A stretch of DNA of 54,787 nt from Acidimicrobiales bacterium (lineage in GTDB: Bacteria; Actinomycetota; Acidimicrobiia; Acidimicrobiales; Aldehydirespiratoraceae), in the NCBI GenBank assembly GCA_029246685.1, contig JAQWMR010000007.1, positions 1-54,787 of the forward strand. The letters are read 5' to 3'. Under the pieces are notes generated by a model. That model did no database searches. It was not told where the DNA came from and saw only the letters and a list, made by a program, of their open reading frames with translations. Within the stretch, counting starts at the first letter, position 1; the number at the start of each line of letters is the position of its first letter. Below are positions 1-54,787 of the stretch, piece after piece. The position numbers and the translations under genes were made by a program.

Positions 1-167
1 TAGCCCAAAATCGACTCGAGTTCCTCCCGAAACAACTCCCAGTCGATCACCTTGCTTAGTTTATTAATCCCTTTGACCACCTGAGTCACAGCTTGCTCAT
101 GGGACAACAATGAGAACACATCCAATTGGGGCGTTGCTTCAAGATACCTCACGGTCGTATTGTACAT
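1..167 (-). CDS. IS5-like transposase, N-terminal fragment (runs off the window)
   Basis: An ATG at 167 reads leftward to the window edge for 55 codons. It contains an IDWELFREELESILGY stretch that resembles the N-terminus of IS5-family transposases, in which such a segment precedes the DNA-binding part. The catalytic DDE region lies outside the window. The element ends just before the broken sugar dehydrogenase, so an insertion probably interrupted that gene. Base composition is clearly lower in GC than the actinobacterial part. The family call rests on this short motif only. Confidence 0.5.
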   Translation of the reverse strand, partial: MYNTTVRYLEATPQLDVFSLLSHEQAVTQVVKGINKLSKVIDWELFREELESILG

Positions 168-189
168 TATTTACCGTTTTATATCAATA

Positions 190-1261
190 CCTATTCTTGA
201 GGTTTTCAGAAGTGCCCTTTACTGTATCGACACCGGGCAGCACGACCGTGAGGAGGTGAATATCATCGTGAAGGGAGGCAACTACGGGTGAGCCTTGCGG
301 GAGGGCACCAAGGAAGGCAGGCGAACGGCGGATCCGAAAAAGCAGTACCAATTTATCGACCCCGTGTTTGAGTACACCCATCAGGAATGGGGAAATGGCA
401 TCGCCGGGGGACTGCTCTATCGCGGAAAATCCTTACCCGAGTTGAATGGATATTTTATTTTTTCGGATTATAACCACGGGCACGTGGCGGCGATCAACCA
501 CGAGAAAGGCGTCACCTCTTCGACAGTCTGGCTCAAGTGGTCACCGGGCATTTCAACCCTCGGAATTCACCCCAAGAACGATGACTTGCTCTTGGCAGAT
601 TTCAGGAAGGGAATCCTCTGGGAATTATCAGCCAACGAGTCCAAGACAAAAACCCCGTTGCCGACCAAGCTTTCCGAGACAGGAATTTTTAAGGACTTGA
701 AGTCCCTCTCTCCCCAGCCGGGGATCGTCCCTTATGAAATCAATGTATCGTTTTGGTCCGATGGCGCGGTGAAAAAACGATGGTTCAGCCTCCCTGACAT
801 AAGCCAAAAGATTGGGTTTCAAGAAAACCAGCCGTGGTTCTTCCCGGCGGGGACGGTTTGGGTGAAGCATTTTGAACTCATGCTGGACACTCAGGATGCC
901 ACCTCGATGCGGAGGATCGAAACCCGCGTCTTGGTCAAGACGGCTTCGGGGCTTTACGGCGCGACTTATCGCTGGAATGCCGACCAAACGGACGCAGACT
1001 TGGTGCCAGCCCGGGGATCCAAGGCCGTCTTGGACATCAAGGAGAACGGCTTGATCAGGAAACAGGAATGGCGCTTTCCCTCGCAGGTGGAATGTCTGGT
1101 CTGCCACGTCAAGGACAGTGGCTGGACGCTCGGTTTCAACACCGCGCAACTCAACCGTGACATTTTGATCAGTGACAAAACGGTGAACCAAATTGCCGCA
1201 CTGGAACAAGCCGGCTATCTCGATCGCCCGGTTGCCTCCCCGCACACCCTCCCGAGACTTG
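190..1261 (+). pseudogene. Sugar dehydrogenase / cytochrome c-like protein, broken at both ends
   Basis: The reading frame gives REEVNIIVKGGNYG, then TGA (289-291), then REG. In PQQ-dependent glucose/sorbosone dehydrogenases this motif is GGNYGW..REG, so a TGG Trp codon appears mutated to TGA. After the stop the frame continues through a beta-propeller end (YRGKSLPELNGYFIFSDY) and a cytochrome-like domain with a heme-type CLVCH at about 1096-1110. This architecture is common in Verrucomicrobia and Planctomycetes. The 5' part is missing next to the transposase. The 3' part ends abruptly near 1260, where a different gene begins in another frame. Non-functional as seen here. Confidence 0.7.
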
Positions 1262-1270
1262 CCGCCGATC
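1255..1270. other. Chimeric junction between unrelated genomes
   Basis: Left of this point the coding frame encodes the cytochrome-like segment ending SPHTLPRLA, with moderate GC and AT-rich codons. Right of it a different frame encodes PPIAQDAVEIGAKSFWAQLG, a CoA-binding protein, with high GC. No transposon end or att-like repeat is visible at the switch. Both genes are cut in mid-domain, which fits an assembly join better than natural recombination. The exact base cannot be fixed because both readings tolerate a few shared bases. Confidence 0.65.
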
Positions 1271-1468
1271 GCGCAGGATGCAGTCGAGATCGGCGCGAAA
1301 TCATTCTGGGCTCAGCTCGGCCTCTGGTCGAACGAAGCGGCACAGATCGCCTTGAGCGCCGGCCTCGATGTCGTCATGGATCGCTGCACGAAAATCGAGC
1401 ACGCCCGCTTCGCCGGCGGTCTTCACCTCGCCGGCTTTGACACCGGCGTGATCAGCAGCCGCCGCTGA
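1262..1468 (+). CDS. CoA-binding domain protein, C-terminal fragment
   Basis: The 68 visible residues (PPIAQDAVEIGAKSFWAQLG ... LDVVMDRCTKIEHARFAGGL) match the C-terminal half of YccU-type CoA-binding (Rossmann) proteins. In these the WxQ.G..ne.A motif and VMDRCxxxEH are typical. The N-terminal half with the nucleotide-binding glycine motif is absent because the foreign segment is joined at about 1255-1270. It ends with TGA at 1466-1468, 30 bp before the convergent lipBA gene. No start codon of its own is proposed. Confidence 0.7.
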   Translation, partial: PPIAQDAVEIGAKSFWAQLGLWSNEAAQIALSAGLDVVMDRCTKIEHARFAGGLHLAGFDTGVISSRR

Positions 1469-1498
1469 CAGCCGCAACGCAGCGTCGCTCACCCGCGC

Positions 1499-3235
1499 TC
1501 ACCGTCGCCGTACACGTTCGGACTCGGCAGCCTCCGCAGCTTCTCGGGCGTGGTAGCTCGAGCGGGTGAGCGGGCTCGACTCGACGTGGCCGATGCCCAT
1601 CGCCTCTCCCTTGCACTTCCAATCGTCGAAGACCGACGGCTTCCACCAGTTGGCAACGGGCAGATGGTGCGACGTGGGGCGTAGGTACTGGCCAATCGTG
1701 ACGATGTCGACCCCGATCGCGCTGAGATCAGACATCGTCTGGGTGACTTCGTCGTCAGTCTCGCCCATGCCAGCGATGATCGACGACTTGGTGACGAGGC
1801 CTGCCCGCTTGGCCCGCGCGAGCACCGAGAGCGACCGGGCGTACGACGCTGAAGGGCGGACCGCTCGCTGCAGCCGGGCGACGGTTTCGATGTTGTGGTT
1901 GAAGACGTCGGGGCGGGCGTCGAAGACGGTCTGCAACGAGTCGGCATTCCCCTTGAAGTCCGACACCAGCACCTCAACGCGACAGGCCGGAACCCGGGTG
2001 CGGATCGCGTGCACGGTCCCAGCCACTGCGGCCGCTCCACCATCGGGAAGATCGTCGCGTGCGACCATGGTGACGACTGCATGCGTGAGGCCCATACGAT
2101 CCACGGCCTCGGCCACCCGAGCAGGTTCGGCAGGGTCGACGGCAATCGGCTTGCGGGTATCGACGAGACAGAACCCACACGCACGTGTGCACCGCTCGCC
2201 AAGGATCATGAACGTCGCCGTCCCGTCGTTCCAGCATTCGGAGATGTTGGGACAACCCGCTTCTTCACACACGGTGACGAGATCGAGCTCCCGCATCGTC
2301 TTCTTGATCTCGCGATACGTCGGTCCGGTATCGAGCGGGACACGCATCCATTCGGGCTTGCGGGACTTCAGCCGGACTGGATCTTCGGAGACGCCAGCCT
2401 CGGCGAGACGACCAAGAAGACGCACCGACGTCCCGTCGGCCTGCTCGCCATACCCGATGCCCTGACGACCCACCGGCGTCCCGGCCCCTTCGCCGCGGGT
2501 GAACGGCGCGAGGTCATCGGCGGGGACGCGCCAGGCGACATCAGCTCGATCGATCGCCTGACCTCTCCCCCATCGCTCGGCTGCCTTCGCGACGACAAGG
2601 TCGACAACCTCGCGCATCGAGACGTCGACACCTTCTGCTGCGAGGGAGGTGACACCCTTGTCGGTAATGCCGCACGGCACGATCCGCGAGAACCAGGAGA
2701 GGTCCGGGTCGACGTTGAGCGAGAAGCCGTGCATGGAACGACCTCGGGTAATGCGTACGCCAATCGCTGCGATCTTGCGAGGACGGATGCCGTCAGCATC
2801 GATCCAGACACCGTTGTGACGGGCGAGCCGACCGGCCTCGACGCCGAGGTCAGCGAGGACGTCGAGAAGGAGCTGTTCGATGCCCTCGACGTACGACGCA
2901 GTGTCAGCCATACCGCCGCCCCGTTTCCCGGGCACAGTAAGGATTGGGTACCCGACGAGCTGGCCGGGGCCGTGGTAGGTGATGTCACCGCCCCGGTCGG
3001 TGGTCGCAACGGTGGCCCCCATCGACTCGACATCGACAAGCAGGTGCTCCCGTGGGGTGCGCTTTGACAGCGTGACGACGTGGTCATGCTCCAGCAGAAG
3101 CAGGTGGTCACCGGCGTCAGCACGCAGCTGTTGCTGCAGTGCGAACGCGTCGGCATAGGCGACTCGCCCGAGCCAGCGAACCCGCAGGCTCGACTCCGTG
3201 ACGGTAGATCCGGTCAGTTGATCTCCGCCTCCCAA
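1499..3235 (-). CDS. lipBA: Fused octanoyltransferase-lipoyl synthase (LipB-LipA)
   Basis: One uninterrupted 578-residue frame holds both enzymes of endogenous lipoate synthesis. Residues ~15-225 are LipB, with RGGDITYHGPGQLVGYPI, Lys154 in RPRKIAAIG and the presumed nucleophile Cys188 in VPCGITDKG. It would move octanoyl from ACP to lipoyl domains. Residues ~285-578 are LipA, with auxiliary-cluster cysteines 323/328/334 in CEEAGCPNISEC, radical-SAM cysteines 349/353/356 in CTRACGFC, and RSSY at 558-561. About 60 residues link them. The TTG at 3235 overlaps the E2 gene by 22 bp. A CTG at 3217, preceded by GGAGGCGGAG, may be the real start. The substrate proteins' genes (E2) lie directly upstream. 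LipB and LipA are usually separate proteins. Confidence 0.92.
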   Translation of the reverse strand: MGGGDQLTGSTVTESSLRVRWLGRVAYADAFALQQQLRADAGDHLLLLEHDHVVTLSKRTPREHLLVDVESMGATVATTDRGGDITYHGPGQLVGYPILTVPGKRGGGMADTASYVEGIEQLLLDVLADLGVEAGRLARHNGVWIDADGIRPRKIAAIGVRITRGRSMHGFSLNVDPDLSWFSRIVPCGITDKGVTSLAAEGVDVSMREVVDLVVAKAAERWGRGQAIDRADVAWRVPADDLAPFTRGEGAGTPVGRQGIGYGEQADGTSVRLLGRLAEAGVSEDPVRLKSRKPEWMRVPLDTGPTYREIKKTMRELDLVTVCEEAGCPNISECWNDGTATFMILGERCTRACGFCLVDTRKPIAVDPAEPARVAEAVDRMGLTHAVVTMVARDDLPDGGAAAVAGTVHAIRTRVPACRVEVLVSDFKGNADSLQTVFDARPDVFNHNIETVARLQRAVRPSASYARSLSVLARAKRAGLVTKSSIIAGMGETDDEVTQTMSDLSAIGVDIVTIGQYLRPTSHHLPVANWWKPSVFDDWKCKGEAMGIGHVESSPLTRSSYHAREAAEAAESERVRRR

Positions 3236-4578
3236 TCGCGGTTCTCGATGATCTGCTGGATCCGGTTGAGGAACGCCGCGGCATAGGCACCGTCAAAGGC
3301 CCGGTGGTCCCATGCGAGGGCAAGCACACCGACCGAGTGGATGGCAATCGACTCGTTGCCGAACTCGTCAGTAACAACGACCGGCTTTCGCTTCACACCA
3401 TCGGTGCTAAGGATTGCCACCTGTGGCTGGTTGATGACCGGGAACTGCATCATCGTGCCGTACTGGCCAGCGTTCGTGAGCGTGAACGTGCCACCGCTGA
3501 GGTCGTCAGGGGTGAGCTGCTTCGTGTGCGTGCGGTCGGCGACGTCCTTGACCTCGCGTGCGATCTGTCGAAGACGTTTACCTTCGATCCCTTTGACAAC
3601 CGGCGCCAGCAGCCCCTCGAATCCGATATCGACCGCAATCGCCATATTGATCGTGTCGTGCACCACCAAATGGTCACCGCCGAAGCTCGCGTTGAGGTGT
3701 GGGAACTCGCGCAGCGCGTCAGCGACGGCTCGGGTGATGAAGGGCAGGTAGGTGAGTGAGAAGCCCTCGTCGGCCTTCCATGCCGCCTTGTGCTTCTTGC
3801 GGATCTGCTCGACGCGCTCGTAGTCGACCTCCATCGCGGTGAGGACATGCGGTGACGTGGCCTTCGACATCACCATGTGCTCGGCGGTGCGCTTGCGAAT
3901 GTTGTTGAGCGGGACGAGTTCATCGCGAGCGCTGAGCGGCGCTGCGTGCGGAGTGGCTGCGACCGGTGTCGGCGCCGGAGCGGCGGTTGGAACGGTCGTT
4001 GGCTGCGGGGTTGGCTCGGAAACCGGTGCTGGAGCGGCGGGCCTCGAGCCCGCGTTGGCCTGAATAACGGCTTCGACGTCGGCACGAGCGATCCGGCCAC
4101 CGAGGCCAGTGCCGGCAATCTGGGACACGTCGAGGTTGTTGTCAGTGATGAGGCGGCGCACTACCGGCGACAGGATCATGCCTTCGGTGTTCGTCGCCAT
4201 GGCCGGACCGGACTCGCGAGCAGATGACGCAGGGGTTCGCTCGGGTGGAGCAGCCTGGGGTGCCGGGGCTGCGGCCACCAACGCAGGGGCCTCAAACGGC
4301 TCTGGCTCGGCAGGGGCGACGGGCGTTGCCGTTGGAGCATCGCCAGCATCGCCCACCCGGCATAGGACTTGGCCGACCTCAACAACGTCGCCTTCGGCGG
4401 CGAGGATCTCGGTGAGCACACCGGCAACCGGCGACGGCACTTCGGAATCGACTTTGTCCGTGGAGACTTCAAAGAGAATCTCATCCATCGCGACGGCGTC
4501 ACCGACGTTCTTGAACCACTGGGTGATCGTTCCTTCGGTGACCGTTTCGCCCAACTGGGGCATCGCCACGTCGGCCAT
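3214..4578 (-). CDS. Dihydrolipoamide acyltransferase (E2) of a 2-oxoacid dehydrogenase
   Basis: The 454-residue protein starts at the ATG at 4578 (MADVAMPQLGE) behind the purine-rich AGAGAAAAGAG, and has the three E2 parts. The lipoyl domain carries Lys42 in STDKVDSE. An Ala/Pro-rich linker follows, then a peripheral subunit-binding domain (~136-172, SPVVRRLI...GTGLGGRI) and a catalytic domain ending in DHRAFDGA (His425, Asp429). It moves acyl groups from E1 to CoA. Actinobacterial complexes often pair a SucB-like E2 with homodimeric AceE, and aceE is 6 kb away. Whether it serves pyruvate, 2-oxoglutarate or both cannot be told from sequence. It lies between lpd and lipBA on the same strand. 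Confidence 0.9.
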   Translation of the reverse strand: MADVAMPQLGETVTEGTITQWFKNVGDAVAMDEILFEVSTDKVDSEVPSPVAGVLTEILAAEGDVVEVGQVLCRVGDAGDAPTATPVAPAEPEPFEAPALVAAAPAPQAAPPERTPASSARESGPAMATNTEGMILSPVVRRLITDNNLDVSQIAGTGLGGRIARADVEAVIQANAGSRPAAPAPVSEPTPQPTTVPTAAPAPTPVAATPHAAPLSARDELVPLNNIRKRTAEHMVMSKATSPHVLTAMEVDYERVEQIRKKHKAAWKADEGFSLTYLPFITRAVADALREFPHLNASFGGDHLVVHDTINMAIAVDIGFEGLLAPVVKGIEGKRLRQIAREVKDVADRTHTKQLTPDDLSGGTFTLTNAGQYGTMMQFPVINQPQVAILSTDGVKRKPVVVTDEFGNESIAIHSVGVLALAWDHRAFDGAYAAAFLNRIQQIIENRDWEAEIN

Positions 4579-4609
4579 GTCTGGTCTCTTTTCTCTGGTG
4601 GTCGTCAGG

Positions 4610-6025
4610 TCAGCCGTGAAGGCCACGGCCGGTGAGTGACAGAACGGTCTCACCGAACAGTTCACTCATGGTCGGATGGGGTTGGATGAAGGCGGCAACC
4701 TCATCGACAGTGGCCTCCCAGTTGACGGCGAGGTAGCCCTGGCCAAGCTGTTCGGTCACCCAGGCGCCAACCATGTGCACGCCGAGAATCTTCCCAGCTG
4801 TACCGTCGGACCGCCGCTCGGCGATGACCTTCACGATGCCATCGGTCTCGCCCACGATCTTGGCTCGGCCATTGCCGATGAAATGATGCTGTGAGGTGAC
4901 AACGTCGTACCCGGCATCGATCGCGCCCTGCTCGGTGTAACCAGCGAACGCAACCTCGGGGTGGCAGTAAATACACCACGGCGTGCCGTGGTGACCGAGC
5001 GGCGCAGGCTCTTCACCGAGGATGTCTCGGATTGCAAGCATGCCTTCGGCAAACGCAACGTGGGCGAGTGCCGGAGTGGCAATGATGTCCCCGACCGCCC
5101 AGACACCGGCCTCTGCGGTGCGGCAGCGGTCGTCGACCTCGACGAAACCGCGCTCATCGACGCCAACGACGGTGCCCTCAAGCCCCAGCAGGTCGGCAAA
5201 CGGTCGCCGGCCAACCGAGACGACTACGGCCTCGACCTCGATCGACTCGCCGTCACCGAAGGTGACCGTGGTGCCCGAACCATCGGGTTTGGGCGTATGG
5301 CCGCTCACGGCAACACCGGTCTTGGTCGTGATGCCGCGCTTCTTGAACGAGCGCTGCACAACCTTGGCGGCATCAGGATCGCAACCGGTCAGGATCTGTG
5401 GCATCACCTCAAGCACAGTGACGTCGACACCGAGATCGCCCATCATCGAGGCGAACTCACACCCAATCGCACCGCCACCAATGACGACCGCCGACGAGGG
5501 CAGCTTCGACATGGAGAGCACCTCGTCGGAGGTCATCACGATGTGACCGTCGACCTCAAAGCCGGGAATCGTGCGAGTGACTGAGCCAGCCGCAATGATC
5601 ACGGCCTTGCCCTGGATGGAAGTGGTGGCGCCGTCGGCGCCCGTGACCGTGACGATCCTGTCGGCCCCCAGCGAACCGGTGCCGTCGTACACGGTGACCT
5701 TGCGTTGGGTGAGTAGGCCGCTCACGCCCTTGACGAGCTGGTCGATGATCGATTGCTTGCGCTGGAGGGTGACACCCCAGTCGATGGTCGGCGCGGAGGC
5801 ATTCACGCCGAAGTCGGCCGCACGCCCGACCGTGCGGAACACATGGGCGGTCTCGAGCAGCTCTTTGGCCGGGATACAACCCACGTTGAGGCACGTGCCA
5901 CCCATGACGTTGTTCTCTATGAGGCCGACGTCGAGGCCGATCCCAGCTCCGTAAAGCGCAGCCGCGTAGCCACCGGGCCCGCCCCCGATGACGATGACGT
6001 CGTGGTGTGCGTCCGTCGCACTCAC
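4610..6025 (-). CDS. lpd: Dihydrolipoyl dehydrogenase (E3)
   Basis: This 471-residue FAD/NAD flavoprotein reoxidises the lipoyl group of E2. The N-terminal FAD motif is GGGPGG (14-19). The redox disulfide is GGTCLNVGC (Cys45, Cys50). A second Rossmann motif GGGAIGCEFA binds NAD. The dimer-interface catalytic HPTMSE sits at 450-455. Length and all key residues match functional E3. It is the first gene of the minus-strand unit lpd, E2, lipBA, with 31 bp before the E2 start. This order ties lipoate supply to the complex that uses it. Confidence 0.95.
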   Translation of the reverse strand: MSATDAHHDVIVIGGGPGGYAAALYGAGIGLDVGLIENNVMGGTCLNVGCIPAKELLETAHVFRTVGRAADFGVNASAPTIDWGVTLQRKQSIIDQLVKGVSGLLTQRKVTVYDGTGSLGADRIVTVTGADGATTSIQGKAVIIAAGSVTRTIPGFEVDGHIVMTSDEVLSMSKLPSSAVVIGGGAIGCEFASMMGDLGVDVTVLEVMPQILTGCDPDAAKVVQRSFKKRGITTKTGVAVSGHTPKPDGSGTTVTFGDGESIEVEAVVVSVGRRPFADLLGLEGTVVGVDERGFVEVDDRCRTAEAGVWAVGDIIATPALAHVAFAEGMLAIRDILGEEPAPLGHHGTPWCIYCHPEVAFAGYTEQGAIDAGYDVVTSQHHFIGNGRAKIVGETDGIVKVIAERRSDGTAGKILGVHMVGAWVTEQLGQGYLAVNWEATVDEVAAFIQPHPTMSELFGETVLSLTGRGLHG

Positions 6026-6057
6026 CTCCTCGGTTGAACGCCGACTCTATCGGTGTG

Positions 6058-6150
6058 TCACCACAGAATCAGAGCCAGCTGAAAGGCACCGGCGAGAAGG
6101 ATAAGCAGGCCACACAACAAGGCCAGAAGAATGAGTTTGCGAGTGCTCAC
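6058..6150 (-). CDS. Possible 30-residue single-span membrane peptide
   Basis: A GTG at 6150 follows a GGAG with about nine bases spacing. It opens a short frame (STRKLILLALLCGLLILLAG then AFQLALILW) that is nearly all one hydrophobic helix preceded by Arg-Lys. It lies just upstream of lpd on the same strand and opposite the selenoprotein gene. I do not recognise a family. Coding status rests on the Shine-Dalgarno and the clean membrane-helix pattern; it could also be a chance frame. Confidence 0.35.
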   Translation of the reverse strand: MSTRKLILLALLCGLLILLAGAFQLALILW

Positions 6151-6212
6151 GATTGTCAGTCTCCGGGAGTGTTTCTGGGTTGCTTGACCCTCATTATGGC
6201 CGAATAGCGGCC

Positions 6213-6218
6213 TACTCT
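6213..6218 (+). promoter_or_regulatory. Leaderless-type -10 (TACTCT) for the TlpA-like selenoprotein
   Basis: TACTCT fits TANNNT and lies 6 nt before the GTG at 6225, so transcription would begin at or next to the start codon. No Shine-Dalgarno is visible in between. Confidence 0.5.
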
Positions 6219-6224
6219 GGCGAC

Positions 6225-6830
6225 GTGACGCACGCGCTACCAGCTCTCGCCCTGGCATTGGCGGTTGGTCTGGGTGGTGCTGCCTGCGGCGGACCCTCAA
6301 CCACCGACGGGGTGGCTCTGAGCGCCGGCGAAACATCCTCAGGCAAGGCCGATTCCTCAAGCGATACGGCCGACGACGCGACTTCGCCCACCGCCACATC
6401 TGGTGCTGACGACACGACCGTTGCATGGGATCACAACTGGACCGGCGATCTCATTGGCGGCGGCCAGATCGATGCCAACTCCCTTGTCGGCCAGGTCGTC
6501 GTCTTGTGGTTTTGGGCGCCGTGGTGAAGTACGTGCCGTCGCGAAGCCGGTGCGGTCGCACAGGTGCAGGAGCAATACGAAGGCCAGGTCACCATCATCG
6601 GCGTTGCCGGCCGTGATGAGCTGAGCACAATGACGGCGTTCGTCGAGGATCTCGGCGTCGGGGCCTTCCCGCACGTCGCAGACGACGACCTCAAGATCTG
6701 GCTCCAGTATGAGATCCGCTCACAGCCCGCCTTCGTCTTTATCGACGATAGCGGCTCGTTTGAAACGGTCATCGGGGCGATCGGAGAGTCAGGGCTTTCT
6801 TCTTCGATCGACGAGCTCCTCGACGCCTGA
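6225..6830 (+). CDS. TlpA/thioredoxin-like lipoprotein, selenoprotein with UxxC active site
   Basis: Reading TGA at 6525-6527 as selenocysteine gives 201 residues. A signal peptide ends in the lipobox LGGAAC (Cys21) and a Ser/Thr-rich linker follows. The thioredoxin fold begins VVVLWFWAPW, then Sec101-Ser-Thr-Cys104-RREAG. This is exactly where TlpA/thioredoxin proteins have WAPWCxxC. The frame continues after TGA with EQYEGQVTIIGVAGR and the cis-Pro loop RSQPAFVFID (Pro168). Only the first active-site cysteine is replaced, the classic Cys-to-Sec pattern. It probably acts outside the membrane as a thiol-disulfide reductant. A candidate SECIS is at 6550-6561. The alternative is a TGC-to-TGA nonsense mutation. 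Confidence 0.82.
6550..6561 (+). promoter_or_regulatory. Candidate bacterial SECIS hairpin of the TlpA-like selenoprotein
   Basis: GTGC-GGTC-GCAC forms a perfect 4-bp stem with a GGUC loop. The first loop G (6554) is 27 nt after the UGA. Bacterial SECIS elements usually have G in the first two loop bases at roughly 16-37 nt. The stem is short, and alternative pairings with the upstream GTGCCG exist. Confidence 0.4.
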
Positions 6831-6977
6831 GGGCGCGTCGAAACCATGTCTTGAAGATCACCCAGGGTGGCGAAGTGCTGCTCTTTGCGTGACGTTGTCG
6901 TTCTTGATGGACACACCAATTGCACCCCGTTTTCGTGGGGGGGGGTTCGCGAGCGTGCGGGAGGTCAGTAGGTCCGC

Positions 6978-7748
6978 ATGAGCAACCTTTTTTCTGAAGC
7001 GCCCGACCGAAACGACACCGACAGCTGTCCGCTTGACCGCAGTGCCCGTGCCGCGATCACTGCCCTGGCTCGCGCACTCGAGGTGTTCAACCGGCCTGCG
7101 GCTCGCCGTGTCGCTCTCAGAGCGCACCTCGCTGCTCGATCACGATCACCTCGCGACACTTCGCCTCGTCGCCGCCCACATTGCGGCCGCCGTCACACAA
7201 GCTGAGCGGATCGCAGAGTTCGAGGTACTCGCGCTGAGCGATCAGCTCACCGGGCTCGGCAACAGCGAGTTCTGGAAGAAAAACTTGAGTCGATCTTCCA
7301 GCGGCCCCCAATCGACCGTCAGGAAGTCGCGCTCATCATTTGCGATGTCGACGGACTGAAGCAGGTCAACGACACCCGAGGCCACGCCGCTGGCGACAAT
7401 CTCCTCGTCAAGGCCGGCCAGGCGCTGCAGCTCCCCGCGTCGACCGTGCCCAACTCAACCGCGTGTCGCATCGGCGGCGATGCGCTCTGCATCATCCTTG
7501 ATGGCGGTGGCATGTTGTCCGCCGAACCGGTCATGAAGCTTGCGACCCGAACGTTCGCTGAGTCCGGAATCGGCCGGTCACTCTCGAGCGGTATCGCGTT
7601 TGCCACACCCGACCTGACCTTCCCCGAGGACCTCCTTCGCGATGCCGACAAGGGGCAGTACGAAGCGAAGCGGCGCCGCAAGGGCCTCCCGCCAATCGGA
7701 AAACTGCCAGAGATCGGCAGCCGGCGGCGTACTCGCCGCGAACCCTGA
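6978..7748 (+). pseudogene. GAF-GGDEF protein with two frameshifts and a degenerate GGDEF motif
   Basis: Three consecutive frame pieces make one protein. MSNLFSEAPDR...ALEVFNRPA (from 6978) is in one frame. A GAF-like end plus LALSDQLTGLGN is in the next frame from about 7085. IICDVDGLKQVNDTRGHAAGD onward returns to the first frame near 7278, where AAGAAAAAC is a likely slip site. The diguanylate cyclase signature GGDEF reads GGDAL, so even a repaired protein should lack cyclase activity. Frameshifts could be sequencing errors, but the lost catalytic Glu suggests genuine decay or a non-enzymatic domain. Confidence 0.65.
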
Positions 7749-7939
7749 GCCTGCAGCGGGCGGCAAGCAGCGGCAGACCAAACGCTCGGCCACAACACCA
7801 ACGCAGGGTCGAACCGACGCATATGGCGCCAAGCCACCCCTAGCGTTCGCCGGCGCGATGCTCGCCAACTGACGACTACAGGCCTCGATGACACTCACGA
7901 ATCTTGACGGTCTTTTCGTGTTTTCCGCTCAGAAGCGGC

Positions 7940-8191
7940 TCAACAACGACGCTTCCGTCGTCTGAGCATCCATCCACCAAGTTCGCTGAGTACCGCTCCC
8001 GCCGAAGCCGCAGCTGCGATCACGATCCAAAGTGGAGCAGATCCGTCGAACACGAGCCACTGGACAGGCGTCGAGTCAGTGTTTTGCACGATGAACGCTA
8101 CGAGCCCGACGGCCACCAACGCTGCGATGAGCAGTTTGGAGTTACTTCCACCACCGCCTGCAGTGGCATCTTCCATCACGTCGTCGGTCAT
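7940..8191 (-). CDS. LapA-like (DUF1049) small membrane protein
   Basis: An 83-residue protein starts at the ATG at 8191 behind a strong AGGAGG. A Gly/Ser-rich cytoplasmic N-terminus precedes a first membrane helix (LLIAALVAVGLVAFIVQN). The VQNTDSTPVQWLVF linker is typical of the LapA/DUF1049 family. A second helix and an Arg/Lys-rich end (LRRRKRR) follow. In proteobacteria LapA takes part in lipopolysaccharide assembly; in actinobacteria the role is unknown. Divergent from the epimerase gene at 8253. Confidence 0.75.
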   Translation of the reverse strand: MTDDVMEDATAGGGGSNSKLLIAALVAVGLVAFIVQNTDSTPVQWLVFDGSAPLWIVIAAAASAGAVLSELGGWMLRRRKRRC

Positions 8192-8252
8192 CGCCGTCCT
8201 CCTGCATCTGGTCGCTTCTCAGCGATCGTAGACGGTGTGGGAGGCTCTACTC

Positions 8253-9152
8253 ATGCGTGTACTCATCAGCGGTTCCACCGGCTTCATCGGCGATGCCCTC
8301 GTGCGACGTCTATCGGCGACCGGTCATCAGCCCGTGCGGCTCGTCCGTTCGAACCCGCCCGATTCGGTTCCGTCGGTCCGCTGGAACCCAGCCGAGCGAT
8401 CGATCGAGCCCGGCGCACTCGATGGGATTGATGCCGTCGTGCACCTCGCTGGCGAGAGCATTGCGTCCTCGCGATGGACCGATGCCCAAAAGGCCCGGAT
8501 CCTCGACAGTCGAGTCGATACCACCACCACGCTTGCCGATGCCATCGCGACGGCGTCCAACCCGCCCTCAGTCTTCCTCTGCGGATCGGCGATCGGCCTC
8601 TACGGCGACCGAGGCGACGAACGGGTCGACGAGACGAGCTCTGCGAGCGACGACTTTGCAGCAGTCGTCTCGCAGTCTTGGGAAGCCGCAGCGCAGCCTG
8701 CCGAGACCGACAGAACCCGCGTTGCATATCTCCGAACCGGGATCGTCCTTGATCCGTCCGGCGGCGCTCTTCGCGAGCAGCTTCCATTCTTTCGCCTGGG
8801 CCTCGGCGGCCGCATCGGGTCGGGCCGCCAGTGGTTCAGCTGGATCTCTCTGCGCGACGAAGTGGATGCAATCCTGCATCTGTTGCAGGCCGACGACGTC
8901 ACCGGCCCGGTCAACCTCACCGCGCCGAATCCGGTCACCAACGCCGAGTTCACCAAGGCACTTGGATCGGCTCTCGGCCGGCCAACGCTGCTCCCGACTC
9001 CCCGCATTGCGCTCTGGGCCCGCCTGGGACGCGAGCTTTCACGCACGCTGCTCGAGGGCGGAGCCCACGTGTCACCGGGTGTGCTCTTGGCAAGTGGCTA
9101 CCAGTTCGTCGATCCCGAGATCCGACCTGCCCTCGACGACATGCTGCGCTGA
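8253..9152 (+). CDS. TIGR01777-type NAD-dependent epimerase/SDR
   Basis: This 299-residue extended short-chain dehydrogenase starts at the ATG at 8253, preceded by GGGAGG. It opens with the nucleotide-binding SGSTGFIGDALVRRL. It continues with the family motifs VVHLAGESIASSRWT, KARILDSRV, SAIGLYGDRGDE and WFSWISLRDEV, which mark the YfcH/SDR39U1 group rather than sugar epimerases. The C-terminal DUF1731-like part (VNLTAPNPVTNAEF...ALGRP) is complete. The substrate is unknown for the family. It converges with rnhA, leaving 3 bp between stops. Confidence 0.85.
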   Translation: MRVLISGSTGFIGDALVRRLSATGHQPVRLVRSNPPDSVPSVRWNPAERSIEPGALDGIDAVVHLAGESIASSRWTDAQKARILDSRVDTTTTLADAIATASNPPSVFLCGSAIGLYGDRGDERVDETSSASDDFAAVVSQSWEAAAQPAETDRTRVAYLRTGIVLDPSGGALREQLPFFRLGLGGRIGSGRQWFSWISLRDEVDAILHLLQADDVTGPVNLTAPNPVTNAEFTKALGSALGRPTLLPTPRIALWARLGRELSRTLLEGGAHVSPGVLLASGYQFVDPEIRPALDDMLR

Positions 9153-9155
9153 GCG

Positions 9156-10193
9156 TCAGGGATTGATGATCCAGACATCGTCGGGCATCGCCTGCTCGAG
9201 GCGGCCGACGATTTTCCCGACCCGGGGTTCGGCCTGATCCCATACGACAATCGCCTCGGTCGCCGTTTTTTGGAGCCAGCCGTTGCGGCGATCGAGCGCC
9301 TGTCCGGCCGCCCTGTTGTCGGCAGGCACTTTCTTCTCTAGCTGCACAACCGCTGACGCTTCGCCGAGCAGCTCCTGGAAACGCCGCCGGGTCGGTGCAG
9401 GCCACTTGATCTCAGGATCGGGAAACGGAAGAACGGCAACATAGCGCAGCTCGGCTTCGGCAGCGGCTTCGGCCGCCAGCATCTCAGCGCCTAAGCGCAA
9501 GCCGGTAAGCACGATGAGTTCAGGGTTAAGTTCGGCCTTCGCCACGAGGATCTCGGTGAGCTGCCTTCGAACCTCACCGGCAATGGGATTGGGGTCGTAT
9601 CCGCCGAGCTGCGGCGGCTGGAGCCCAGTCACCAAAACGGCCGGGCCGGTCGGCTGCCAGGCCGACGAGTACACGCCGCCTGGGCCCGGCTTCGGGGCGG
9701 CCGCCGGAACTGTGGAGATCTTGTCGGGCGAACCCAGATCGCCAGGAATGCCGACACCGTGGCGCCCAACCCCGGTATGGGATGCTTCCACCGCAAGCCG
9801 ATCAGCGATGTCGTTGTACTCGTCGCCCGCGTGACCTTTCACCCACGTGAACTCGAGCTCCTCGGCGCGAGAGCGATACAGATCGATCAGCGGCTCCCAG
9901 ATATCGCGGTTCGCAACTGGCTCCTTCTTGGAGTTCTTCCAGCCGCGCTTGAGCCACCCCTTCCACCAACCGTCGCGAAAGCAGTTGACGACATACGTCG
10001 AGTCCGAGACAACTTCGACTGGGCCTTCGATCGTTCGCAGCGCGTCGAGCGCGGCCATCAGCTCCATGCGTTGGTTCGTGGTGTCAGCATCGAATCCGTT
10101 GGCCCACCGCCCACCAGGCACCACCCAGCCCCACCCGCCCGGGCCGGGATTGCCCCGGCAGGCCCCATCCGTGTACACGACCGTCTTCGCCAC
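9156..10193 (-). CDS. rnhA: RNase HI fused to a YpsA-like SLOG domain
   Basis: GTG at 10193 gives 345 residues. Residues 1-140 are ribonuclease HI, with YTDGACRGNPGPGGWGW and acidic residues Asp9, Glu44, Asp64 and Asp131 plus His121 in VKGHAGDEYNDIADRLA. It should cleave RNA in RNA-DNA hybrids. After a Pro/Gly linker, residues ~170-345 (VLVTGLQPPQLGGYDPNP, VLTGLRLGAEMLAAEAA, ending DDVWIINP) resemble the YpsA/DUF1273 SLOG nucleotide-binding fold. SLOG proteins bind nucleotides or related ligands, so this half may sense or target. No Shine-Dalgarno is seen; TAGGGT sits 7 nt upstream. Fusion of these two domains is unusual. Confidence 0.85.
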   Translation of the reverse strand: MAKTVVYTDGACRGNPGPGGWGWVVPGGRWANGFDADTTNQRMELMAALDALRTIEGPVEVVSDSTYVVNCFRDGWWKGWLKRGWKNSKKEPVANRDIWEPLIDLYRSRAEELEFTWVKGHAGDEYNDIADRLAVEASHTGVGRHGVGIPGDLGSPDKISTVPAAAPKPGPGGVYSSAWQPTGPAVLVTGLQPPQLGGYDPNPIAGEVRRQLTEILVAKAELNPELIVLTGLRLGAEMLAAEAAAEAELRYVAVLPFPDPEIKWPAPTRRRFQELLGEASAVVQLEKKVPADNRAAGQALDRRNGWLQKTATEAIVVWDQAEPRVGKIVGRLEQAMPDDVWIINP

Positions 10194-10200
10194 GATTGCG

Positions 10201-10210
10201 ACCCTACCCG
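10201..10210. promoter_or_regulatory. Overlapping divergent -10 elements between rnhA and aceE
   Basis: ACCCTACCCG reads TAGGGT on the minus strand (10201-10206), 7 nt from the rnhA GTG. It reads TACCCG on the plus strand (10205-10210), 7 nt before an ATG at 10218. The two share one TA step. The plus-strand copy lacks the final T and is weaker. Confidence 0.4.
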
Positions 10211-10217
10211 TGGTTGA

Positions 10218-10229
10218 ATGAACCCATGA
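10218..10229 (+). other. Three-codon leader frame overlapping the aceE start
   Basis: ATG AAC CCA TGA starts 7 nt after TACCCG. Its stop overlaps the aceE ATG at 10226 as ATGA. If transcription is leaderless, ribosomes would translate M-N-P and restart at aceE, which has no clear Shine-Dalgarno. Could be coincidence. Confidence 0.25.
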
Positions 10230-12943
10230 TTGACCACTACTCGCGTCAGCTCCCTGACATCGACCCAGCTGAGACACAGGAGTGGATCGATTCTCTCGAC
10301 GCTGTCGTAGGGGCGCAAGGAGCACCGCGTGCGCGCTACATCCTGGCGAAACTGCTGGAGCGCTCCAACGAGCTCCAGATCGGGGTGCCTCCGACGACGT
10401 CGACGCCCTACATCAACACCATTCCCGCTGAACAGCAGCCATTCTTCCCCGGTAACGAGGACATCGAACGCAGGATCCGTGCGTTCATCCGCTGGAACGC
10501 CGCGGCGATGGTCATCCGGGCCAACAAGTCTGCTGAAGGTATCGGTGGCCACCTCTCCACGTACGCCTCAAGTGCCTCGCTGTACGAGGTCGGATTCAAC
10601 CACTTCTTCAAGGGCAAGGACGACGGACTCGCAGGCGACCACGTCTACTACCAGGGCCACGCAGCGCCCGGCGTCTACGCCCGAGCGTTCCTCGAAGGTC
10701 GTCTGAGCGAGACGAACCTCGACAACTTCCGCATGGAGATCGGTGGGAACGGCCTGTCGAGCTACCCGCACCCGCGGCTCATGCCTCACTTCTGGGAGTA
10801 CCCCACCGTGTCGATGGGGCTCGGTCCGATCAACTCGATCTATCACGCCCGTTTCAACAAGTACCTCCACCAGCGGCAACTTGAAGACACCAGCCAGAGT
10901 CAGATCTGGTCATTCCTTGGCGACGGTGAGTGCGACGAGCCCGAAACCCTGGGCGCCATCTCCCTCGCTGGCCGGTCCGATCTCGGCAACCTCAATTGGG
11001 TGATCAACTGCAACCTGCAGCGCCTCGATGGGCCAGTGCGCGGCAACGGAAAGATCATTCAAGAACTCGAAGGCGTGTTCCGCGGCGCAGGCTGGAACGT
11101 CATCAAAGTCGTGTGGGGTTCGGCCTGGGACGAGCTGCTGCACCGCGACGTCGACGGCGTGCTGCTCAACAAAATGAACCAGACCGTCGACGGCGAATAC
11201 CAGCGCTACGCCACCGAAGACGGCGCATACATCCGAGAACACTTCTTTGGTCCCGACCCGCGCCTCCGCAAGCTCGTCGAACACCTCTCCGATCACGATA
11301 TCGAGCTGCTCCCTCGCGGCGGGCACGACTATCAGAAGGTCTACGCGGCCTTCAAGAAGGCCTCAGAGATCACCGACCAGCCGACGGTGATCCTCGCCAA
11401 GACGGTCAAGGGGTGGACGCTCGGCGAAGGCTTTGAGGGCCGCAACGCCACCCACCAGATCAAGAAGATGTCCAAGCAGCAGCTCCTCGAGCTTCGGTCA
11501 CGGCTGCACGTGGAGGACGAGATCCCGGAGGAAGCGCTCGAGGACGGGATCCCGCCGTACTACCGCCCCTCCCCGGATTCGCCCGAGCGGGAGTACCTCA
11601 TGGATCGGCGCCGCGCGCTGGACGGTCCGCTCCCCAGCCGGCTGATCCGCGATCGCCGCCCGCTCGCGCTCCCCGGCGAGTCCCCCTTTCTGGATCTGAT
11701 GAAGGGATCGTCCGGGCGCGAAGTCTCCACCACGATGGCATTCACCTCCCTGCTGCGCGATCTGCTCCGCGACGAAGCCTTCGGCGAGCGAGTCGTGCCG
11801 ATCATTCCCGACGAGGCCCGCACGTTCGGCATGGACTCGCTGTTCCGGGAGTTCGGCATCTACGCGCCGACCGGGCAGCTCTACGAACCAGTCGACCACG
11901 ACCTGCTTCTGTCCTACACCGAGAGCGAAGACGGCCAGCTGCTCGAGGAGGGCATCACCGAGTGCGGCTCCACGGCGTCGTGGATCGCGGCCGGGACCGC
12001 CTATGCCAACAACGGCGTGCCCATGGTGCCCTTCTACACCTTCTATTCGATGTTCGGATTCCAGCGAGTGGGCGACTCGATCTGGGCGGCGGCCGACGCC
12101 CGTACCCGCGGCTTTCTCATGGGAGCCACGGCGGGGCGGACCACCCTGCTGGGCGAGGGCCTGCAGCACCAGGACGGCCACAGCCTCCTGCTCGCGTCGA
12201 CCGTGCCGGCCTGCGAGGCGTACGACCCGGCCTTTGCCTACGAACTCGCGACGATCATCCGCGACGCGCTGCACCGCATGTATCCGGACGGCAGCGCTGT
12301 CAATGGCGAGGACGTCTTCTACTACCTGACGATCTACAACGAGAACTACGAGCAGCCGCCCCGCCCGGACCACGTGCAGGACCGTGACATCACCGACGGC
12401 ATGTACAAGTGGGACGACGGCCCCGACGGCAAGACGCACCGCGCGACCATCCTCTTCTCGGGCCCCGCGAACCTTGCGGCTCGTGAGGCGCAGGCGATTC
12501 TCGCGGAGTTCCACGACGTGTCCGCCGAGCTCTGGAGCGTCACCTCCTACAAACGGCTGCGGGCCGAAGCCCTCGACGCCGAACGACGGAACCGGCTGCA
12601 GCCGGAGAGCGATCCCGACGTGCCGGCCCTGACGCACAAGCTCATGGACAGCGAGGGCCCGATCGTCGCGGTCTCGGACTGGATGGGTCTCGTCCCCGGC
12701 CAGATCAGCAAGTGGGTCCCCCGCCCGATGCATGTCCTCGGCACCGACGGGTTCGGGCGCTCCGACACCCGCGAGAACCTTCGTCGCTTCTTCGAGGTCG
12801 ATGCGTTCCACGTCGTCGTCACCGTCCTCGCCGCGCTCGCCGAAGACGGAGTGATCGAGGCCTCCGAGGCCGCTGCTGCGATCCAGACCTACGGGATCGA
12901 CCCGTACCGCCCGGATCCGGCCCACCCCGACACGGGCAGCTGA
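10226..12943 (+). CDS. aceE: Pyruvate dehydrogenase E1, homodimeric type
   Basis: The 905-residue protein is full length for AceE. It decarboxylates pyruvate with thiamine diphosphate and acetylates the lipoyl group of E2. Visible family blocks are LPDIDPAETQEWIDSL at the N-terminus, NTIPAEQQPFFPG, GGHLSTYASSASLYEVGFNH, the ThDP motif start GDGECDEPE with INCNLQRLDGPVRGNGK, IPDEARTFGMDSLF, and GATAGRTTLLGEGLQHQDGH. The ATG at 10226 matches the usual N-terminus. Base composition appears richer in GC after ~11.48 kb, but the frame and conservation are continuous. The HhH-GPD gene follows 2 bp after the stop. Confidence 0.95.
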   Translation: MIDHYSRQLPDIDPAETQEWIDSLDAVVGAQGAPRARYILAKLLERSNELQIGVPPTTSTPYINTIPAEQQPFFPGNEDIERRIRAFIRWNAAAMVIRANKSAEGIGGHLSTYASSASLYEVGFNHFFKGKDDGLAGDHVYYQGHAAPGVYARAFLEGRLSETNLDNFRMEIGGNGLSSYPHPRLMPHFWEYPTVSMGLGPINSIYHARFNKYLHQRQLEDTSQSQIWSFLGDGECDEPETLGAISLAGRSDLGNLNWVINCNLQRLDGPVRGNGKIIQELEGVFRGAGWNVIKVVWGSAWDELLHRDVDGVLLNKMNQTVDGEYQRYATEDGAYIREHFFGPDPRLRKLVEHLSDHDIELLPRGGHDYQKVYAAFKKASEITDQPTVILAKTVKGWTLGEGFEGRNATHQIKKMSKQQLLELRSRLHVEDEIPEEALEDGIPPYYRPSPDSPEREYLMDRRRALDGPLPSRLIRDRRPLALPGESPFLDLMKGSSGREVSTTMAFTSLLRDLLRDEAFGERVVPIIPDEARTFGMDSLFREFGIYAPTGQLYEPVDHDLLLSYTESEDGQLLEEGITECGSTASWIAAGTAYANNGVPMVPFYTFYSMFGFQRVGDSIWAAADARTRGFLMGATAGRTTLLGEGLQHQDGHSLLLASTVPACEAYDPAFAYELATIIRDALHRMYPDGSAVNGEDVFYYLTIYNENYEQPPRPDHVQDRDITDGMYKWDDGPDGKTHRATILFSGPANLAAREAQAILAEFHDVSAELWSVTSYKRLRAEALDAERRNRLQPESDPDVPALTHKLMDSEGPIVAVSDWMGLVPGQISKWVPRPMHVLGTDGFGRSDTRENLRRFFEVDAFHVVVTVLAALAEDGVIEASEAAAAIQTYGIDPYRPDPAHPDTGS

Positions 12944-12945
12944 GC

Positions 12946-13524
12946 GTGCCCGGCACCCTGGTGGTGACGGGTGACGCGGCGGCCGATCGGCTCGTCAACA
13001 ACGATCCCCTCGCCCTGATGATCGCAATGCTGCTCGACCAGCAGATCGCAATCGAACTCGCCTTCATGGGACCGGCCCGGCTCGCCGAGCGACTCGGCGG
13101 CTCGCTGGACACCGCAACTATCGCGGCAATGAATCCCGACGACTTCGCCGAGATTGCCCGCACCAAACCGGCGCTGCACCGATTCCCGGCCGCGATGGGC
13201 GGGCGCATCCAGGAGATGGCTCGCCACATCGTCGATGTCTATGACGGTGATGCGGGAGCCATCTGGCGCCGCGTCCGGCGGGCCGAGGTGCTCGCCGACC
13301 GGCTGAGCGCGGTTCCCGGCTACGGCCCGGAGAAGATCAAGATCTTCACGGCTGTGCTCGCCAAACGATTCGATCGGCGGCCGCAGGGTTGGGAGTCCGT
13401 CGCCGGGCCCTTCGCCGACGACGAACTGCGCTCCGTCGCCGATATGGATTCGTTGGAGGCACTCACCGCGTTGCGAGAGCGTCGGCGGGCGATGAAAGCC
13501 GCCGGAAAGGCGAAGACGGACTAG
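12946..13524 (+). CDS. HhH-GPD-type base excision repair protein
   Basis: GTG at 12946, 2 bp after the aceE stop, gives 192 residues. The protein resembles the actinobacterial HhH-GPD family (TIGR03252-like): an early DPLALMIAMLLDQQIAIELAF segment and a helix-hairpin-helix VPGYGPEKIKIFTAVLAKRF at ~125-145. A conserved WES(V)AGPFADDE tail follows. These proteins are predicted DNA glycosylases, but the substrate is unproven. The catalytic Asp normally found after the HhH in Nth/MutY is not evident. Probably co-transcribed with aceE; convergent with the hydrolase gene. Confidence 0.8.
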   Translation: MPGTLVVTGDAAADRLVNNDPLALMIAMLLDQQIAIELAFMGPARLAERLGGSLDTATIAAMNPDDFAEIARTKPALHRFPAAMGGRIQEMARHIVDVYDGDAGAIWRRVRRAEVLADRLSAVPGYGPEKIKIFTAVLAKRFDRRPQGWESVAGPFADDELRSVADMDSLEALTALRERRRAMKAAGKAKTD

Positions 13525-13538
13525 CGCGATCGGACGAT

Positions 13539-14306
13539 TCAGTCCGCGCCGAGCAAGGCGTTGCGTTGCCGATCGAGCCATCCGACGAGCACGGCGATCG
13601 CCCGCGGGTCGTGGCGGAGATGGTGACCGGCACCGGCAATGACCCGGAGGTCGGCCTCGCCGTGCGCGTCGGCGACTGCACGGGCGTCGAAGACGGGGAC
13701 CACTTCGTCGTCGGACCCGTGGATGAGCATCAGGTTGCGTGGCGCGAGTTGCTCCGCTGCGTTGGCCGCAGTCACCGAGAGGAGTTCGGCGGACCAGTCG
13801 TCGAACGACTCGGGGTAGTCATCGTTGCGGATGACGCCCATCTCTCGCGCCAGTACGAGGAGTTTGCGGGGGCTCTGCGCCCAGTCCTGGAAGTCGGCCG
13901 GCACGCCGACCGCGCACACGCCGTTGATCGACGGATCCGCGGCCGCCGCGGCAATCGCCAGCGCGCCGCCGGTTCCGAACCCGACGATCCATACGCCATC
14001 GCAGGGAACCGACTCCCGGAGGTGAGACACCGCGCCCGCCAGGTCTCGCTGCCAGCCGCCGAGCGAGAAGTCGCCCTCGGATTCGGCAACGCCCCGGCTG
14101 GAGAACGCCAGCGCCGCCCAGCCCGCTTCCGTCGCAACGCGATCGGCCAGCTCCGGGAAGCTCCGGGTGGAGTTGATACCTCCGCCGGCTTCGGCGGGGA
14201 AGCCATGCGCGATCACCAGGCCCGGCTGCGCAGTCGGGTGGATCTGCGTAGGCCGAGCGAGATGGGCCGCGAGCTCGATGCCATCGACGCTGAAGCGGCG
14301 ATCCAC
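13539..14306 (-). CDS. Alpha/beta hydrolase
   Basis: GTG at 14306 gives 255 residues and begins VDRRFSVDGIELAAHL, 4 bp after the preceding small gene's stop, indicating coupling. Core motifs are LVIAHGFPAEAGGG (oxyanion region), AFSSRGVAESEGDF, and VGFGTGGALA where the nucleophile elbow G-x-S-x-G would lie. The elbow Ser is replaced by Thr (GFGTGG), which questions ordinary serine-hydrolase chemistry. LIHGSDDEVVP and GAGHHLRHD give the usual Asp and His. The fold is clear, the substrate unknown. Confidence 0.75.
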   Translation of the reverse strand: MDRRFSVDGIELAAHLARPTQIHPTAQPGLVIAHGFPAEAGGGINSTRSFPELADRVATEAGWAALAFSSRGVAESEGDFSLGGWQRDLAGAVSHLRESVPCDGVWIVGFGTGGALAIAAAAADPSINGVCAVGVPADFQDWAQSPRKLLVLAREMGVIRNDDYPESFDDWSAELLSVTAANAAEQLAPRNLMLIHGSDDEVVPVFDARAVADAHGEADLRVIAGAGHHLRHDPRAIAVLVGWLDRQRNALLGAD

Positions 14307-14310
14307 TCCG

Positions 14311-14502
14311 TCAGATCTTTCGCAGGCGGTACCCGCGGTTACGGGCCTCGGCGAGCGTGTCAGGCCCGAACGTCTGTGTGTGCGAGCCGGCCGCAAGCTC
14401 ATCGATGACGGCCGTGTCCTCGACATCGTCCAGGTCGTAGACCGCCTGCGTCCGTTTGTCGCCCAGGAACTGGCTGTGTTCGAAACGGGTCGGTCGATCC
14501 AT
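14311..14502 (-). CDS. Conserved-looking 63-residue protein of unknown function
   Basis: ATG at 14502 (MDRPTRFEHSQFLGDKRTQA) opens an acidic 63-residue frame ending ARNRGYRLRKI. The middle is rich in Asp/Glu and the end is basic. I do not recognise a family and no membrane segment is present. Its stop is 4 bp before the hydrolase GTG, so the two are probably one transcript. TATATT lies 8 nt upstream, supporting this start over longer in-frame alternatives. Confidence 0.6.
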   Translation of the reverse strand: MDRPTRFEHSQFLGDKRTQAVYDLDDVEDTAVIDELAAGSHTQTFGPDTLAEARNRGYRLRKI

Positions 14503-14510
14503 GGCGATGA

Positions 14511-14516
14511 AATATA
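14511..14516 (-). promoter_or_regulatory. Leaderless-type -10 (TATATT) for the 63-residue gene
   Basis: On the minus strand TATATT precedes the ATG at 14502 by 8 nt. The hexamer stands out in an otherwise GC-rich context. Confidence 0.5.
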
Positions 14517-14534
14517 GCCCGGAAAAGAAGCCGT

Positions 14535-14557
14535 CCCGGGGCCCTGTGGACCCCGGG
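14535..14557. terminator. Strong GC hairpin upstream of the 63-residue gene
   Basis: CCCGGGG and CCCCGGG (14535-14541, 14551-14557) form a perfect 7-bp stem with a 9-nt loop. No long T-run follows on either strand, so intrinsic termination is uncertain. It may insulate the small gene from transcription coming from the right. Confidence 0.35.
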
Positions 14558-14671
14558 AACGACCCGTGATTCTTCATCTCTGAAAAACACTGCTGGAATC
14601 CCGGGGGTGGTTGTGCACTCTCAGTAGAGCGCGGCTGACAGGCGTGACAATGTCCCGTCCCACGAATCCCA

Positions 14672-14734
14672 GGGGTGGAGCTGGCATGGTTTGCGCCAGT
14701 GGTCCAGCGGCCGTAGCTAGCGGCCAGCCACCTC
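14672..14734. ncRNA. Candidate structured element (three-way junction) in a gene-free stretch
   Basis: The 320 bp between 14503 and 14824 hold no credible gene. Within them GGGTGG-type bases 14672-14678 pair with 14728-14734 (7 bp with one G-U). They enclose hairpin CTGGC/GCCAG (14681-14699) and hairpin GGCCG/CGGCC with loop TAGCTAG (14709-14725). The strand is undetermined. It could be an RNA, a protein-binding site or the remains of a mobile element end. I match it to no known riboswitch. Confidence 0.3.
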
Positions 14735-14824
14735 CAAGGTCACAGATCTTCTACTCACTGTCTGACCACCTCCTCTCTTTGGTCCTCCCAGTGAACCACA
14801 TCCAGGACCGGTGAGGGGTCAGTT

Positions 14825-15271
14825 TCAGGTGGCAGGGTCTGCTTCGCTGCCGACGGCGCCGATGGCGACGAGGTACTGCATCTGGAGGTCGAGGACGCAG
14901 AGGACGTCGACAGCGTCCGGTCCGTTCTCGGCGATGGACTGCGCGACGACGGCATCGATCGCAGCCTCGTCTGGCGCGACTGCACCGTCTGTACGAATCG
15001 CGTCGGTGGCGAGTTCCTGGCCGTAGCGCGACGCCGCTCCGATCTCGAAGAACCAGTCCATGTGCCACCCGAGGACCTGCGCGACCTCGTCATAGCTGAG
15101 CCGTGCGGTGACCTCGTCGGGCAGCCGGTCTCCGATCCACTGAGCGGCGTCGTGGAGGTCGTAGACCGCCGGCGCTCGTTCGACCTCGAGCTCACCGACG
15201 ACACGCCCGATCGCGACGAACGCGATGACCGCGACGACGAGCGCACCGAGGACGAAGACGACGAGGGTCAC
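14825..15271 (-). CDS. Membrane-anchored hypothetical protein
   Basis: GTG at 15271 gives 148 residues. One N-terminal membrane helix (VVFVLGALVVAVIAFVAIG) is followed by a soluble domain with VYDLHDAAQWIGDRLPDEV and YDEVAQVLGWHMDWFFEIG. The C-terminal half includes VLDLQMQYLVAIGAVG. Similar proteins seem common in actinobacteria, but I cannot name the family or a function. TAGAGT lies 6 nt upstream of the GTG and overlaps the promoter element of the divergent gene. Confidence 0.7.
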   Translation of the reverse strand: MTLVVFVLGALVVAVIAFVAIGRVVGELEVERAPAVYDLHDAAQWIGDRLPDEVTARLSYDEVAQVLGWHMDWFFEIGAASRYGQELATDAIRTDGAVAPDEAAIDAVVAQSIAENGPDAVDVLCVLDLQMQYLVAIGAVGSEADPAT

Positions 15272-15277
15272 GTCTCA

Positions 15278-15287
15278 ACTCTAGGAT
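15278..15287. promoter_or_regulatory. Two divergent leaderless -10 elements sharing a TA step
   Basis: ACTCTAGGAT reads TAGAGT on the minus strand (15278-15283), 6 nt from the GTG at 15271. It reads TAGGAT on the plus strand (15282-15287), 6 nt from the ATG at 15294. Only 22 bp separate the two start codons. Each promoter's -35 region must lie inside the opposite coding sequence. Confidence 0.55.
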
Positions 15288-15293
15288 CCGGCC

Positions 15294-16000
15294 ATGCTCA
15301 TCGTGCATGAGGTCCACTCCGTCGACGGACGCCACGGGGACGGCTTCGACGACTTGTGGCGCGACGAATGGATACCCGCCGTCGGCGCCGCAGACGACCC
15401 CGCGTGTTGCACTATCTCCGCCACGTCCACGGCACGGGCCCTTCGTACCGGATCGTCACACTGACCGCCTTCGCCGATGTGGCCGCCCTCGCCGCCGCCC
15501 AGGACCGCGTCGAGCACGGGGACCTCGCCCCGCTGGCTGCGCGCATGGACGAACTCCGACACTCCGTCACCACGAAGACCGTCCGGCCCCTGCCGTGGTC
15601 CGTCGATGCGCTCGATCTCGCGGCGGTGCCGACGGCTGATGTCGATCATCGCGCCGCGGTGTTCATGGAGGACACCGTCTGGCCCGATCAGGGCAAGATC
15701 GCCGAGTACATCGAGCGTTCCGGCGCCCACTACGCGCGCTGGATGGCGAGCGACGAGCACGACGAGACGGAGTTGCTCCGGATCGAGGCCGCCTACGAAA
15801 GCGTCTACGGCGGCGGCATCCGCAACGAGATCATCCTGTGGCAGCGAGTCACCCGCCTGGACTGGATGCCCGGCTTGCTGATCATGGAAGTGCCGGAGCA
15901 CCTCAAGGCACCGGGCACCTGGATGCACGACGCACTGCAGCTGCGCGACCAATGGGAGTCCAAACTCCTCCGATCGACCCGTTGGAGCCCGCTGCCATGA
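15294..16000 (+). pseudogene. NIPSNAP-like / dimeric alpha-beta barrel protein with one frameshift
   Basis: ATG at 15294 begins MLIVHEVHSVDGRHGDGFDD and runs in frame to about 15400 (GAADDP). The homologous continuation RVLHYLRHVHGTGPSYRIVT is then found in the -1 frame to the TGA at 15998-16000. One missing base in GACCCCGCG would restore about 236 residues. The start pattern (extended strand, EWIPAV) and the YRIVTLTAFAD block suggest a dimeric alpha/beta-barrel (NIPSNAP-like) fold, tentatively. It overlaps the next gene by ATGA, so the two were co-translated. Sequencing error is as likely as a true mutation. Confidence 0.6.
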
Positions 16001-16980
16001 CCGCCACCCATCGCACCTTCGCCGAACAGAGTGTTCACTATTTCATCCGTCCGCACGACGGCATCCCCGACGGTCCCATCGACAGCGACGCGGCCTGGCG
16101 CGGCGACGCGCTCCTTGCGGACGAGTCGCGTTAGTCCTTCACGCTCTCATCCGGTGACATCTCGGAGATCGAGGCTGCGGCGACACAGGCGATCGCGGTG
16201 GACGAGCCCATGGAGAACCTGACGGTCGAGGGTTTCGCGATCCCCGGGCTCGCGGACCGAATTCGCCAGTGGCGCGAGCAACTCAAGAACGGCCTCGGTG
16301 TCGTTCGGCTCCGGGCCCTTCCGGTCGACGAGTGGGGCGAAGAGCTGTCGAGCTGGGCGTACTGGGGTCTCGGCCGTCACCTCGGCACACCAGGTGGACA
16401 GAACCCGCAGGGCGAGCTGCTCGGCCACGTGAAGGACTACCGGGAGAGGAACACGACCGGCCGCCGCTACCGCACGGCCGGGACGCTCTCGATGTACTGC
16501 GAGGCCGCCGACGTCGTCGGCCTCCTCTGCATGACCACGGCGGCCGAAGGCGGCCAGAGCCGAATCGCGTCGTCGGTGACGATCTACAACGAGCTTCTCG
16601 CCCGCCGCTCCGAACTCGTCCCCCGCTTGTTCGAACCGTTCCCCATCGACCGACGCGATGAACAGGGCCCGGGCGAGGCGCCGACCTTCCTGCTCGCCCC
16701 GGCGACCTATGACGGCACGCTGCGTACGTTCTGGCACAGCGAGTACATCCGGTCGTCACCGCGCCACGACATCGTCGACGACTACACCGACGACGAGATG
16801 GCCCTCGTCGAGCTGCACCAAGCAATCGCAACCGAGCCCGACATCCACCTCGACATGTGGCTCGAACCCGGCGACATCCAGCTGATCAGCAACCACACCG
16901 TCGTCCACGGCCGCACGGCCTACGTCCACGACCCGGCCAACCCCCGCTATCTCCTGCGGCTCTGGCTCAGCCTGGACTGA
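15997..16980 (+). pseudogene. TauD/TfdA-like dioxygenase homologue with in-frame amber codon
   Basis: ATG at 15997 opens MTATHRTFAEQSVHYFIRPH. TAG at 16132-16134 interrupts LLADESR/SFTLSSGDISEIEAA, where relatives usually have Trp, so TGG-to-TAG is likely. The rest runs intact to 16980. Downstream blocks are EEWGEELSSW-like, SMYCEAADVVGLLCMTTAAE and NHTVVHGRTAYVHDPANPRY. Members of this Fe(II)/2-oxoglutarate family normally have HxD just before the ADVVGLL block; here it reads YCE. The distal His remains. Loss of two metal ligands suggests a divergent or inactive protein independent of the stop codon. Confidence 0.65.
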
Positions 16981-16992
16981 GCGCAGACGCGA

Positions 16993-17022
16993 CGAAGGGG
17001 CCGCCTGAAGGCGACCCCTTCG
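16993..17022. terminator. Bidirectional hairpin terminator between convergent genes
   Basis: CGAAGGGG (16993-17000) pairs with CCCCTTCG (17015-17022). One mismatch separates an inner CGCC/GGCG stem with loop TGAA. It sits exactly between the stops of the dioxygenase-like gene (+) and the acyl-CoA dehydrogenase (-). There is no clear T-run, as is common for actinobacterial terminators. Confidence 0.75.
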
Positions 17023-17034
17023 ATGCGAAAGGTT

Positions 17035-18150
17035 CTAAATACCGATGCGCTGGGCGAGCAACTCGCGGTGGTACGTCGGGTCACCGAACAGCAGCTCGGA
17101 GCTCTTCGCCCGCTTGAAGTAGAGGTGTGCGGGGTGCTCCCAGGTGAAGCCGATGCCACCGTGGATCTGGATGTTCTCGGCCGCAGCGTGGAAGTACGCC
17201 TCGGAGCAGTAGCTCTTGGCGAGCGAGGCCACCTGGGGCAGCTCGTCGTTCATCTCGGCGGCGCACCAGCCGGCGTAGTACGCCGCTGACTTGGCCGACT
17301 CGACCTCGAGCAGCATGTCGGCGCACTTGTGCTTGATGGCCTGGAACGAGCCGATCGGGCGACCGAACTGCACTCGGACCTTAGCGTACTCGACGGACAT
17401 GTCGAGACACATCTGGGCGCCACCGACCTGCTCGGCGGCGAGGGCCACGGCGGCGAGGTCGAGGACCGTTTCAACGGCGGCCCAGCCGGCGCCATCGTCA
17501 CCGATGAGCGATGCCGATACGCCGGAGAAGTCGAGCTTCGCCTGCTTGCGGGTCTGGTCCATGGTGGACAGCGCCGTACGGGTGAGGCCTTCGGCGTCGG
17601 CGTCGACGCTGAAGAGCGACACACCGGCGTCGGTGCGGGCGGCCACGATGATCAGGTTCGCCGTGTGACCGTCGAGCACGTACATCTTCGTGCCGTCGAG
17701 GGTCCACGAGTCGCCACCGCCGGAAGCCTGCAGGGTGATGCCACCCTCGTCCCAGCGGCCGCTCTCCTCGGTGAAGGCCAGCGCCGCGCGGGTCCCGCCG
17801 GAGGCGATGCCGGGGAGGAGCGCCTTCTTGGCGTCGTCGTCGCCGGACTGCAGGATCGCGTTGGCGGCGAGCACGCAGCTGGAGAAGTACGGAGCGCAGA
17901 GAAGGGCTCGGCCCATCTCCTCGAGCACAACGACCTGCTCGACGAACCCGAAGCCCTGACCGCCGAATTCCTCGGGGATCGCCAGCGCCTGAAGGCCCAT
18001 CTGCTCGGCCATCTGGTTCCAGACGGCTTCGTCGTAGCCCTGCTCGGTGTCCATCTGCTCGCGCACGGCGTCTTCAGCGGACTTGTCTTCCAGGAAGCTG
18101 CGAACGAACTCGCGCAGCTGCTCTTGTTCTTCGGAGAATGCAAAGTTCAT
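17035..18150 (-). CDS. Acyl-CoA dehydrogenase family protein
   Basis: ATG at 18150 (MNFAFSEEQEQLREFVRSFL) gives 371 residues, typical for the family. These flavoproteins oxidise acyl-CoA to enoyl-CoA. Visible landmarks are QMGLQALAIPEEFGGQGFG, ALAFTEESGRWDEGG, DGTKMYVLDGHTANLIIVAA, VQFGRPIGSFQAIKHKCADM, and the C-terminal ENIQIHGGIGFTWEHPAHLYFKRA. The Gly/Ala-poor central region and short length recall actinobacterial FadE subunits that work as heterodimers. No partner ACAD is adjacent, so this is unproven. TAGGTT is 7 nt upstream. Confidence 0.88.
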   Translation of the reverse strand: MNFAFSEEQEQLREFVRSFLEDKSAEDAVREQMDTEQGYDEAVWNQMAEQMGLQALAIPEEFGGQGFGFVEQVVVLEEMGRALLCAPYFSSCVLAANAILQSGDDDAKKALLPGIASGGTRAALAFTEESGRWDEGGITLQASGGGDSWTLDGTKMYVLDGHTANLIIVAARTDAGVSLFSVDADAEGLTRTALSTMDQTRKQAKLDFSGVSASLIGDDGAGWAAVETVLDLAAVALAAEQVGGAQMCLDMSVEYAKVRVQFGRPIGSFQAIKHKCADMLLEVESAKSAAYYAGWCAAEMNDELPQVASLAKSYCSEAYFHAAAENIQIHGGIGFTWEHPAHLYFKRAKSSELLFGDPTYHRELLAQRIGI

Positions 18151-18157
18151 GGCCCGG

Positions 18158-18163
18158 AACCTA
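18158..18163 (-). promoter_or_regulatory. Leaderless-type -10 (TAGGTT) for the acyl-CoA dehydrogenase
   Basis: On the minus strand TAGGTT lies 7 nt before the ATG at 18150. No Shine-Dalgarno is present between them. Confidence 0.5.
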
Positions 18164-18221
18164 CCGAGTTTGCGAGGGCGGGCCAATTCGTGATGTGTAC
18201 ACCTGTGCTACGCCGGGACGA

Positions 18222-18227
18222 TATGGT
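18222..18227 (+). promoter_or_regulatory. Leaderless-type -10 (TATGGT) for the antitoxin gene
   Basis: TATGGT lies 6 nt before the ATG at 18234. It would drive the antitoxin-toxin pair as a leaderless message. Confidence 0.5.
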
Positions 18228-18233
18228 GGCGGC

Positions 18234-18515
18234 ATGGACCGGATCGGTGCACGGGAGCTGCGCAACAACGTCGCTGCAGTCGTGCGCCGAGCCGGCGGTG
18301 GCGAACGCGTCATCGTCACGGTGGACGGCGAGCCGGTCGCCCAGCTCGGACCACTCGAGCCCACGGGCCAGCCCACGATCGACGACCTCGCCGCAGCGGG
18401 CCTCGTCCGACTCCCGGGTCGTGCTGACCACCCGCCCGCGCCCGAGCCGTTCGGCGTGCCGGTCGACATCAGGCTGCCCGACGTGATCGCCGAGTTGCGC
18501 GGGGAGCCCGGATGA
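18234..18515 (+). CDS. Phd/YefM-type antitoxin (VapB role)
   Basis: ATG at 18234 gives 93 residues. The N-terminal half (MDRIGARELRNNVAAVVRRA then GERVIVTVDGEPVAQLGPL) is the Phd/YefM DNA-binding fold. It binds the operator and helps repress its own promoter. The C-terminal tail (PAPEPFGVPVDIRLPDVIAE) should wrap the toxin. The gene overlaps the PIN-domain gene by ATGA, the usual antitoxin-first order. An upstream in-frame extension to 18138 is rejected because TATGGT sits 6 nt before this ATG and the family begins here. Confidence 0.88.
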   Translation: MDRIGARELRNNVAAVVRRAGGGERVIVTVDGEPVAQLGPLEPTGQPTIDDLAAAGLVRLPGRADHPPAPEPFGVPVDIRLPDVIAELRGEPG

Positions 18516-18925
18516 CTCTCGCTGTGGATCCCTCCGCGCTGATCGCCAGGTACGTCCCCGGAGCGGATCGTGATTTGGTGAACGAAACAATGGCGGCCGA
18601 CCCGACATGGTGCGCGAGCGACCTCGCCCGAACCGAAGTGATGCTCGCACTCCACCGGATCGCCGGGTCCGAGGTGCTCGCCAACGACCTTCGGGCGGCG
18701 GCGCGCTCGGACTTCGATGCCTTCGTCCTCGTCCCGGTCGACGATCGATGTATCGCCCGAGCGACGGAACTCGGCTCGCAGTACGGACTCCGCACCGTCG
18801 ACGCAATCCATCTGGCCGCCGCCGACCGCATGCCCCGACCGATCCGCTACCTAACACTCGATCGTCACCAGATCCCCGCAGCAGCCGCACTGGGCTTCGA
18901 CCTCGTCGCGCCGTTGGTGCGATAG
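18512..18925 (+). CDS. vapC: PIN-domain ribonuclease toxin (VapC family)
   Basis: The 137-residue protein begins MTLAVDPSALIARYV, where the first acidic PIN residue is Asp6. Further acidic residues occur in ARTEVMLALHR and at LRTVDAIHLAAA, the third conserved acidic block, and in YLTLDRHQI. VapC toxins cleave RNA, often tRNA or rRNA, when the antitoxin is degraded. Start overlaps the antitoxin stop (ATGA), so expression is coupled. The active-site set appears intact, so the module could be functional. Confidence 0.88.
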   Translation: MTLAVDPSALIARYVPGADRDLVNETMAADPTWCASDLARTEVMLALHRIAGSEVLANDLRAAARSDFDAFVLVPVDDRCIARATELGSQYGLRTVDAIHLAAADRMPRPIRYLTLDRHQIPAAAALGFDLVAPLVR

Positions 18926-18928
18926 AAC
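18923..18928 (+). promoter_or_regulatory. Leaderless-type -10 variant (TAGAAC) before the arylsulfotransferase
   Basis: TAGAAC is 6 nt before the GTG at 18935 and overlaps the toxin stop codon (TAG). The last base deviates from TANNNT, so support is weaker than for the other elements. Confidence 0.35.
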
Positions 18929-18934
18929 GGCGGG

Positions 18935-20621
18935 GTGTCCCGCCGTTCCAGATACATCGCCGCCGCTCTCGCCGTCTCACTGCGTGCCGCAGCCTGCGCC
19001 GACGACGAGAGCGCGGACACCGATCCCACGACGACCACCACCGTCGAGCCGACCACGACGGAGTCGGACGACCAAGTCCCGGCGGTCACTCCGCCGGAGC
19101 CACCGACGATTTCGATCTCCCCTTCCGAGGCGAGCCCGATCGCCGCGACGGTCGCTGTGCAGAGCGAGGAGCCGGTCCAGATCACCGCCGAGAGTGCCGA
19201 CCACACCGTCTCCACGCCCCTCACCCCGCCACCGCCCCGAGCCACGACCTCCCCCTCGTCGGCCTCCGCCAGCAAACCGAGTACACCGTCGTCGTCACGA
19301 CCACCGACGCGAGTGGCGGGATCGGCATCTCGCGCGAAACCTTCACGACCGGCTCGCTCCCCGAGGCCTTCCCGAGATCGTGATCGAGTCCGACCCGGAG
19401 CGCTCCTCACCTGGCATCACGATCCTCGAGCTGAATCCCGTCGCGGGCATCTTCGACGAGGACGGCGAGTACGTCTGGCACTACAGCTCGGGATCATTCA
19501 CCGGCGCCGCCCAGCGAACGCCCGCCGGAGGCGTTGCATTCCAGCACGACCCGTTCGCCTTCAGCGTGAACGACATCACCAGTCGACGCATCGCCGAGTA
19601 CTACCCCGCCCCGACCGGAGCAGACGAGACAGCCGAGAACGCCGACGGCGTCGCGACGATCCCCTTTCACGCCGACTGGGTCGAGTTGCATCCTGTGCAC
19701 CATGACATCGTCCCGATGATCGACGGTTCGATCCTAGGCCTCTCCACCACCGACCATCCGGTGACGCCCGAACGGCGAGCGGAGTTGTGTCCGGGGGACG
19801 AATTCGAGTGGCACATGTTCTCTGACGTGATCATTCACGTGGACGCCGACGGGACGGTGCTGCGGACCTGGGACCTCTTCGACATCGTGAGCTTTGACGA
19901 CCACCCGGGGGAGTTCCTCTGCAATACGCGAGGACTCGGCGTCACCGAAACGCCTCGAGACTGGACCCACGCCAACGCGCTGTGGTTCGACGAGGAACGC
20001 GACGCGATCCTCGTTTCCTCACGCCACACGGACCAGATCGTTGCTCTGGCGATGACCGACGAGACCGGTCCGCAGACGGCCGTTCGATGGATCCTCGGCA
20101 ATGACGCGACCATTCCCTACGACGGCGAGTCGTTCCATCACACCCATGGCATCAAGACGTTGAGCAATGGCAACATATTGGCCTACGACAACGGCAACTT
20201 CCGGCCCGGTTCGGTGTCGGCCGGCGGCACCGATGCCAACTACAGCCGGGCCGTCCGCATCGGCGTCGATGACAGCAGCGACGACCCGTCGGAGTGGACG
20301 GCAACGCAGGTCTGGGACCATCGGTTGATCGATCCGGTCACCGACCAACTGCTCTATTCCCCGTTCATCAGCAACGCTGACGAACTCGCGAACGGCAACA
20401 TTCTCGTCACGCACGGCGGGGCGACGATCAATCCCGACAACATCTTCGACACCCATGTCCATGTCGTCGAGATCGTGCCCGATACGGAAGCGGGCGCCGT
20501 CGGAGGCGACATCGTTTGGGAACTACGGCTCGGGGGCCCGGCGGAGGATGACGGCGTGTCGATGTATCGCGCTGACCGCTGGGAGACGCTGTACTTCGGC
20601 CCGCTCTGGGCGATCGAGTGA
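18935..20621 (+). pseudogene. Arylsulfotransferase (ASST)-like lipoprotein with two frameshifts
   Basis: GTG at 18935 encodes a secretion signal (RRSRYIAAALAVSL then AACADD) and a Thr-rich linker up to ~19220. The frame then changes (PLVGLRQQTEYTVVVTTTD... to ~19374) and changes again to EIVIESDPERSSPGITILEL, which runs intact to 20621. Both shifts go the same way (one base lost each). The catalytic region has WHYSSGS, HADWVELHPVHHDIVPM, DWTHANALWFDE and HHTHGIKTLSNGNILAYDNG, matching arylsulfotransferases that move sulfate between phenols. The main domain is undamaged, so indel errors in C-rich stretches are plausible. The next gene overlaps by GTGA. Confidence 0.65.
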
Positions 20622-21022
20622 CCCACCGCCCGCTCCCCGCCGACGAGCGCCCGTTCGATGACACGCCGATCACCACTGCAGACCTTCCTGACCTGCCCAC
20701 TCGCGATCGCAACATCAGCGCGGAGGCGTGGATCGAGGCCCCGCCATCGGTCCGGGGAGCCGGCAGCGACATCGGCGGTGTCCGAGTCGCCTTCAAACGC
20801 CGTCTCGGCCCATGGCTGCTGTGGCGCGCCGGCCCGGCACGCCGCGCCGATTCCCGCTATGTCGCGGTCCGGGCCGATGACCTGACCGTCCATCACGAGT
20901 TCCGGCATCTCCCCGACGGAACCGGCCATGGGCTCGGTCCGTCCGGCGTGGAGCATCTCCGATTCCGAAGCTGGAAAGAGGACCTGCTCGGCCGCGCGAG
21001 TTCGGCCGCCGGCACTCAGTAG
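20618..21022 (+). CDS. Hypothetical protein
   Basis: GTG at 20618 overlaps the arylsulfotransferase stop (GTGA), so translation is probably coupled. The 134 residues are soluble, rich in Arg, Asp and Pro. They include WIEAPPSVRGAGSDIGGVRV, LGPWLLWRAGPARRADSRY and a C-terminal HLRFRSWKEDLLG. No membrane span or known motif was recognised. It precedes the membrane sulfatase-like gene by 12 bp and may be one unit with it. Confidence 0.6.
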   Translation: MTHRPLPADERPFDDTPITTADLPDLPTRDRNISAEAWIEAPPSVRGAGSDIGGVRVAFKRRLGPWLLWRAGPARRADSRYVAVRADDLTVHHEFRHLPDGTGHGLGPSGVEHLRFRSWKEDLLGRASSAAGTQ

Positions 21023-21034
21023 TCTTGGCGCCGC

Positions 21035-23272
21035 ATGTTCCGCCGACTCTTTGCGCTCGCGGGTCTCACCGCGTTGGTGGTCGTCCAGCCACTGCTGGAG
21101 CTGTTCGGCGACAACCCCGCTTCCGTCTTCCAGGTCAACAACATCGACGGCTGGACCATCTTGTGGTTCGCCGTCGCGCTCGCCGTCGTGCCGCCGACTG
21201 CGTTGTGGCTCGTCGGCGAAGCCGCCCGTCTCGTGCGCGAGGACATCGGTGACGGGGTGCATCTCGGATGCATCGGACTGCTCGCGACGGGCTTCGGGAT
21301 CCTCATCGCGAAGGAGGTCAGCGGCGTCGCGGCCGTGAACCTACTGATCGGCCTGGCAGTCGGCATCGGTGTCGCGACGGCCTACCACCGCTACGACGGC
21401 GTACGAACGTGGGTCCAACTGATCGCGGTGGTCAACCTCCTCTTCCTGTACCAGTTCGGGTTCGCCTCGACCACGGCGGACTGGATCGAGACCTCCACCG
21501 CCGAGGCGGTCGCGCTGACTCCCGAACGCCTCGATCAGCAGCCCTCCACCGGTGGTGACGACGAACCGCCGGAGGTGGCGCCGTCCGTCGTTGTCATCGT
21601 GTTCGACGAGTTTCCGACCCAATCGCTCGTCACCGCCGACGAGCAGATCGATGCGGTCCGCTTCCCGAACTTCTCCGCGTTCGCCGACGAGGCCACCTGG
21701 TATCGCCGGTACTCGACGTCGAGTCCATTCAGCCGTAGCGCCATCCCGTCGCTGCTCGACGGGCGGGAGCCATACGGCGACTCCACATGGGGCGACCATC
21801 CCGGGAACCTGTTCAGCCTGCTCGCGGGCTCACATCACCTACTCGTCTCGGAAGCACTCACGCAGATGTGCGGGTTCGAGCCCTGCCGCTCGCTCACACC
21901 TCCGCCCGCCCCCGATCCCGGGCCCTCCGACGAGGATGATCCCGATTCACCGGAGGTTGCGATCCCCACCGTTGACCCCGCTGCCGAGGACCGTCGGTGG
22001 GGCGACCTCCTCGACACGACCTGGAACACCTGGACGACCCGCGTGAGCCCCGCCCGCGGCGACGACCCGATCGGCTACGACGATTTCGAGGAGGAACTCA
22101 CGCCGATCAGCACGACAACGACGACGACCACTCTGGCGGAGGACCCTGACTCGACGACGGTGCTCGAACACACCGACGACGGTCTGACGGACGAAGAACG
22201 CCAGCTCGAGCGATTCTTCGACACGACTCTCCTCGGCCAGCCCGGCCGCCATCAGGACTTCGTGGACGCACTTCAGCCGACGGACGAGCCGTTCCTCGGC
22301 TACCTGCACCTGGTTCTTCCTCACCAGCCATGGACGATCCGAGAGAACGGCGTCGCGTACGAGGTCGCGGCCGGCCGCACCGACTACGGCGCCGACGCCG
22401 AGGACCCCTGGCCCACGCTCGTGAGCTGGCAACGCCACATGTTGCAGGCCGAATATGCCGACCGGCTTCTCGGCGTGATCCTCGCCAGATTAGAAGAGAT
22501 CGACGAGTACGACGACACACTGATCGTCGTGGTGAGCGACCATGGCGCCGCCTTCCTGCCTGGCCAGCCGAGTCGATCACTGACCGACACGAATCTGCCC
22601 GGCATCGTCTACGCCCCGCTGCTGATCAAGCCGCCCGGCCAGACCGCGGGAGCGATCGAGGACCAGAACGTCAATGCGACAGACCTCGTGCCGACGATTG
22701 CCGACATCTTGGCGTTGGGGCTGCCGTGGGACGCAGACGGCGCTCCCGCCGGGTCTCCGGAGATCGATGCTCGCGGTGCAAGGAAGTGGATCTACGACTA
22801 CACGGATGCGTTCGACTTCACGTTCCTCGGGATCCGCGAGTACGACGGTGACGAGAGCTGGGAACGTCTTCTCGCCACACGGTTCCCGGCCGTCACCGAG
22901 AACGAGGACCGGCTGGCCGGGCTCTACCGAAACGTCCCTGGAGCAGACCTGATCGGCACCGACCCGGACGATGCGTTCGGCGCGGCCGACGGCAGCGCCG
23001 CGATCGCCGACCTGGGGCGCCTTCGCGAGCCCGGCGGCGCTCCCCTGCTCGGCGAGGTCGCCGGCGTGATACCGGGCACCGCCGACGACGCTACGGTGCT
23101 CGTGGCCGTGAACGACCGGATCGTGGGCGTGTCGCCCCTGTACCGGCGAGCCGGCACGAACGACAGCTTCGTGGTGCTCCTGCCGGGAGATGCGCTTGCC
23201 GCGGCAGACAACGAGATCCGCATCGCCGTGCGCAACGCAGACGGAACGGTCACCGAACGCTCTCTGTCTTAG
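21035..23272 (+). CDS. Membrane-anchored sulfatase-superfamily protein
   Basis: The 745-residue protein has about four to five N-terminal membrane helices (residues ~5-150, e.g. LFALAGLTALVVVQPLLELF). An extracellular alkaline-phosphatase/sulfatase fold follows. The first metal site is VVIVFDEFPTQSL. The presumed nucleophile region is STSSPFSRSAIPSLLDGREP, where Ser/Thr replaces the Cys of true sulfatases, as in LtaS/phosphoethanolamine-transferase relatives. A second metal block is IVVVSDHGAAFLPG. An acidic, Thr-rich insertion (ISTTTTTTTLAEDPDS) interrupts the domain. It probably modifies an envelope polymer; the substrate is unknown. Confidence 0.75.
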   Translation: MFRRLFALAGLTALVVVQPLLELFGDNPASVFQVNNIDGWTILWFAVALAVVPPTALWLVGEAARLVREDIGDGVHLGCIGLLATGFGILIAKEVSGVAAVNLLIGLAVGIGVATAYHRYDGVRTWVQLIAVVNLLFLYQFGFASTTADWIETSTAEAVALTPERLDQQPSTGGDDEPPEVAPSVVVIVFDEFPTQSLVTADEQIDAVRFPNFSAFADEATWYRRYSTSSPFSRSAIPSLLDGREPYGDSTWGDHPGNLFSLLAGSHHLLVSEALTQMCGFEPCRSLTPPPAPDPGPSDEDDPDSPEVAIPTVDPAAEDRRWGDLLDTTWNTWTTRVSPARGDDPIGYDDFEEELTPISTTTTTTTLAEDPDSTTVLEHTDDGLTDEERQLERFFDTTLLGQPGRHQDFVDALQPTDEPFLGYLHLVLPHQPWTIRENGVAYEVAAGRTDYGADAEDPWPTLVSWQRHMLQAEYADRLLGVILARLEEIDEYDDTLIVVVSDHGAAFLPGQPSRSLTDTNLPGIVYAPLLIKPPGQTAGAIEDQNVNATDLVPTIADILALGLPWDADGAPAGSPEIDARGARKWIYDYTDAFDFTFLGIREYDGDESWERLLATRFPAVTENEDRLAGLYRNVPGADLIGTDPDDAFGAADGSAAIADLGRLREPGGAPLLGEVAGVIPGTADDATVLVAVNDRIVGVSPLYRRAGTNDSFVVLLPGDALAAADNEIRIAVRNADGTVTERSLS

Positions 23273-23282
23273 GAGCCCCCAG

Positions 23283-23305
23283 GGAGAAGGCTGACGCCTT
23301 TCTCC
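23283..23305 (+). terminator. Hairpin terminator after the sulfatase-like gene
   Basis: GGAGAAGG and CCTTTCTCC pair around the loop CTGACG with one bulged base, 10 bp after the stop codon and before the suf promoter. Confidence 0.6.
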
Positions 23306-23336
23306 TATGGCGGTAGTGCAAACCCGACCGGACTCG

Positions 23337-23342
23337 TAGACT
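23337..23342 (+). promoter_or_regulatory. Leaderless-type -10 (TAGACT) for sufC-sufS-sufU
   Basis: TAGACT lies 6 nt before the sufC ATG at 23349, with no Shine-Dalgarno. No convincing -35 or SufR/IscR-type operator was recognised upstream. Confidence 0.5.
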
Positions 23343-23348
23343 TTCGCC

Positions 23349-24106
<758 letters not shown>

Positions 24107-24107
<1 letters not shown>

Positions 24108-25348
24108 TGTCTCTCCCCGCCGACATCAAGGCCGACTTCCCGGTCCTGCGCCAGCAGTTCGACGGCACGCCGCTGATCTACCTGGACTCCGGCAACACGT
24201 CGCAGAAGCCGCAGTCTGTCATCGACGCGATGGCGAACTACTACGAGACCGCGAACGCGAACGTTCACCGGGGCAGCTACGAGCTGGCCGTGCGGGCCAC
24301 CGCCGCTCTCGAAGGCGCCCGGGCCAAGGTCGCCAAGTTCATCAACGCTCCGTCAACCTCAGAGGTCGTTTTCACCAAGAACGCCACCGAGTCGATGAAC
24401 CTAATGGCCCGAGCCTGGGGCAGCGCCAATCTCGCCGCCGGCGACGCCGTCGTAATCTCCGAGATGGAGCACCACGCCAACATCGTGCCGTGGCACATGC
24501 TCGTCGCAGAAACGGGCATCGAGCTGCGCTGGATCCCCGTCGACGCTGACGGCCAGCTGGACCTGACGGATCTCGATCGCCTCCTCGACGGTACGAAGCT
24601 GCTGTCCGTCACCGCGATGTCCAACGTGCTCGGCACCCTCAACGACATCCCCCGCCTCGCGGCAGCCGCCCACGACGCCGGCGCGCTGATGGCGGTCGAC
24701 GCTAGTCAGTACGTCCCCCACCTCGCCACCGACGTGCAGGCCATGGGAGCGGACTTCGTCGTCTTCACCGGCCACAAGATGCTCGGCCCGATGGGCATCG
24801 GGGTCCTGTGGGCGAGGGCGGAGATCCTCGAGGCCATGCCCCCATTCCTGGGCGGCGGCGAGATGATCCTCAACGTCACCAAAGAGGGCTTCACCACTGC
24901 CGAGATCCCCTGGAAGTTCGAGGCGGGCACACCGATGGTCGCCGAGGCCGTCGGGCTCGGCGCGGCGATCGACTACCTGTCTGAGCTGGGCATGGACAAC
25001 GTTCGCCAGCACGAGGTGGAGCTCACCGCCTACGCGATGCACAAGCTCACCGAGGACCACGGCGAGAAGATCACGATCCACGGACCGGTCGAGCCGTCGG
25101 CGCGGGGCGGGGTGCTGTCCTTCGTCTACGAGGGCGAGTCCGGCGAGGTCCACCCCCACGACATCGCGCAGGTTCTGGACCAGGCCGGTGTCTGCGTGCG
25201 GGCCGGCCACCACTGCGCCAAGCCCCTGATGTCGGTGCTCGGCGCCAACGCCACGTCGCGGGCATCCCTCTACGTCTACAACGACGAGTCCGACATCGAT
25301 CAGCTCTCCGCGTCCTTGCACGCTGCCGACGAGCTGTTCTCGTTCTAG
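24107..25348 (+). CDS. sufS: Cysteine desulfurase SufS
   Basis: The 413-residue type II desulfurase starts at the ATG overlapping the sufC stop. It removes sulfur from cysteine with PLP and hands it to SufU. Landmarks are YLDSGNTSQKPQSVIDAM, EHHANIVPWHML, the PLP Lys in FTGHKMLGPMGIGVLW, and the catalytic Cys in CVRAGHHCAKPLM near residue 366. The RAGHHCA setting is that of SufS proteins working with SufU. Full length and all key residues are present. Confidence 0.95.
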
Positions 25349-25356
25349 GAGCCCTC

Positions 25357-25389
25357 GGAGACACTGATGCCCCGGAGACACTGATGCCC
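25357..25389 (+). repeat. 17-bp tandem duplication creating two RBS-ATG units before sufU
   Basis: GGAGACACTGATGCCC occurs at 25357-25372 and again at 25374-25389. Each copy carries GGAG and an ATG. The first ATG (25367) opens M-P-R-R-H-stop, and its TGA overlaps the second ATG (25384, sufU) as TGATG. The result is a five-codon leader whose end sits on the sufU start. Confidence 0.8.
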
Positions 25390-25890
25390 GGCCTCGAAGA
25401 CCTGTACCGCGAGATCATCCTCGATCACTATCGCTCGCCCCGAAACCGCGGCGAGCTCGAGACGCCGCCGGCCGTGCGAGTCGACGGGTTCAACCCGCTG
25501 TGCGGCGACGAGATCATCGTCTACATCGACGTGGCCGACGACGGCACCATCTCCGACGTCGCGATCGGTGGCCAAGGCTGTTCGATCAGCCAGAGTTCGG
25601 CATCCATGATGTCGGCTGCCATCAAGGGCAAGACGGTCACCGATGCGAGGTCGTTGATCTCCGCGTTCAAGGGCCTCATGTCCATCCACGAGACCGACAT
25701 CGGCGGCGACGGCAGTGAGGCAGAGATGGGCATCACCGACGACACGTTCAGCATCGACAACACGGACGACATCAGCCTCGGCGACCTCGAGGCGCTCAAG
25801 GGCGTCGTGAAGTTCCCTGTGCGGATCAAGTGCGCGACGTTGAGCTGGAACACGCTCACCCAGGCACTCGACGAAGCACAGCCCGTCTAG
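25384..25890 (+). CDS. sufU: SufU-type sulfur acceptor / zinc-binding scaffold
   Basis: The 168-residue SufU begins MPGLEDLYREIILDHYRSPR. Three conserved cysteines are visible: NPLCGDE, GGQGCSISQSSASMMS and RIKCATLSW. With Asp42-type acid they bind zinc and accept persulfide from SufS. The insertion between the second and third Cys (DETDIGG... region), longer than in IscU, is typical of SufU. An ATG 17 bp upstream belongs to a five-codon leader and is not the start. Its TAG stop overlaps the stop of the convergent gene. Confidence 0.93.
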   Translation: MPGLEDLYREIILDHYRSPRNRGELETPPAVRVDGFNPLCGDEIIVYIDVADDGTISDVAIGGQGCSISQSSASMMSAAIKGKTVTDARSLISAFKGLMSIHETDIGGDGSEAEMGITDDTFSIDNTDDISLGDLEALKGVVKFPVRIKCATLSWNTLTQALDEAQPV

Positions 25891-26537
25891 CGAACGCTGT
25901 CCCGGATCGCGACCGCCACCTCGGGACCGACGAGCGCCTGCAGTTCGTCGGCCAGTTCGTCCGCGGTCGTGCGCTCCCCTACCTGAGCGTTCTCGCCCTC
26001 AGTGCAGCACCACGCCATGGTCGCGCCGTCGGGGCCTCGATCATCACGCCCCCAACGCCGCAGCCGAGCGGTGCCGTCGTCTCCGTGCTCCGCGATGAGC
26101 GGGAGCTGCCAGCAGACGGAGGGCTTCACATCGATGGGCCGCTCGCCATCACGAATCGCCTGGAGATGGAGCGCACAGCCGCCACCGCCGGCGAATCCGG
26201 GACGATTCAGGAAGACGCACGCCCCCTCGACCGTGATCGTGCGGGCCCGGCGCTCGTCCTCGAAGATCCCGTTCTCCTCGGCCCACGAGTGGAACTGGAA
26301 GAGATCGTCATCGAGCAGCGCCACGTGGGCGGAGATGGCCATCGCTTCGTCCTCGTCGAGCAGCTCGGTGCCCACCGAACAACACCCGTGGTTGAGCGCC
26401 TCCGCCGGCTCGTCGAGGATGCCCTGGCATCCCTCGCCCCAGATGCAACGCCATCGCGAGCCGAGAAAGCCGACGTCAACCGTCCACCGAGTGCCGTCCA
26501 CCGGGTCGGAGAATTCCTCGAAGTGTTCGATGACCAC
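25887..26537 (-). CDS. Cysteine-rich protein of unknown function
   Basis: GTG at 26537 gives 216 residues with about nine cysteines in clusters: RWRCIWGEGCQGI, NHGCCSVGTEL, GACVFLN, GGGGCALH, SVCWQLPL and WCCTEGE. The spacing resembles metal-binding (Zn or Fe-S) clusters of YkgJ-like proteins, but I cannot assign the family firmly. The ending ELADELQALVGPEVAVAIRD is helical. It is convergent with sufU and shares its stop region (CTAG). TAGCCT is 6 nt upstream. Location beside the Suf genes makes a metal or cluster role worth considering; this is inference. Confidence 0.65.
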   Translation of the reverse strand: MVIEHFEEFSDPVDGTRWTVDVGFLGSRWRCIWGEGCQGILDEPAEALNHGCCSVGTELLDEDEAMAISAHVALLDDDLFQFHSWAEENGIFEDERRARTITVEGACVFLNRPGFAGGGGCALHLQAIRDGERPIDVKPSVCWQLPLIAEHGDDGTARLRRWGRDDRGPDGATMAWCCTEGENAQVGERTTADELADELQALVGPEVAVAIRDSVR

Positions 26538-26543
26538 GACCGG

Positions 26544-26549
26544 AGGCTA
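26544..26549 (-). promoter_or_regulatory. Leaderless-type -10 (TAGCCT) for the Cys-rich gene
   Basis: On the minus strand TAGCCT precedes the GTG at 26537 by 6 nt. Confidence 0.5.
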
Positions 26550-26557
26550 CGAGGCGA

Positions 26558-26563
26558 TACCGT
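26558..26563 (+). promoter_or_regulatory. Leaderless-type -10 (TACCGT) for the DUF2510 gene
   Basis: TACCGT precedes the ATG at 26572 by 8 nt. It is 8 bp from the opposing TAGCCT element, so the 34-bp intergenic region holds both promoters. Confidence 0.45.
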
Positions 26564-26571
26564 CCTTGGCG

Positions 26572-27561
26572 ATGACTGACACTCCGGCGGGCTGGTACGA
26601 CGACCCCGAGAACCCGGCGCAATACCGCTACTGGGACGGCACGACCTGGAGCGAGCACCGTTCCCCGAAGGCGATTCGCACCGCGATGAAGAACCAGGGT
26701 CCAGGCGCTCCGGTCTCGCGGGGCTTCGAGCTCTTCCAGAAGACCTGGGTTCCGATGCTCATCCTCGCCGGCATCGTGATTCTCGCGTTCATCGCCGCCG
26801 CCGTCATGGGCGTGATCGCCCTCGAGATGGCGGTCTCGCCGAGCATCTTCGACATCCTCGAGCGCGTCTTCGCGGCGGACTGGAACCCGGAATTCGATCC
26901 CGCCGACAAGGCGTTCGAGGACTCGATCACCTGGAACTGGGGCATCGCTCCGGTCGGGCTGCTCGTGGTTGCGGTCCTGATGGCCGTGACGGCCCAGTAC
27001 CTCGCGATTGCGGTCGGCATCGTCCACGCGGCGTCGCACAACGCGGGGCACGAACGACCGCTCGGGGCTGCGTTTCGTTACTCGGCCAGTCGGCTCTTCC
27101 GCTGGGCCGGCATCTTGCTGCTTTGGATGGTGGTTTGGGCGGCAGGGATCTTCCTGGTCGTGATGTTGTGGGTGGTCTCGATCCAGTTCGCTCCGCCTCT
27201 CCTGTGGCTGGTCGCACCCCTCTCCGCGCTTCTGATGATATTCCTCTGGCCGTATGCACAACTGTCCTCGGCGACGCTGGTTCTCGCGCCGCGGGTCGCG
27301 AAGCCCTTCCGACTCACCGTCGAGCTGATCACGCCGCAATGGTGGGCGATGGCGGGGCGCGTCCTGATCGTCAACCTCGCCCTCTTCGGGCTCTCCATCG
27401 CGACCAGCCTCCTCAGCGCGATCCCGTTGCTCGGCATCGTCGTGGCCCTCGCTGGCAACTTCGTGCTCAGCATTCTCCAGATCACGATGACGGTGACCCT
27501 CTACGAGGCGATGGACGGACCTCTCGATCCTGAGCTCGAGACGGTCCCGCCGGTCAGCTGA
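26572..27561 (+). CDS. DUF2510 multi-span membrane protein
   Basis: ATG at 26572 gives 329 residues. An N-terminal DUF2510 module (PAGWYDDPENPAQYRYWDGT then TWSEHR) is the short Trp-rich domain typical of actinobacterial membrane proteins. About six membrane helices follow (e.g. MLILAGIVILAFIAAAVMGV, LLLWMVVWAAGIFLVVMLWV). The general form resembles glycerophosphoryl-diester or YciC-like membrane proteins of unknown role. Upstream in-frame extension is non-coding shadow of the opposite gene. The 3' end overlaps the phhB gene by 8 bp. Confidence 0.8.
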   Translation: MTDTPAGWYDDPENPAQYRYWDGTTWSEHRSPKAIRTAMKNQGPGAPVSRGFELFQKTWVPMLILAGIVILAFIAAAVMGVIALEMAVSPSIFDILERVFAADWNPEFDPADKAFEDSITWNWGIAPVGLLVVAVLMAVTAQYLAIAVGIVHAASHNAGHERPLGAAFRYSASRLFRWAGILLLWMVVWAAGIFLVVMLWVVSIQFAPPLLWLVAPLSALLMIFLWPYAQLSSATLVLAPRVAKPFRLTVELITPQWWAMAGRVLIVNLALFGLSIATSLLSAIPLLGIVVALAGNFVLSILQITMTVTLYEAMDGPLDPELETVPPVS

Positions 27562-27841
27562 GCAGACGATCCACCCGGGCGAGCCACTCCCGGTCGTTCG
27601 TCGATATCCCACCGGCATCGTGGTCGGTGATGAGGATGTCGACCTGGTTGTAGACGTTGCTCCACTCCGGGTGGTGAAAGAGCTTCTCGGACACGAGCGC
27701 GACCTTGGTCATGAATCCGAAGGCCGCGGTGAAGTCGCTGAACTCGAACGACCGGCGTAGCCCGCCATCCTCGTTCGTCCACTCGGGATGCGCCTCGAGC
27801 AGCTCGGCGATCTCGTCTTCGGTGAGGAGCGTGCCGGACAT
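27554..27841 (-). CDS. Pterin-4a-carbinolamine dehydratase family protein
   Basis: The 95-residue protein fits the small PCD family. It starts LTEDEIAELLEAHPEWTNED, then RRSFEFSDFTAAFGFMTKVA. The catalytic motif KLFHHPEWSNVYNQVDILIT has the two conserved His, and DHDAGGISTNDREWLARVD closes it. PCD dehydrates 4a-hydroxytetrahydropterin. Without a nearby aromatic amino acid hydroxylase it may serve another pterin route, for example molybdopterin-type. It lies 6 bp after sufC2 on the same strand, probably in the same transcript. Confidence 0.9.
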   Translation of the reverse strand: MSGTLLTEDEIAELLEAHPEWTNEDGGLRRSFEFSDFTAAFGFMTKVALVSEKLFHHPEWSNVYNQVDILITDHDAGGISTNDREWLARVDRLLS

Positions 27842-27847
27842 GACGAG

Positions 27848-28636
27848 CTAGCCCAGTGGGTCTGCGAAGGGGTCTTCGGGAAGCGTCGCCGCGCTCGGCT
27901 TCGCCGCAGCCGGCTCGACCCAGCGCTCGTAGCCGGTGCTCTCCAGCTCCGTGGCGAGGTCGGGGCCACCCGACTCCTGGATCCGGCCACCGGCGAAGAC
28001 ATGCACCGTGTCGGGCCGCAGCTGTTGGAACAGCCGGCTGTAGTGGGTGATGGCGAGAACGCCGAGATCGTACTCTTCGGTCGCTTCCTCGATACGGCCG
28101 CTCACCATCCGAAGTCCGTCGATGTCGAGCCCGGAGTCGAGCTCGTCGAGGATTGCGAACTTCGGTCGCAGCACACCGAGCTGAAGGGTCTCGTTGCGCT
28201 TCTTCTCGCCGCCTGACAGGTCGACGTTGAGTGGCCGTTCGAGGAACTTCTCCTCGAATCCGATGCGACCGGCTTCCACGACCATCGCCCGTTCGATCTC
28301 ATCAGCGTCGTCGCTCGTGCGCGCCGACGCTCGCAGCAGATCCCGCAGCGCCACGCCCGGAACCTCTGTGGGGTACTGCATCGCCAGGAAAAGCCCCGCT
28401 TCGGCTCGGCGCCAGGCTGGAAGGGACAGCAGTTCGACATCGTCCAACCGGACGGAGCCGCCGAGTACCTCGTAGCCAGGACGCCCGGCCAGCACGTGGG
28501 ACAGCGTGGACTTGCCCGAACCGTTCGGACCCATGACTGCGTGGACCTCACCGGAGCGGACCGTCAGGTCCACGCCGGTCAGAATTTCCTGGCCGTCGAC
28601 TGCGGCCCGCAGGCCTTCGATCACGAGTTCGCTCAT
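27848..28636 (-). CDS. sufC: Fe-S cluster assembly ATPase SufC (copy 2)
   Basis: ATG at 28636 (MSELVIEGLRAAVDGQEI) gives 262 residues. It has Walker A GPNGSGKSTLSHVLAG, a Q-loop in AMQYPTEVPGVAL, signature LSGGEKKRNETLQLG, Walker B AILDELDSGLDIDGLR and an H-loop in AITHYSRLF. It is a diverged paralogue of the copy at 23349, with an added C-terminal tail (PAAAKPSAATLPEDPFADPL). It overlaps the Rieske gene (ATGA) and belongs to the sufB-sufD unit, so this is the likely partner of SufB/SufD. An in-frame upstream extension is not coding. Confidence 0.95.
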   Translation of the reverse strand: MSELVIEGLRAAVDGQEILTGVDLTVRSGEVHAVMGPNGSGKSTLSHVLAGRPGYEVLGGSVRLDDVELLSLPAWRRAEAGLFLAMQYPTEVPGVALRDLLRASARTSDDADEIERAMVVEAGRIGFEEKFLERPLNVDLSGGEKKRNETLQLGVLRPKFAILDELDSGLDIDGLRMVSGRIEEATEEYDLGVLAITHYSRLFQQLRPDTVHVFAGGRIQESGGPDLATELESTGYERWVEPAAAKPSAATLPEDPFADPLG

Positions 28637-28989
28637 GCGTCCTCCGGAGCGTCGATGGATTCGTCGATGGATTCGTCGATGGTCAGGATGACCTGGCCGT
28701 CTACGACGGCGACGTCGTAGACCAGCACCGGACGAACCGCGGGAAGGGTCTCGGGCTCGCCTGTCTTGAGGTTGAACATCGTGCCGTGGCGCCAGCACTC
28801 GATCTGGAAGTCCTCCGCCTCGACGAAACCCTCGGAAAGCGAGACGTCGTCGTGGGTGCAAGTGTCGCCGATCGCGTAGACCTCGTCCTCGATGCGAACG
28901 AGCGCGATCTCGCGGTCTCCGATCACGACCTTGCGAGCCGTGCCCGACTCGATTTCATCGAGCGCGAAGAGGGAGTGCTCAGCCGTCAT
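28633..28989 (-). CDS. Rieske [2Fe-2S] ferredoxin-like protein in the suf operon
   Basis: The 118-residue protein has the Rieske ligand pairs CTHDD (Cys-x-His) and CWRHG (Cys-x2-His), separated by about 17 residues. It lacks other domains, like bacterial Rieske-type ferredoxins often found between sufD and sufC in actinobacteria. It may carry electrons for cluster assembly, an inference from location. The C-terminus includes DESIDESID, encoded by a 12-bp repeat in tandem (28651-28682). Start and end overlap sufD and sufC2 by 4 bp each. Confidence 0.9.
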   Translation of the reverse strand: MTAEHSLFALDEIESGTARKVVIGDREIALVRIEDEVYAIGDTCTHDDVSLSEGFVEAEDFQIECWRHGTMFNLKTGEPETLPAVRPVLVYDVAVVDGQVILTIDESIDESIDAPEDA

Positions 28990-30251
28990 GCGGCTGCGGC
29001 TTCCGCCTGGCGGGCGAGCTTCGCCGCGATGCCGCTACGGATCTTGTGGGCCGCGGCTGACACCGGCATCGGTGCGAGCACTTCAGCGAGGAAGCCCGCG
29101 ACGATCAGCCGCTCAGCCTCGGCCGGCGGGACGCCGCTGCTCTCGAGATAGAAGCGCTGGTCTTCGTCGACCGGGCTGACGGTGGACGCATGGCTGCAAC
29201 GAACGTCGTTGTTCTCGATCTCGAGGCTCGGCACGGACTCGGCCCACGCATCCTCGCTGAGCTTCAGGTTCCGGTTCGTTTGGTACGCGTTGGTGCCGCG
29301 GGCATCAGTGCGAACACGGATCAGACCGGTGTAGATGCTGCGCGATTCACCGCCGACAACGCCCTTGTGGAGGAGGTTGCTGGTGGTGTCGGGAGCGAGG
29401 TGGTCCTGATAGGTCCGGAAGTCGAGCGTCTGTTCCAGTTCGGCGAAGTACAGCGACAGCAGATCGCCATGGGCGCCACGTCCGACGAGACGGGTATCAG
29501 CCCGGGTGCGGGCGTAGGCACCGCCGAAGGCTGCGGTCGCGGCCGCGAGCGTTGCATCGCGCTCCGCTCGGGCCAGCTGGGACCCGATCTGCCACGTGGT
29601 CGCGCCGAGTTCCTGAACGTTGAGATAGCCGAGCCGACCGGCCGGCGCGACGTCGAGTTCGACGACCGGGCAGACGAGAATCTGGCCCTCGTCGTCGGAG
29701 GTGTGGTGGTCGAGGAGTTCGACAGATGCGTTCTCGCCGACCGAGACGACGAGCCGGGGGAAGGCCGCTGTGCCGTCGCCGGCGGCGTGGTGCGTCACGA
29801 CGATCGGCCGGTCGATGACCAAGCCCTTCGGTACATCGACCAGGATCGGCTCGTCGGCGAATGCGTCGTTGAGGCCGGTGAAGTGGTCTCCTGCATCGGC
29901 GGTAATCGCACCGAGTCGCTCCGCGCCGTCCGGATGGTCCACGAGCGGGCCGACGTGCACCCCGAGCCCGACGAGTTCCTCGTCGACATCGATCGCGACG
30001 ACGCGACCATTGACCGTACGGACCAGGGCGGCAGGTTGAATGTCGAGGCGAGGCATCGGGGCGTCGCCAATCCCTGCACCCGGCGCAAACCGGTCGAGAT
30101 CGAGGTCGCCGATCGGGCTGTAGCGCCACTCCTCGGCACCAGTGTCTGGCATCGCGGTGGCGGCAAATTCCTCAGCAGCGGCGACCCGGCGGTCGACCAG
30201 CCACGAGGGCCCCGCGAGAGCGCGGGCGGAGGCGGCGGAGAAGTCGGTCAC
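28986..30251 (-). CDS. sufD: Fe-S cluster assembly protein SufD
   Basis: GTG at 30251 gives 421 residues. SufD pairs with SufB and SufC in the scaffold complex. N-terminal helical part WLVDRRVAAAEEFAATAMP and EEWRYSPIGDLDLD are typical. The beta-helix core contains LDFRTYQDHLAPDTTSNLLH, KGVVGGESRSIYTGLIRV and the C-terminal NNDVRCSHASTVSPVDEDQ with the conserved Cys-x-His. The end has LIVAGFLAEVL. Compared with SufB it lacks the long N-terminal region. It follows the Cys-rich small gene after a 52-bp gap; TAGGAT lies 9 nt upstream. Confidence 0.93.
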   Translation of the reverse strand: MTDFSAASARALAGPSWLVDRRVAAAEEFAATAMPDTGAEEWRYSPIGDLDLDRFAPGAGIGDAPMPRLDIQPAALVRTVNGRVVAIDVDEELVGLGVHVGPLVDHPDGAERLGAITADAGDHFTGLNDAFADEPILVDVPKGLVIDRPIVVTHHAAGDGTAAFPRLVVSVGENASVELLDHHTSDDEGQILVCPVVELDVAPAGRLGYLNVQELGATTWQIGSQLARAERDATLAAATAAFGGAYARTRADTRLVGRGAHGDLLSLYFAELEQTLDFRTYQDHLAPDTTSNLLHKGVVGGESRSIYTGLIRVRTDARGTNAYQTNRNLKLSEDAWAESVPSLEIENNDVRCSHASTVSPVDEDQRFYLESSGVPPAEAERLIVAGFLAEVLAPMPVSAAAHKIRSGIAAKLARQAEAAAA

Positions 30252-30303
30252 GGCGAATTAATCCTACCGACGTAGTGCTAACCATCAACGTGACATTCGG
30301 CCA

Positions 30304-30744
30304 TTATCGGCCGTCGCGATACCTGCGGCGAAGCTTGTCCGAGAAGCTCCCCGACGAGCCCTTCGATGGCTTGTCTGGCTTGGGCTTGTCCGACTTCGCC
30401 TTGCGCGAGAACCGCCCACCCTGGCGCTTTCGGCGCTCCGCATCGAGATCGGCCAGCGTGCCGGGAACAGCCTCGTTGATGATGTCCTCAGCCGCATCGA
30501 GTAGCGCCGCGATGCTGTCGTCGTCGCCGAGGCTCTCCGGTTCGGCCGGGGTCTCGGGCGTGACGAGCGATCCGTGGCTCCAGTTCACGTCCGCCATGCG
30601 CCGGGTGAACTTCGGACAGTCGTCCGGGCACCGCCACGGCGCCTCGGGGGCAAGATCCAGTTCACACTTCCGAACGGTGTCACCGTTCGGGTAGCTACGG
30701 GACTCGAAGTACTTGCAGTCCTGGCGCATCGGCATGGGGACCAT
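30304..30744 (-). CDS. Small Cys-containing protein within the suf cluster
   Basis: The likely start is the ATG at 30744 (MVPMPMRQDCKYFESRSYPN); ATGs at 30735 and 30729 are alternatives. The 146 residues have an N-terminal four-cysteine knuckle (DCKYF, KCELD, WRCPDDCPKF) that could bind zinc or an Fe-S cluster. An acidic middle and a very basic tail (RRKRQGGRFSRKAKSDKPKP) follow. I do not know a named family. Its place between the nudix gene and sufD on the same strand suggests a link to cluster assembly or its control; this is inference only. Confidence 0.65.
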   Translation of the reverse strand: MVPMPMRQDCKYFESRSYPNGDTVRKCELDLAPEAPWRCPDDCPKFTRRMADVNWSHGSLVTPETPAEPESLGDDDSIAALLDAAEDIINEAVPGTLADLDAERRKRQGGRFSRKAKSDKPKPDKPSKGSSGSFSDKLRRRYRDGR

Positions 30745-30794
30745 TGTGGCGTATGCGCCGCCGAAAGCGCGAGAGAGTCCCTCTCTCCTCGCGA

Positions 30795-31358
30795 TCAGAT
30801 CCCGGCGAGCTCGGCCAACAGCCCCATGACGCTCAAGCCGTCGCCGAGCTGTCCGTCGCGGACGAGCCCGGCGACATCGGCGACCGGCATCCACTCGATC
30901 CGTTCGGCCTCATCGGTGTCGGTCGGCTCGCCGATGTGTTCGGCGGACGTCGCTCTCACGACATGGAAGTGCTGGTCTGTTGCACCGTTGCTCGGGTGCC
31001 AGTCCATGATCGGCTCCGTCGGACCGGGCGCCCAACCCGTCTCCTCCACGCATTCGCGATGTGCGGCCTCAGCGATGGTCTCACCGGGATCGACACCGCC
31101 GGCTGGGATCTCCCATCCCCACGTGTCGGTGATGAATCGATGCCGCCAGATCAACAGGACGTCGTCATCGCGGCGAACGATGACACCCACGGCCGGGTTC
31201 GGAAAGCGAACCGCATGGTGCTCGAACCGCTTGCCCGACGGCGTCTCGACGTCGACGAGCGACATCGACATCCAATCGGATTCGTAGACAAACCGCTCGC
31301 CATGAGCGCGCCATTCTCCACTATCCGATGGACTAGCCGACACTGCCCTATCCGACAC
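30795..31358 (-). CDS. NUDIX hydrolase
   Basis: GTG at 31358 gives 187 residues. The Nudix box [20 protein letters not shown] then TGW is complete (G-x5-E-x7-REUxEExGU). The flanking [20 protein letters not shown] and [20 protein letters not shown] resemble ADP-ribose pyrophosphatase-type members. The substrate is not determined. The start overlaps the 3' end of sufB by 11 bp, so it belongs to the sufB transcript, an unusual guest in a suf operon. Confidence 0.88.
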
Positions 31359-32748
31359 TGCCTTCCATCTGCAGCTCGATCAGACGGGACCACTCGACCG
31401 CGTACTCCATCGGGAGGGTGCGGGTGACCGGCTCGATGAAGCCGTTGACGATCATGCCCATCGCCTGCTCCTCGGTGAGACCGCGGGACTGCAGGTAGAA
31501 GAGCTGCTCGTCGGCGACTCGCGAGACGGTGGCCTCGTGGCCGATGATCGCATCGCCCGAACCGACCTCCATGTAGGGGTAGGTGTCGGAGACGGAGTCC
31601 TCGTCGAGGACCAGCGCGTCGCACTGGACGTGGGACTTGCACCCGTAGGCGTCGTCCTCGACCCGAACGAGGCCGCGGTAGGAGGTGCGGCCGCCGTCCT
31701 TGGAGATCGACTTGGAGACGATCTTCGAGGTGGTCTCGGGAGCGACGTGGATCATCTTGGCACCGGTGTCCTGATGCTGGTTCGGACCGGCGTAGGCAAC
31801 CGAGAGGACCTCGCCTGAGGCCTTCGGGCCGGCGAGCACCACTGCCGGGTACTTCATCGTGAGCTTGGAACCGATGTTGCCGTCGATCCACTCCATGTGG
31901 CCCTCGGCTTCGACGTAGGCGCGCTTGGTGACCAGGTTGAAGACGTTGTCGGACCAGTTCTGAATGGTCGTGTAGGTGACACGGGCCGACGGCTTCACGA
32001 TGATCTCGACGACGGCGGAATGCAACGAGTCCGACGTGTACGTCGGAGCCGAGCAGCCCTCGATGTAGTGAACCTTGGAACCTTCGTCGGCGATGATCAG
32101 CGTCCGCTCAAACTGGCCCATGTTCTCCGCGTTGATGCGGAAGTAGGCCTGCAGGGGCATCTCCACCTCGACACCCGGGGGCACGTAGATGAACGACCCG
32201 CCGGACCAGGCCGAGCTGTTGAGCGCCGAGAACTTGTTGTCGTTCGGCGGGATGACCTTGCCGAAGTACTCCTTGACGAGCTCCGGGTACTCCCGCAGCG
32301 CAGTGTCCATGTCGGAGAAGAGGACGCCCTGGGCCTCGAGATCCTCACGGTTCTTGTGGTATACGACCTCGGACTCGTACTGAGCCGTGACACCAGCCAG
32401 GTACTTGCGCTCGGCCTCGGGGATGCCGAGCTTCTCGTAGGTGTTCTTGATCGACTCGGGGACCTCGTCCCACTCGTCGTTCAGGCCGCCCTTGGGCTTG
32501 ATGTAATAGAAGATGTTGTCGAAGTCGATGTCGGACATGTCGCCGCCCCAGCTGGGCATCGGGCGACCGCCGAAGCGCTTGTAGGACTTCAGCCGGAAGT
32601 CGAGCATCCACTCGGGCTCGCCCTTCATCCAGGACATCTCGCGCAGGATCTCTTCGTTCAGCCCGCGCTTCGGCTTGAAGACGTAGTCCTCTTCGTCAGC
32701 CCAGCCGAGCTGGTACTTGCCGAGATCGAGGTTCTCTGCAGTCGTCAT
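31348..32748 (-). CDS. sufB: Fe-S cluster assembly scaffold SufB
   Basis: The 466-residue SufB is full length. It starts [20 protein letters not shown]. Conserved blocks are [77 protein letters not shown], and [20 protein letters not shown] with the catalytic region [20 protein letters not shown]. SufB holds the nascent cluster. GGGAGC precedes the ATG. It heads the minus-strand unit sufB-nudix-Cys protein-sufD-Rieske-sufC2-PCD. A 12-bp palindrome lies 57 bp upstream. Confidence 0.95.
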
Positions 32749-32804
32749 GGTTTAGCTCCCAGGCGAGTGTGCGGACTGCGAATGCAGCGACAGCACAGTT
32801 TCTC

Positions 32805-32816
32805 CTATCGAGATAG
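32805..32816. promoter_or_regulatory. Perfect 12-bp near-palindrome upstream of sufB
   Basis: CTATCGAGATAG consists of CTATC and its inverse GATAG around GA. It is 57-68 bp upstream of the sufB ATG, where an operator or -10/-35 region might be, and covers the stop codon of the DUF1501 gene. It does not match SufR or IscR sites as I know them. Confidence 0.3.
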
Positions 32817-33338
32817 TAACAACCCCAGAGACCGGTTGGGCATAGGGAGATCCGGGAATATTCCGCCCCACCATGGCCTGAATCCGTGGCTCGACACCGC
32901 GTCGGCTAACACCCGCCGCACATCGACGGTGACAGGCCATACCTCGTCGTCGTCCATTGCGGTTTGGTCCCCGTGCACGCCCACGCCACAGATGATCGCG
33001 AGCCGGTCGTCGTGACCGACGGTGTTCCACAGCGGCGCCAGCGCCGGATGCAGTCCCACGCCACGCCCGAGGTCGATCGCGCCATATCGCTCACCGGGAG
33101 AAGCGACAGCAATCGACGGTCGGCGGGCCGTGTAGCTCGGGTCGTTGTACGGCACGAGCACACTGAGCCCGTCGAGGCCTCCGGTCAGATGGATCACGAC
33201 GAGCGTGCCGCTCGGTTCCGCGACAGCACGACCCTCCGAGGCCGCAGCAGGAACCCCCGACGCGGCCAGACCGGCGCCGAGCGCGCCGGAGCCGACCACG
33301 CCGCGGAGAAATCCGCGCCGGCTCGTCCCCCGCGTCAT
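32805..33338 (-). pseudogene. DUF1501 family protein with a large internal deletion
   Basis: The 177-residue frame begins with a Tat signal (RGTSRRGFLRGVVGSGALGA) and the DUF1501 N-terminal core (LVVIHLTGGLDGLSVLVPYN, RRPSIAVA, LHPALAPLWNTVGHDDRLAI). It then jumps from GVGVHGDQ directly to a C-terminal-like block (VTVDVRRVLADAVSSHGF...GIFPDL). Family members are usually about 400 residues, so about 200 central residues are missing without loss of frame. The start overlaps the DUF1800 gene by ATGA, the usual partner order. Function of the family is unknown; this copy is probably non-functional. Confidence 0.7.
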
Positions 33339-35105
33339 CGTTCGCCGCCGTCGCGACGCATGAACGACGGGAAACTCACGACGAGCGCGACCAGATCAGC
33401 GAGCGGAAGGTCGTCGTCCGGACCGGCCAGCGAGTCCGCGTTCACGCCGAGGTAAGTCAGGAGTGCCTCGCTCTCGTCCCCCGCGAGGGCGACGCCGAGG
33501 CCGGAGGCGAGCACGTTCACGTAGGACCTCGCCGCCATCGGCTCAGCGGGAGCGAACGCGTCGAGGTTCACTGCCACGCCCGGTCCGCCGGCCGTGATCT
33601 GACGAGCCACCGCCCAGCGGGCGCTCACTGCAGCCGGCGAGGCCCAATCAGGCGAGCGCCCGAGCCGCCGACGCGTCGCAGCTCTGCGGGCACCGATCCT
33701 GACTCCCACTGGTTCCACGGCCGCGCGCTGTCGAGCCACCCGACCCCGGCGAGACGAGTAGCGAGCCGACCGCGGCCGCGACATCAGCTCTCCCGGCGAG
33801 GTGCGCACCGGCGCAGCGATCGACCACCGCTGAAGTCGCCGCGTCGCCGACCAGACGATCGGACAGTTCCTCGGCAACCCGGCGCGCGGTTACCGGCATC
33901 GTGGCGAGATGGCACAGAAGTGACACGCCGACATCGAAGCCGGCCGCACCGCCGCGGCCGGGCGTCATCCATCCGCCGATGCGGGCGGGCGCCGCATGAT
34001 GGCGTGCGGCGTCGTACACGAAGTCGCCGGCCGGGTCCGTGCCCCAACCGCTCAATACCTCGGCGACGCCGCGCATCTCTCCGACCGTGAGACTGCCGGG
34101 TCCGAAGTGATCGACGATCAACCGCGCGAACGACGTCGAAACCGACCCTGCCCCGCCATTCACTGCGCCGGCGCGACCGACTCGAAGAACACCCGGTGAT
34201 TGGGCGACAGCGACCAGGAGGTCGCGATGATCGCTGAGTGCATACCGACGCAGCGTCTGGTCCAGCAACACCGTCTCCCGAGACGTGAGCGACACCGCGA
34301 AGTGTTCCCGCCAGACACCGACGACCGCCTCGTTGACCTGCCGCTCGCTGATGAACGCGCGGGTGAACCCGGCCCACTCGGTCTGGGCATGAGCCCGCGC
34401 GGCCGTGGCGCGGTCACGCAGCTCCGGCGGGCCGGCATCGAGGAGATCGAAGCCGGTCAGCGCGGCGTCGACCGCCGGATCCGGGACCACCTCCGGCTTG
34501 AGCTGCTCGTCCACCCAGCCCTGCACGCCGCCGAGCGCGATCGACTGCCGCATAGCTTCAGTGGCGACGAAGCCTGCGGTGTCGGCAAGCTGCTGGACCT
34601 CGGCTGTCGCCCCCTCAGGCACGGTTGTCGTCGGCACGGTCGGCGGCTCAGGGGCGCGCGGCGCCACGAGCCGGGAGCTCGGGCCGGGCGCGGGAAGCAC
34701 GTCGGGATCGACGGGCGCCGGAGACGATGGCGCGGGATAGTCCAGCACGGGCGAACTGGCGACCTCGGACGAGACCTCCGGCGAAACGTCGAACGAGACG
34801 TCGGCGTCGGCTGATGGCGCAGGGCCGACGACGCGTTCGACCCCGGTGAAGACCGTCGGCTCTGACTCGGGCGTCCAGGCCTCGGACGTCTCGTCATCGG
34901 GCCGCTGGCGCACGAGATCGCCGATGACGCCGCTGCCCACGAACGCCACGCCGACCGCGGCGACCACGCCTCCGACGAGCAGCTCGACGCGGCCTCGTTC
35001 TTCGTCCGCTGGAGGCTGATCGGGAAGGTCGGCGTAGAGAAGCCGCATTCCGGCGGGAATCTCATCATCGGCGGGTCGATGTCTCGGGGAAAGCGGAGGC
35101 TCCAC
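33335..35105 (-). pseudogene. DUF1800 family protein, frameshifted near its C-terminus
   Basis: From GTG 35105 (or ATG 35048) the frame encodes a membrane anchor (VELLVGGVVAAVGVAFVGSG) and a long Pro/Ser-rich linker. The DUF1800 body follows (FTRAFISERQVNEAVVGVWR then EHFAVS, LIVDHFGPGSLTVGEMRG). It ends at TGA 33648 after SLLVSP. The C-terminal continuation (DWASPAAVSARWAVARQ...SFPSFMRRDGG) is in another frame ending at 33335. At least one indel between ~33650 and 33750 separates them, and the joining residues look disordered, so more than one base may be lost. Together with the deleted DUF1501 gene this indicates decay of the pair. Confidence 0.65.
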
Positions 35106-35173
35106 GGCCCGTGTTTTGGCTGGTCAGCCGGTGACCTGTAGGTATTTCGACCCAGGGTGCTGGGCCCTGCGGA

Positions 35174-35713
35174 TCAGTCTTCGGCAGGCGAGGGTCCGTA
35201 GAGGCCGTCGAGGAGTGATGCGGCGAGGAGTTCGAGCCGGTCGGCGGCGCGACGGTAGTGGCGCCGGAACCGCCCGTGCGGGTCCTCGACTTCGTCGGGT
35301 CCTCCACCGAGGAGATCAGCGGCCTTCCGGGTTGCCGCGAACGCCGCGACTCGCTCCGGTGGCGCTCCGCCGGCCCCTGGATTGGCTTCGAGCCAGCCGA
35401 CGAACGCTCCGAGTGTGTGGATCCGCGACGATGACCCGTCCAGCGTGACGGCGAGTTCCCGGGCGTGCATTCGCTCCATGGTGACAACGAGATCGACGCC
35501 CTCCAGAAGGCCCGGAACGAAGCGCCGCGAGCTGTGGTCGCGAGCATCCATGTCCCGTTCCTCGAGGACGGCGATGACCGTATCCGAGGCCGGCTCGCCG
35601 TCGAAGAGGATCCCGCACGACGTGACGTCGATGTCGAGTCCTCGTGCCGCTGCGTCGCGGCGCAGCATGCGCTCGACCATCACCGACCGGCAGATGTTGG
35701 CGGCGCACACCAC
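35174..35713 (-). CDS. Low-molecular-weight protein tyrosine phosphatase family
   Basis: GTG at 35713 gives 179 residues starting VVCAANICRSVMVERML. The P-loop C-x5-R-S is CAANICRS (Cys3, Arg9). A CTG just upstream could add residues to match the usual N-terminus (FRILVVC). The general-acid region near DEVEDPHGRF supplies the DP motif (VEDPHG). These enzymes dephosphorylate Tyr-proteins or, in some relatives, act as arsenate reductases. The gene follows the carbonic anhydrase gene by 28 bp on the same strand. Confidence 0.85.
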   Translation of the reverse strand: MVCAANICRSVMVERMLRRDAAARGLDIDVTSCGILFDGEPASDTVIAVLEERDMDARDHSSRRFVPGLLEGVDLVVTMERMHARELAVTLDGSSSRIHTLGAFVGWLEANPGAGGAPPERVAAFAATRKAADLLGGGPDEVEDPHGRFRRHYRRAADRLELLAASLLDGLYGPSPAED

Positions 35714-35741
35714 CAGGATCCGGAACGGCTCGGCCGCCGGG

Positions 35742-36260
35742 TCAGTCGATCCGGCGAAGCTCTGCGGCGAACTGCTTGCCGCGGGCGAGATAGGCGTCGA
35801 CGTTCATCTGGCTGTGGCCCTCCGGCAGCGCGTCCTCGCGAATCTTGACCGGTACGCCGAGTGCCATTGCGCGCGGCGGCACCTCGGTCTTGCCCGGCAC
35901 CATCGCTGCCGCGCCGACGAGTGCGTGCTCCCCGATGACGGCATCGTGAAGCACGATCGACCCGGTACCGACAAGCGCGTTGTCGTGCACGGTGCAGCCC
36001 TCGAGGTGAGCGAGGTGACCGACCGTGACGAACTTCCCGACAGTCGTGGCGTGAACGGGCGTGCAGTGCAGCACGGCGCCGTCCTGGATCGACGAGCCTT
36101 CGCCGATCTCGATGATGTTGTCGTCCGCGCGGATCACGGCCTGTGGCCACACCGACGCGTCCGGCCCGAGGATGACACTGCCGATGACCGTGGCTTGCTC
36201 GTGGACATAGGCGGTCTCGTGAATCTCCGGGACACGGTCGCCGAGGGCGTAGATCGCCAC
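35742..36260 (-). CDS. Gamma-carbonic anhydrase-like hexapeptide protein
   Basis: GTG at 36260 gives 172 residues. Left-handed beta-helix repeats are visible: ATVIGSVILGPDASVWPQAV, DNIIEIGEGSSIQDGAVLH, KFVTVGHLAHLEGCTVHDNA. The zinc ligands are His in AVLH and the two in VGHLAH. It belongs to the YrdA/PaaY/CamH group, which may hydrate CO2 or act structurally. The GTG begins directly after the flavin reductase stop (TGAGGTG), indicating coupling. Confidence 0.9.
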   Translation of the reverse strand: MAIYALGDRVPEIHETAYVHEQATVIGSVILGPDASVWPQAVIRADDNIIEIGEGSSIQDGAVLHCTPVHATTVGKFVTVGHLAHLEGCTVHDNALVGTGSIVLHDAVIGEHALVGAAAMVPGKTEVPPRAMALGVPVKIREDALPEGHSQMNVDAYLARGKQFAAELRRID

Positions 36261-36261
36261 C

Positions 36262-36777
36262 TCAGATCCCCTCGTAGCGCCCGTAGCCGCCCTGGTAGAA
36301 GAGCAACGGGCCTGTGTCGGCCGCCTCGTCGGAGGTGCGCAGCGACTTGACGAGGCCGACAACGATGTCGTGATCGCCGCCGTCGAGAATCGCATGGAGT
36401 TCGCAGTCGATGACGGCCAGCGAACCAGGGATGACCGGCGCGCCGGTCACGTCGGTGGTCCAGTCGATTCCTTCGAACTTGTCCTCCGCCTTGCTGGCGA
36501 AGACGCCACACGTGTCCTTTTGATCTGCAGCGAGCACGTTCACACAGAATGCGCCCGTCTCCTTGATGCGGAGCCAGCTGGCTGAGGTGTTGCCCGGGCA
36601 GAACATGACGAGCGGCGGGTCGAGCGAAACGCTCGCGAACGAACCGATCGCCATCCCCGCCGGGCCGTCGGCATCGGCACCTGTCACGACCGTGACTCCC
36701 GTGGGGAAGTGGCCGAGTACACGGCGGAACTCACCCGGATCAATCTCGGTATTGTCTGGACTAGCGGCGTCTGACAC
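36262..36777 (-). CDS. Flavin reductase-like FMN-binding protein
   Basis: GTG at 36777 behind AGGAGAGG gives 171 residues. The split-barrel flavin reductase fold shows FRRVLGHFPTGVTVVTG, AIGSFASVSLDPPLVMFCPG, FCVNVLAADQKD and GDHDIVVGLVKSLR. These enzymes supply FMNH2 or FADH2 to two-component monooxygenases. No oxygenase component is adjacent, so the partner is unknown. First gene of a minus-strand run with gamma-carbonic anhydrase and LMW phosphatase. Confidence 0.88.
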   Translation of the reverse strand: MSDAASPDNTEIDPGEFRRVLGHFPTGVTVVTGADADGPAGMAIGSFASVSLDPPLVMFCPGNTSASWLRIKETGAFCVNVLAADQKDTCGVFASKAEDKFEGIDWTTDVTGAPVIPGSLAVIDCELHAILDGGDHDIVVGLVKSLRTSDEAADTGPLLFYQGGYGRYEGI

Positions 36778-36833
36778 GGACCTCTCCTGACTCGCGGACA
36801 CTTCACCCGCGCTCAGCGCACGGTAGCGGCCGG

Positions 36834-37700
36834 TCAGGCCTGGGCCGCTACCGAGAGCTTCAGGCCCTCGGTAGCGCAGGTGACTGATTCGATGCCGCGT
36901 GCGGAGCCGCACATGGCGATCCGATCGGTCATCTCGTCGAGATCCTCGTCCGTGTGCCCCGGGTCGTGATGGAACAGCGCGAGGTGACGGACGCCGGCTT
37001 GGGCGGCGACCTCCACGGCGTACTCGGGCGTGCAGTGACCCCAGGTGGCCTTGGCCGGCAGCTCGTCCTGCCAGAGCTGTGCGTCGTGGATGAGGAGGTC
37101 CACGTCGGCGCAGAGCTCGAGAACGGCAGCGTCGACGTGGGTCGGTTGACAGATCGGTTCCTGGTGATCCGGGATGTAGGCGACCGAGACGCCGTTGCGA
37201 GTCACGCGGTACCCGTTCGTCTTGCCGGTGTGGGGCACGGGGCGAACCATCACCTCGGTGCCGTCGATGACAAAGTCCTCGTGATGCGTGTCGTGGAAGC
37301 GGACCGTGGCCGGGAGGTCGTCGCTGGAGATCGGGAAGAACGGCGGGTTCATGAATTGACTGAACGTCTCCGCCATCGTCGCCTCGCCGTCGCCCGGCCC
37401 GTAGATGTTGAACTCGGTCTCGGCGGATTGGAGCGGGGTGAAGAACGGCAGCCCCTGGATGTGGTCCCAGTGGAGGTGGGTCACGAGCGCGTGCAGCGTG
37501 ACGCCATCGCCGGGCGGCATCGAGCATCCCCAGGGGCGCAACCCGGTGCCCAGATCGAAGACGATCGGGTCATGGCCTTCGGCTTCGACGGACACGCAGC
37601 TGGTGTTGCCGCCGTAACGCTGGATGGTGGGACACGAGCACGGCGTCGATCCACGGACGCCATGAAATGAGACGTCGACGGCCGAATGCGTGTCCCCCAT
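36834..37700 (-). CDS. MBL-fold metallo-hydrolase
   Basis: ATG at 37700 (MGDTHSAVDVSFHGVRGSTP) gives 288 residues. The metal-binding motif is THLHWDHIQG (HxHxDH). Further ligands appear in VRPVPHTGKTNGYRV, LLIHDAQLW and LALFHHDPGHTD. The N-terminal FHGVRGSTPCSCP...RYGGNTSCVSVE is typical of a subgroup near RNase Z and cyclic nucleotide phosphodiesterases. The exact substrate is unknown. In-frame sequence upstream to 38657 is a shadow of the opposite gene. Confidence 0.88.
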   Translation of the reverse strand: MGDTHSAVDVSFHGVRGSTPCSCPTIQRYGGNTSCVSVEAEGHDPIVFDLGTGLRPWGCSMPPGDGVTLHALVTHLHWDHIQGLPFFTPLQSAETEFNIYGPGDGEATMAETFSQFMNPPFFPISSDDLPATVRFHDTHHEDFVIDGTEVMVRPVPHTGKTNGYRVTRNGVSVAYIPDHQEPICQPTHVDAAVLELCADVDLLIHDAQLWQDELPAKATWGHCTPEYAVEVAAQAGVRHLALFHHDPGHTDEDLDEMTDRIAMCGSARGIESVTCATEGLKLSVAAQA

Positions 37701-37799
37701 GAGGACCGCGACGCTAAACGAATGACCGCCGAACGTCGAGAGGGGTGTGACGCATATCTCGTGGTTCTGGCAGCTTAACTGCCACCAACGACTGCTGGC

Positions 37800-37805
37800 T
37801 AGGGT
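37800..37805 (+). promoter_or_regulatory. Leaderless-type -10 (TAGGGT) for UGSC cassette 1
   Basis: TAGGGT is 6 nt before the ATG at 37812. UGSC cassette 2 has an equivalent element (TACTCT at 53044), so both cassettes appear to be transcribed in the same leaderless way. Confidence 0.55.
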
Positions 37806-37811
37806 GGCCCC

Positions 37812-39254
37812 ATGACCGACAAGCCTGCGCTGCCCGACGGCCTCGTGGCCGTTGTGAAGAAGGACTGCCCCACGTGCGTATTGGTGGCTCCGGTACTCGA
37901 GGACCTCGCGGCTCGGGCCGACCTCACCGTCATCACCCAGGACGACCCGACCTTCCCGGCCGATGCCGATTGGGTCGTGCACGACGACGACCTCGCCCTC
38001 TCGTGGCACCACGACATCGAGACCGTGCCCACCCTGCTGAAGGTCAAGGACGGTAGCGCCGATGACCTGACCGTCGGCTGGTCCCGCGAGCAGTGGGAGG
38101 AGTTCGCCGGTCTCGACGGGCTCGGAAAGGACCTTCCCGACTGGCGTCCTGGCTGCGGCAGCCTCAGCGTCGACCCGACCCTCACCGACGAACTGTCCGT
38201 TCGCTTCTCCGGCTCCTCTCTCACGAGTCGCCGGATCGAACTCGCCGCCCTGGAAGACGACTGGGAGGCCATGTGGGACCGGGGCTGGAGCGATGGCCTG
38301 CCGGTGGTCCCCCCAACCGAGGCCCGCGTGCTGCGCATGCTCGAGGGCACGACCCGCGCGGCCGACGACCTCGTCGCCGTCGTGCCCCCCGACCTCGTCG
38401 AGTGCACCGTTGAGAAGGTCGCCGTCAACGCGGTCATGGCCGGCTGCAAGCCGGAGTATCTCCCTGTGGTGATCGCCGCGCTCGAGGCCGCCTGCACCGA
38501 CGATTTCAACATGCACGGCCTGCTGGCCACGACGATGCCGGTCGGGCCGGTCCTGTTCGTGAACGGCCCGATCCGCAACGAGATCGGGATGAACTCCGGG
38601 CTCAACCTGCTCGGCCAGGGCAACCGGGCCAACTCGACGATCGGTCGGGCACTGCAACTCGTCATCCGCAATGTCGGAGGCGGCAAGCCCGGCGGTGTCG
38701 ACCGCGGCACGCAGGGCAACCCCTCGAAGTACGGGCTGTGTTTCGCTGAGGACGAGGAGGGTTCGCCGTGGGACAGCTACGCCGAGTCCCGCGGGTTCTC
38801 GAGCGATGTTTCCACCGTCACGCTCTTCCCCGGCGAGGGGCCACGGCTGCTCTTCGATCAGAAATCCCGCTCGCCTGAATCACTAACCAAGCACCTCGGC
38901 CAGATGCTCGTTCCGTATGCAAGCCCTCGCATGGTCATGCAGTTCGAGACGATTCTCGTGATGTCCCCGGAGCACATGGCTCGCTACCGCGACGCCGGCT
39001 GGGACCGGGCTCGCTTCCTCGAGGAGCTCAACGGCCACCTCCTGCTCAAGGGGTCCGACATCGTCGCCGGTGCTGACGGCATCGAGGAAGGCATGCCGGA
39101 GTTCGTCGCCGAGATGGACCTGCCCAAACACCCGCCGAACGGCATCCACGTCGTGCACGGCGGCAGTCATGCCGGGCTCTTCTCGTCGGCCATTGGTGGC
39201 TGGGTCACCGGCGAGATGGGTAGTGTCACGGTCACGAAGGAGATCACCCGATGA
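37812..39254 (+). CDS. UGSC-selenoprotein partner with N-terminal thioredoxin-like domain
   Basis: The 480-residue protein has two parts. Residues 1-~110 look like a thioredoxin fold with CPTC (Cys19, Cys22) and a cis-Pro-like TVPTLL (Pro73). Residues ~150-480 match the whole 352-residue protein at 53056. Shared blocks are RGWSDGLPVVPPT, AVNAVMAGCKPEYLPVV, VNGPIRNEIG, RANSTIGRAL, TQGNPSKYGLCFAEDE and HGGSHAGLF. Conserved Cys (AGC, LCF) and His suggest a redox or metal site. I know no biochemical function. Its stop overlaps the UGSC selenoprotein start (ATGA). The thioredoxin fusion suggests the pair exchanges electrons through thiol/selenol. Confidence 0.75.
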   Translation: MTDKPALPDGLVAVVKKDCPTCVLVAPVLEDLAARADLTVITQDDPTFPADADWVVHDDDLALSWHHDIETVPTLLKVKDGSADDLTVGWSREQWEEFAGLDGLGKDLPDWRPGCGSLSVDPTLTDELSVRFSGSSLTSRRIELAALEDDWEAMWDRGWSDGLPVVPPTEARVLRMLEGTTRAADDLVAVVPPDLVECTVEKVAVNAVMAGCKPEYLPVVIAALEAACTDDFNMHGLLATTMPVGPVLFVNGPIRNEIGMNSGLNLLGQGNRANSTIGRALQLVIRNVGGGKPGGVDRGTQGNPSKYGLCFAEDEEGSPWDSYAESRGFSSDVSTVTLFPGEGPRLLFDQKSRSPESLTKHLGQMLVPYASPRMVMQFETILVMSPEHMARYRDAGWDRARFLEELNGHLLLKGSDIVAGADGIEEGMPEFVAEMDLPKHPPNGIHVVHGGSHAGLFSSAIGGWVTGEMGSVTVTKEITR

Positions 39255-39772
39255 CCACCACTGTCCTCGACCCCACCGGTGAGCTGGCGCCCGAACAACG
39301 CGAGCGCGTCACCCGACCCGAGTCGCTCAACGGCCTCACCGTCGGACTCCTCGACATCTCCAAGCCGCGCGGCGACGTGTTCCTCAACCGCGTGGAGGAG
39401 AAGCTGACCGGCCTGGGCGCCACGGTGAAGCGATTCAAGAAACCCACCTTCACCAAGCCCGCCCCGGTGGACCTGCGCCACGAGATCGCGACGAGTTGCG
39501 ACGCGGTCATCGAAGCGCTCGCCGATTGAGGCAGCTGCACGACGTGCAGTGTGCACGACATCAACGATCTTGAACGCCGCGGCATCCCGGGAGTCTTCGT
39601 GGCCACCGTGGAGTTCGCCGACGCCGCCGTCGACCAATCGAAGTCGCTCGGCCTCGACGTAGCCCACGTCCTGACGGAGCATCCGATCCAGGACCGCACC
39701 GACGACGAGATGACGGCGATCGCCGATCAGGTAGTCGACGCACTCCTCGCGTCACTCACCGGCCCAGGCTGA
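39251..39772 (+). CDS. UGSC-motif selenoprotein, copy 1
   Basis: ATG at 39251 runs to TGA (39527-39529) and continues in frame to 39772, giving 173 residues with Sec93. The motif reads DUGSCTTCSVHD. The part after UGA (GSC...DLERRGIPGVFVATVEFADA then AVDQ) is conserved with the second copy (GSCSSGSVLDAVDFESRGLP), so it is true coding sequence. The family corresponds to the selenoproteins named for this UGSC motif. Their function is unknown; adjacent Sec, Cys94+2 and Cys99 imply redox chemistry. A hairpin meeting bacterial SECIS rules is at 39543-39557. The 3' end overlaps convergent mutY by 17 bp. Confidence 0.88.
39543..39557 (+). promoter_or_regulatory. Bacterial SECIS hairpin of UGSC copy 1
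   Basis: CGTGC and GCACG form a 5-bp stem with loop AGTGT. The loop G (39549) is 20 nt after the UGA, inside the usual 16-37 nt range and in the first two loop bases. The second UGSC gene has the same loop at the same distance. A competing hairpin CTGCAC/GTGCAG (39535-39549) also exists. Confidence 0.6.
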
Positions 39773-40613
39773 TCCGGTCGGCCTCCACGGCCAACAGCCC
39801 ATCATCTAGCAGCCCGGCCAACGTCCGTTCGGCGTGCTCGAGATCCTCGATCTCGAGCACGTTGCGCAAGTCTGCGACCGGGACGTCGGCCGCCCGAACC
39901 GCATCGACGAGTCGGCCTCGGAGCTGTCGATCCGACCCTTCGAACCGCGACTGCGGCGTGCTGACGCCGGCTGAGCCGGCAGCAGGATCCGCACCCTCCC
40001 CTTGCCAGTTGCAGTGCGCCCGCACAGGACACTCGCCGCATGCCGGCGCCCGCTTCTCGCAGACGAGCGCGCCTAGCTCCATGACCCCCTGGTTCCACAA
40101 CCAGGGGTGGTCGCCCGGGACGAGCGAGTCGGCGAGCGACTGCGCCTCGCGGGCCGTGAGCGAGCGACCGTGGACGCGGGCGAGCACCCGTCCGATGTTG
40201 GTGTCGATCGGCGCGACGTCGGCCTCGAACGCGAACGCGAGCACCGCCCGGGCGGTGTACGGACCTACACCGGGAAGCGCCATGAGTGCGACGAGATCGG
40301 CGGGAACCGTCCCGTCATGCCCTTCGGCGATCGCCGCGGCGGCCCGATGCAGATTGACCGCTCGCCGGTTGTAGCCGAGCCCGGCCCAGTAACGGATGAC
40401 GTCCGCAACGGGTGCGGCGGCGCACTGCTCCGGCGTCCGGAACTCCTCGAGAAATGCCGTCCACTTCGGAATGACTCGGCTGACCTGGGTCTGCTGGAGC
40501 ATCGTCTCGGCGACGAGGACCGCCCAGGGGTCCCTCGTTCGCCGCCACGGCAAGTCCCGTAGCGATGCATCGGCCCAGGTCAATAGGGTCGCGGCGAAGG
40601 GAGTTGGCGTCAT
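39756..40613 (-). CDS. mutY: A/G-specific adenine glycosylase MutY
   Basis: ATG at 40613 gives 285 residues. MutY removes adenine mispaired with 8-oxoguanine. It has DLPWRRTRDPWAVLVAETML then QQTQVSRVIP with the catalytic Glu, HhH LMALPGVGPYTARAV, the Asp in VAPIDTNIGRVLAR, and four Fe-S cysteines spaced C-x6-C-x2-C-x5-C (CEKRAPACGECPVRAHC). The C-terminal NUDIX-like 8-oxoG recognition domain of E. coli MutY is absent. A short other domain (LRGRLVDAVRAADVPVADLR) replaces it, as in many actinobacteria. The cluster would be supplied by the Suf system. TACGAT lies 8 nt upstream (40622-40627). Confidence 0.92.
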   Translation of the reverse strand: MTPTPFAATLLTWADASLRDLPWRRTRDPWAVLVAETMLQQTQVSRVIPKWTAFLEEFRTPEQCAAAPVADVIRYWAGLGYNRRAVNLHRAAAAIAEGHDGTVPADLVALMALPGVGPYTARAVLAFAFEADVAPIDTNIGRVLARVHGRSLTAREAQSLADSLVPGDHPWLWNQGVMELGALVCEKRAPACGECPVRAHCNWQGEGADPAAGSAGVSTPQSRFEGSDRQLRGRLVDAVRAADVPVADLRNVLEIEDLEHAERTLAGLLDDGLLAVEADRISLGR

Positions 40614-40621
40614 CCAGCGGG

Positions 40622-40627
40622 ATCGTA
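40622..40627 (-). promoter_or_regulatory. Leaderless-type -10 (TACGAT) for mutY
   Basis: On the minus strand TACGAT precedes the ATG at 40613 by 8 nt. Confidence 0.45.
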
Positions 40628-40696
40628 GGACACCTGCTCAGGCCTGCCGGGCGGCGCGCCGATGGTTCCTCTAGGGAGGCCGGTCGAAAGGCAGTG

Positions 40697-42406
40697 GTGA
40701 GCGTAGGGATCAAGCAACGCGGACTGGCCGAGTTCGAGCTCGGCCTATGGCGCCTGTTCTTCGAGATCCGCGTTGTCGGCCTCGGCATCTTGGGCGTTAT
40801 CGCGCTCGTCCCCGCGGCCGGCGTGGACCCGATCATCGGCGTCTTCATTCTTGGTTTCTCCGTCCCCGCCAACGCTGCCATGCGGGAGCTGATCACCAGA
40901 TGGCGGTTCATCCCGTGGTGGATGCCGATCATCGACGCCACCCTCTCGGCCGTCGCGATTCTCATTCAACCGTCGCTCGCTCCGATCGCTCTGCTGGTCA
41001 TGCTCGGGTCGACCAGCCAGGCGGCGACTGCAGGGTGTCGAACGACAGTCATCGCGACGCTCGTCGGCGCGCCGATCCTGTTCGTCACGATCGTGGCCAA
41101 GGACGTCGGCGACGGCGTCACCCAGCTGCTCGCGTACCTCGCCGTCTCCATCGGCGTGACCGTCTTCGTGGCGGTCATCTCCAACGCTGAACGCGACGGC
41201 CGCCGCAGCAACGAAGCGCTGCTCGACCTCAACCAGTTCAAAGAGGTCAACGACACCCTCGGCCACGACCAAGGCGACCGACTCCTCGCGATGGTGGCGG
41301 TGCGACTTCGCGAGTCGCTCCGGGCGGTCGACACCGTTGCCCGGCTCGGCGGCGACGAGTTCGCGGTGCTCTTGACCGACGACGTCTCGCCCCGTCGCAC
41401 GCTGCGCGCGGCTGAGCGCGTCCTCGCCTGCTTTGACGGGCCTCACGACATGGACGGCATGTCCCTTCAGTGCGGCGCTAGCCTCGGCGTTGCGATCTAC
41501 CCGGAGCATGGCGACGACGCCGAAGATCTTCGCAAACATGCCGACATCGCGATGTACACCGCGAAACCCCGAGGCGGCGGCGTCGCCGTCTACGACCCCG
41601 AACGGGATCGGCCGAACCTCGAACGCCTGACCCTCGTCGGTCAGCTTCGTCATGGACTCGACAACGCCGAGCTTCAGGTCCATTACCAGCCTGTGGTCGA
41701 CCTCTCGTCCGCCCGGGTTGTCCGTGTCGAGGCGCTCGTTCGCTGGAATCACCCTGTCCGCGGGCTGATCGGGCCGGCGGAGTTCATCGACATCGCCGAG
41801 GTGTCAGGCGTCATCCGACCCTTGACCCGCTGGGTGTTCGAACAGGCCGCGAATGACGTCGCGCGGTTGGAGACCGCCGGCCACCACCTCGAACTCGCCG
41901 TAAACATCTCGGTGCGAAATCTCTACGAGCCGGCGTTCGTCGACGCGATCCGCGGCGCGCTCGAGCGCAGAGGAATGACCGGCGACCGCATCGTGCTCGA
42001 ACTCACCGAAACGCAGGTCATGGACGATCCGCTCCTGGCCCACGGCGTCCTCGAACGGCTTCGCAACTTTGGCGTCCGCGGCTCGGTCGAAGACTTCGGA
42101 ACCGGCCACTCGAGCCTCTCGAACCTCCAGAGTCTTCCGCTGTCGGAGATCAAGATCGACAAGTCGTTCGTGCAGGCCATCGGCGACGGTGACGAGGCCG
42201 CGGCGACCATCGTGAAGTCGATCGTCTCACTCGGTCAGAACCTGGGCCTCGATGTGGTGGCGGAGGGCGTGGAGACGCCGTCGGCGCTCACCCGGCTGTC
42301 GATGCTCGGATGCGACCACGCGCAAGGCCATCTCCTCGCAACGCCACTCCCCTACGACGATCTCGTGGACTTCCTCGACGGAGCCCGCCACGGCGTCTCG
42401 ATCTAG
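40697..42406 (+). CDS. Membrane GGDEF-EAL protein with a shortened GGDEF domain
   Basis: GTG at 40697 (or 40694) gives about 569 residues. Four or five membrane helices (~20-165) come first, then a GGDEF domain and an EAL domain. GGDEF is intact as RLGGDEFAVLL (~216). However, the usual N-terminal GGDEF segment with DxLTGLxNR is missing: VISNAERDGRRSNEA runs straight into LLDLNQFKEVNDTLGHDQGD. About 35-40 residues seem deleted in frame, probably abolishing cyclase activity. The EAL domain keeps EALVRW, NISVRNL, ELTETQVMDD, EDFGTGHSSL, KIDKSF and AEGVET, so c-di-GMP hydrolysis is likely the remaining activity. Confidence 0.85.
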   Translation: MSVGIKQRGLAEFELGLWRLFFEIRVVGLGILGVIALVPAAGVDPIIGVFILGFSVPANAAMRELITRWRFIPWWMPIIDATLSAVAILIQPSLAPIALLVMLGSTSQAATAGCRTTVIATLVGAPILFVTIVAKDVGDGVTQLLAYLAVSIGVTVFVAVISNAERDGRRSNEALLDLNQFKEVNDTLGHDQGDRLLAMVAVRLRESLRAVDTVARLGGDEFAVLLTDDVSPRRTLRAAERVLACFDGPHDMDGMSLQCGASLGVAIYPEHGDDAEDLRKHADIAMYTAKPRGGGVAVYDPERDRPNLERLTLVGQLRHGLDNAELQVHYQPVVDLSSARVVRVEALVRWNHPVRGLIGPAEFIDIAEVSGVIRPLTRWVFEQAANDVARLETAGHHLELAVNISVRNLYEPAFVDAIRGALERRGMTGDRIVLELTETQVMDDPLLAHGVLERLRNFGVRGSVEDFGTGHSSLSNLQSLPLSEIKIDKSFVQAIGDGDEAAATIVKSIVSLGQNLGLDVVAEGVETPSALTRLSMLGCDHAQGHLLATPLPYDDLVDFLDGARHGVSI

Positions 42407-42412
42407 ATCTCC

Positions 42413-43627
42413 CTACCCGCCCGCGGGAGCAGGGGGCAGGTCGACAAGGTTCACCACGTCACCGAGCCGGCGGCCGACGACCTCAGCGGTGCGAGCGGCC
42501 GAGGCCGCCAGGGTGTCGGCGATCTCGGGCCGACCCGGTTCACCGATCGCGACGCGGATCACGTAGCCGTCGTGGCGGTCGACCCACGTCGGCACGTAGT
42601 CAACGCCGACCGCTTTGATCTCGCCAGCGTCGTTCTCGAGAAGCGTGACGATGCCGATCATGCCGTCCTGCGATGCGGTCACGCAGCAGTTGGCCGACTG
42701 GTTCGAGAGGAAGTTGCCGAGCCCGTAGACGACCCACTCGTCGCCCGAGATGTCGACCGGCTGCACGACATGGGCGTGGTGACCGATGACGAGGTCCACC
42801 TCGTCGCTCGGCAGGATCTCGGTCAGCCACTGCTCCTGCGCGCCAGACGGGGTGTGCTGGTACTCGTTGCCCCAGTGGAGGCTGACGACCACGAACTCTG
42901 CGCCCGCGTCTTTCGCCAACCCGGCTTCCAGGACGATCTGCTCGGGGTCGATCAGGTCCACCAGGTACTGCTCATCACTCGGCATCACGAAGCCGTTCAA
43001 TGAGTAGGTCGCTGAGATGTGGGCGACGGTGATGCCGTTGACCTCGTAGAGCACAGGCGCGAGATCGTGGTCCGTGTCACGAGCCATACCGGCCTGCGGA
43101 AAGCCGAGCTCCTCGAACACGTCGAGGGTGGAGTGCACGCCGTCGCTGCGCCGATCGAACGAGTGGTTCGAGGCCGTGCTGCACCCGTCGTAGCCGGCGT
43201 CGATCGCCGCCTCCACGAGCGCCCGCGGCGCATTGAAGACCGGATAGCCGGAAAGGTTGGTGTCGTCGCGAGAAACCGGCGACTCGACATGACAGATCGC
43301 GAGATCGGCCGCCGACAGGATCGGCCGGACCTCGTCGAACATCGGGCGAAAATCCCACCCCTCCTCGGCGTTGGCTGCCGCGGCGTTCGTGACCGGTGAG
43401 TGCGGGAGAAGGTCGCCGGTGAACGCTAGCGTGGCCGTACGGGGCGGCGGCGTCGTGGTTGTCGTGGTCGTGGACGTCGTGGTGGTGGTCGTGGTCGTCT
43501 CCGACACCGAGGCGACATCGGCATCCTCACCCTTCCCGACATCGGAGCCGGACGCCACGACCATGCCGGCTACGAAGATGGCGATGAAGAGCAGGCCCGC
43601 CAGCACGCGAACTCGGGTGGGGCTCAC
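42413..43627 (-). CDS. CapA-like (PGA_cap) metallophosphatase-fold lipoprotein/secreted protein
   Basis: GTG at 43627 gives 404 residues. A signal anchor (VLAGLLFIAIFVAGMVVASG) and a long Thr tract precede the CapA/PGA_cap domain. Motifs are FTGDLLPHSPV, SAADLAICHVESPVS, STASNHSFDRRSDGV, VSLHWGNEYQHTPS, VIGHHAHVVQPVDI and YGLGNFLSNQ, a calcineurin-like metal site. CapA acts in polyglutamate capsule handling in Bacillus; members elsewhere have unknown substrates. The start overlaps the stop of the upstream gene by GTGA, so the two are coupled. Confidence 0.85.
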   Translation of the reverse strand: MSPTRVRVLAGLLFIAIFVAGMVVASGSDVGKGEDADVASVSETTTTTTTTSTTTTTTTPPPRTATLAFTGDLLPHSPVTNAAAANAEEGWDFRPMFDEVRPILSAADLAICHVESPVSRDDTNLSGYPVFNAPRALVEAAIDAGYDGCSTASNHSFDRRSDGVHSTLDVFEELGFPQAGMARDTDHDLAPVLYEVNGITVAHISATYSLNGFVMPSDEQYLVDLIDPEQIVLEAGLAKDAGAEFVVVSLHWGNEYQHTPSGAQEQWLTEILPSDEVDLVIGHHAHVVQPVDISGDEWVVYGLGNFLSNQSANCCVTASQDGMIGIVTLLENDAGEIKAVGVDYVPTWVDRHDGYVIRVAIGEPGRPEIADTLAASAARTAEVVGRRLGDVVNLVDLPPAPAGG

Positions 43628-44412
43628 CTGAACAACTCCGGCGCGATCGGGCAGTCGACTCGGAAGCGAACCTCAGCCACCGCCATCAGACCGGAGGGTC
43701 CGACGAGCTTGTCGACGAGAGCGAGCGGCACGGCCTCCACCTCGTCGTCCCACGGATCCACATCGGCACTACGATCGGCGACGTACTCGTACATCCGGGT
43801 CGGGACGACTCGGCCCACGCCGGCCGCCAACCAGACCGGCGTTCCTTGTTGTGCGGCCACCGCAGCCGCAGCGAGCGACCCGGACCGGGCGAGAGCAGCC
43901 TCCGCATGCATGACCTCGGCTTCGAGCAGAACAAGATCGACGTCAGCCGCAGCCGCGCCCACACCCGCCGCGGGAACGTCGACCGCGACGTGGTCACGTG
44001 CATCCAGCTGCCCGATCAGCCCGTACCCCTCGCCGACCGTGTCGGCCACCAGCACTTCGACGTCGGGGCGTTGCAGAACGGCGTCGCCGCAGATCTCGGA
44101 GGCTCCGATCACGAGCACCGTGCTGTCCGCCGGCAACGCATGGGCGAGCTCCCGAGCGGTGGTGTCGCGTTCGAGCGCCTCGACGGCATCCCACGCCTCT
44201 GTGCCGGGGTCCGTGCCCGTCAGCATCCGAGCCGTGACCCAGAGCAGCGGACCACTCGTCGGCCGCCGTTCGATGAGCTGCCGACAAGCGGTGAGCAGCT
44301 CGACGGGATCATGCGCGAACGATGCGAGTGCGATCGCGGCTTCGCGCACGAGCGGCGCCGTCGGGACGTCGCCGGCCCGCGCGACATACCGGAGCCGCTC
44401 GATCGGGTGCAC
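43624..44412 (-). CDS. Protein resembling the eIF-2B alpha/ribose-1-phosphate isomerase family
   Basis: GTG at 44412 gives 262 residues. The N-terminal half is helical (LVREAAIALASFAHDPVELL). The C-terminal half has the fold pattern of IF-2B-like proteins: TVLVIGASEICGDAVLQRPD, VEVLVADTVGEGYGLIGQLD, DVDLVLLEAEVMHAEAALAR, QGTPVWLAAGVGRVVP. It lacks some catalytic residues I would expect in MtnA, so a substrate cannot be given. TACAGT is 7 nt upstream. It is followed directly by the CapA-like gene. Confidence 0.55.
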   Translation of the reverse strand: MHPIERLRYVARAGDVPTAPLVREAAIALASFAHDPVELLTACRQLIERRPTSGPLLWVTARMLTGTDPGTEAWDAVEALERDTTARELAHALPADSTVLVIGASEICGDAVLQRPDVEVLVADTVGEGYGLIGQLDARDHVAVDVPAAGVGAAAADVDLVLLEAEVMHAEAALARSGSLAAAAVAAQQGTPVWLAAGVGRVVPTRMYEYVADRSADVDPWDDEVEAVPLALVDKLVGPSGLMAVAEVRFRVDCPIAPELFR

Positions 44413-44419
44413 AACGGCG

Positions 44420-44425
44420 ACTGTA
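44420..44425 (-). promoter_or_regulatory. Leaderless-type -10 (TACAGT) for the IF-2B-like gene
   Basis: On the minus strand TACAGT precedes the GTG at 44412 by 7 nt. Confidence 0.45.
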
Positions 44426-44461
44426 TCGCCCCCGATGTGACCCGTTACGCGCCCCGTGCGG

Positions 44462-44467
44462 TAGCTT
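44462..44467 (+). promoter_or_regulatory. Leaderless-type -10 (TAGCTT) for the thioredoxin-fold gene
   Basis: TAGCTT precedes the GTG at 44476 by 8 nt, which favours that GTG over the next one at 44479. Confidence 0.4.
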
Positions 44468-44475
44468 TCTCCCCC

Positions 44476-44955
44476 GTGGTGACCGCAGCTCTCGACCTCG
44501 ATCTCCATCCGCTCGACGGCGATGCCCGTCCCCTCGGCGAATGGCTCACGACCTTCCCTCTCGTGCCGGTGATCCTCGACCCCTACACGCACGAGAGCGC
44601 CTGGCTTCTCGACACCTCCAAGCGGATCCTCGAGCACTTCGAAGAGGCCGATTGCCGAGTCTGCTGGATCCTCACGTGCTCGGCCGACGACGCCAAGCGA
44701 TTCCTCGGCCCCTACGCCGATGAGATGCTGGCCTTCGCCGACGAGAGCAAGGCGATCGTCAACACTCTCGGCGTGGAAGAGACTCCCGCCATCCTCCTGC
44801 TCCGCCAGGACGGCGCCGTGGTGGCAAAGGCCGAAGGCTGGGACCCCGACGCCTGGCGCGAAGTCGCCATCGAGATCGCCGATCTCACGAGCTGGAGCCG
44901 TCCGTTCGTGCCCGCTCCCGGCGACCCCGTGCCCTTCTCGGGCACAGCTGTCTAG
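44476..44955 (+). CDS. Thioredoxin-fold protein without a CxxC active site
   Basis: The 159 residues begin VVTAALDLDLHPLDGDARPL. The core has strand-helix elements of the thioredoxin fold, with a cis-Pro loop in GVEETPAILLLRQDGAVVAK and a final helix EVAIEIADLTSW. The usual CxxC after the first strand is absent: RVCWILTCSADDAKRFLG has Cys at other spacing (CWILTC). It may be a binding rather than catalytic relative. No family name is offered. Divergent from the IF-2B-like gene. Confidence 0.6.
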   Translation: MVTAALDLDLHPLDGDARPLGEWLTTFPLVPVILDPYTHESAWLLDTSKRILEHFEEADCRVCWILTCSADDAKRFLGPYADEMLAFADESKAIVNTLGVEETPAILLLRQDGAVVAKAEGWDPDAWREVAIEIADLTSWSRPFVPAPGDPVPFSGTAV

Positions 44956-44962
44956 ATCTTCG

Positions 44963-45226
44963 CTAGGCCGACAGGGCCCGCGCGTTCGCCCACTCGCGCC
45001 ATGTGTGCCGTAGCAGCAGCGGCACTCCGAGGACGACGATCGCGCCGTGAATCGCCGTGATCGCCCAGCCGGTCGCGGAGTTCGCCACGAGGGCCCGCTG
45101 CACGACCGTCAACGCGGCGACGACGGCGAAGACCACGCTCACGATCACAAGCCATGAGCGCTTCCATTCCGCGGGACTGAAGGCGTGGGCGATGCGGTCG
45201 ATCGTCATCTCCGCATCCCGGCTCAT
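44963..45226 (-). CDS. Two-helix membrane protein of unknown function
   Basis: ATG at 45226 gives 87 residues. A short polar N-terminus (MSRDAEMTIDRIAHAFSPAE) precedes two membrane helices (WLVIVSVVFAVVAALTVVQ and WAITAIHGAIVVLGVPLLL), ending in basic and aromatic residues. TAGCCT lies 6 nt before this ATG, supporting it over the ATG at 45208. Divergent from fumarase with only 32 bp between starts. Confidence 0.65.
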   Translation of the reverse strand: MSRDAEMTIDRIAHAFSPAEWKRSWLVIVSVVFAVVAALTVVQRALVANSATGWAITAIHGAIVVLGVPLLLRHTWREWANARALSA

Positions 45227-45232
45227 CTCGGC

Positions 45233-45238
45233 AGGCTA
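45233..45238 (-). promoter_or_regulatory. Leaderless-type -10 (TAGCCT) for the two-helix protein
   Basis: On the minus strand TAGCCT precedes the ATG at 45226 by 6 nt. Confidence 0.5.
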
Positions 45239-45246
45239 GCGACCGG

Positions 45247-45252
45247 TAGCGT
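45247..45252 (+). promoter_or_regulatory. Leaderless-type -10 (TAGCGT) for fumarase
   Basis: TAGCGT precedes the ATG at 45259 by 6 nt. With the opposing element at 45233 it fits in a 32-bp intergenic region. Confidence 0.5.
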
Positions 45253-45258
45253 GAGCCC

Positions 45259-46893
45259 ATGACCGAGTTCGCCTACTCCGATCTCCTCCCCGTCGGTCCG
45301 GACACGACCGAGTACCGCCTCCTCACGACCGAGGGCGTTTCGACGGTCGAGGTCGACGGCACGACACTACTGAAGGTCGAGCCCGAGGCCTTGCAGCTCC
45401 TCACCCGTGAGGCGATGCGCGACATCTCGCACTATCTCCGCATCGAGCACCTCGAGCAGCTGGCCTCGATCCTCGACGACCCTGAGGCGAGCCCGAACGA
45501 CCGGTTCGTCGCCACCGAACTCCTCCGCAACGCCAACATCGCGGCGGCTGGTGTGCTCCCGATGTGTCAGGACACCGGCACCGCGATCGTCACCGGCAAG
45601 AAGGGCGACCAGGTCCTCACCCTCGCCGACGATGCGGAGTGGATCTCGAAGGGCATCTACGACACCTTCACCGAGACGAACCTGCGTTACTCCCAGCTCG
45701 CCCCGATCTCGATGTTCGAAGAGAAGAACACCGGCAACAACTTGCCGGCCCAGATCGAGCTCTACACCAAACCCGGCCAGTCGTATGAGTTCCTCTTCAT
45801 GGCCAAGGGCGGCGGCTCAGCGAACAAGTCGTTCCTTTTCCAGAAGACCAAGGCCCTACTCAACGAAGAGTCTCTCATCGACTTCCTCGATGAGTCGTTG
45901 CGCTCCATCGGCACCTCGGCCTGCCCGCCGTACCACCTCGCCCTCGTGGTCGGCGGCACCTCAGCCGAGTTCAATCTGAAGACGGCTAAGCTCGCGTCGG
46001 CGCACTACCTCGATTCTCTCCCCACTACAGGCGATGCGGCCACCGGCCATGGCTACCGCGACCTCGAGTGGGAGGACAAGATCCTCGAGCAGACGCGCCT
46101 GTTCGGAATCGGCGCGCAGTTCGGCGGCAAGTACTTCTGCCACGACGTCCGCGTCATCCGGCTCCCGCGCCACGGCGCCTCGAACCCGATCGGCATCGCC
46201 GTCTCCTGCTCTGCGGACCGCCAGGCCCGCGCCAAGATCACCGCCGAAGGTGTGTTCCTCGAGCAGCTCGAAACGGATCCCGCCCGCTTCCTGCCCGACG
46301 AGGCGGAGGACGATCTGTCCAGCGAGGTCATCCAGGTCGACCTCAACCAGCCGATGGACGCCATCCGCAACCAGCTCAGCCAATACCCGGTGAAGACCCG
46401 CCTCTCGCTCACCGGCACGCTCGTCGTCGGCCGCGACATCGCCCACGCCAAGATCAAGGAGCGCCTCGACGCCGGCGAGCCGATGCCGCAATACCTGCGG
46501 GACCACGCGATCTACTACGCGGGCCCCGCCAAGACTCCCGAGGGCTACGCCTCCGGCTCGTTCGGCCCCACCACGGCCGGCCGCATGGACTCCTACGTCG
46601 ACCAGTTCCAGGCCGCGGGCGGATCCCTGGTGATGCTCGCCAAAGGCAACCGCTCCCGCGAGGTCACCGAAGCCTGCGCCACCCACGGCGGCTTCTACCT
46701 CGGCTCCATCGGCGGCCCCGCGGCCCGTCTCGCAAAGGACTCGATCACCAACGTCGAAGTCCTCGAGTTCCCCGAGCTCGGCATGGAAGCCATCTGGAAG
46801 ATCGAGGTCGAGAACTTCCCCGCCTTCACCGTCATCGATGACAAGGGCAACGACTTCTACGCCGAAGTCACCACCCCCGTGAAGCTTCGCTAG
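45259..46893 (+). CDS. fum: Class I fumarate hydratase ([4Fe-4S])
   Basis: The 544-residue protein is the FumA/FumB-type single-chain class I fumarase, which interconverts fumarate and malate. The N-terminal alpha part has [56 protein letters not shown] and [19 protein letters not shown]. The beta part has [50 protein letters not shown] and [13 protein letters not shown]. Cysteines in MCQDTG and elsewhere bind the oxygen-sensitive cluster, so it depends on Suf. Full length. Confidence 0.95.
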
Positions 46894-47255
46894 TTCGGCT
46901 GAAGCTGGAGCGTGGCACCCGAGTAGGGGTCGACCACGCGCCGATCGCCGAGGGGCGACGACAAGGTGACCTCGCCGCCCATCAGGCAGTCGCCCTTTCG
47001 TTCCCTCCGCGTCTCGATGATCACCAGGACACGTTCGTCCGTCCGGCCGGTCACCCGAGCGCGAACCTCCGGATTGCATCCCCCGTAGACCAACAGAACG
47101 GTCTCGTCATCGCCCCGAATCTCGTAGCCAACAGCAGCTCGACCGTTCCACGACCCCTCCAGATCCCACCAGGCATACGCCACGAACGCGCCCACGAGCA
47201 GAAGCGCGCCGACCACAACCCCGATCCCCCACTCCCGCCGAGTCGGCCCGCCCAT
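46890..47255 (-). CDS. Membrane-anchored hypothetical protein
   Basis: ATG at 47255 overlaps the amidase stop (TGATG). The 121 residues have one N-terminal membrane helix ([20 protein letters not shown]) and a small extracytoplasmic domain. Two cysteines ([20 protein letters not shown]) could form a disulfide. I recognise no family. The TAG stop overlaps the fumarase stop on the other strand within CTAG. Probably the last gene of the amidase/sulfatase unit. Confidence 0.6.
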
Positions 47256-48769
47256 CAGATCGGCGCCCCCGGCGCAACGAAGGGCCATGGACGCGACTGC
47301 TCCACGTGGCGCGCTAGATCCAGCAGCAATGCGTCCTCGTGGTGTCGGCCGATGACCTGCATTCCGATCGGAAGTCCTCCTACATCTCCGACGGGAATCG
47401 AGACTGCCGGGTTCCCGGAAAGATTGGCGGGCATCGTGAGTGCGCCCATGTCGAGCAGCTCCGGCGATCCCTTGGTGCCTGCCGACAGCAACCGCTGAGG
47501 GGTCTTCGGGGCGAAGCCGCTCACGGCACGAGCAGCTTTGAGCACACCCGAAAAAGCTCGCTGAATTGCTGTGTTGCCGCGGGCGTAGTCGATGAAGGTC
47601 TTCGCATCGCTACTCATCCCGTCGGCTGCGGGAAACGCCGGACCGGGATTGGACGAGGTGATCACGAAGTCGGCTTGCTCGAACAGCTCGGCCATCGCCG
47701 TGTTGGCCCGGCGGCGAACCATCTCGGCCTCCGCCGCGACCCGCATGTTGAAGAGGTTCTCGGACAGTTGCACGCCGACGCGGATCTCGTCGGTGAGGTC
47801 GTAGGCGCAGTCCGGCCATCGGTCGCCCAGCTCGCCGTAGAGACTCGAGATGTTTCCCATCATCCACTCGCCACCCATGCGAGGGATGTCGACCGGCAGG
47901 TCGAGGCGCACCAGTCCCAGGTCGGCGACGAGCGCGTCAGCGGCTTCGTCCACCACCGCCCGTGCCGCGGCGTCGACCGCTACCCCGCCGAACGTCGGGT
48001 CGATCACGACGGTGCGTCCCCGCAGGTCGTGCGATCCGAGGAGGGCCTCCCACCCTTCGACCCTCGGGAGACTGGTGGGGTCGTGCGCATCGTGACCGGC
48101 GGTGACGTCGTAGTAGCGAGCCGCGTCACGCACTGACCGGGCCAGACAACCGAGCACGACCGTGTGCGGGTTGAGCGAGGTGTGGGGACCACGAGGAATG
48201 CGCCCGTAAGTCCCCTTCATCCCGACGAGCCCGTTGTAGCCGGCCGGAATGCGGATCGAGCCGCCGCCATCGCCGCCACAGGCCAGAGGTAGCAGCCCAC
48301 CAGCGACCGCGGCCGCGCTGCCTCCGGACGATCCGCCGGCACTCTTCGTCGGATCCCATGCGTTGCCGGTGACGCCGTTGATCCTCGTGACGCTGACATT
48401 CAGCCCACCGAACTCACTCGCCGTCGTGGAGCCGACCGGCACAACACCAGCCGACTTTACCCGCTGCACCATCGTGGTGTCGTACGCGCCGATCCGGTCC
48501 TTGAAGGCAAGCGACGCCTCGGTGTACGGCCACCCCTCGACTTGTTCGAGCTCCTTGATGCCAAACGGCAGTCCGCCGAACGGCAACGAGAGATCGGCGG
48601 TGGCCGTAAGCTCACGGGCCCGATCGAGATCGAGATGAGCGAACGCGTTGAGATCGCTGGCCTCGATCGCTGCGATGACGGCATCGAGTTCCTCGACGGG
48701 CGACCGCTCCCCGGCGCGGAACGCATCGACGAGCGAGCACGCGTCTTCGAGCCACGGCGTGTCTCCCAT
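47255..48769 (-). CDS. Amidase signature family protein
   Basis: The 504-residue protein has the Ser-cisSer-Lys triad. The catalytic Lys lies in LPFGIKELEQVEGWPYTEAS. The Gly/Ser-rich signature is DPTKSAGGSSGGSAAAVAGG, with GGDGGGSIRIPAGYNGLVGM containing the nucleophile Ser. The C-terminal PAVSIPVGDVGGLPIGMQVI then GRHHEDALLLDLA is typical. It hydrolyses amides; a GatA role is unlikely because no gatB/gatC is nearby. It starts 2 bp after the sulfatase stop. Confidence 0.9.
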   Translation of the reverse strand: MGDTPWLEDACSLVDAFRAGERSPVEELDAVIAAIEASDLNAFAHLDLDRARELTATADLSLPFGGLPFGIKELEQVEGWPYTEASLAFKDRIGAYDTTMVQRVKSAGVVPVGSTTASEFGGLNVSVTRINGVTGNAWDPTKSAGGSSGGSAAAVAGGLLPLACGGDGGGSIRIPAGYNGLVGMKGTYGRIPRGPHTSLNPHTVVLGCLARSVRDAARYYDVTAGHDAHDPTSLPRVEGWEALLGSHDLRGRTVVIDPTFGGVAVDAAARAVVDEAADALVADLGLVRLDLPVDIPRMGGEWMMGNISSLYGELGDRWPDCAYDLTDEIRVGVQLSENLFNMRVAAEAEMVRRRANTAMAELFEQADFVITSSNPGPAFPAADGMSSDAKTFIDYARGNTAIQRAFSGVLKAARAVSGFAPKTPQRLLSAGTKGSPELLDMGALTMPANLSGNPAVSIPVGDVGGLPIGMQVIGRHHEDALLLDLARHVEQSRPWPFVAPGAPI

Positions 48770-48771
48770 GC

Positions 48772-50214
48772 TCAGCCCCGATCACCGAGGTCGTATTCCG
48801 CCATGTAGTACGGGTGAGTCGGGTCGTAGAACGTGAGCGGCTGTGGGTCATCGACCTCGCCCTTGGGACGCACATCCGCTCCGTGCGAGTCGGTGATCCC
48901 GTCGCCGAGATCAGACCGGGCACCGTCGAGCCGGGCCTGCAGGTCGGCGACGATCTCGGGGTGCTGCGCCGCGAGATCCGTCGTCTCACCGATGTCCGCC
49001 TCCAGGTCGTAGAGCTCGAGCATCGTCTCGACGTCGCCGAGGACGCTGCCCTTCGCAACGTGGAGCTTCCACTTCCCCACCCGGACGGCCTCGAGGTTCG
49101 GGCCCCGGTAGTAGAAGAAGGCCTCGTGCGGCGACTCGTCGGTGTCGCCTCGAAGCAGCGCATCGAGATCTCGCCCATCAACGGTCCGGTCGGTCGGTAC
49201 GTCGGCCCCGCACCATCCCGCGATCGTCGGGTAGAGATCCATTGCCGTGGTGACGGCCGACGCGGTCGCACCCGAAGCCACGTCGCCAGGCCACCGCACG
49301 ATGCACGGCACCCGCTGACCGCCCTCCCACGTCGTTCCCTTCTTCGCTCGCAGTGGAGCGTTGCTGCCCTCGCCCTCCCGAGCGAGAGCACCGTTGTCGC
49401 TCGTGAAGATGACGACGGTGTCGTCCGTCAGGCCGAGTGCCTCGAGTTCGTGGAGCAGGACATCGAGCGCCCAATCGATGCAACGGACGGCAGCCCCATA
49501 GGACCCGTTGCGCGACTCCCCCATGAATCGGGGCTGGACGTAGATCGGCAGATGGACGTAGAGATGCGCGAAGTAGAGGAAGAACGGTTCGTCCTGCTTC
49601 TCCCGCATGAACCGCACCGACTCCTGCAGGTAGCGCTCCGTCAGCGCGGCTTGATCCGGCTGTTCCTCCTGCACCTCCTGGTCGAGCATCAACGGCAACG
49701 GCGGGTAGTCGCCCTCCTGCAGCTCGATCCCCAGATGCTCCGTCATCTGCTCACGGAACTCGATCGGGATCCCCGTGCCCTGGCGGCCCATGTCGTTGCT
49801 GTACGGCAGGCCGTACCAGTGATCGAACCCGTGCTCCGTGGGCAGGAACTCCGGCTGATCGCCGCAATGCCACTTGCCGACCATCTGGGTCGAGTAGCCG
49901 GCGTTCTTGAGCAGCCGAGCGATCGTGATCTCCGAGGGATTCAGCCCCCACCGATGACCAGGGAAGAGCACATGGGCTCGACCGAAGGTCTCGAACCCAA
50001 TCCGATTCGGATAGCAGCCGGTCAACATCGCACCCCGACTCGGCGTGCAGATCGGCGAGGCGACGTAGAAGTCGGTGAGCCGCATTCCTTCGTCGGCCAG
50101 CCCGTCGATCGCCGGCGTGTCGTGAACCTCGCTGCCGTAGCAACCGAGGTCGCCGTAGCCCAGATCGTCGCAATTGATCAGGATGACGTTGGGTGTCTCG
50201 GCGGTGCGCGGCAT
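48772..50214 (-). CDS. Type I sulfatase
   Basis: ATG at 50214 (MPRTAETPNVILINCDDLGY) gives 480 residues without a signal peptide. The formylglycine motif is complete (SPICTPSRGAMLTG, C-x-P-S-R). Metal ligands are DD in NCDDLGYGDLGCYG and DN in VIFTSDNGAL, and KGTTWEGGQRVPCIVRWPG is the conserved Lys block. The Cys needs conversion to formylglycine by a separate enzyme not seen here. It would release sulfate from an organic ester of unknown identity. TAGGTT is 8 nt upstream (50223-50228). The amidase gene follows immediately. Confidence 0.9.
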   Translation of the reverse strand: MPRTAETPNVILINCDDLGYGDLGCYGSEVHDTPAIDGLADEGMRLTDFYVASPICTPSRGAMLTGCYPNRIGFETFGRAHVLFPGHRWGLNPSEITIARLLKNAGYSTQMVGKWHCGDQPEFLPTEHGFDHWYGLPYSNDMGRQGTGIPIEFREQMTEHLGIELQEGDYPPLPLMLDQEVQEEQPDQAALTERYLQESVRFMREKQDEPFFLYFAHLYVHLPIYVQPRFMGESRNGSYGAAVRCIDWALDVLLHELEALGLTDDTVVIFTSDNGALAREGEGSNAPLRAKKGTTWEGGQRVPCIVRWPGDVASGATASAVTTAMDLYPTIAGWCGADVPTDRTVDGRDLDALLRGDTDESPHEAFFYYRGPNLEAVRVGKWKLHVAKGSVLGDVETMLELYDLEADIGETTDLAAQHPEIVADLQARLDGARSDLGDGITDSHGADVRPKGEVDDPQPLTFYDPTHPYYMAEYDLGDRG

Positions 50215-50222
50215 GGCCGCCG

Positions 50223-50228
50223 AACCTA
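50223..50228 (-). promoter_or_regulatory. Leaderless-type -10 (TAGGTT) for the sulfatase
   Basis: On the minus strand TAGGTT precedes the ATG at 50214 by 8 nt and overlaps the stop codon of the thioesterase gene. Confidence 0.4.
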
Positions 50229-51020
50229 GTTGGCGGGGTCGCGTGGGTCGATCAACAAGCTCTTCATCGAGCGCCCGATCGACGACGTCTGGTCGAACAG
50301 CTGAGCGTCCGTGGAGCCGAAGCCGCCCGGGTTGACTCGGACGAGGGCTGCGCTTCCGATCCAGTCGCCCACCGGGACGCGATGAAACTGCATCGACAGA
50401 TCCGGGTTCACCGAAATGTGGGTGTTGAAGTCCATGATCGACCCGGCGCTCGGGATCATGTCGGCGGCAGCCGCGGCAAACGTCATCGGCTGTGTCGGTT
50501 CGCCGAGCACGAACGGGACGTCGAGCTTCACCCAACTGACCGCACGGCCCGGCTCTGTCTCATCCTCCCGACGTCGCATCGTGAAGTTGTCCACGAAATC
50601 CGGACCGCCGACCATCTTGTTGATGTTGTCCAGCTCGTCCGGTCCGACCGGAGGCTCGTCCTCTGGCCAGTCCGGAACCCGGTCCGGCGGCACGACCGAC
50701 TCGTCGATACGGATGCGGATGGCCGTCGAGCGAGCGACGATCTCACCGTCGACCTCGAAACTGACGGCGAGCGACTGCACTCGCTTGCCGTCTCGGAGGA
50801 TCTCGGCCGTCACTCGCGTCGGCCCCATTGGCACCTTTCGACTCAGGTCGACCGACATGCGCGTCAACATCATCGGCTGAGCAGACGGCATCATCTCGAC
50901 CGCTCGGGCGATCAGTCCCGTGACAGCACCGCCGTGCTGCACGCCAGGGAACCAGGGGCCGGCCGCAGTCGGCTGCGGGATCAGGACGTCGCCGTCGGGG
51001 ATGAAAACTGCCTCGATCAT
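50226..51020 (-). CDS. Thioesterase-family (double hotdog) protein
   Basis: ATG at 51020 overlaps the fetB stop (ATGA). The 264 residues show two hotdog halves as in TesB-like acyl-CoA thioesterases. GPWFPGVQHGGAVTGLIARA is followed by MLTRMSVDLSRKVPMGPTRV and AEILRDGKRVQSLAVSFEVD. Then PFVLGEPTQPMTFAAAAADM and MDFNTHISVNPDLSMQFHRV come in the second half. The acyl substrate cannot be told. Co-transcribed downstream of the FetAB-type genes. Confidence 0.8.
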   Translation of the reverse strand: MIEAVFIPDGDVLIPQPTAAGPWFPGVQHGGAVTGLIARAVEMMPSAQPMMLTRMSVDLSRKVPMGPTRVTAEILRDGKRVQSLAVSFEVDGEIVARSTAIRIRIDESVVPPDRVPDWPEDEPPVGPDELDNINKMVGGPDFVDNFTMRRREDETEPGRAVSWVKLDVPFVLGEPTQPMTFAAAAADMIPSAGSIMDFNTHISVNPDLSMQFHRVPVGDWIGSAALVRVNPGGFGSTDAQLFDQTSSIGRSMKSLLIDPRDPAN

Positions 51021-51823
51021 GGCTGGGACGCTGCCTTCTCCACGAGGACGAGACGGTGATCCTTCGTGAACAGTCGGCGGGTCAACCCGAGCGCCATCAC
51101 CGCCGCGGTCGTCGATACGGACCCAAGCACGAGATACATGACCGCTACTTGTACCCGAACAGCCTCGATCGGTTCGACGCCGGCAAGGATCAAACCGGTC
51201 ATCGCCCCGGGCAGCGCGATCAAGCCGACCGTCTTGGTTGTCTCGATCTGGGGCACGAGCCCGGTGCGCAACGCCTCTCGAAGATGAGGCGCGAATGCGT
51301 CGTGCGATGACAGGCCGAGGGCGAGCCGCGCTTCGATCAGATCCCGGTAGTCGCGCACCTCGGCAACCAGGCGCCGGGACACAACAACCGTCGCCGTCAT
51401 CGAATTGCCGACCATCATCCCGGCGATCGGCACGATTGCCCGACCGGTGGGTTCGAAGACTCGCAACCCGAACAGCACGCCGAGCGTCACCGCGGCCGCA
51501 GCCGCGAACGACAACAGCGCGAGCGGGATCACATTCGGCACCTCGGGTGCACGACGACGGACCGTCCACGCGGCCACAACGACCATCAGCACGACCCAGA
51601 TCCACGTGAAGATGAGCGGATCGTCGCCGTCGACCACGATGCGGAGAGCGAATCCGACGATCAGCAACTGCACCAGCGCCCGCGCCGCCGCCACGAGCAG
51701 ATCCTTCTCGAGACCGAGCCGGCGCACGACCGACAGCACGAGGGCGACGGCGATGAGGATTCCGGAGATGGCGAGCCCGTCGAGGCCAATGTCTGCAAGA
51801 GCAATGTCCGCGAGTTCGTTCAC
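51017..51823 (-). CDS. fetB: FetB-type (UPF0014) membrane permease
   Basis: GTG at 51823, behind GGTGGAGGAG, overlaps the ATPase stop (GTGA) and gives 268 residues. About seven membrane helices are visible. The family motifs ARALVQLLIVGFALRIVVDG, VPIAGMMVGNSMTATVVVSR, EARLALGLSS and GLIALPGAMTGLILAGVEP are those of the YbbM/FetB group. FetAB in E. coli is an iron exporter that protects from peroxide stress, so iron homeostasis is the best guess. The in-frame region upstream of 51823 is a shadow of the ATPase gene. Confidence 0.88.
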   Translation of the reverse strand: MNELADIALADIGLDGLAISGILIAVALVLSVVRRLGLEKDLLVAAARALVQLLIVGFALRIVVDGDDPLIFTWIWVVLMVVVAAWTVRRRAPEVPNVIPLALLSFAAAAAVTLGVLFGLRVFEPTGRAIVPIAGMMVGNSMTATVVVSRRLVAEVRDYRDLIEARLALGLSSHDAFAPHLREALRTGLVPQIETTKTVGLIALPGAMTGLILAGVEPIEAVRVQVAVMYLVLGSVSTTAAVMALGLTRRLFTKDHRLVLVEKAASQP

Positions 51824-52467
51824 GACTCCTCCACCACCCGGCCGGCGTCGAGCCGGATGACCCGATCGGCGAGCCGCTCGATCTGACCCGAATCGTGCGA
51901 CACCCAGATCCAACCCAGCTGCATCGGGCTTTCGGGCGACGTGAACCGCTTGGCAAGCGTCTCGATCACCTCGGTCGCCTCCGGGTCGAGCGACGAAGTC
52001 GGCTCGTCCGCCAGAATCAACTCCGGCCCCGTGGCGATCGTACGGGCGAGGCACACCCGCTGCTTCTCACCGCCCGAGAGCGTGGAGGCCTCCCGGGTCA
52101 GCAGGTCGGCATCGAGGGACATGAGGTTGCACAGGTCCGCCCCGGTCTCTTCATCGAGATCGATCGCACCGATGCGCAGGTTGTCCAGCACCGTTCCCGG
52201 CGCGACCGCAGGCGTCTGGAAGACCATGCCGACCTCGCGGCGATGGAGCAGCACATCGACGTCGTCGAGTGGCGTGCCCTGCCAGGACACCGTGCCCTCG
52301 TCCGGCACATCGAGCCGGTTCAGCAACCTGAGCAGCGTGGACTTGCCGGAACCGGACGCGCCAGCGAGAACGGTGATGCCCGAGTCGCCGATCTCGAGAG
52401 CCACGCCGTCGAGCCGACGACGCCCGTCACCCTCGACCACGATCCCCGATAGTTCGAACCCGCTCAC
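51820..52467 (-). CDS. fetA: FetA-type ABC transporter ATPase
   Basis: This 215-residue ATPase has Walker A AGASGSGKSTLLRLLNRLD, a Q-loop in GMVFQTPAVAPGTVLDNL, signature TLSGGEKQRVCLARTIA, Walker B ELILADEPTSSLDPEATEVI and an H-loop in WIWVSHDSGQIER. Adjacent FetB supplies the permease, so the pair forms a FetAB-like exporter. It overlaps the PNPOx-family gene by 4 bp upstream and fetB downstream. Confidence 0.88.
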   Translation of the reverse strand: MSGFELSGIVVEGDGRRRLDGVALEIGDSGITVLAGASGSGKSTLLRLLNRLDVPDEGTVSWQGTPLDDVDVLLHRREVGMVFQTPAVAPGTVLDNLRIGAIDLDEETGADLCNLMSLDADLLTREASTLSGGEKQRVCLARTIATGPELILADEPTSSLDPEATEVIETLAKRFTSPESPMQLGWIWVSHDSGQIERLADRVIRLDAGRVVEES

Positions 52468-53006
52468 CAGTGCATCATGCTGGAGATCCAGTGCGTGATC
52501 TCCTCGTCCTGGTCGTTGCTGTGGAGGTGCCGGGGCGGCTGGGCAAATGTCTCGCAGGGGCGCAGCCGAAGAACAACCCGGTTCTCCTTCTCTGCCATGT
52601 CCTGCACGAACGGTCGCGCGTCCTCGCCGAGCGGGTCACCCGACATCCGGCCGGCCACCGCCATCATCACGTCGACCACCAGCTCCGGATCGTCGTCGAC
52701 CACGGCATCGCAGTACACCTGCAGGTAACCGACCGGCCACTGCTCGTCGAGTACACACAGGCTTGCTTTGCCGAGCCGCTCGACAACCTGCGCCTTGGCC
52801 CGCCCGGCCATCGTCGACACGAGAAGCTTGTCTTCCGTGGTGGGCACGTAGTACACGATCGACATCGCCGGGCCGTCCGCCCGTCGGTTCGTCCCGAACA
52901 CACATGTCCGGCGGGTCCGCACGAACGTGCGGCGCTCCTCGACAGTCATGTCTCGGTCGGTCGGGATGACGAGCGGGTCGTCACTCAGCGGCAGCAGCTC
53001 AGGCAC
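52464..53006 (-). CDS. PNPOx/F420-type split-barrel protein
   Basis: GTG at 53006 gives 180 residues. The pyridoxamine-5'-phosphate-oxidase-like split barrel shows FVRTRRTCVFGTNRRADGPA then MSIVYYVPTTEDKLLVSTMA, followed by GRAKAQVVERLGKASLCVLD and YLQVYCDAVVDDDPELVVDV. Such actinobacterial proteins bind FMN, F420 or heme and act as oxidoreductases; the cofactor here is unknown. TACGAT is 7 nt upstream. It heads the unit PNPOx, fetA, fetB, thioesterase and is divergent from UGSC cassette 2. Confidence 0.8.
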   Translation of the reverse strand: MPELLPLSDDPLVIPTDRDMTVEERRTFVRTRRTCVFGTNRRADGPAMSIVYYVPTTEDKLLVSTMAGRAKAQVVERLGKASLCVLDEQWPVGYLQVYCDAVVDDDPELVVDVMMAVAGRMSGDPLGEDARPFVQDMAEKENRVVLRLRPCETFAQPPRHLHSNDQDEEITHWISSMMHW

Positions 53007-53013
53007 GGCGCAG

Positions 53014-53019
53014 ATCGTA
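53014..53019 (-). promoter_or_regulatory. Leaderless-type -10 (TACGAT) for the PNPOx-family gene
   Basis: On the minus strand TACGAT precedes the GTG at 53006 by 7 nt. Confidence 0.5.
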
Positions 53020-53043
53020 CCCACGACCCGCTGCCCCACGCCC

Positions 53044-53049
53044 TACTCT
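53044..53049 (+). promoter_or_regulatory. Leaderless-type -10 (TACTCT) for UGSC cassette 2
   Basis: TACTCT precedes the GTG at 53056 by 6 nt. The same hexamer precedes the TlpA-like selenoprotein gene (6213). Confidence 0.55.
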
Positions 53050-53055
53050 CCGAGC

Positions 53056-54114
53056 GTGCAGGTAGACGACCCCTGGGCCGCGATCGAGGCGTGCTACGAC
53101 GCCGGCTGGACCGACGGCCTCCCCGTCGTGCCACCCACCCGCGACCTCGCCGACGCCATGGTCGCGGCGGGACCGTGGGCCGCGGACGACGTTCTGCTGC
53201 ACGAGCCGTCCCGCGACCTGTCCGTCACTGCGGAGATGGCCGCGATAAACGCGGTAATGGCCGGCTGTCGACCCGAGTACTTTCCCGTCGTCGGTGCGGT
53301 CGTGCGAGCAATGGGCGACCCCCGCTTCGCTCTCCACGCGGTCATTACGAGCACTGGCGGCGCGGCCGTCCTCATCGCCGTCAACGGGCCGATTCGCGAC
53401 GAGTTGGGAATCCACTACAAGGAGAACCTGTTCGGACCGGGCTTCCGTGCGAACGCCACCATCGGGCGCACGATCCGTCTCATTCTGCGCAACTGCCTCG
53501 ACGCCATCCCCGGAACGCTGGACAAGAGCACGCAGGGCTGGGCCGGCAAATACTCCATGTGCTTCGGCGAGGACGAAGCGTCCAGTCCATGGGGCCCGTT
53601 CCACACGAGCCGTGGGTTCGACGCCTCACAGAGCACCGTGACGATCATGGCAGCCGAGTCCGGCCACAACGTGCTCAACCACGCGTCATCCGATGCCGAA
53701 GGGCTGCTCGCAACGTTCGCCGACACGATGGCCGCCCTCGGCTCGTTCAGCGCCGGGCGCTCATTGCTCGTCTTCGCTCCCGAGCACGCCCGCAAGATCA
53801 GCGAGTCCGGCTGGAGCCGGGAGCAGTGCCAGGCGTTCCTCTACGAACACGCGGCCCGATCGCTGGCCGAACTGAAGCAGGGCGGGAAAGTGGAGGCGGC
53901 CGGCCAAACGAGCGGCACAGACGCCCACCAATGGTTCGCTTCGGACCCGACCGTCGATGCCGGCGACGACGACATCGTCGTGCACCGTGGCATTCGGCCA
54001 GACGACATCCACCTCATGGTCGGCGGCGGCGACGCCGGGGGCCACTCGGCGTTCTTCCCCACCTGGAGCAGGACACGTAGCGTGGCGCTCATCACCGAGG
54101 AGATCCCATCGTGA
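53056..54114 (+). CDS. UGSC-selenoprotein partner, copy 2 (no thioredoxin domain)
   Basis: GTG at 53056 (VQVDDPWAAIEACYDAGWTD) gives 352 residues that match residues ~150-480 of the protein at 37812. Shared features are GWTDGLPVVPPT, AAINAVMAGCRPEYFPVVGA, VNGPIRDELG, RANATIGRTIRLILRN, TQGWAGKYSMCFGEDEASSP and a C-terminal GGGDAGGHSAFFPTW. A conserved Cys (MAGC) and MCF Cys are kept, but no CxxC is present. The function is unknown. The stop overlaps the UGSC copy 2 start (GTGA), so the partnership with a UGSC selenoprotein is conserved in both copies. Confidence 0.75.
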   Translation: MQVDDPWAAIEACYDAGWTDGLPVVPPTRDLADAMVAAGPWAADDVLLHEPSRDLSVTAEMAAINAVMAGCRPEYFPVVGAVVRAMGDPRFALHAVITSTGGAAVLIAVNGPIRDELGIHYKENLFGPGFRANATIGRTIRLILRNCLDAIPGTLDKSTQGWAGKYSMCFGEDEASSPWGPFHTSRGFDASQSTVTIMAAESGHNVLNHASSDAEGLLATFADTMAALGSFSAGRSLLVFAPEHARKISESGWSREQCQAFLYEHAARSLAELKQGGKVEAAGQTSGTDAHQWFASDPTVDAGDDDIVVHRGIRPDDIHLMVGGGDAGGHSAFFPTWSRTRSVALITEEIPS

Positions 54115-54656
54115 GTGTCACGCTGCTCGACCCCACTCGTCGACCCGATCGAGCGCCGACGCCGGAGGCGTCCCGCCCCGCCAACCTCGACGGCGCCGTG
54201 CTCGGCCTCATCAACAACGGCAAGACCTGGGGCCGCGAGATCCTCGACCGCGTCGCCGCCAATCTGCGCGAGCGCCACGAGATCGCCGACGTCGTCACGA
54301 TCACCAAACTCGGCTACTCCGTGCCGCTCGGCGAGGACGAGGCGGCCGACTTCGCCCGCCAGGCCACGGCCGTTATCGCAGCTATCGGTGATTGAGGCAG
54401 CTGTTCGTCGGGCAGTGTGCTCGACGCCGTGGACTTCGAGTCCCGAGGCCTGCCCGCCGCGGCCGTCATCACCGAGCCGTTCGTCGGCGCCTGTAAGGCG
54501 ATGGCTCGGCTCCGCGGGTTCGAGGACTATCCCCTCGTGGTCGCTCCCCATCCGGTGACGAGCCTCGACCTCGCGGGCGCTGAAGCGCTGGCCTATGCAC
54601 TGACCGACGCCATAGAGGCACGGCTCACCCACCCCACGGCGGGGTTAGATCTCTGA
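54111..54656 (+). CDS. UGSC-motif selenoprotein, copy 2
   Basis: GTG at 54111 runs to TGA (54393-54395) and on in frame to 54656, giving 181 residues with Sec95 in DUGSCSSGSVLD. It is clearly paralogous to the protein at 39251: SVTLLDPTRRPDRAPTPEAS and LDGAVLGLINNGKTWGREIL before UGA, DFESRGLPAAAVITEPFVGA and VVAPHPVTSLDL after it. Conservation on both sides of TGA supports read-through as selenocysteine. Here Cys99-type residue of copy 1 is replaced, so only Sec and the GSC cysteine are common to both. SECIS at 54406-54426. The 3' end overlaps an HNH gene fragment on the other strand. Confidence 0.88.
54406..54426 (+). promoter_or_regulatory. Bacterial SECIS hairpin of UGSC copy 2
   Basis: CGTCGGGC and GCTCGACG form an 8-bp stem (one G-U) with loop AGTGT. 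The loop G (54415) is 20 nt after the UGA, exactly as in copy 1 although the stem bases differ, which suggests selection on the structure. Confidence 0.7.
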
Positions 54657-54787
54657 CCCGTCGGGTCGGTAGGTGTGCCATGCCCCTTGGGGGTCGCGCC
54701 ATACGGCGAAGTGTTTCTGTTTCCAGCGGTTGTGTTTGCCGCAGAAGGGGCCGCCGTCGTGGGGTTCGGTGTGGCCGCCGTGGGCGT
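54645..54787 (-). CDS. HNH endonuclease (DUF222/13E12 type), C-terminal fragment
   Basis: The last 46 codons of a minus-strand gene enter from the window edge: HGGHTEPHDGGPFCGKHNRW then KQKHFAVWRDPQGAWHTYRP. This is the tail of the HNH nuclease domain found at the C-terminus of actinobacterial DUF222 proteins, often repeated in genomes. The upstream DUF222 part and most HNH residues are outside the window. It overlaps the UGSC copy 2 end by 12 bp. Confidence 0.75.
   Translation of the reverse strand, partial: AHGGHTEPHDGGPFCGKHNRWKQKHFAVWRDPQGAWHTYRPDGSEI

What the first reader, a model, noticed from the sequence alone, without database searches (positions are those of the whole stretch)
37812..54656. 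Two paralogous cassettes pairing a large uncharacterised protein with a UGSC selenoprotein
At 37812-39772 and 53056-54656 the same two-gene unit occurs. A protein sharing GW(S/T)DGLPVVPPT, NAVMAGC(K/R)PEY, VNGPIR and TQG..KY..CF.EDE blocks is followed, with a 4-bp overlap, by a UGSC-motif protein whose frame crosses an in-frame TGA. Both are preceded by a leaderless-type -10. Conservation of pairing, overlap and Sec motif argues for a two-component redox system of unknown role. UGSC selenoproteins are known as a family, but their function and this obligate-looking partner are, to my knowledge, not described.
Basis: partly seen in the sequence, partly recalled or inferred. Interest (0 to 1): 0.88.

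Follow-up and report, generated by a model that had tools for sequence, protein, structure and literature searches.

The report
Selenoprotein–partner pair, likely a reductase
In bacteria of several phyla a gene for a UGSC-family protein, predicted to carry selenium at its active site, sits next to or is fused with the gene of one uncharacterised partner protein, and the two likely form one enzyme that would use thioredoxin electrons to break a bond in a small molecule not yet known.

Summary
A hairpin just after the TGA has 91% of its pairs formed over 99 TGA-type genes but 38% over 6 Cys-type genes, and the genome has SelA, SelB, SelD and tRNA-Sec: selenocysteine is the sound reading. The genome holds four such pairs, one a natural single-gene fusion. 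In 296 genomes of the phylum all 22 with a UGSC protein over the cut-off also have the partner (23 have it). In 80 named loci fetched by the partner alone, 72 have a UGSC gene within 1 kb. The partner has no Pfam or NCBIfam family and no confident fold match; in the window's phylum it often carries a thioredoxin-like domain, as in cassette 1. UGSC proteins look like distant kin of the selenocysteine domain of glycine and D-proline reductase (GrdB/PrdB); the partner shows no kinship to their substrate subunit. Best reading: a two-part, thioredoxin-fed selenol reductase with a new substrate subunit. Pairing and selenocysteine are well supported; reaction and substrate are inferred. The UGSC family, and a fusion to an 'Unknown_1' domain, were already in print.

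The parts
37800..37805 (+). TAGGGT, leaderless-type -10 element, 6 nt before ATG
   Evidence: Sequence; TANNNT rate 0.077% per base. Promoter activity untested
37812..39254 (+). Partner gene of cassette 1 (480 aa)
   Evidence: own-genome paralogues
37812..38240 (+). N-terminal thioredoxin-like domain of the cassette 1 partner, CPTC at residues 19-22 (37866-37877)
   Evidence: PDB thioredoxin 2o85 E 4.7e-4; Pfam thioredoxin below cut-off; 120 listed relatives plus the query all also have the partner domain
38235..39251 (+). Common partner domain, cassette 1
   Evidence: Profile match 449.1 bits
39251..39772 (+). UGSC selenoprotein gene, cassette 1 (173 aa with Sec at residue 93)
   Evidence: PF24696 146.3 bits, NF041046 151.9 bits over cut-off 125
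39527..39529 (+). In-frame TGA read as selenocysteine
   Evidence: Cys in non-TGA relatives
39542..39558 (+). Bacterial SECIS-type hairpin, apical loop 39549-39551; 6 of 7 pairs form
   Evidence: pairs read from the sequence
53044..53049 (+). TACTCT, leaderless-type -10 element, 6 nt before GTG
   Evidence: Sequence
53056..54114 (+). Partner gene of cassette 2 (352 aa, common domain only)
   Evidence: AlphaFold2 model pLDDT 90.3
53266..53268 (+). Cys71 codon of the partner (NAVMAGC), just before a predicted helix
   Evidence: 70 of 70, 114 of 120 and 122 of 122 rows
53560..53562 (+). Cys169 codon of the partner
   Evidence: 65 of 70, 120 of 120 and 113 of 122 rows
54111..54656 (+). UGSC selenoprotein gene, cassette 2 (181 aa with Sec at residue 95)
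   Evidence: PF24696 159.8 bits over cut-off; NF041046 116.6 bits, under cut-off 125
54393..54395 (+). In-frame TGA read as selenocysteine
54408..54424 (+). Bacterial SECIS-type hairpin, apical loop 54415-54417; 7 of 7 pairs form
   Evidence: pairs read from the sequence

Best explanation
Each cassette encodes a UGSC-family protein predicted to carry selenocysteine and a co-inherited partner protein, and the two likely form one thioredoxin-fed reductase in which the partner would hold a small substrate while the selenol would attack it and cut a carbon-X bond (X being N, S or a halogen). Shown by the sequence and calls: the pairing, the natural fusions, the in-frame TGA with its hairpin, Sec/Cys exchange, a significant but distant profile match of the UGSC protein to the Sec domain of GrdB/PrdB, and a thioredoxin-like domain fused to many partners of the window's phylum. 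Inferred: (1) the two proteins touch and share one active site; (2) the selenolate at the start of a helix attacks the substrate, as proposed for GrdB/PrdB; (3) the Cys of UGSC, or Cys71/Cys169 of the partner, then releases the product and leaves a selenenylsulfide or disulfide; (4) the fused or a free thioredoxin resets it. The substrate is unknown; conserved Arg, Asn and Lys of the partner (R138, N133, K165) would suit a small carboxylic acid.
For: Pairing: own genome 4 of 4; 22 of 22 phylum genomes with UGSC over the cut-off have the partner, 23 of 296 have the partner; 34 of 39 partner matches have UGSC alongside; 72 of 80 named loci; distance matrices of the two proteins correlate at r 0.91 over 80 pairs, 500 permutations at most 0.11. 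Eight distinct UGSC-first single-frame fusions, seven with one TGA inside and one with none, the last on a weak UGSC match. Sec: hairpin 91% paired in 99 TGA genes, 83% after dealing the 3' letters anew, 38% in 6 Cys genes; fold z -1.46 just after the TGA; SelA, SelB, SelD, tRNA-Sec over cut-off in the genome; 18 of 18 genomes with TGA forms have a tRNA-Sec match against 188 of 296 overall. GrdB/PrdB kinship: 8 of 40 UGSC proteins hit glycine reductase selenoprotein B (best 9.7e-6), 2 of 40 PrdB; profile alignment P 6.7e-7 (probability 92%) with Sec on Sec; reversed decoy P 0.21, best of 60 shuffles 0.02. Thioredoxin: 121 of 121 proteins have both domains, CxxC found by pattern in 111; 13 loci besides the window's, from 13 genomes of the phylum sample, have the fused domain and each has UGSC next door. 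GrdB-type selenoproteins are proposed to cut C-N and C-F bonds (PMC10298544, PMC10838667, passages).
Against: No match to Pfam's GrdB model PF07355 at E 0.1 in 40 UGSC proteins. The NCBIfam hits are weak, and an unrelated model (napF) reaches 9.2e-5 in one member. The profile match is strong only for GrdB and PrdB-like genes taken together; alone they give probability 65% (4 genes) and 23% (11 genes). The partner shows no kinship to GrdE/PrdA. No neighbour gene recurs enough to name a substrate. None of the 80 named loci matched the thioredoxin-like domain at tblastn E 1e-8, so the fusion is seen here only in the window's phylum. D-proline reductase is said not to use thioredoxin, and the carbon-attack steps of these enzymes are called hypothetical (PMC10298544, passages). 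Cys71 is Ala in 6 of 120 relatives and Cys169 is lost in 5 of 70. The one fused model (pTM 0.89) had only 3 fused rows among 63, and its coordinates could not be read. Conserved Cys and a UxxC motif fit a plain disulfide or peroxide reductase equally well.
Confidence: 0.42

Rival explanations
1. UGSC is a general thiol/peroxide-type oxidoreductase, and the partner is its client or regulator: an enzyme whose Cys71/Cys169 disulfide UGSC or thioredoxin reduces.
For: UxxC motif; near-invariant Cys71 and Cys169 in the partner; fused thioredoxin-like domain; PMC2398784 calls the fold likely Trx-like and the motif redox (passages).
Confidence: 0.28
2. The partner is itself a self-processing pyruvoyl protein that works like PrdA/GrdE: it is cut before Cys71 to make a pyruvoyl group that binds an amine substrate, which UGSC then reduces.
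For: PrdA and GrdE make pyruvoyl from a Cys (title of Bednarski 2001 in the reference list of PMC10838667); Cys71 is in 70 of 70 rows of A3.
Against: Ala replaces Cys71 in 6 of 120 relatives; no profile kinship to GrdE/PrdA (probability 0.2%).
Confidence: 0.1
3. The TGA is a real stop; the downstream frame is a separate small gene or a relic, and no selenoprotein is made.
For: The standard code stops there; the Rfam gathering scan of the window found no RNA family.
Against: Hairpin with paired changes, Cys in the same place, conserved downstream part, complete Sec machinery, TGA in 70 of 72 adjacent UGSC genes.
Confidence: 0.02
4. The pairing is only shared ancestry of one operon block moved together, with no joint function.
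For: The pair has no recurrent neighbours, as a self-contained mobile block would have.
Against: The order changes but the pair stays together (63 after, 9 before); eight fusions; genome-level co-occurrence 22 of 22.
Confidence: 0.05

Closest known systems
UGSC-containing selenoproteins (Pfam PF24696, NCBIfam NF041046)
   Same: Both small proteins belong to it by Pfam score; UxxC motif; Sec or Cys.
   Different: The family is listed without a function; a co-inherited partner gene or GrdB/PrdB kinship was not in the passages I read.
Glycine, sarcosine, betaine and D-proline reductase selenoprotein B (GrdB/PrdB, PF07355)
   Same: UGSC aligns Sec on Sec with their last domain, with the E..GIPT block that follows.
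   Different: UGSC has only that domain, gives no PF07355 match, and occurs without GrdE/PrdA: no genome is in both the 22 UGSC and the 13 PF09338 genomes of 296.
Fluoroacetate reductase farB/farE (PMC10838667, passages)
   Same: Sec subunit plus substrate subunit proposed to cut a carbon-halogen bond.
   Different: Its substrate subunit is described as a GrdE homologue; our partner shows no such kinship.
UGSC/Unknown_1 fusion of the GOS survey (PMC2398784, Figure S1A)
   Same: A UGSC domain fused with a conserved domain of unknown function; may be the same partner.
   Different: The figure is not held, so identity could not be checked; [quoted passage not shown]

Membership tests
UGSC family (PF24696) | Pfam profile match over the gathering score | tested here: met
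   146.3 and 159.8 bits, cut-off 25
UGSC family (NF041046 equivalog) | NCBIfam score over 125 | tested here: inconclusive
   Cassette 1 met (151.9); cassette 2 not met (116.6)
UGSC family | UGSC motif with Sec codon and SECIS-like hairpin, or Cys replacement | tested here: met
   TGA-GGC-AGC-TG(C/T) in both; hairpin and Cys forms
GrdB/PrdB (PF07355) | Pfam profile match over the cut-off | tested here: not met
   Not among the families at E 0.1 in 40 members
GrdB/PrdB (PF07355) | Homologous Sec domain with Sec aligned | tested here: met
   Profile alignment P 6.7e-7 for both kinds pooled, 6.3e-5 and 9.2e-4 apart; decoys; single-protein hits
Glycine/D-proline reductase complex | GrdE/PrdA-type substrate subunit (PF09338) | tested here: not met
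   Partner against 12 GrdE relatives: probability 0.2%; no PF09338 match in the own genome at E 0.001 (draft, 94% complete)
Glycine/D-proline reductase complex | Pyruvoyl group on the substrate subunit | not testable with these tools
   Needs protein mass
Thioredoxin family (cassette 1 N-terminus) | CxxC and thioredoxin profile | tested here: inconclusive
   CPTC present; PDB thioredoxin E 4.7e-4; PF00085 12.9 bits, under cut-off 23.5
Bacterial SECIS | Hairpin soon after UGA with G in the apical loop | tested here: met
   Stem +15 to +31; the 3-nt loop begins with G in 97 of 99. The definition is from recall and a figure legend of PMC1088965
Fumarase / Toblerone-fold enzymes (partner) | Shared fold | tested here: inconclusive

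The most novel reading that the evidence does not exclude
A third class of selenol substrate reductase, beside glycine and D-proline reductase, spread through Actinomycetota, Chloroflexi, Proteobacteria and other phyla: a minimal Sec subunit (UGSC) plus a substrate subunit of unassigned fold, with its thioredoxin sometimes built in.
Probability: 0.36. Interest if true: 0.87.

Novelty: new variant of a known kind. Interest (0 to 1): 0.7.

Why it matters
UGSC proteins were among the most frequent selenoproteins in the GOS water metagenomes (255 found, PMC2398784, passages), yet the passages I read give them no function. A co-inherited partner, natural fusions that can be expressed as one chain, and a likely kinship to enzymes of known chemistry turn 'unknown selenoprotein' into a purifiable two-part enzyme with a testable reaction class. 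The partner family itself is large (7,918 relatives among the 8,000 candidates that one search scored) and had no Pfam or NCBIfam model over a cut-off in my scans.
Full report
WHAT IS THERE. The window is a whole 54,787-base contig (C3) of a 3.8-Mb draft genome in 20 contigs. Cassette 1: partner 37812-39254 and UGSC gene 39251-39772. Cassette 2: partner 53056-54114 and UGSC gene 54111-54656. Each gene pair overlaps by 4 bp, and each UGSC gene has one in-frame TGA (39527, 54393) in TGA-GGC-AGC-TG(C/T) before its own final TGA. Both small proteins score over the Pfam UGSC cut-off; with the stricter NCBIfam equivalog model cassette 1 passes and cassette 2 does not. The partner hits no Pfam or NCBIfam family over a cut-off. 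A TANNNT box lies exactly 6 nt before each start codon, about 0.3% chance per gene.

IS THE TGA SELENOCYSTEINE? Among the 72 UGSC genes found next to the partner in 80 named loci, 70 have TGA and 2 have TGC; phylum loci add four TGC or TGT forms. I scanned 7-bp stems ungapped over 60 nt from the TGA of 99 distinct TGA-type genes: the best of all placements has a 3-nt loop at +22; 91.5% of cells pair, against 82.9% (sd 0.6, maximum 84.6%) after dealing the 3' letters anew, and 38% at the same place in 6 Cys-type genes; three pairs change on both sides (C-G to G-C, T-A to G-T or A-T, G-C to C-G). The placement was chosen on the TGA genes, which favours them somewhat. The window cassettes form 6 and 7 of the 7 pairs (read from the sequence). 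Folding energy of 52 TGA-type genes dips only there: mean z -1.46 at +3, and between -0.46 and +0.42 at the tested offsets of -6 or less and +15 or more. The genome has SelB with SelA beside it, tRNA-Sec, and a SelD that itself carries one TGA. All 18 genomes of the phylum sample with a TGA-form UGSC have a tRNA-Sec match, against 188 of 296 overall, some of those 188 near the cut-off (hypergeometric P 2e-4). Of the 4 genomes with only non-TGA forms, 2 have such a match and 2 do not.

IS THE PAIR REAL? The genome has four partner domains and four UGSC domains, all adjacent; the C10 copy is one open frame, UGSC then partner, with the Sec TGA as its only inner stop. In 296 genomes drawn from the phylum the partner (alignment A1, E 1e-10) is in 23 and UGSC over the cut-off in 22, all 22 within the 23 (Fisher P 2e-32). 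Of 39 partner matches 34 have UGSC within 1.5 kb on the same strand. A scan of named genomes with the partner profile gave 586 relatives, of which the best 80 were kept; their titles name Acidimicrobiia, Mycobacterium, Chloroflexi, Proteobacteria, Rokubacteria, Binatia, Acidobacteria and others. Of these 80, 72 have UGSC within 1 kb on the same strand, 63 after and 9 before the partner; four of the eight exceptions are at contig ends. Two of them have variant motifs (UDGC in L047, UGAC in L069) and L046 has a weak UGSC match without TGA. Distances of the two proteins correlate at 0.91 over 80 pairs from L055-L134 and the own genome, and 51 of 80 have the same nearest neighbour; shared species history contributes to that. 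The 4-bp overlap occurs in 18 of 85 pairs only.

HOW IT MAY WORK. In glycine reductase the selenocysteine of protein B is thought to take the carbon from the bound substrate, and thioredoxin supplies electrons; in D-proline reductase, said not to use thioredoxin, a C-N bond is cut by a Sec/pyruvoyl pair of proteins; a relative is proposed to cut the C-F bond of fluoroacetate (PMC10298544 and PMC10838667, passages). The first of these texts calls the carbon-attack steps hypothetical. The cassettes have the same logic with other parts: a Sec subunit of likely GrdB/PrdB ancestry, a substrate-type partner, and in one branch a thioredoxin-like domain built in. Which bond and which molecule are unknown: neighbours do not tell. 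The main rival, a thiol or peroxide reductase whose client is the partner, stays open.

WHAT WAS KNOWN. UGSC-containing proteins: PMC2398784, PMC13188914, PMC9312934 and PMC7539508 (passages); PMC5330540 mentions UGSC-motif selenoproteins in genomes whose tRNA-Sec has the anticodon CUA (passage). [quoted passage not shown] its figure is not held. Searches for UGSC and its family names, for GrdB/PrdB with selenoprotein and Chloroflexi, for glycine/proline reductase mechanism and for selenoprotein B with thioredoxin listed no paper whose listing, or whose passages where I read them, describe the paired partner gene or the GrdB link; they cover open-licence papers only, and most listed papers were not read.

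Noticed in passing
G000 contig C10:489128-490831 (-), L008 301-2046: Fourth copy in the same genome is a natural single-gene fusion, UGSC first and partner second, with only the Sec TGA inside.
   Followed up: yes
G000 contig C10:231066-231488 (-), L149: A short PrdB-like selenoprotein (frame LLTPV-TGA-PLCTRT); similar forms occur in other genomes of the order. No partner was looked for.
   Followed up: partly
G000 contig C11:14505-15428 (-): SelD of this genome itself has one in-frame TGA, so it is probably a selenoprotein.
   Followed up: no
L096 1021-10600: One betaproteobacterial locus holds three partner domains and three TGA-type UGSC genes within 10 kb.
   Followed up: no
L132 6001-8870: Three partner domains in a row after a single UGSC gene.
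   Followed up: no
L069 1057-2634: A diverged fusion with UGAC in place of UGSC and Gly in place of Cys71 in the partner part.
   Followed up: no
window 36262-38657 (-): Long antisense open frames (421 and 607 aa) lie before and over the start of cassette 1; by eye they hold metallo-hydrolase-like and flavin-reductase-like stretches, the rest probably high-GC overlap. Not tested.
   Followed up: no
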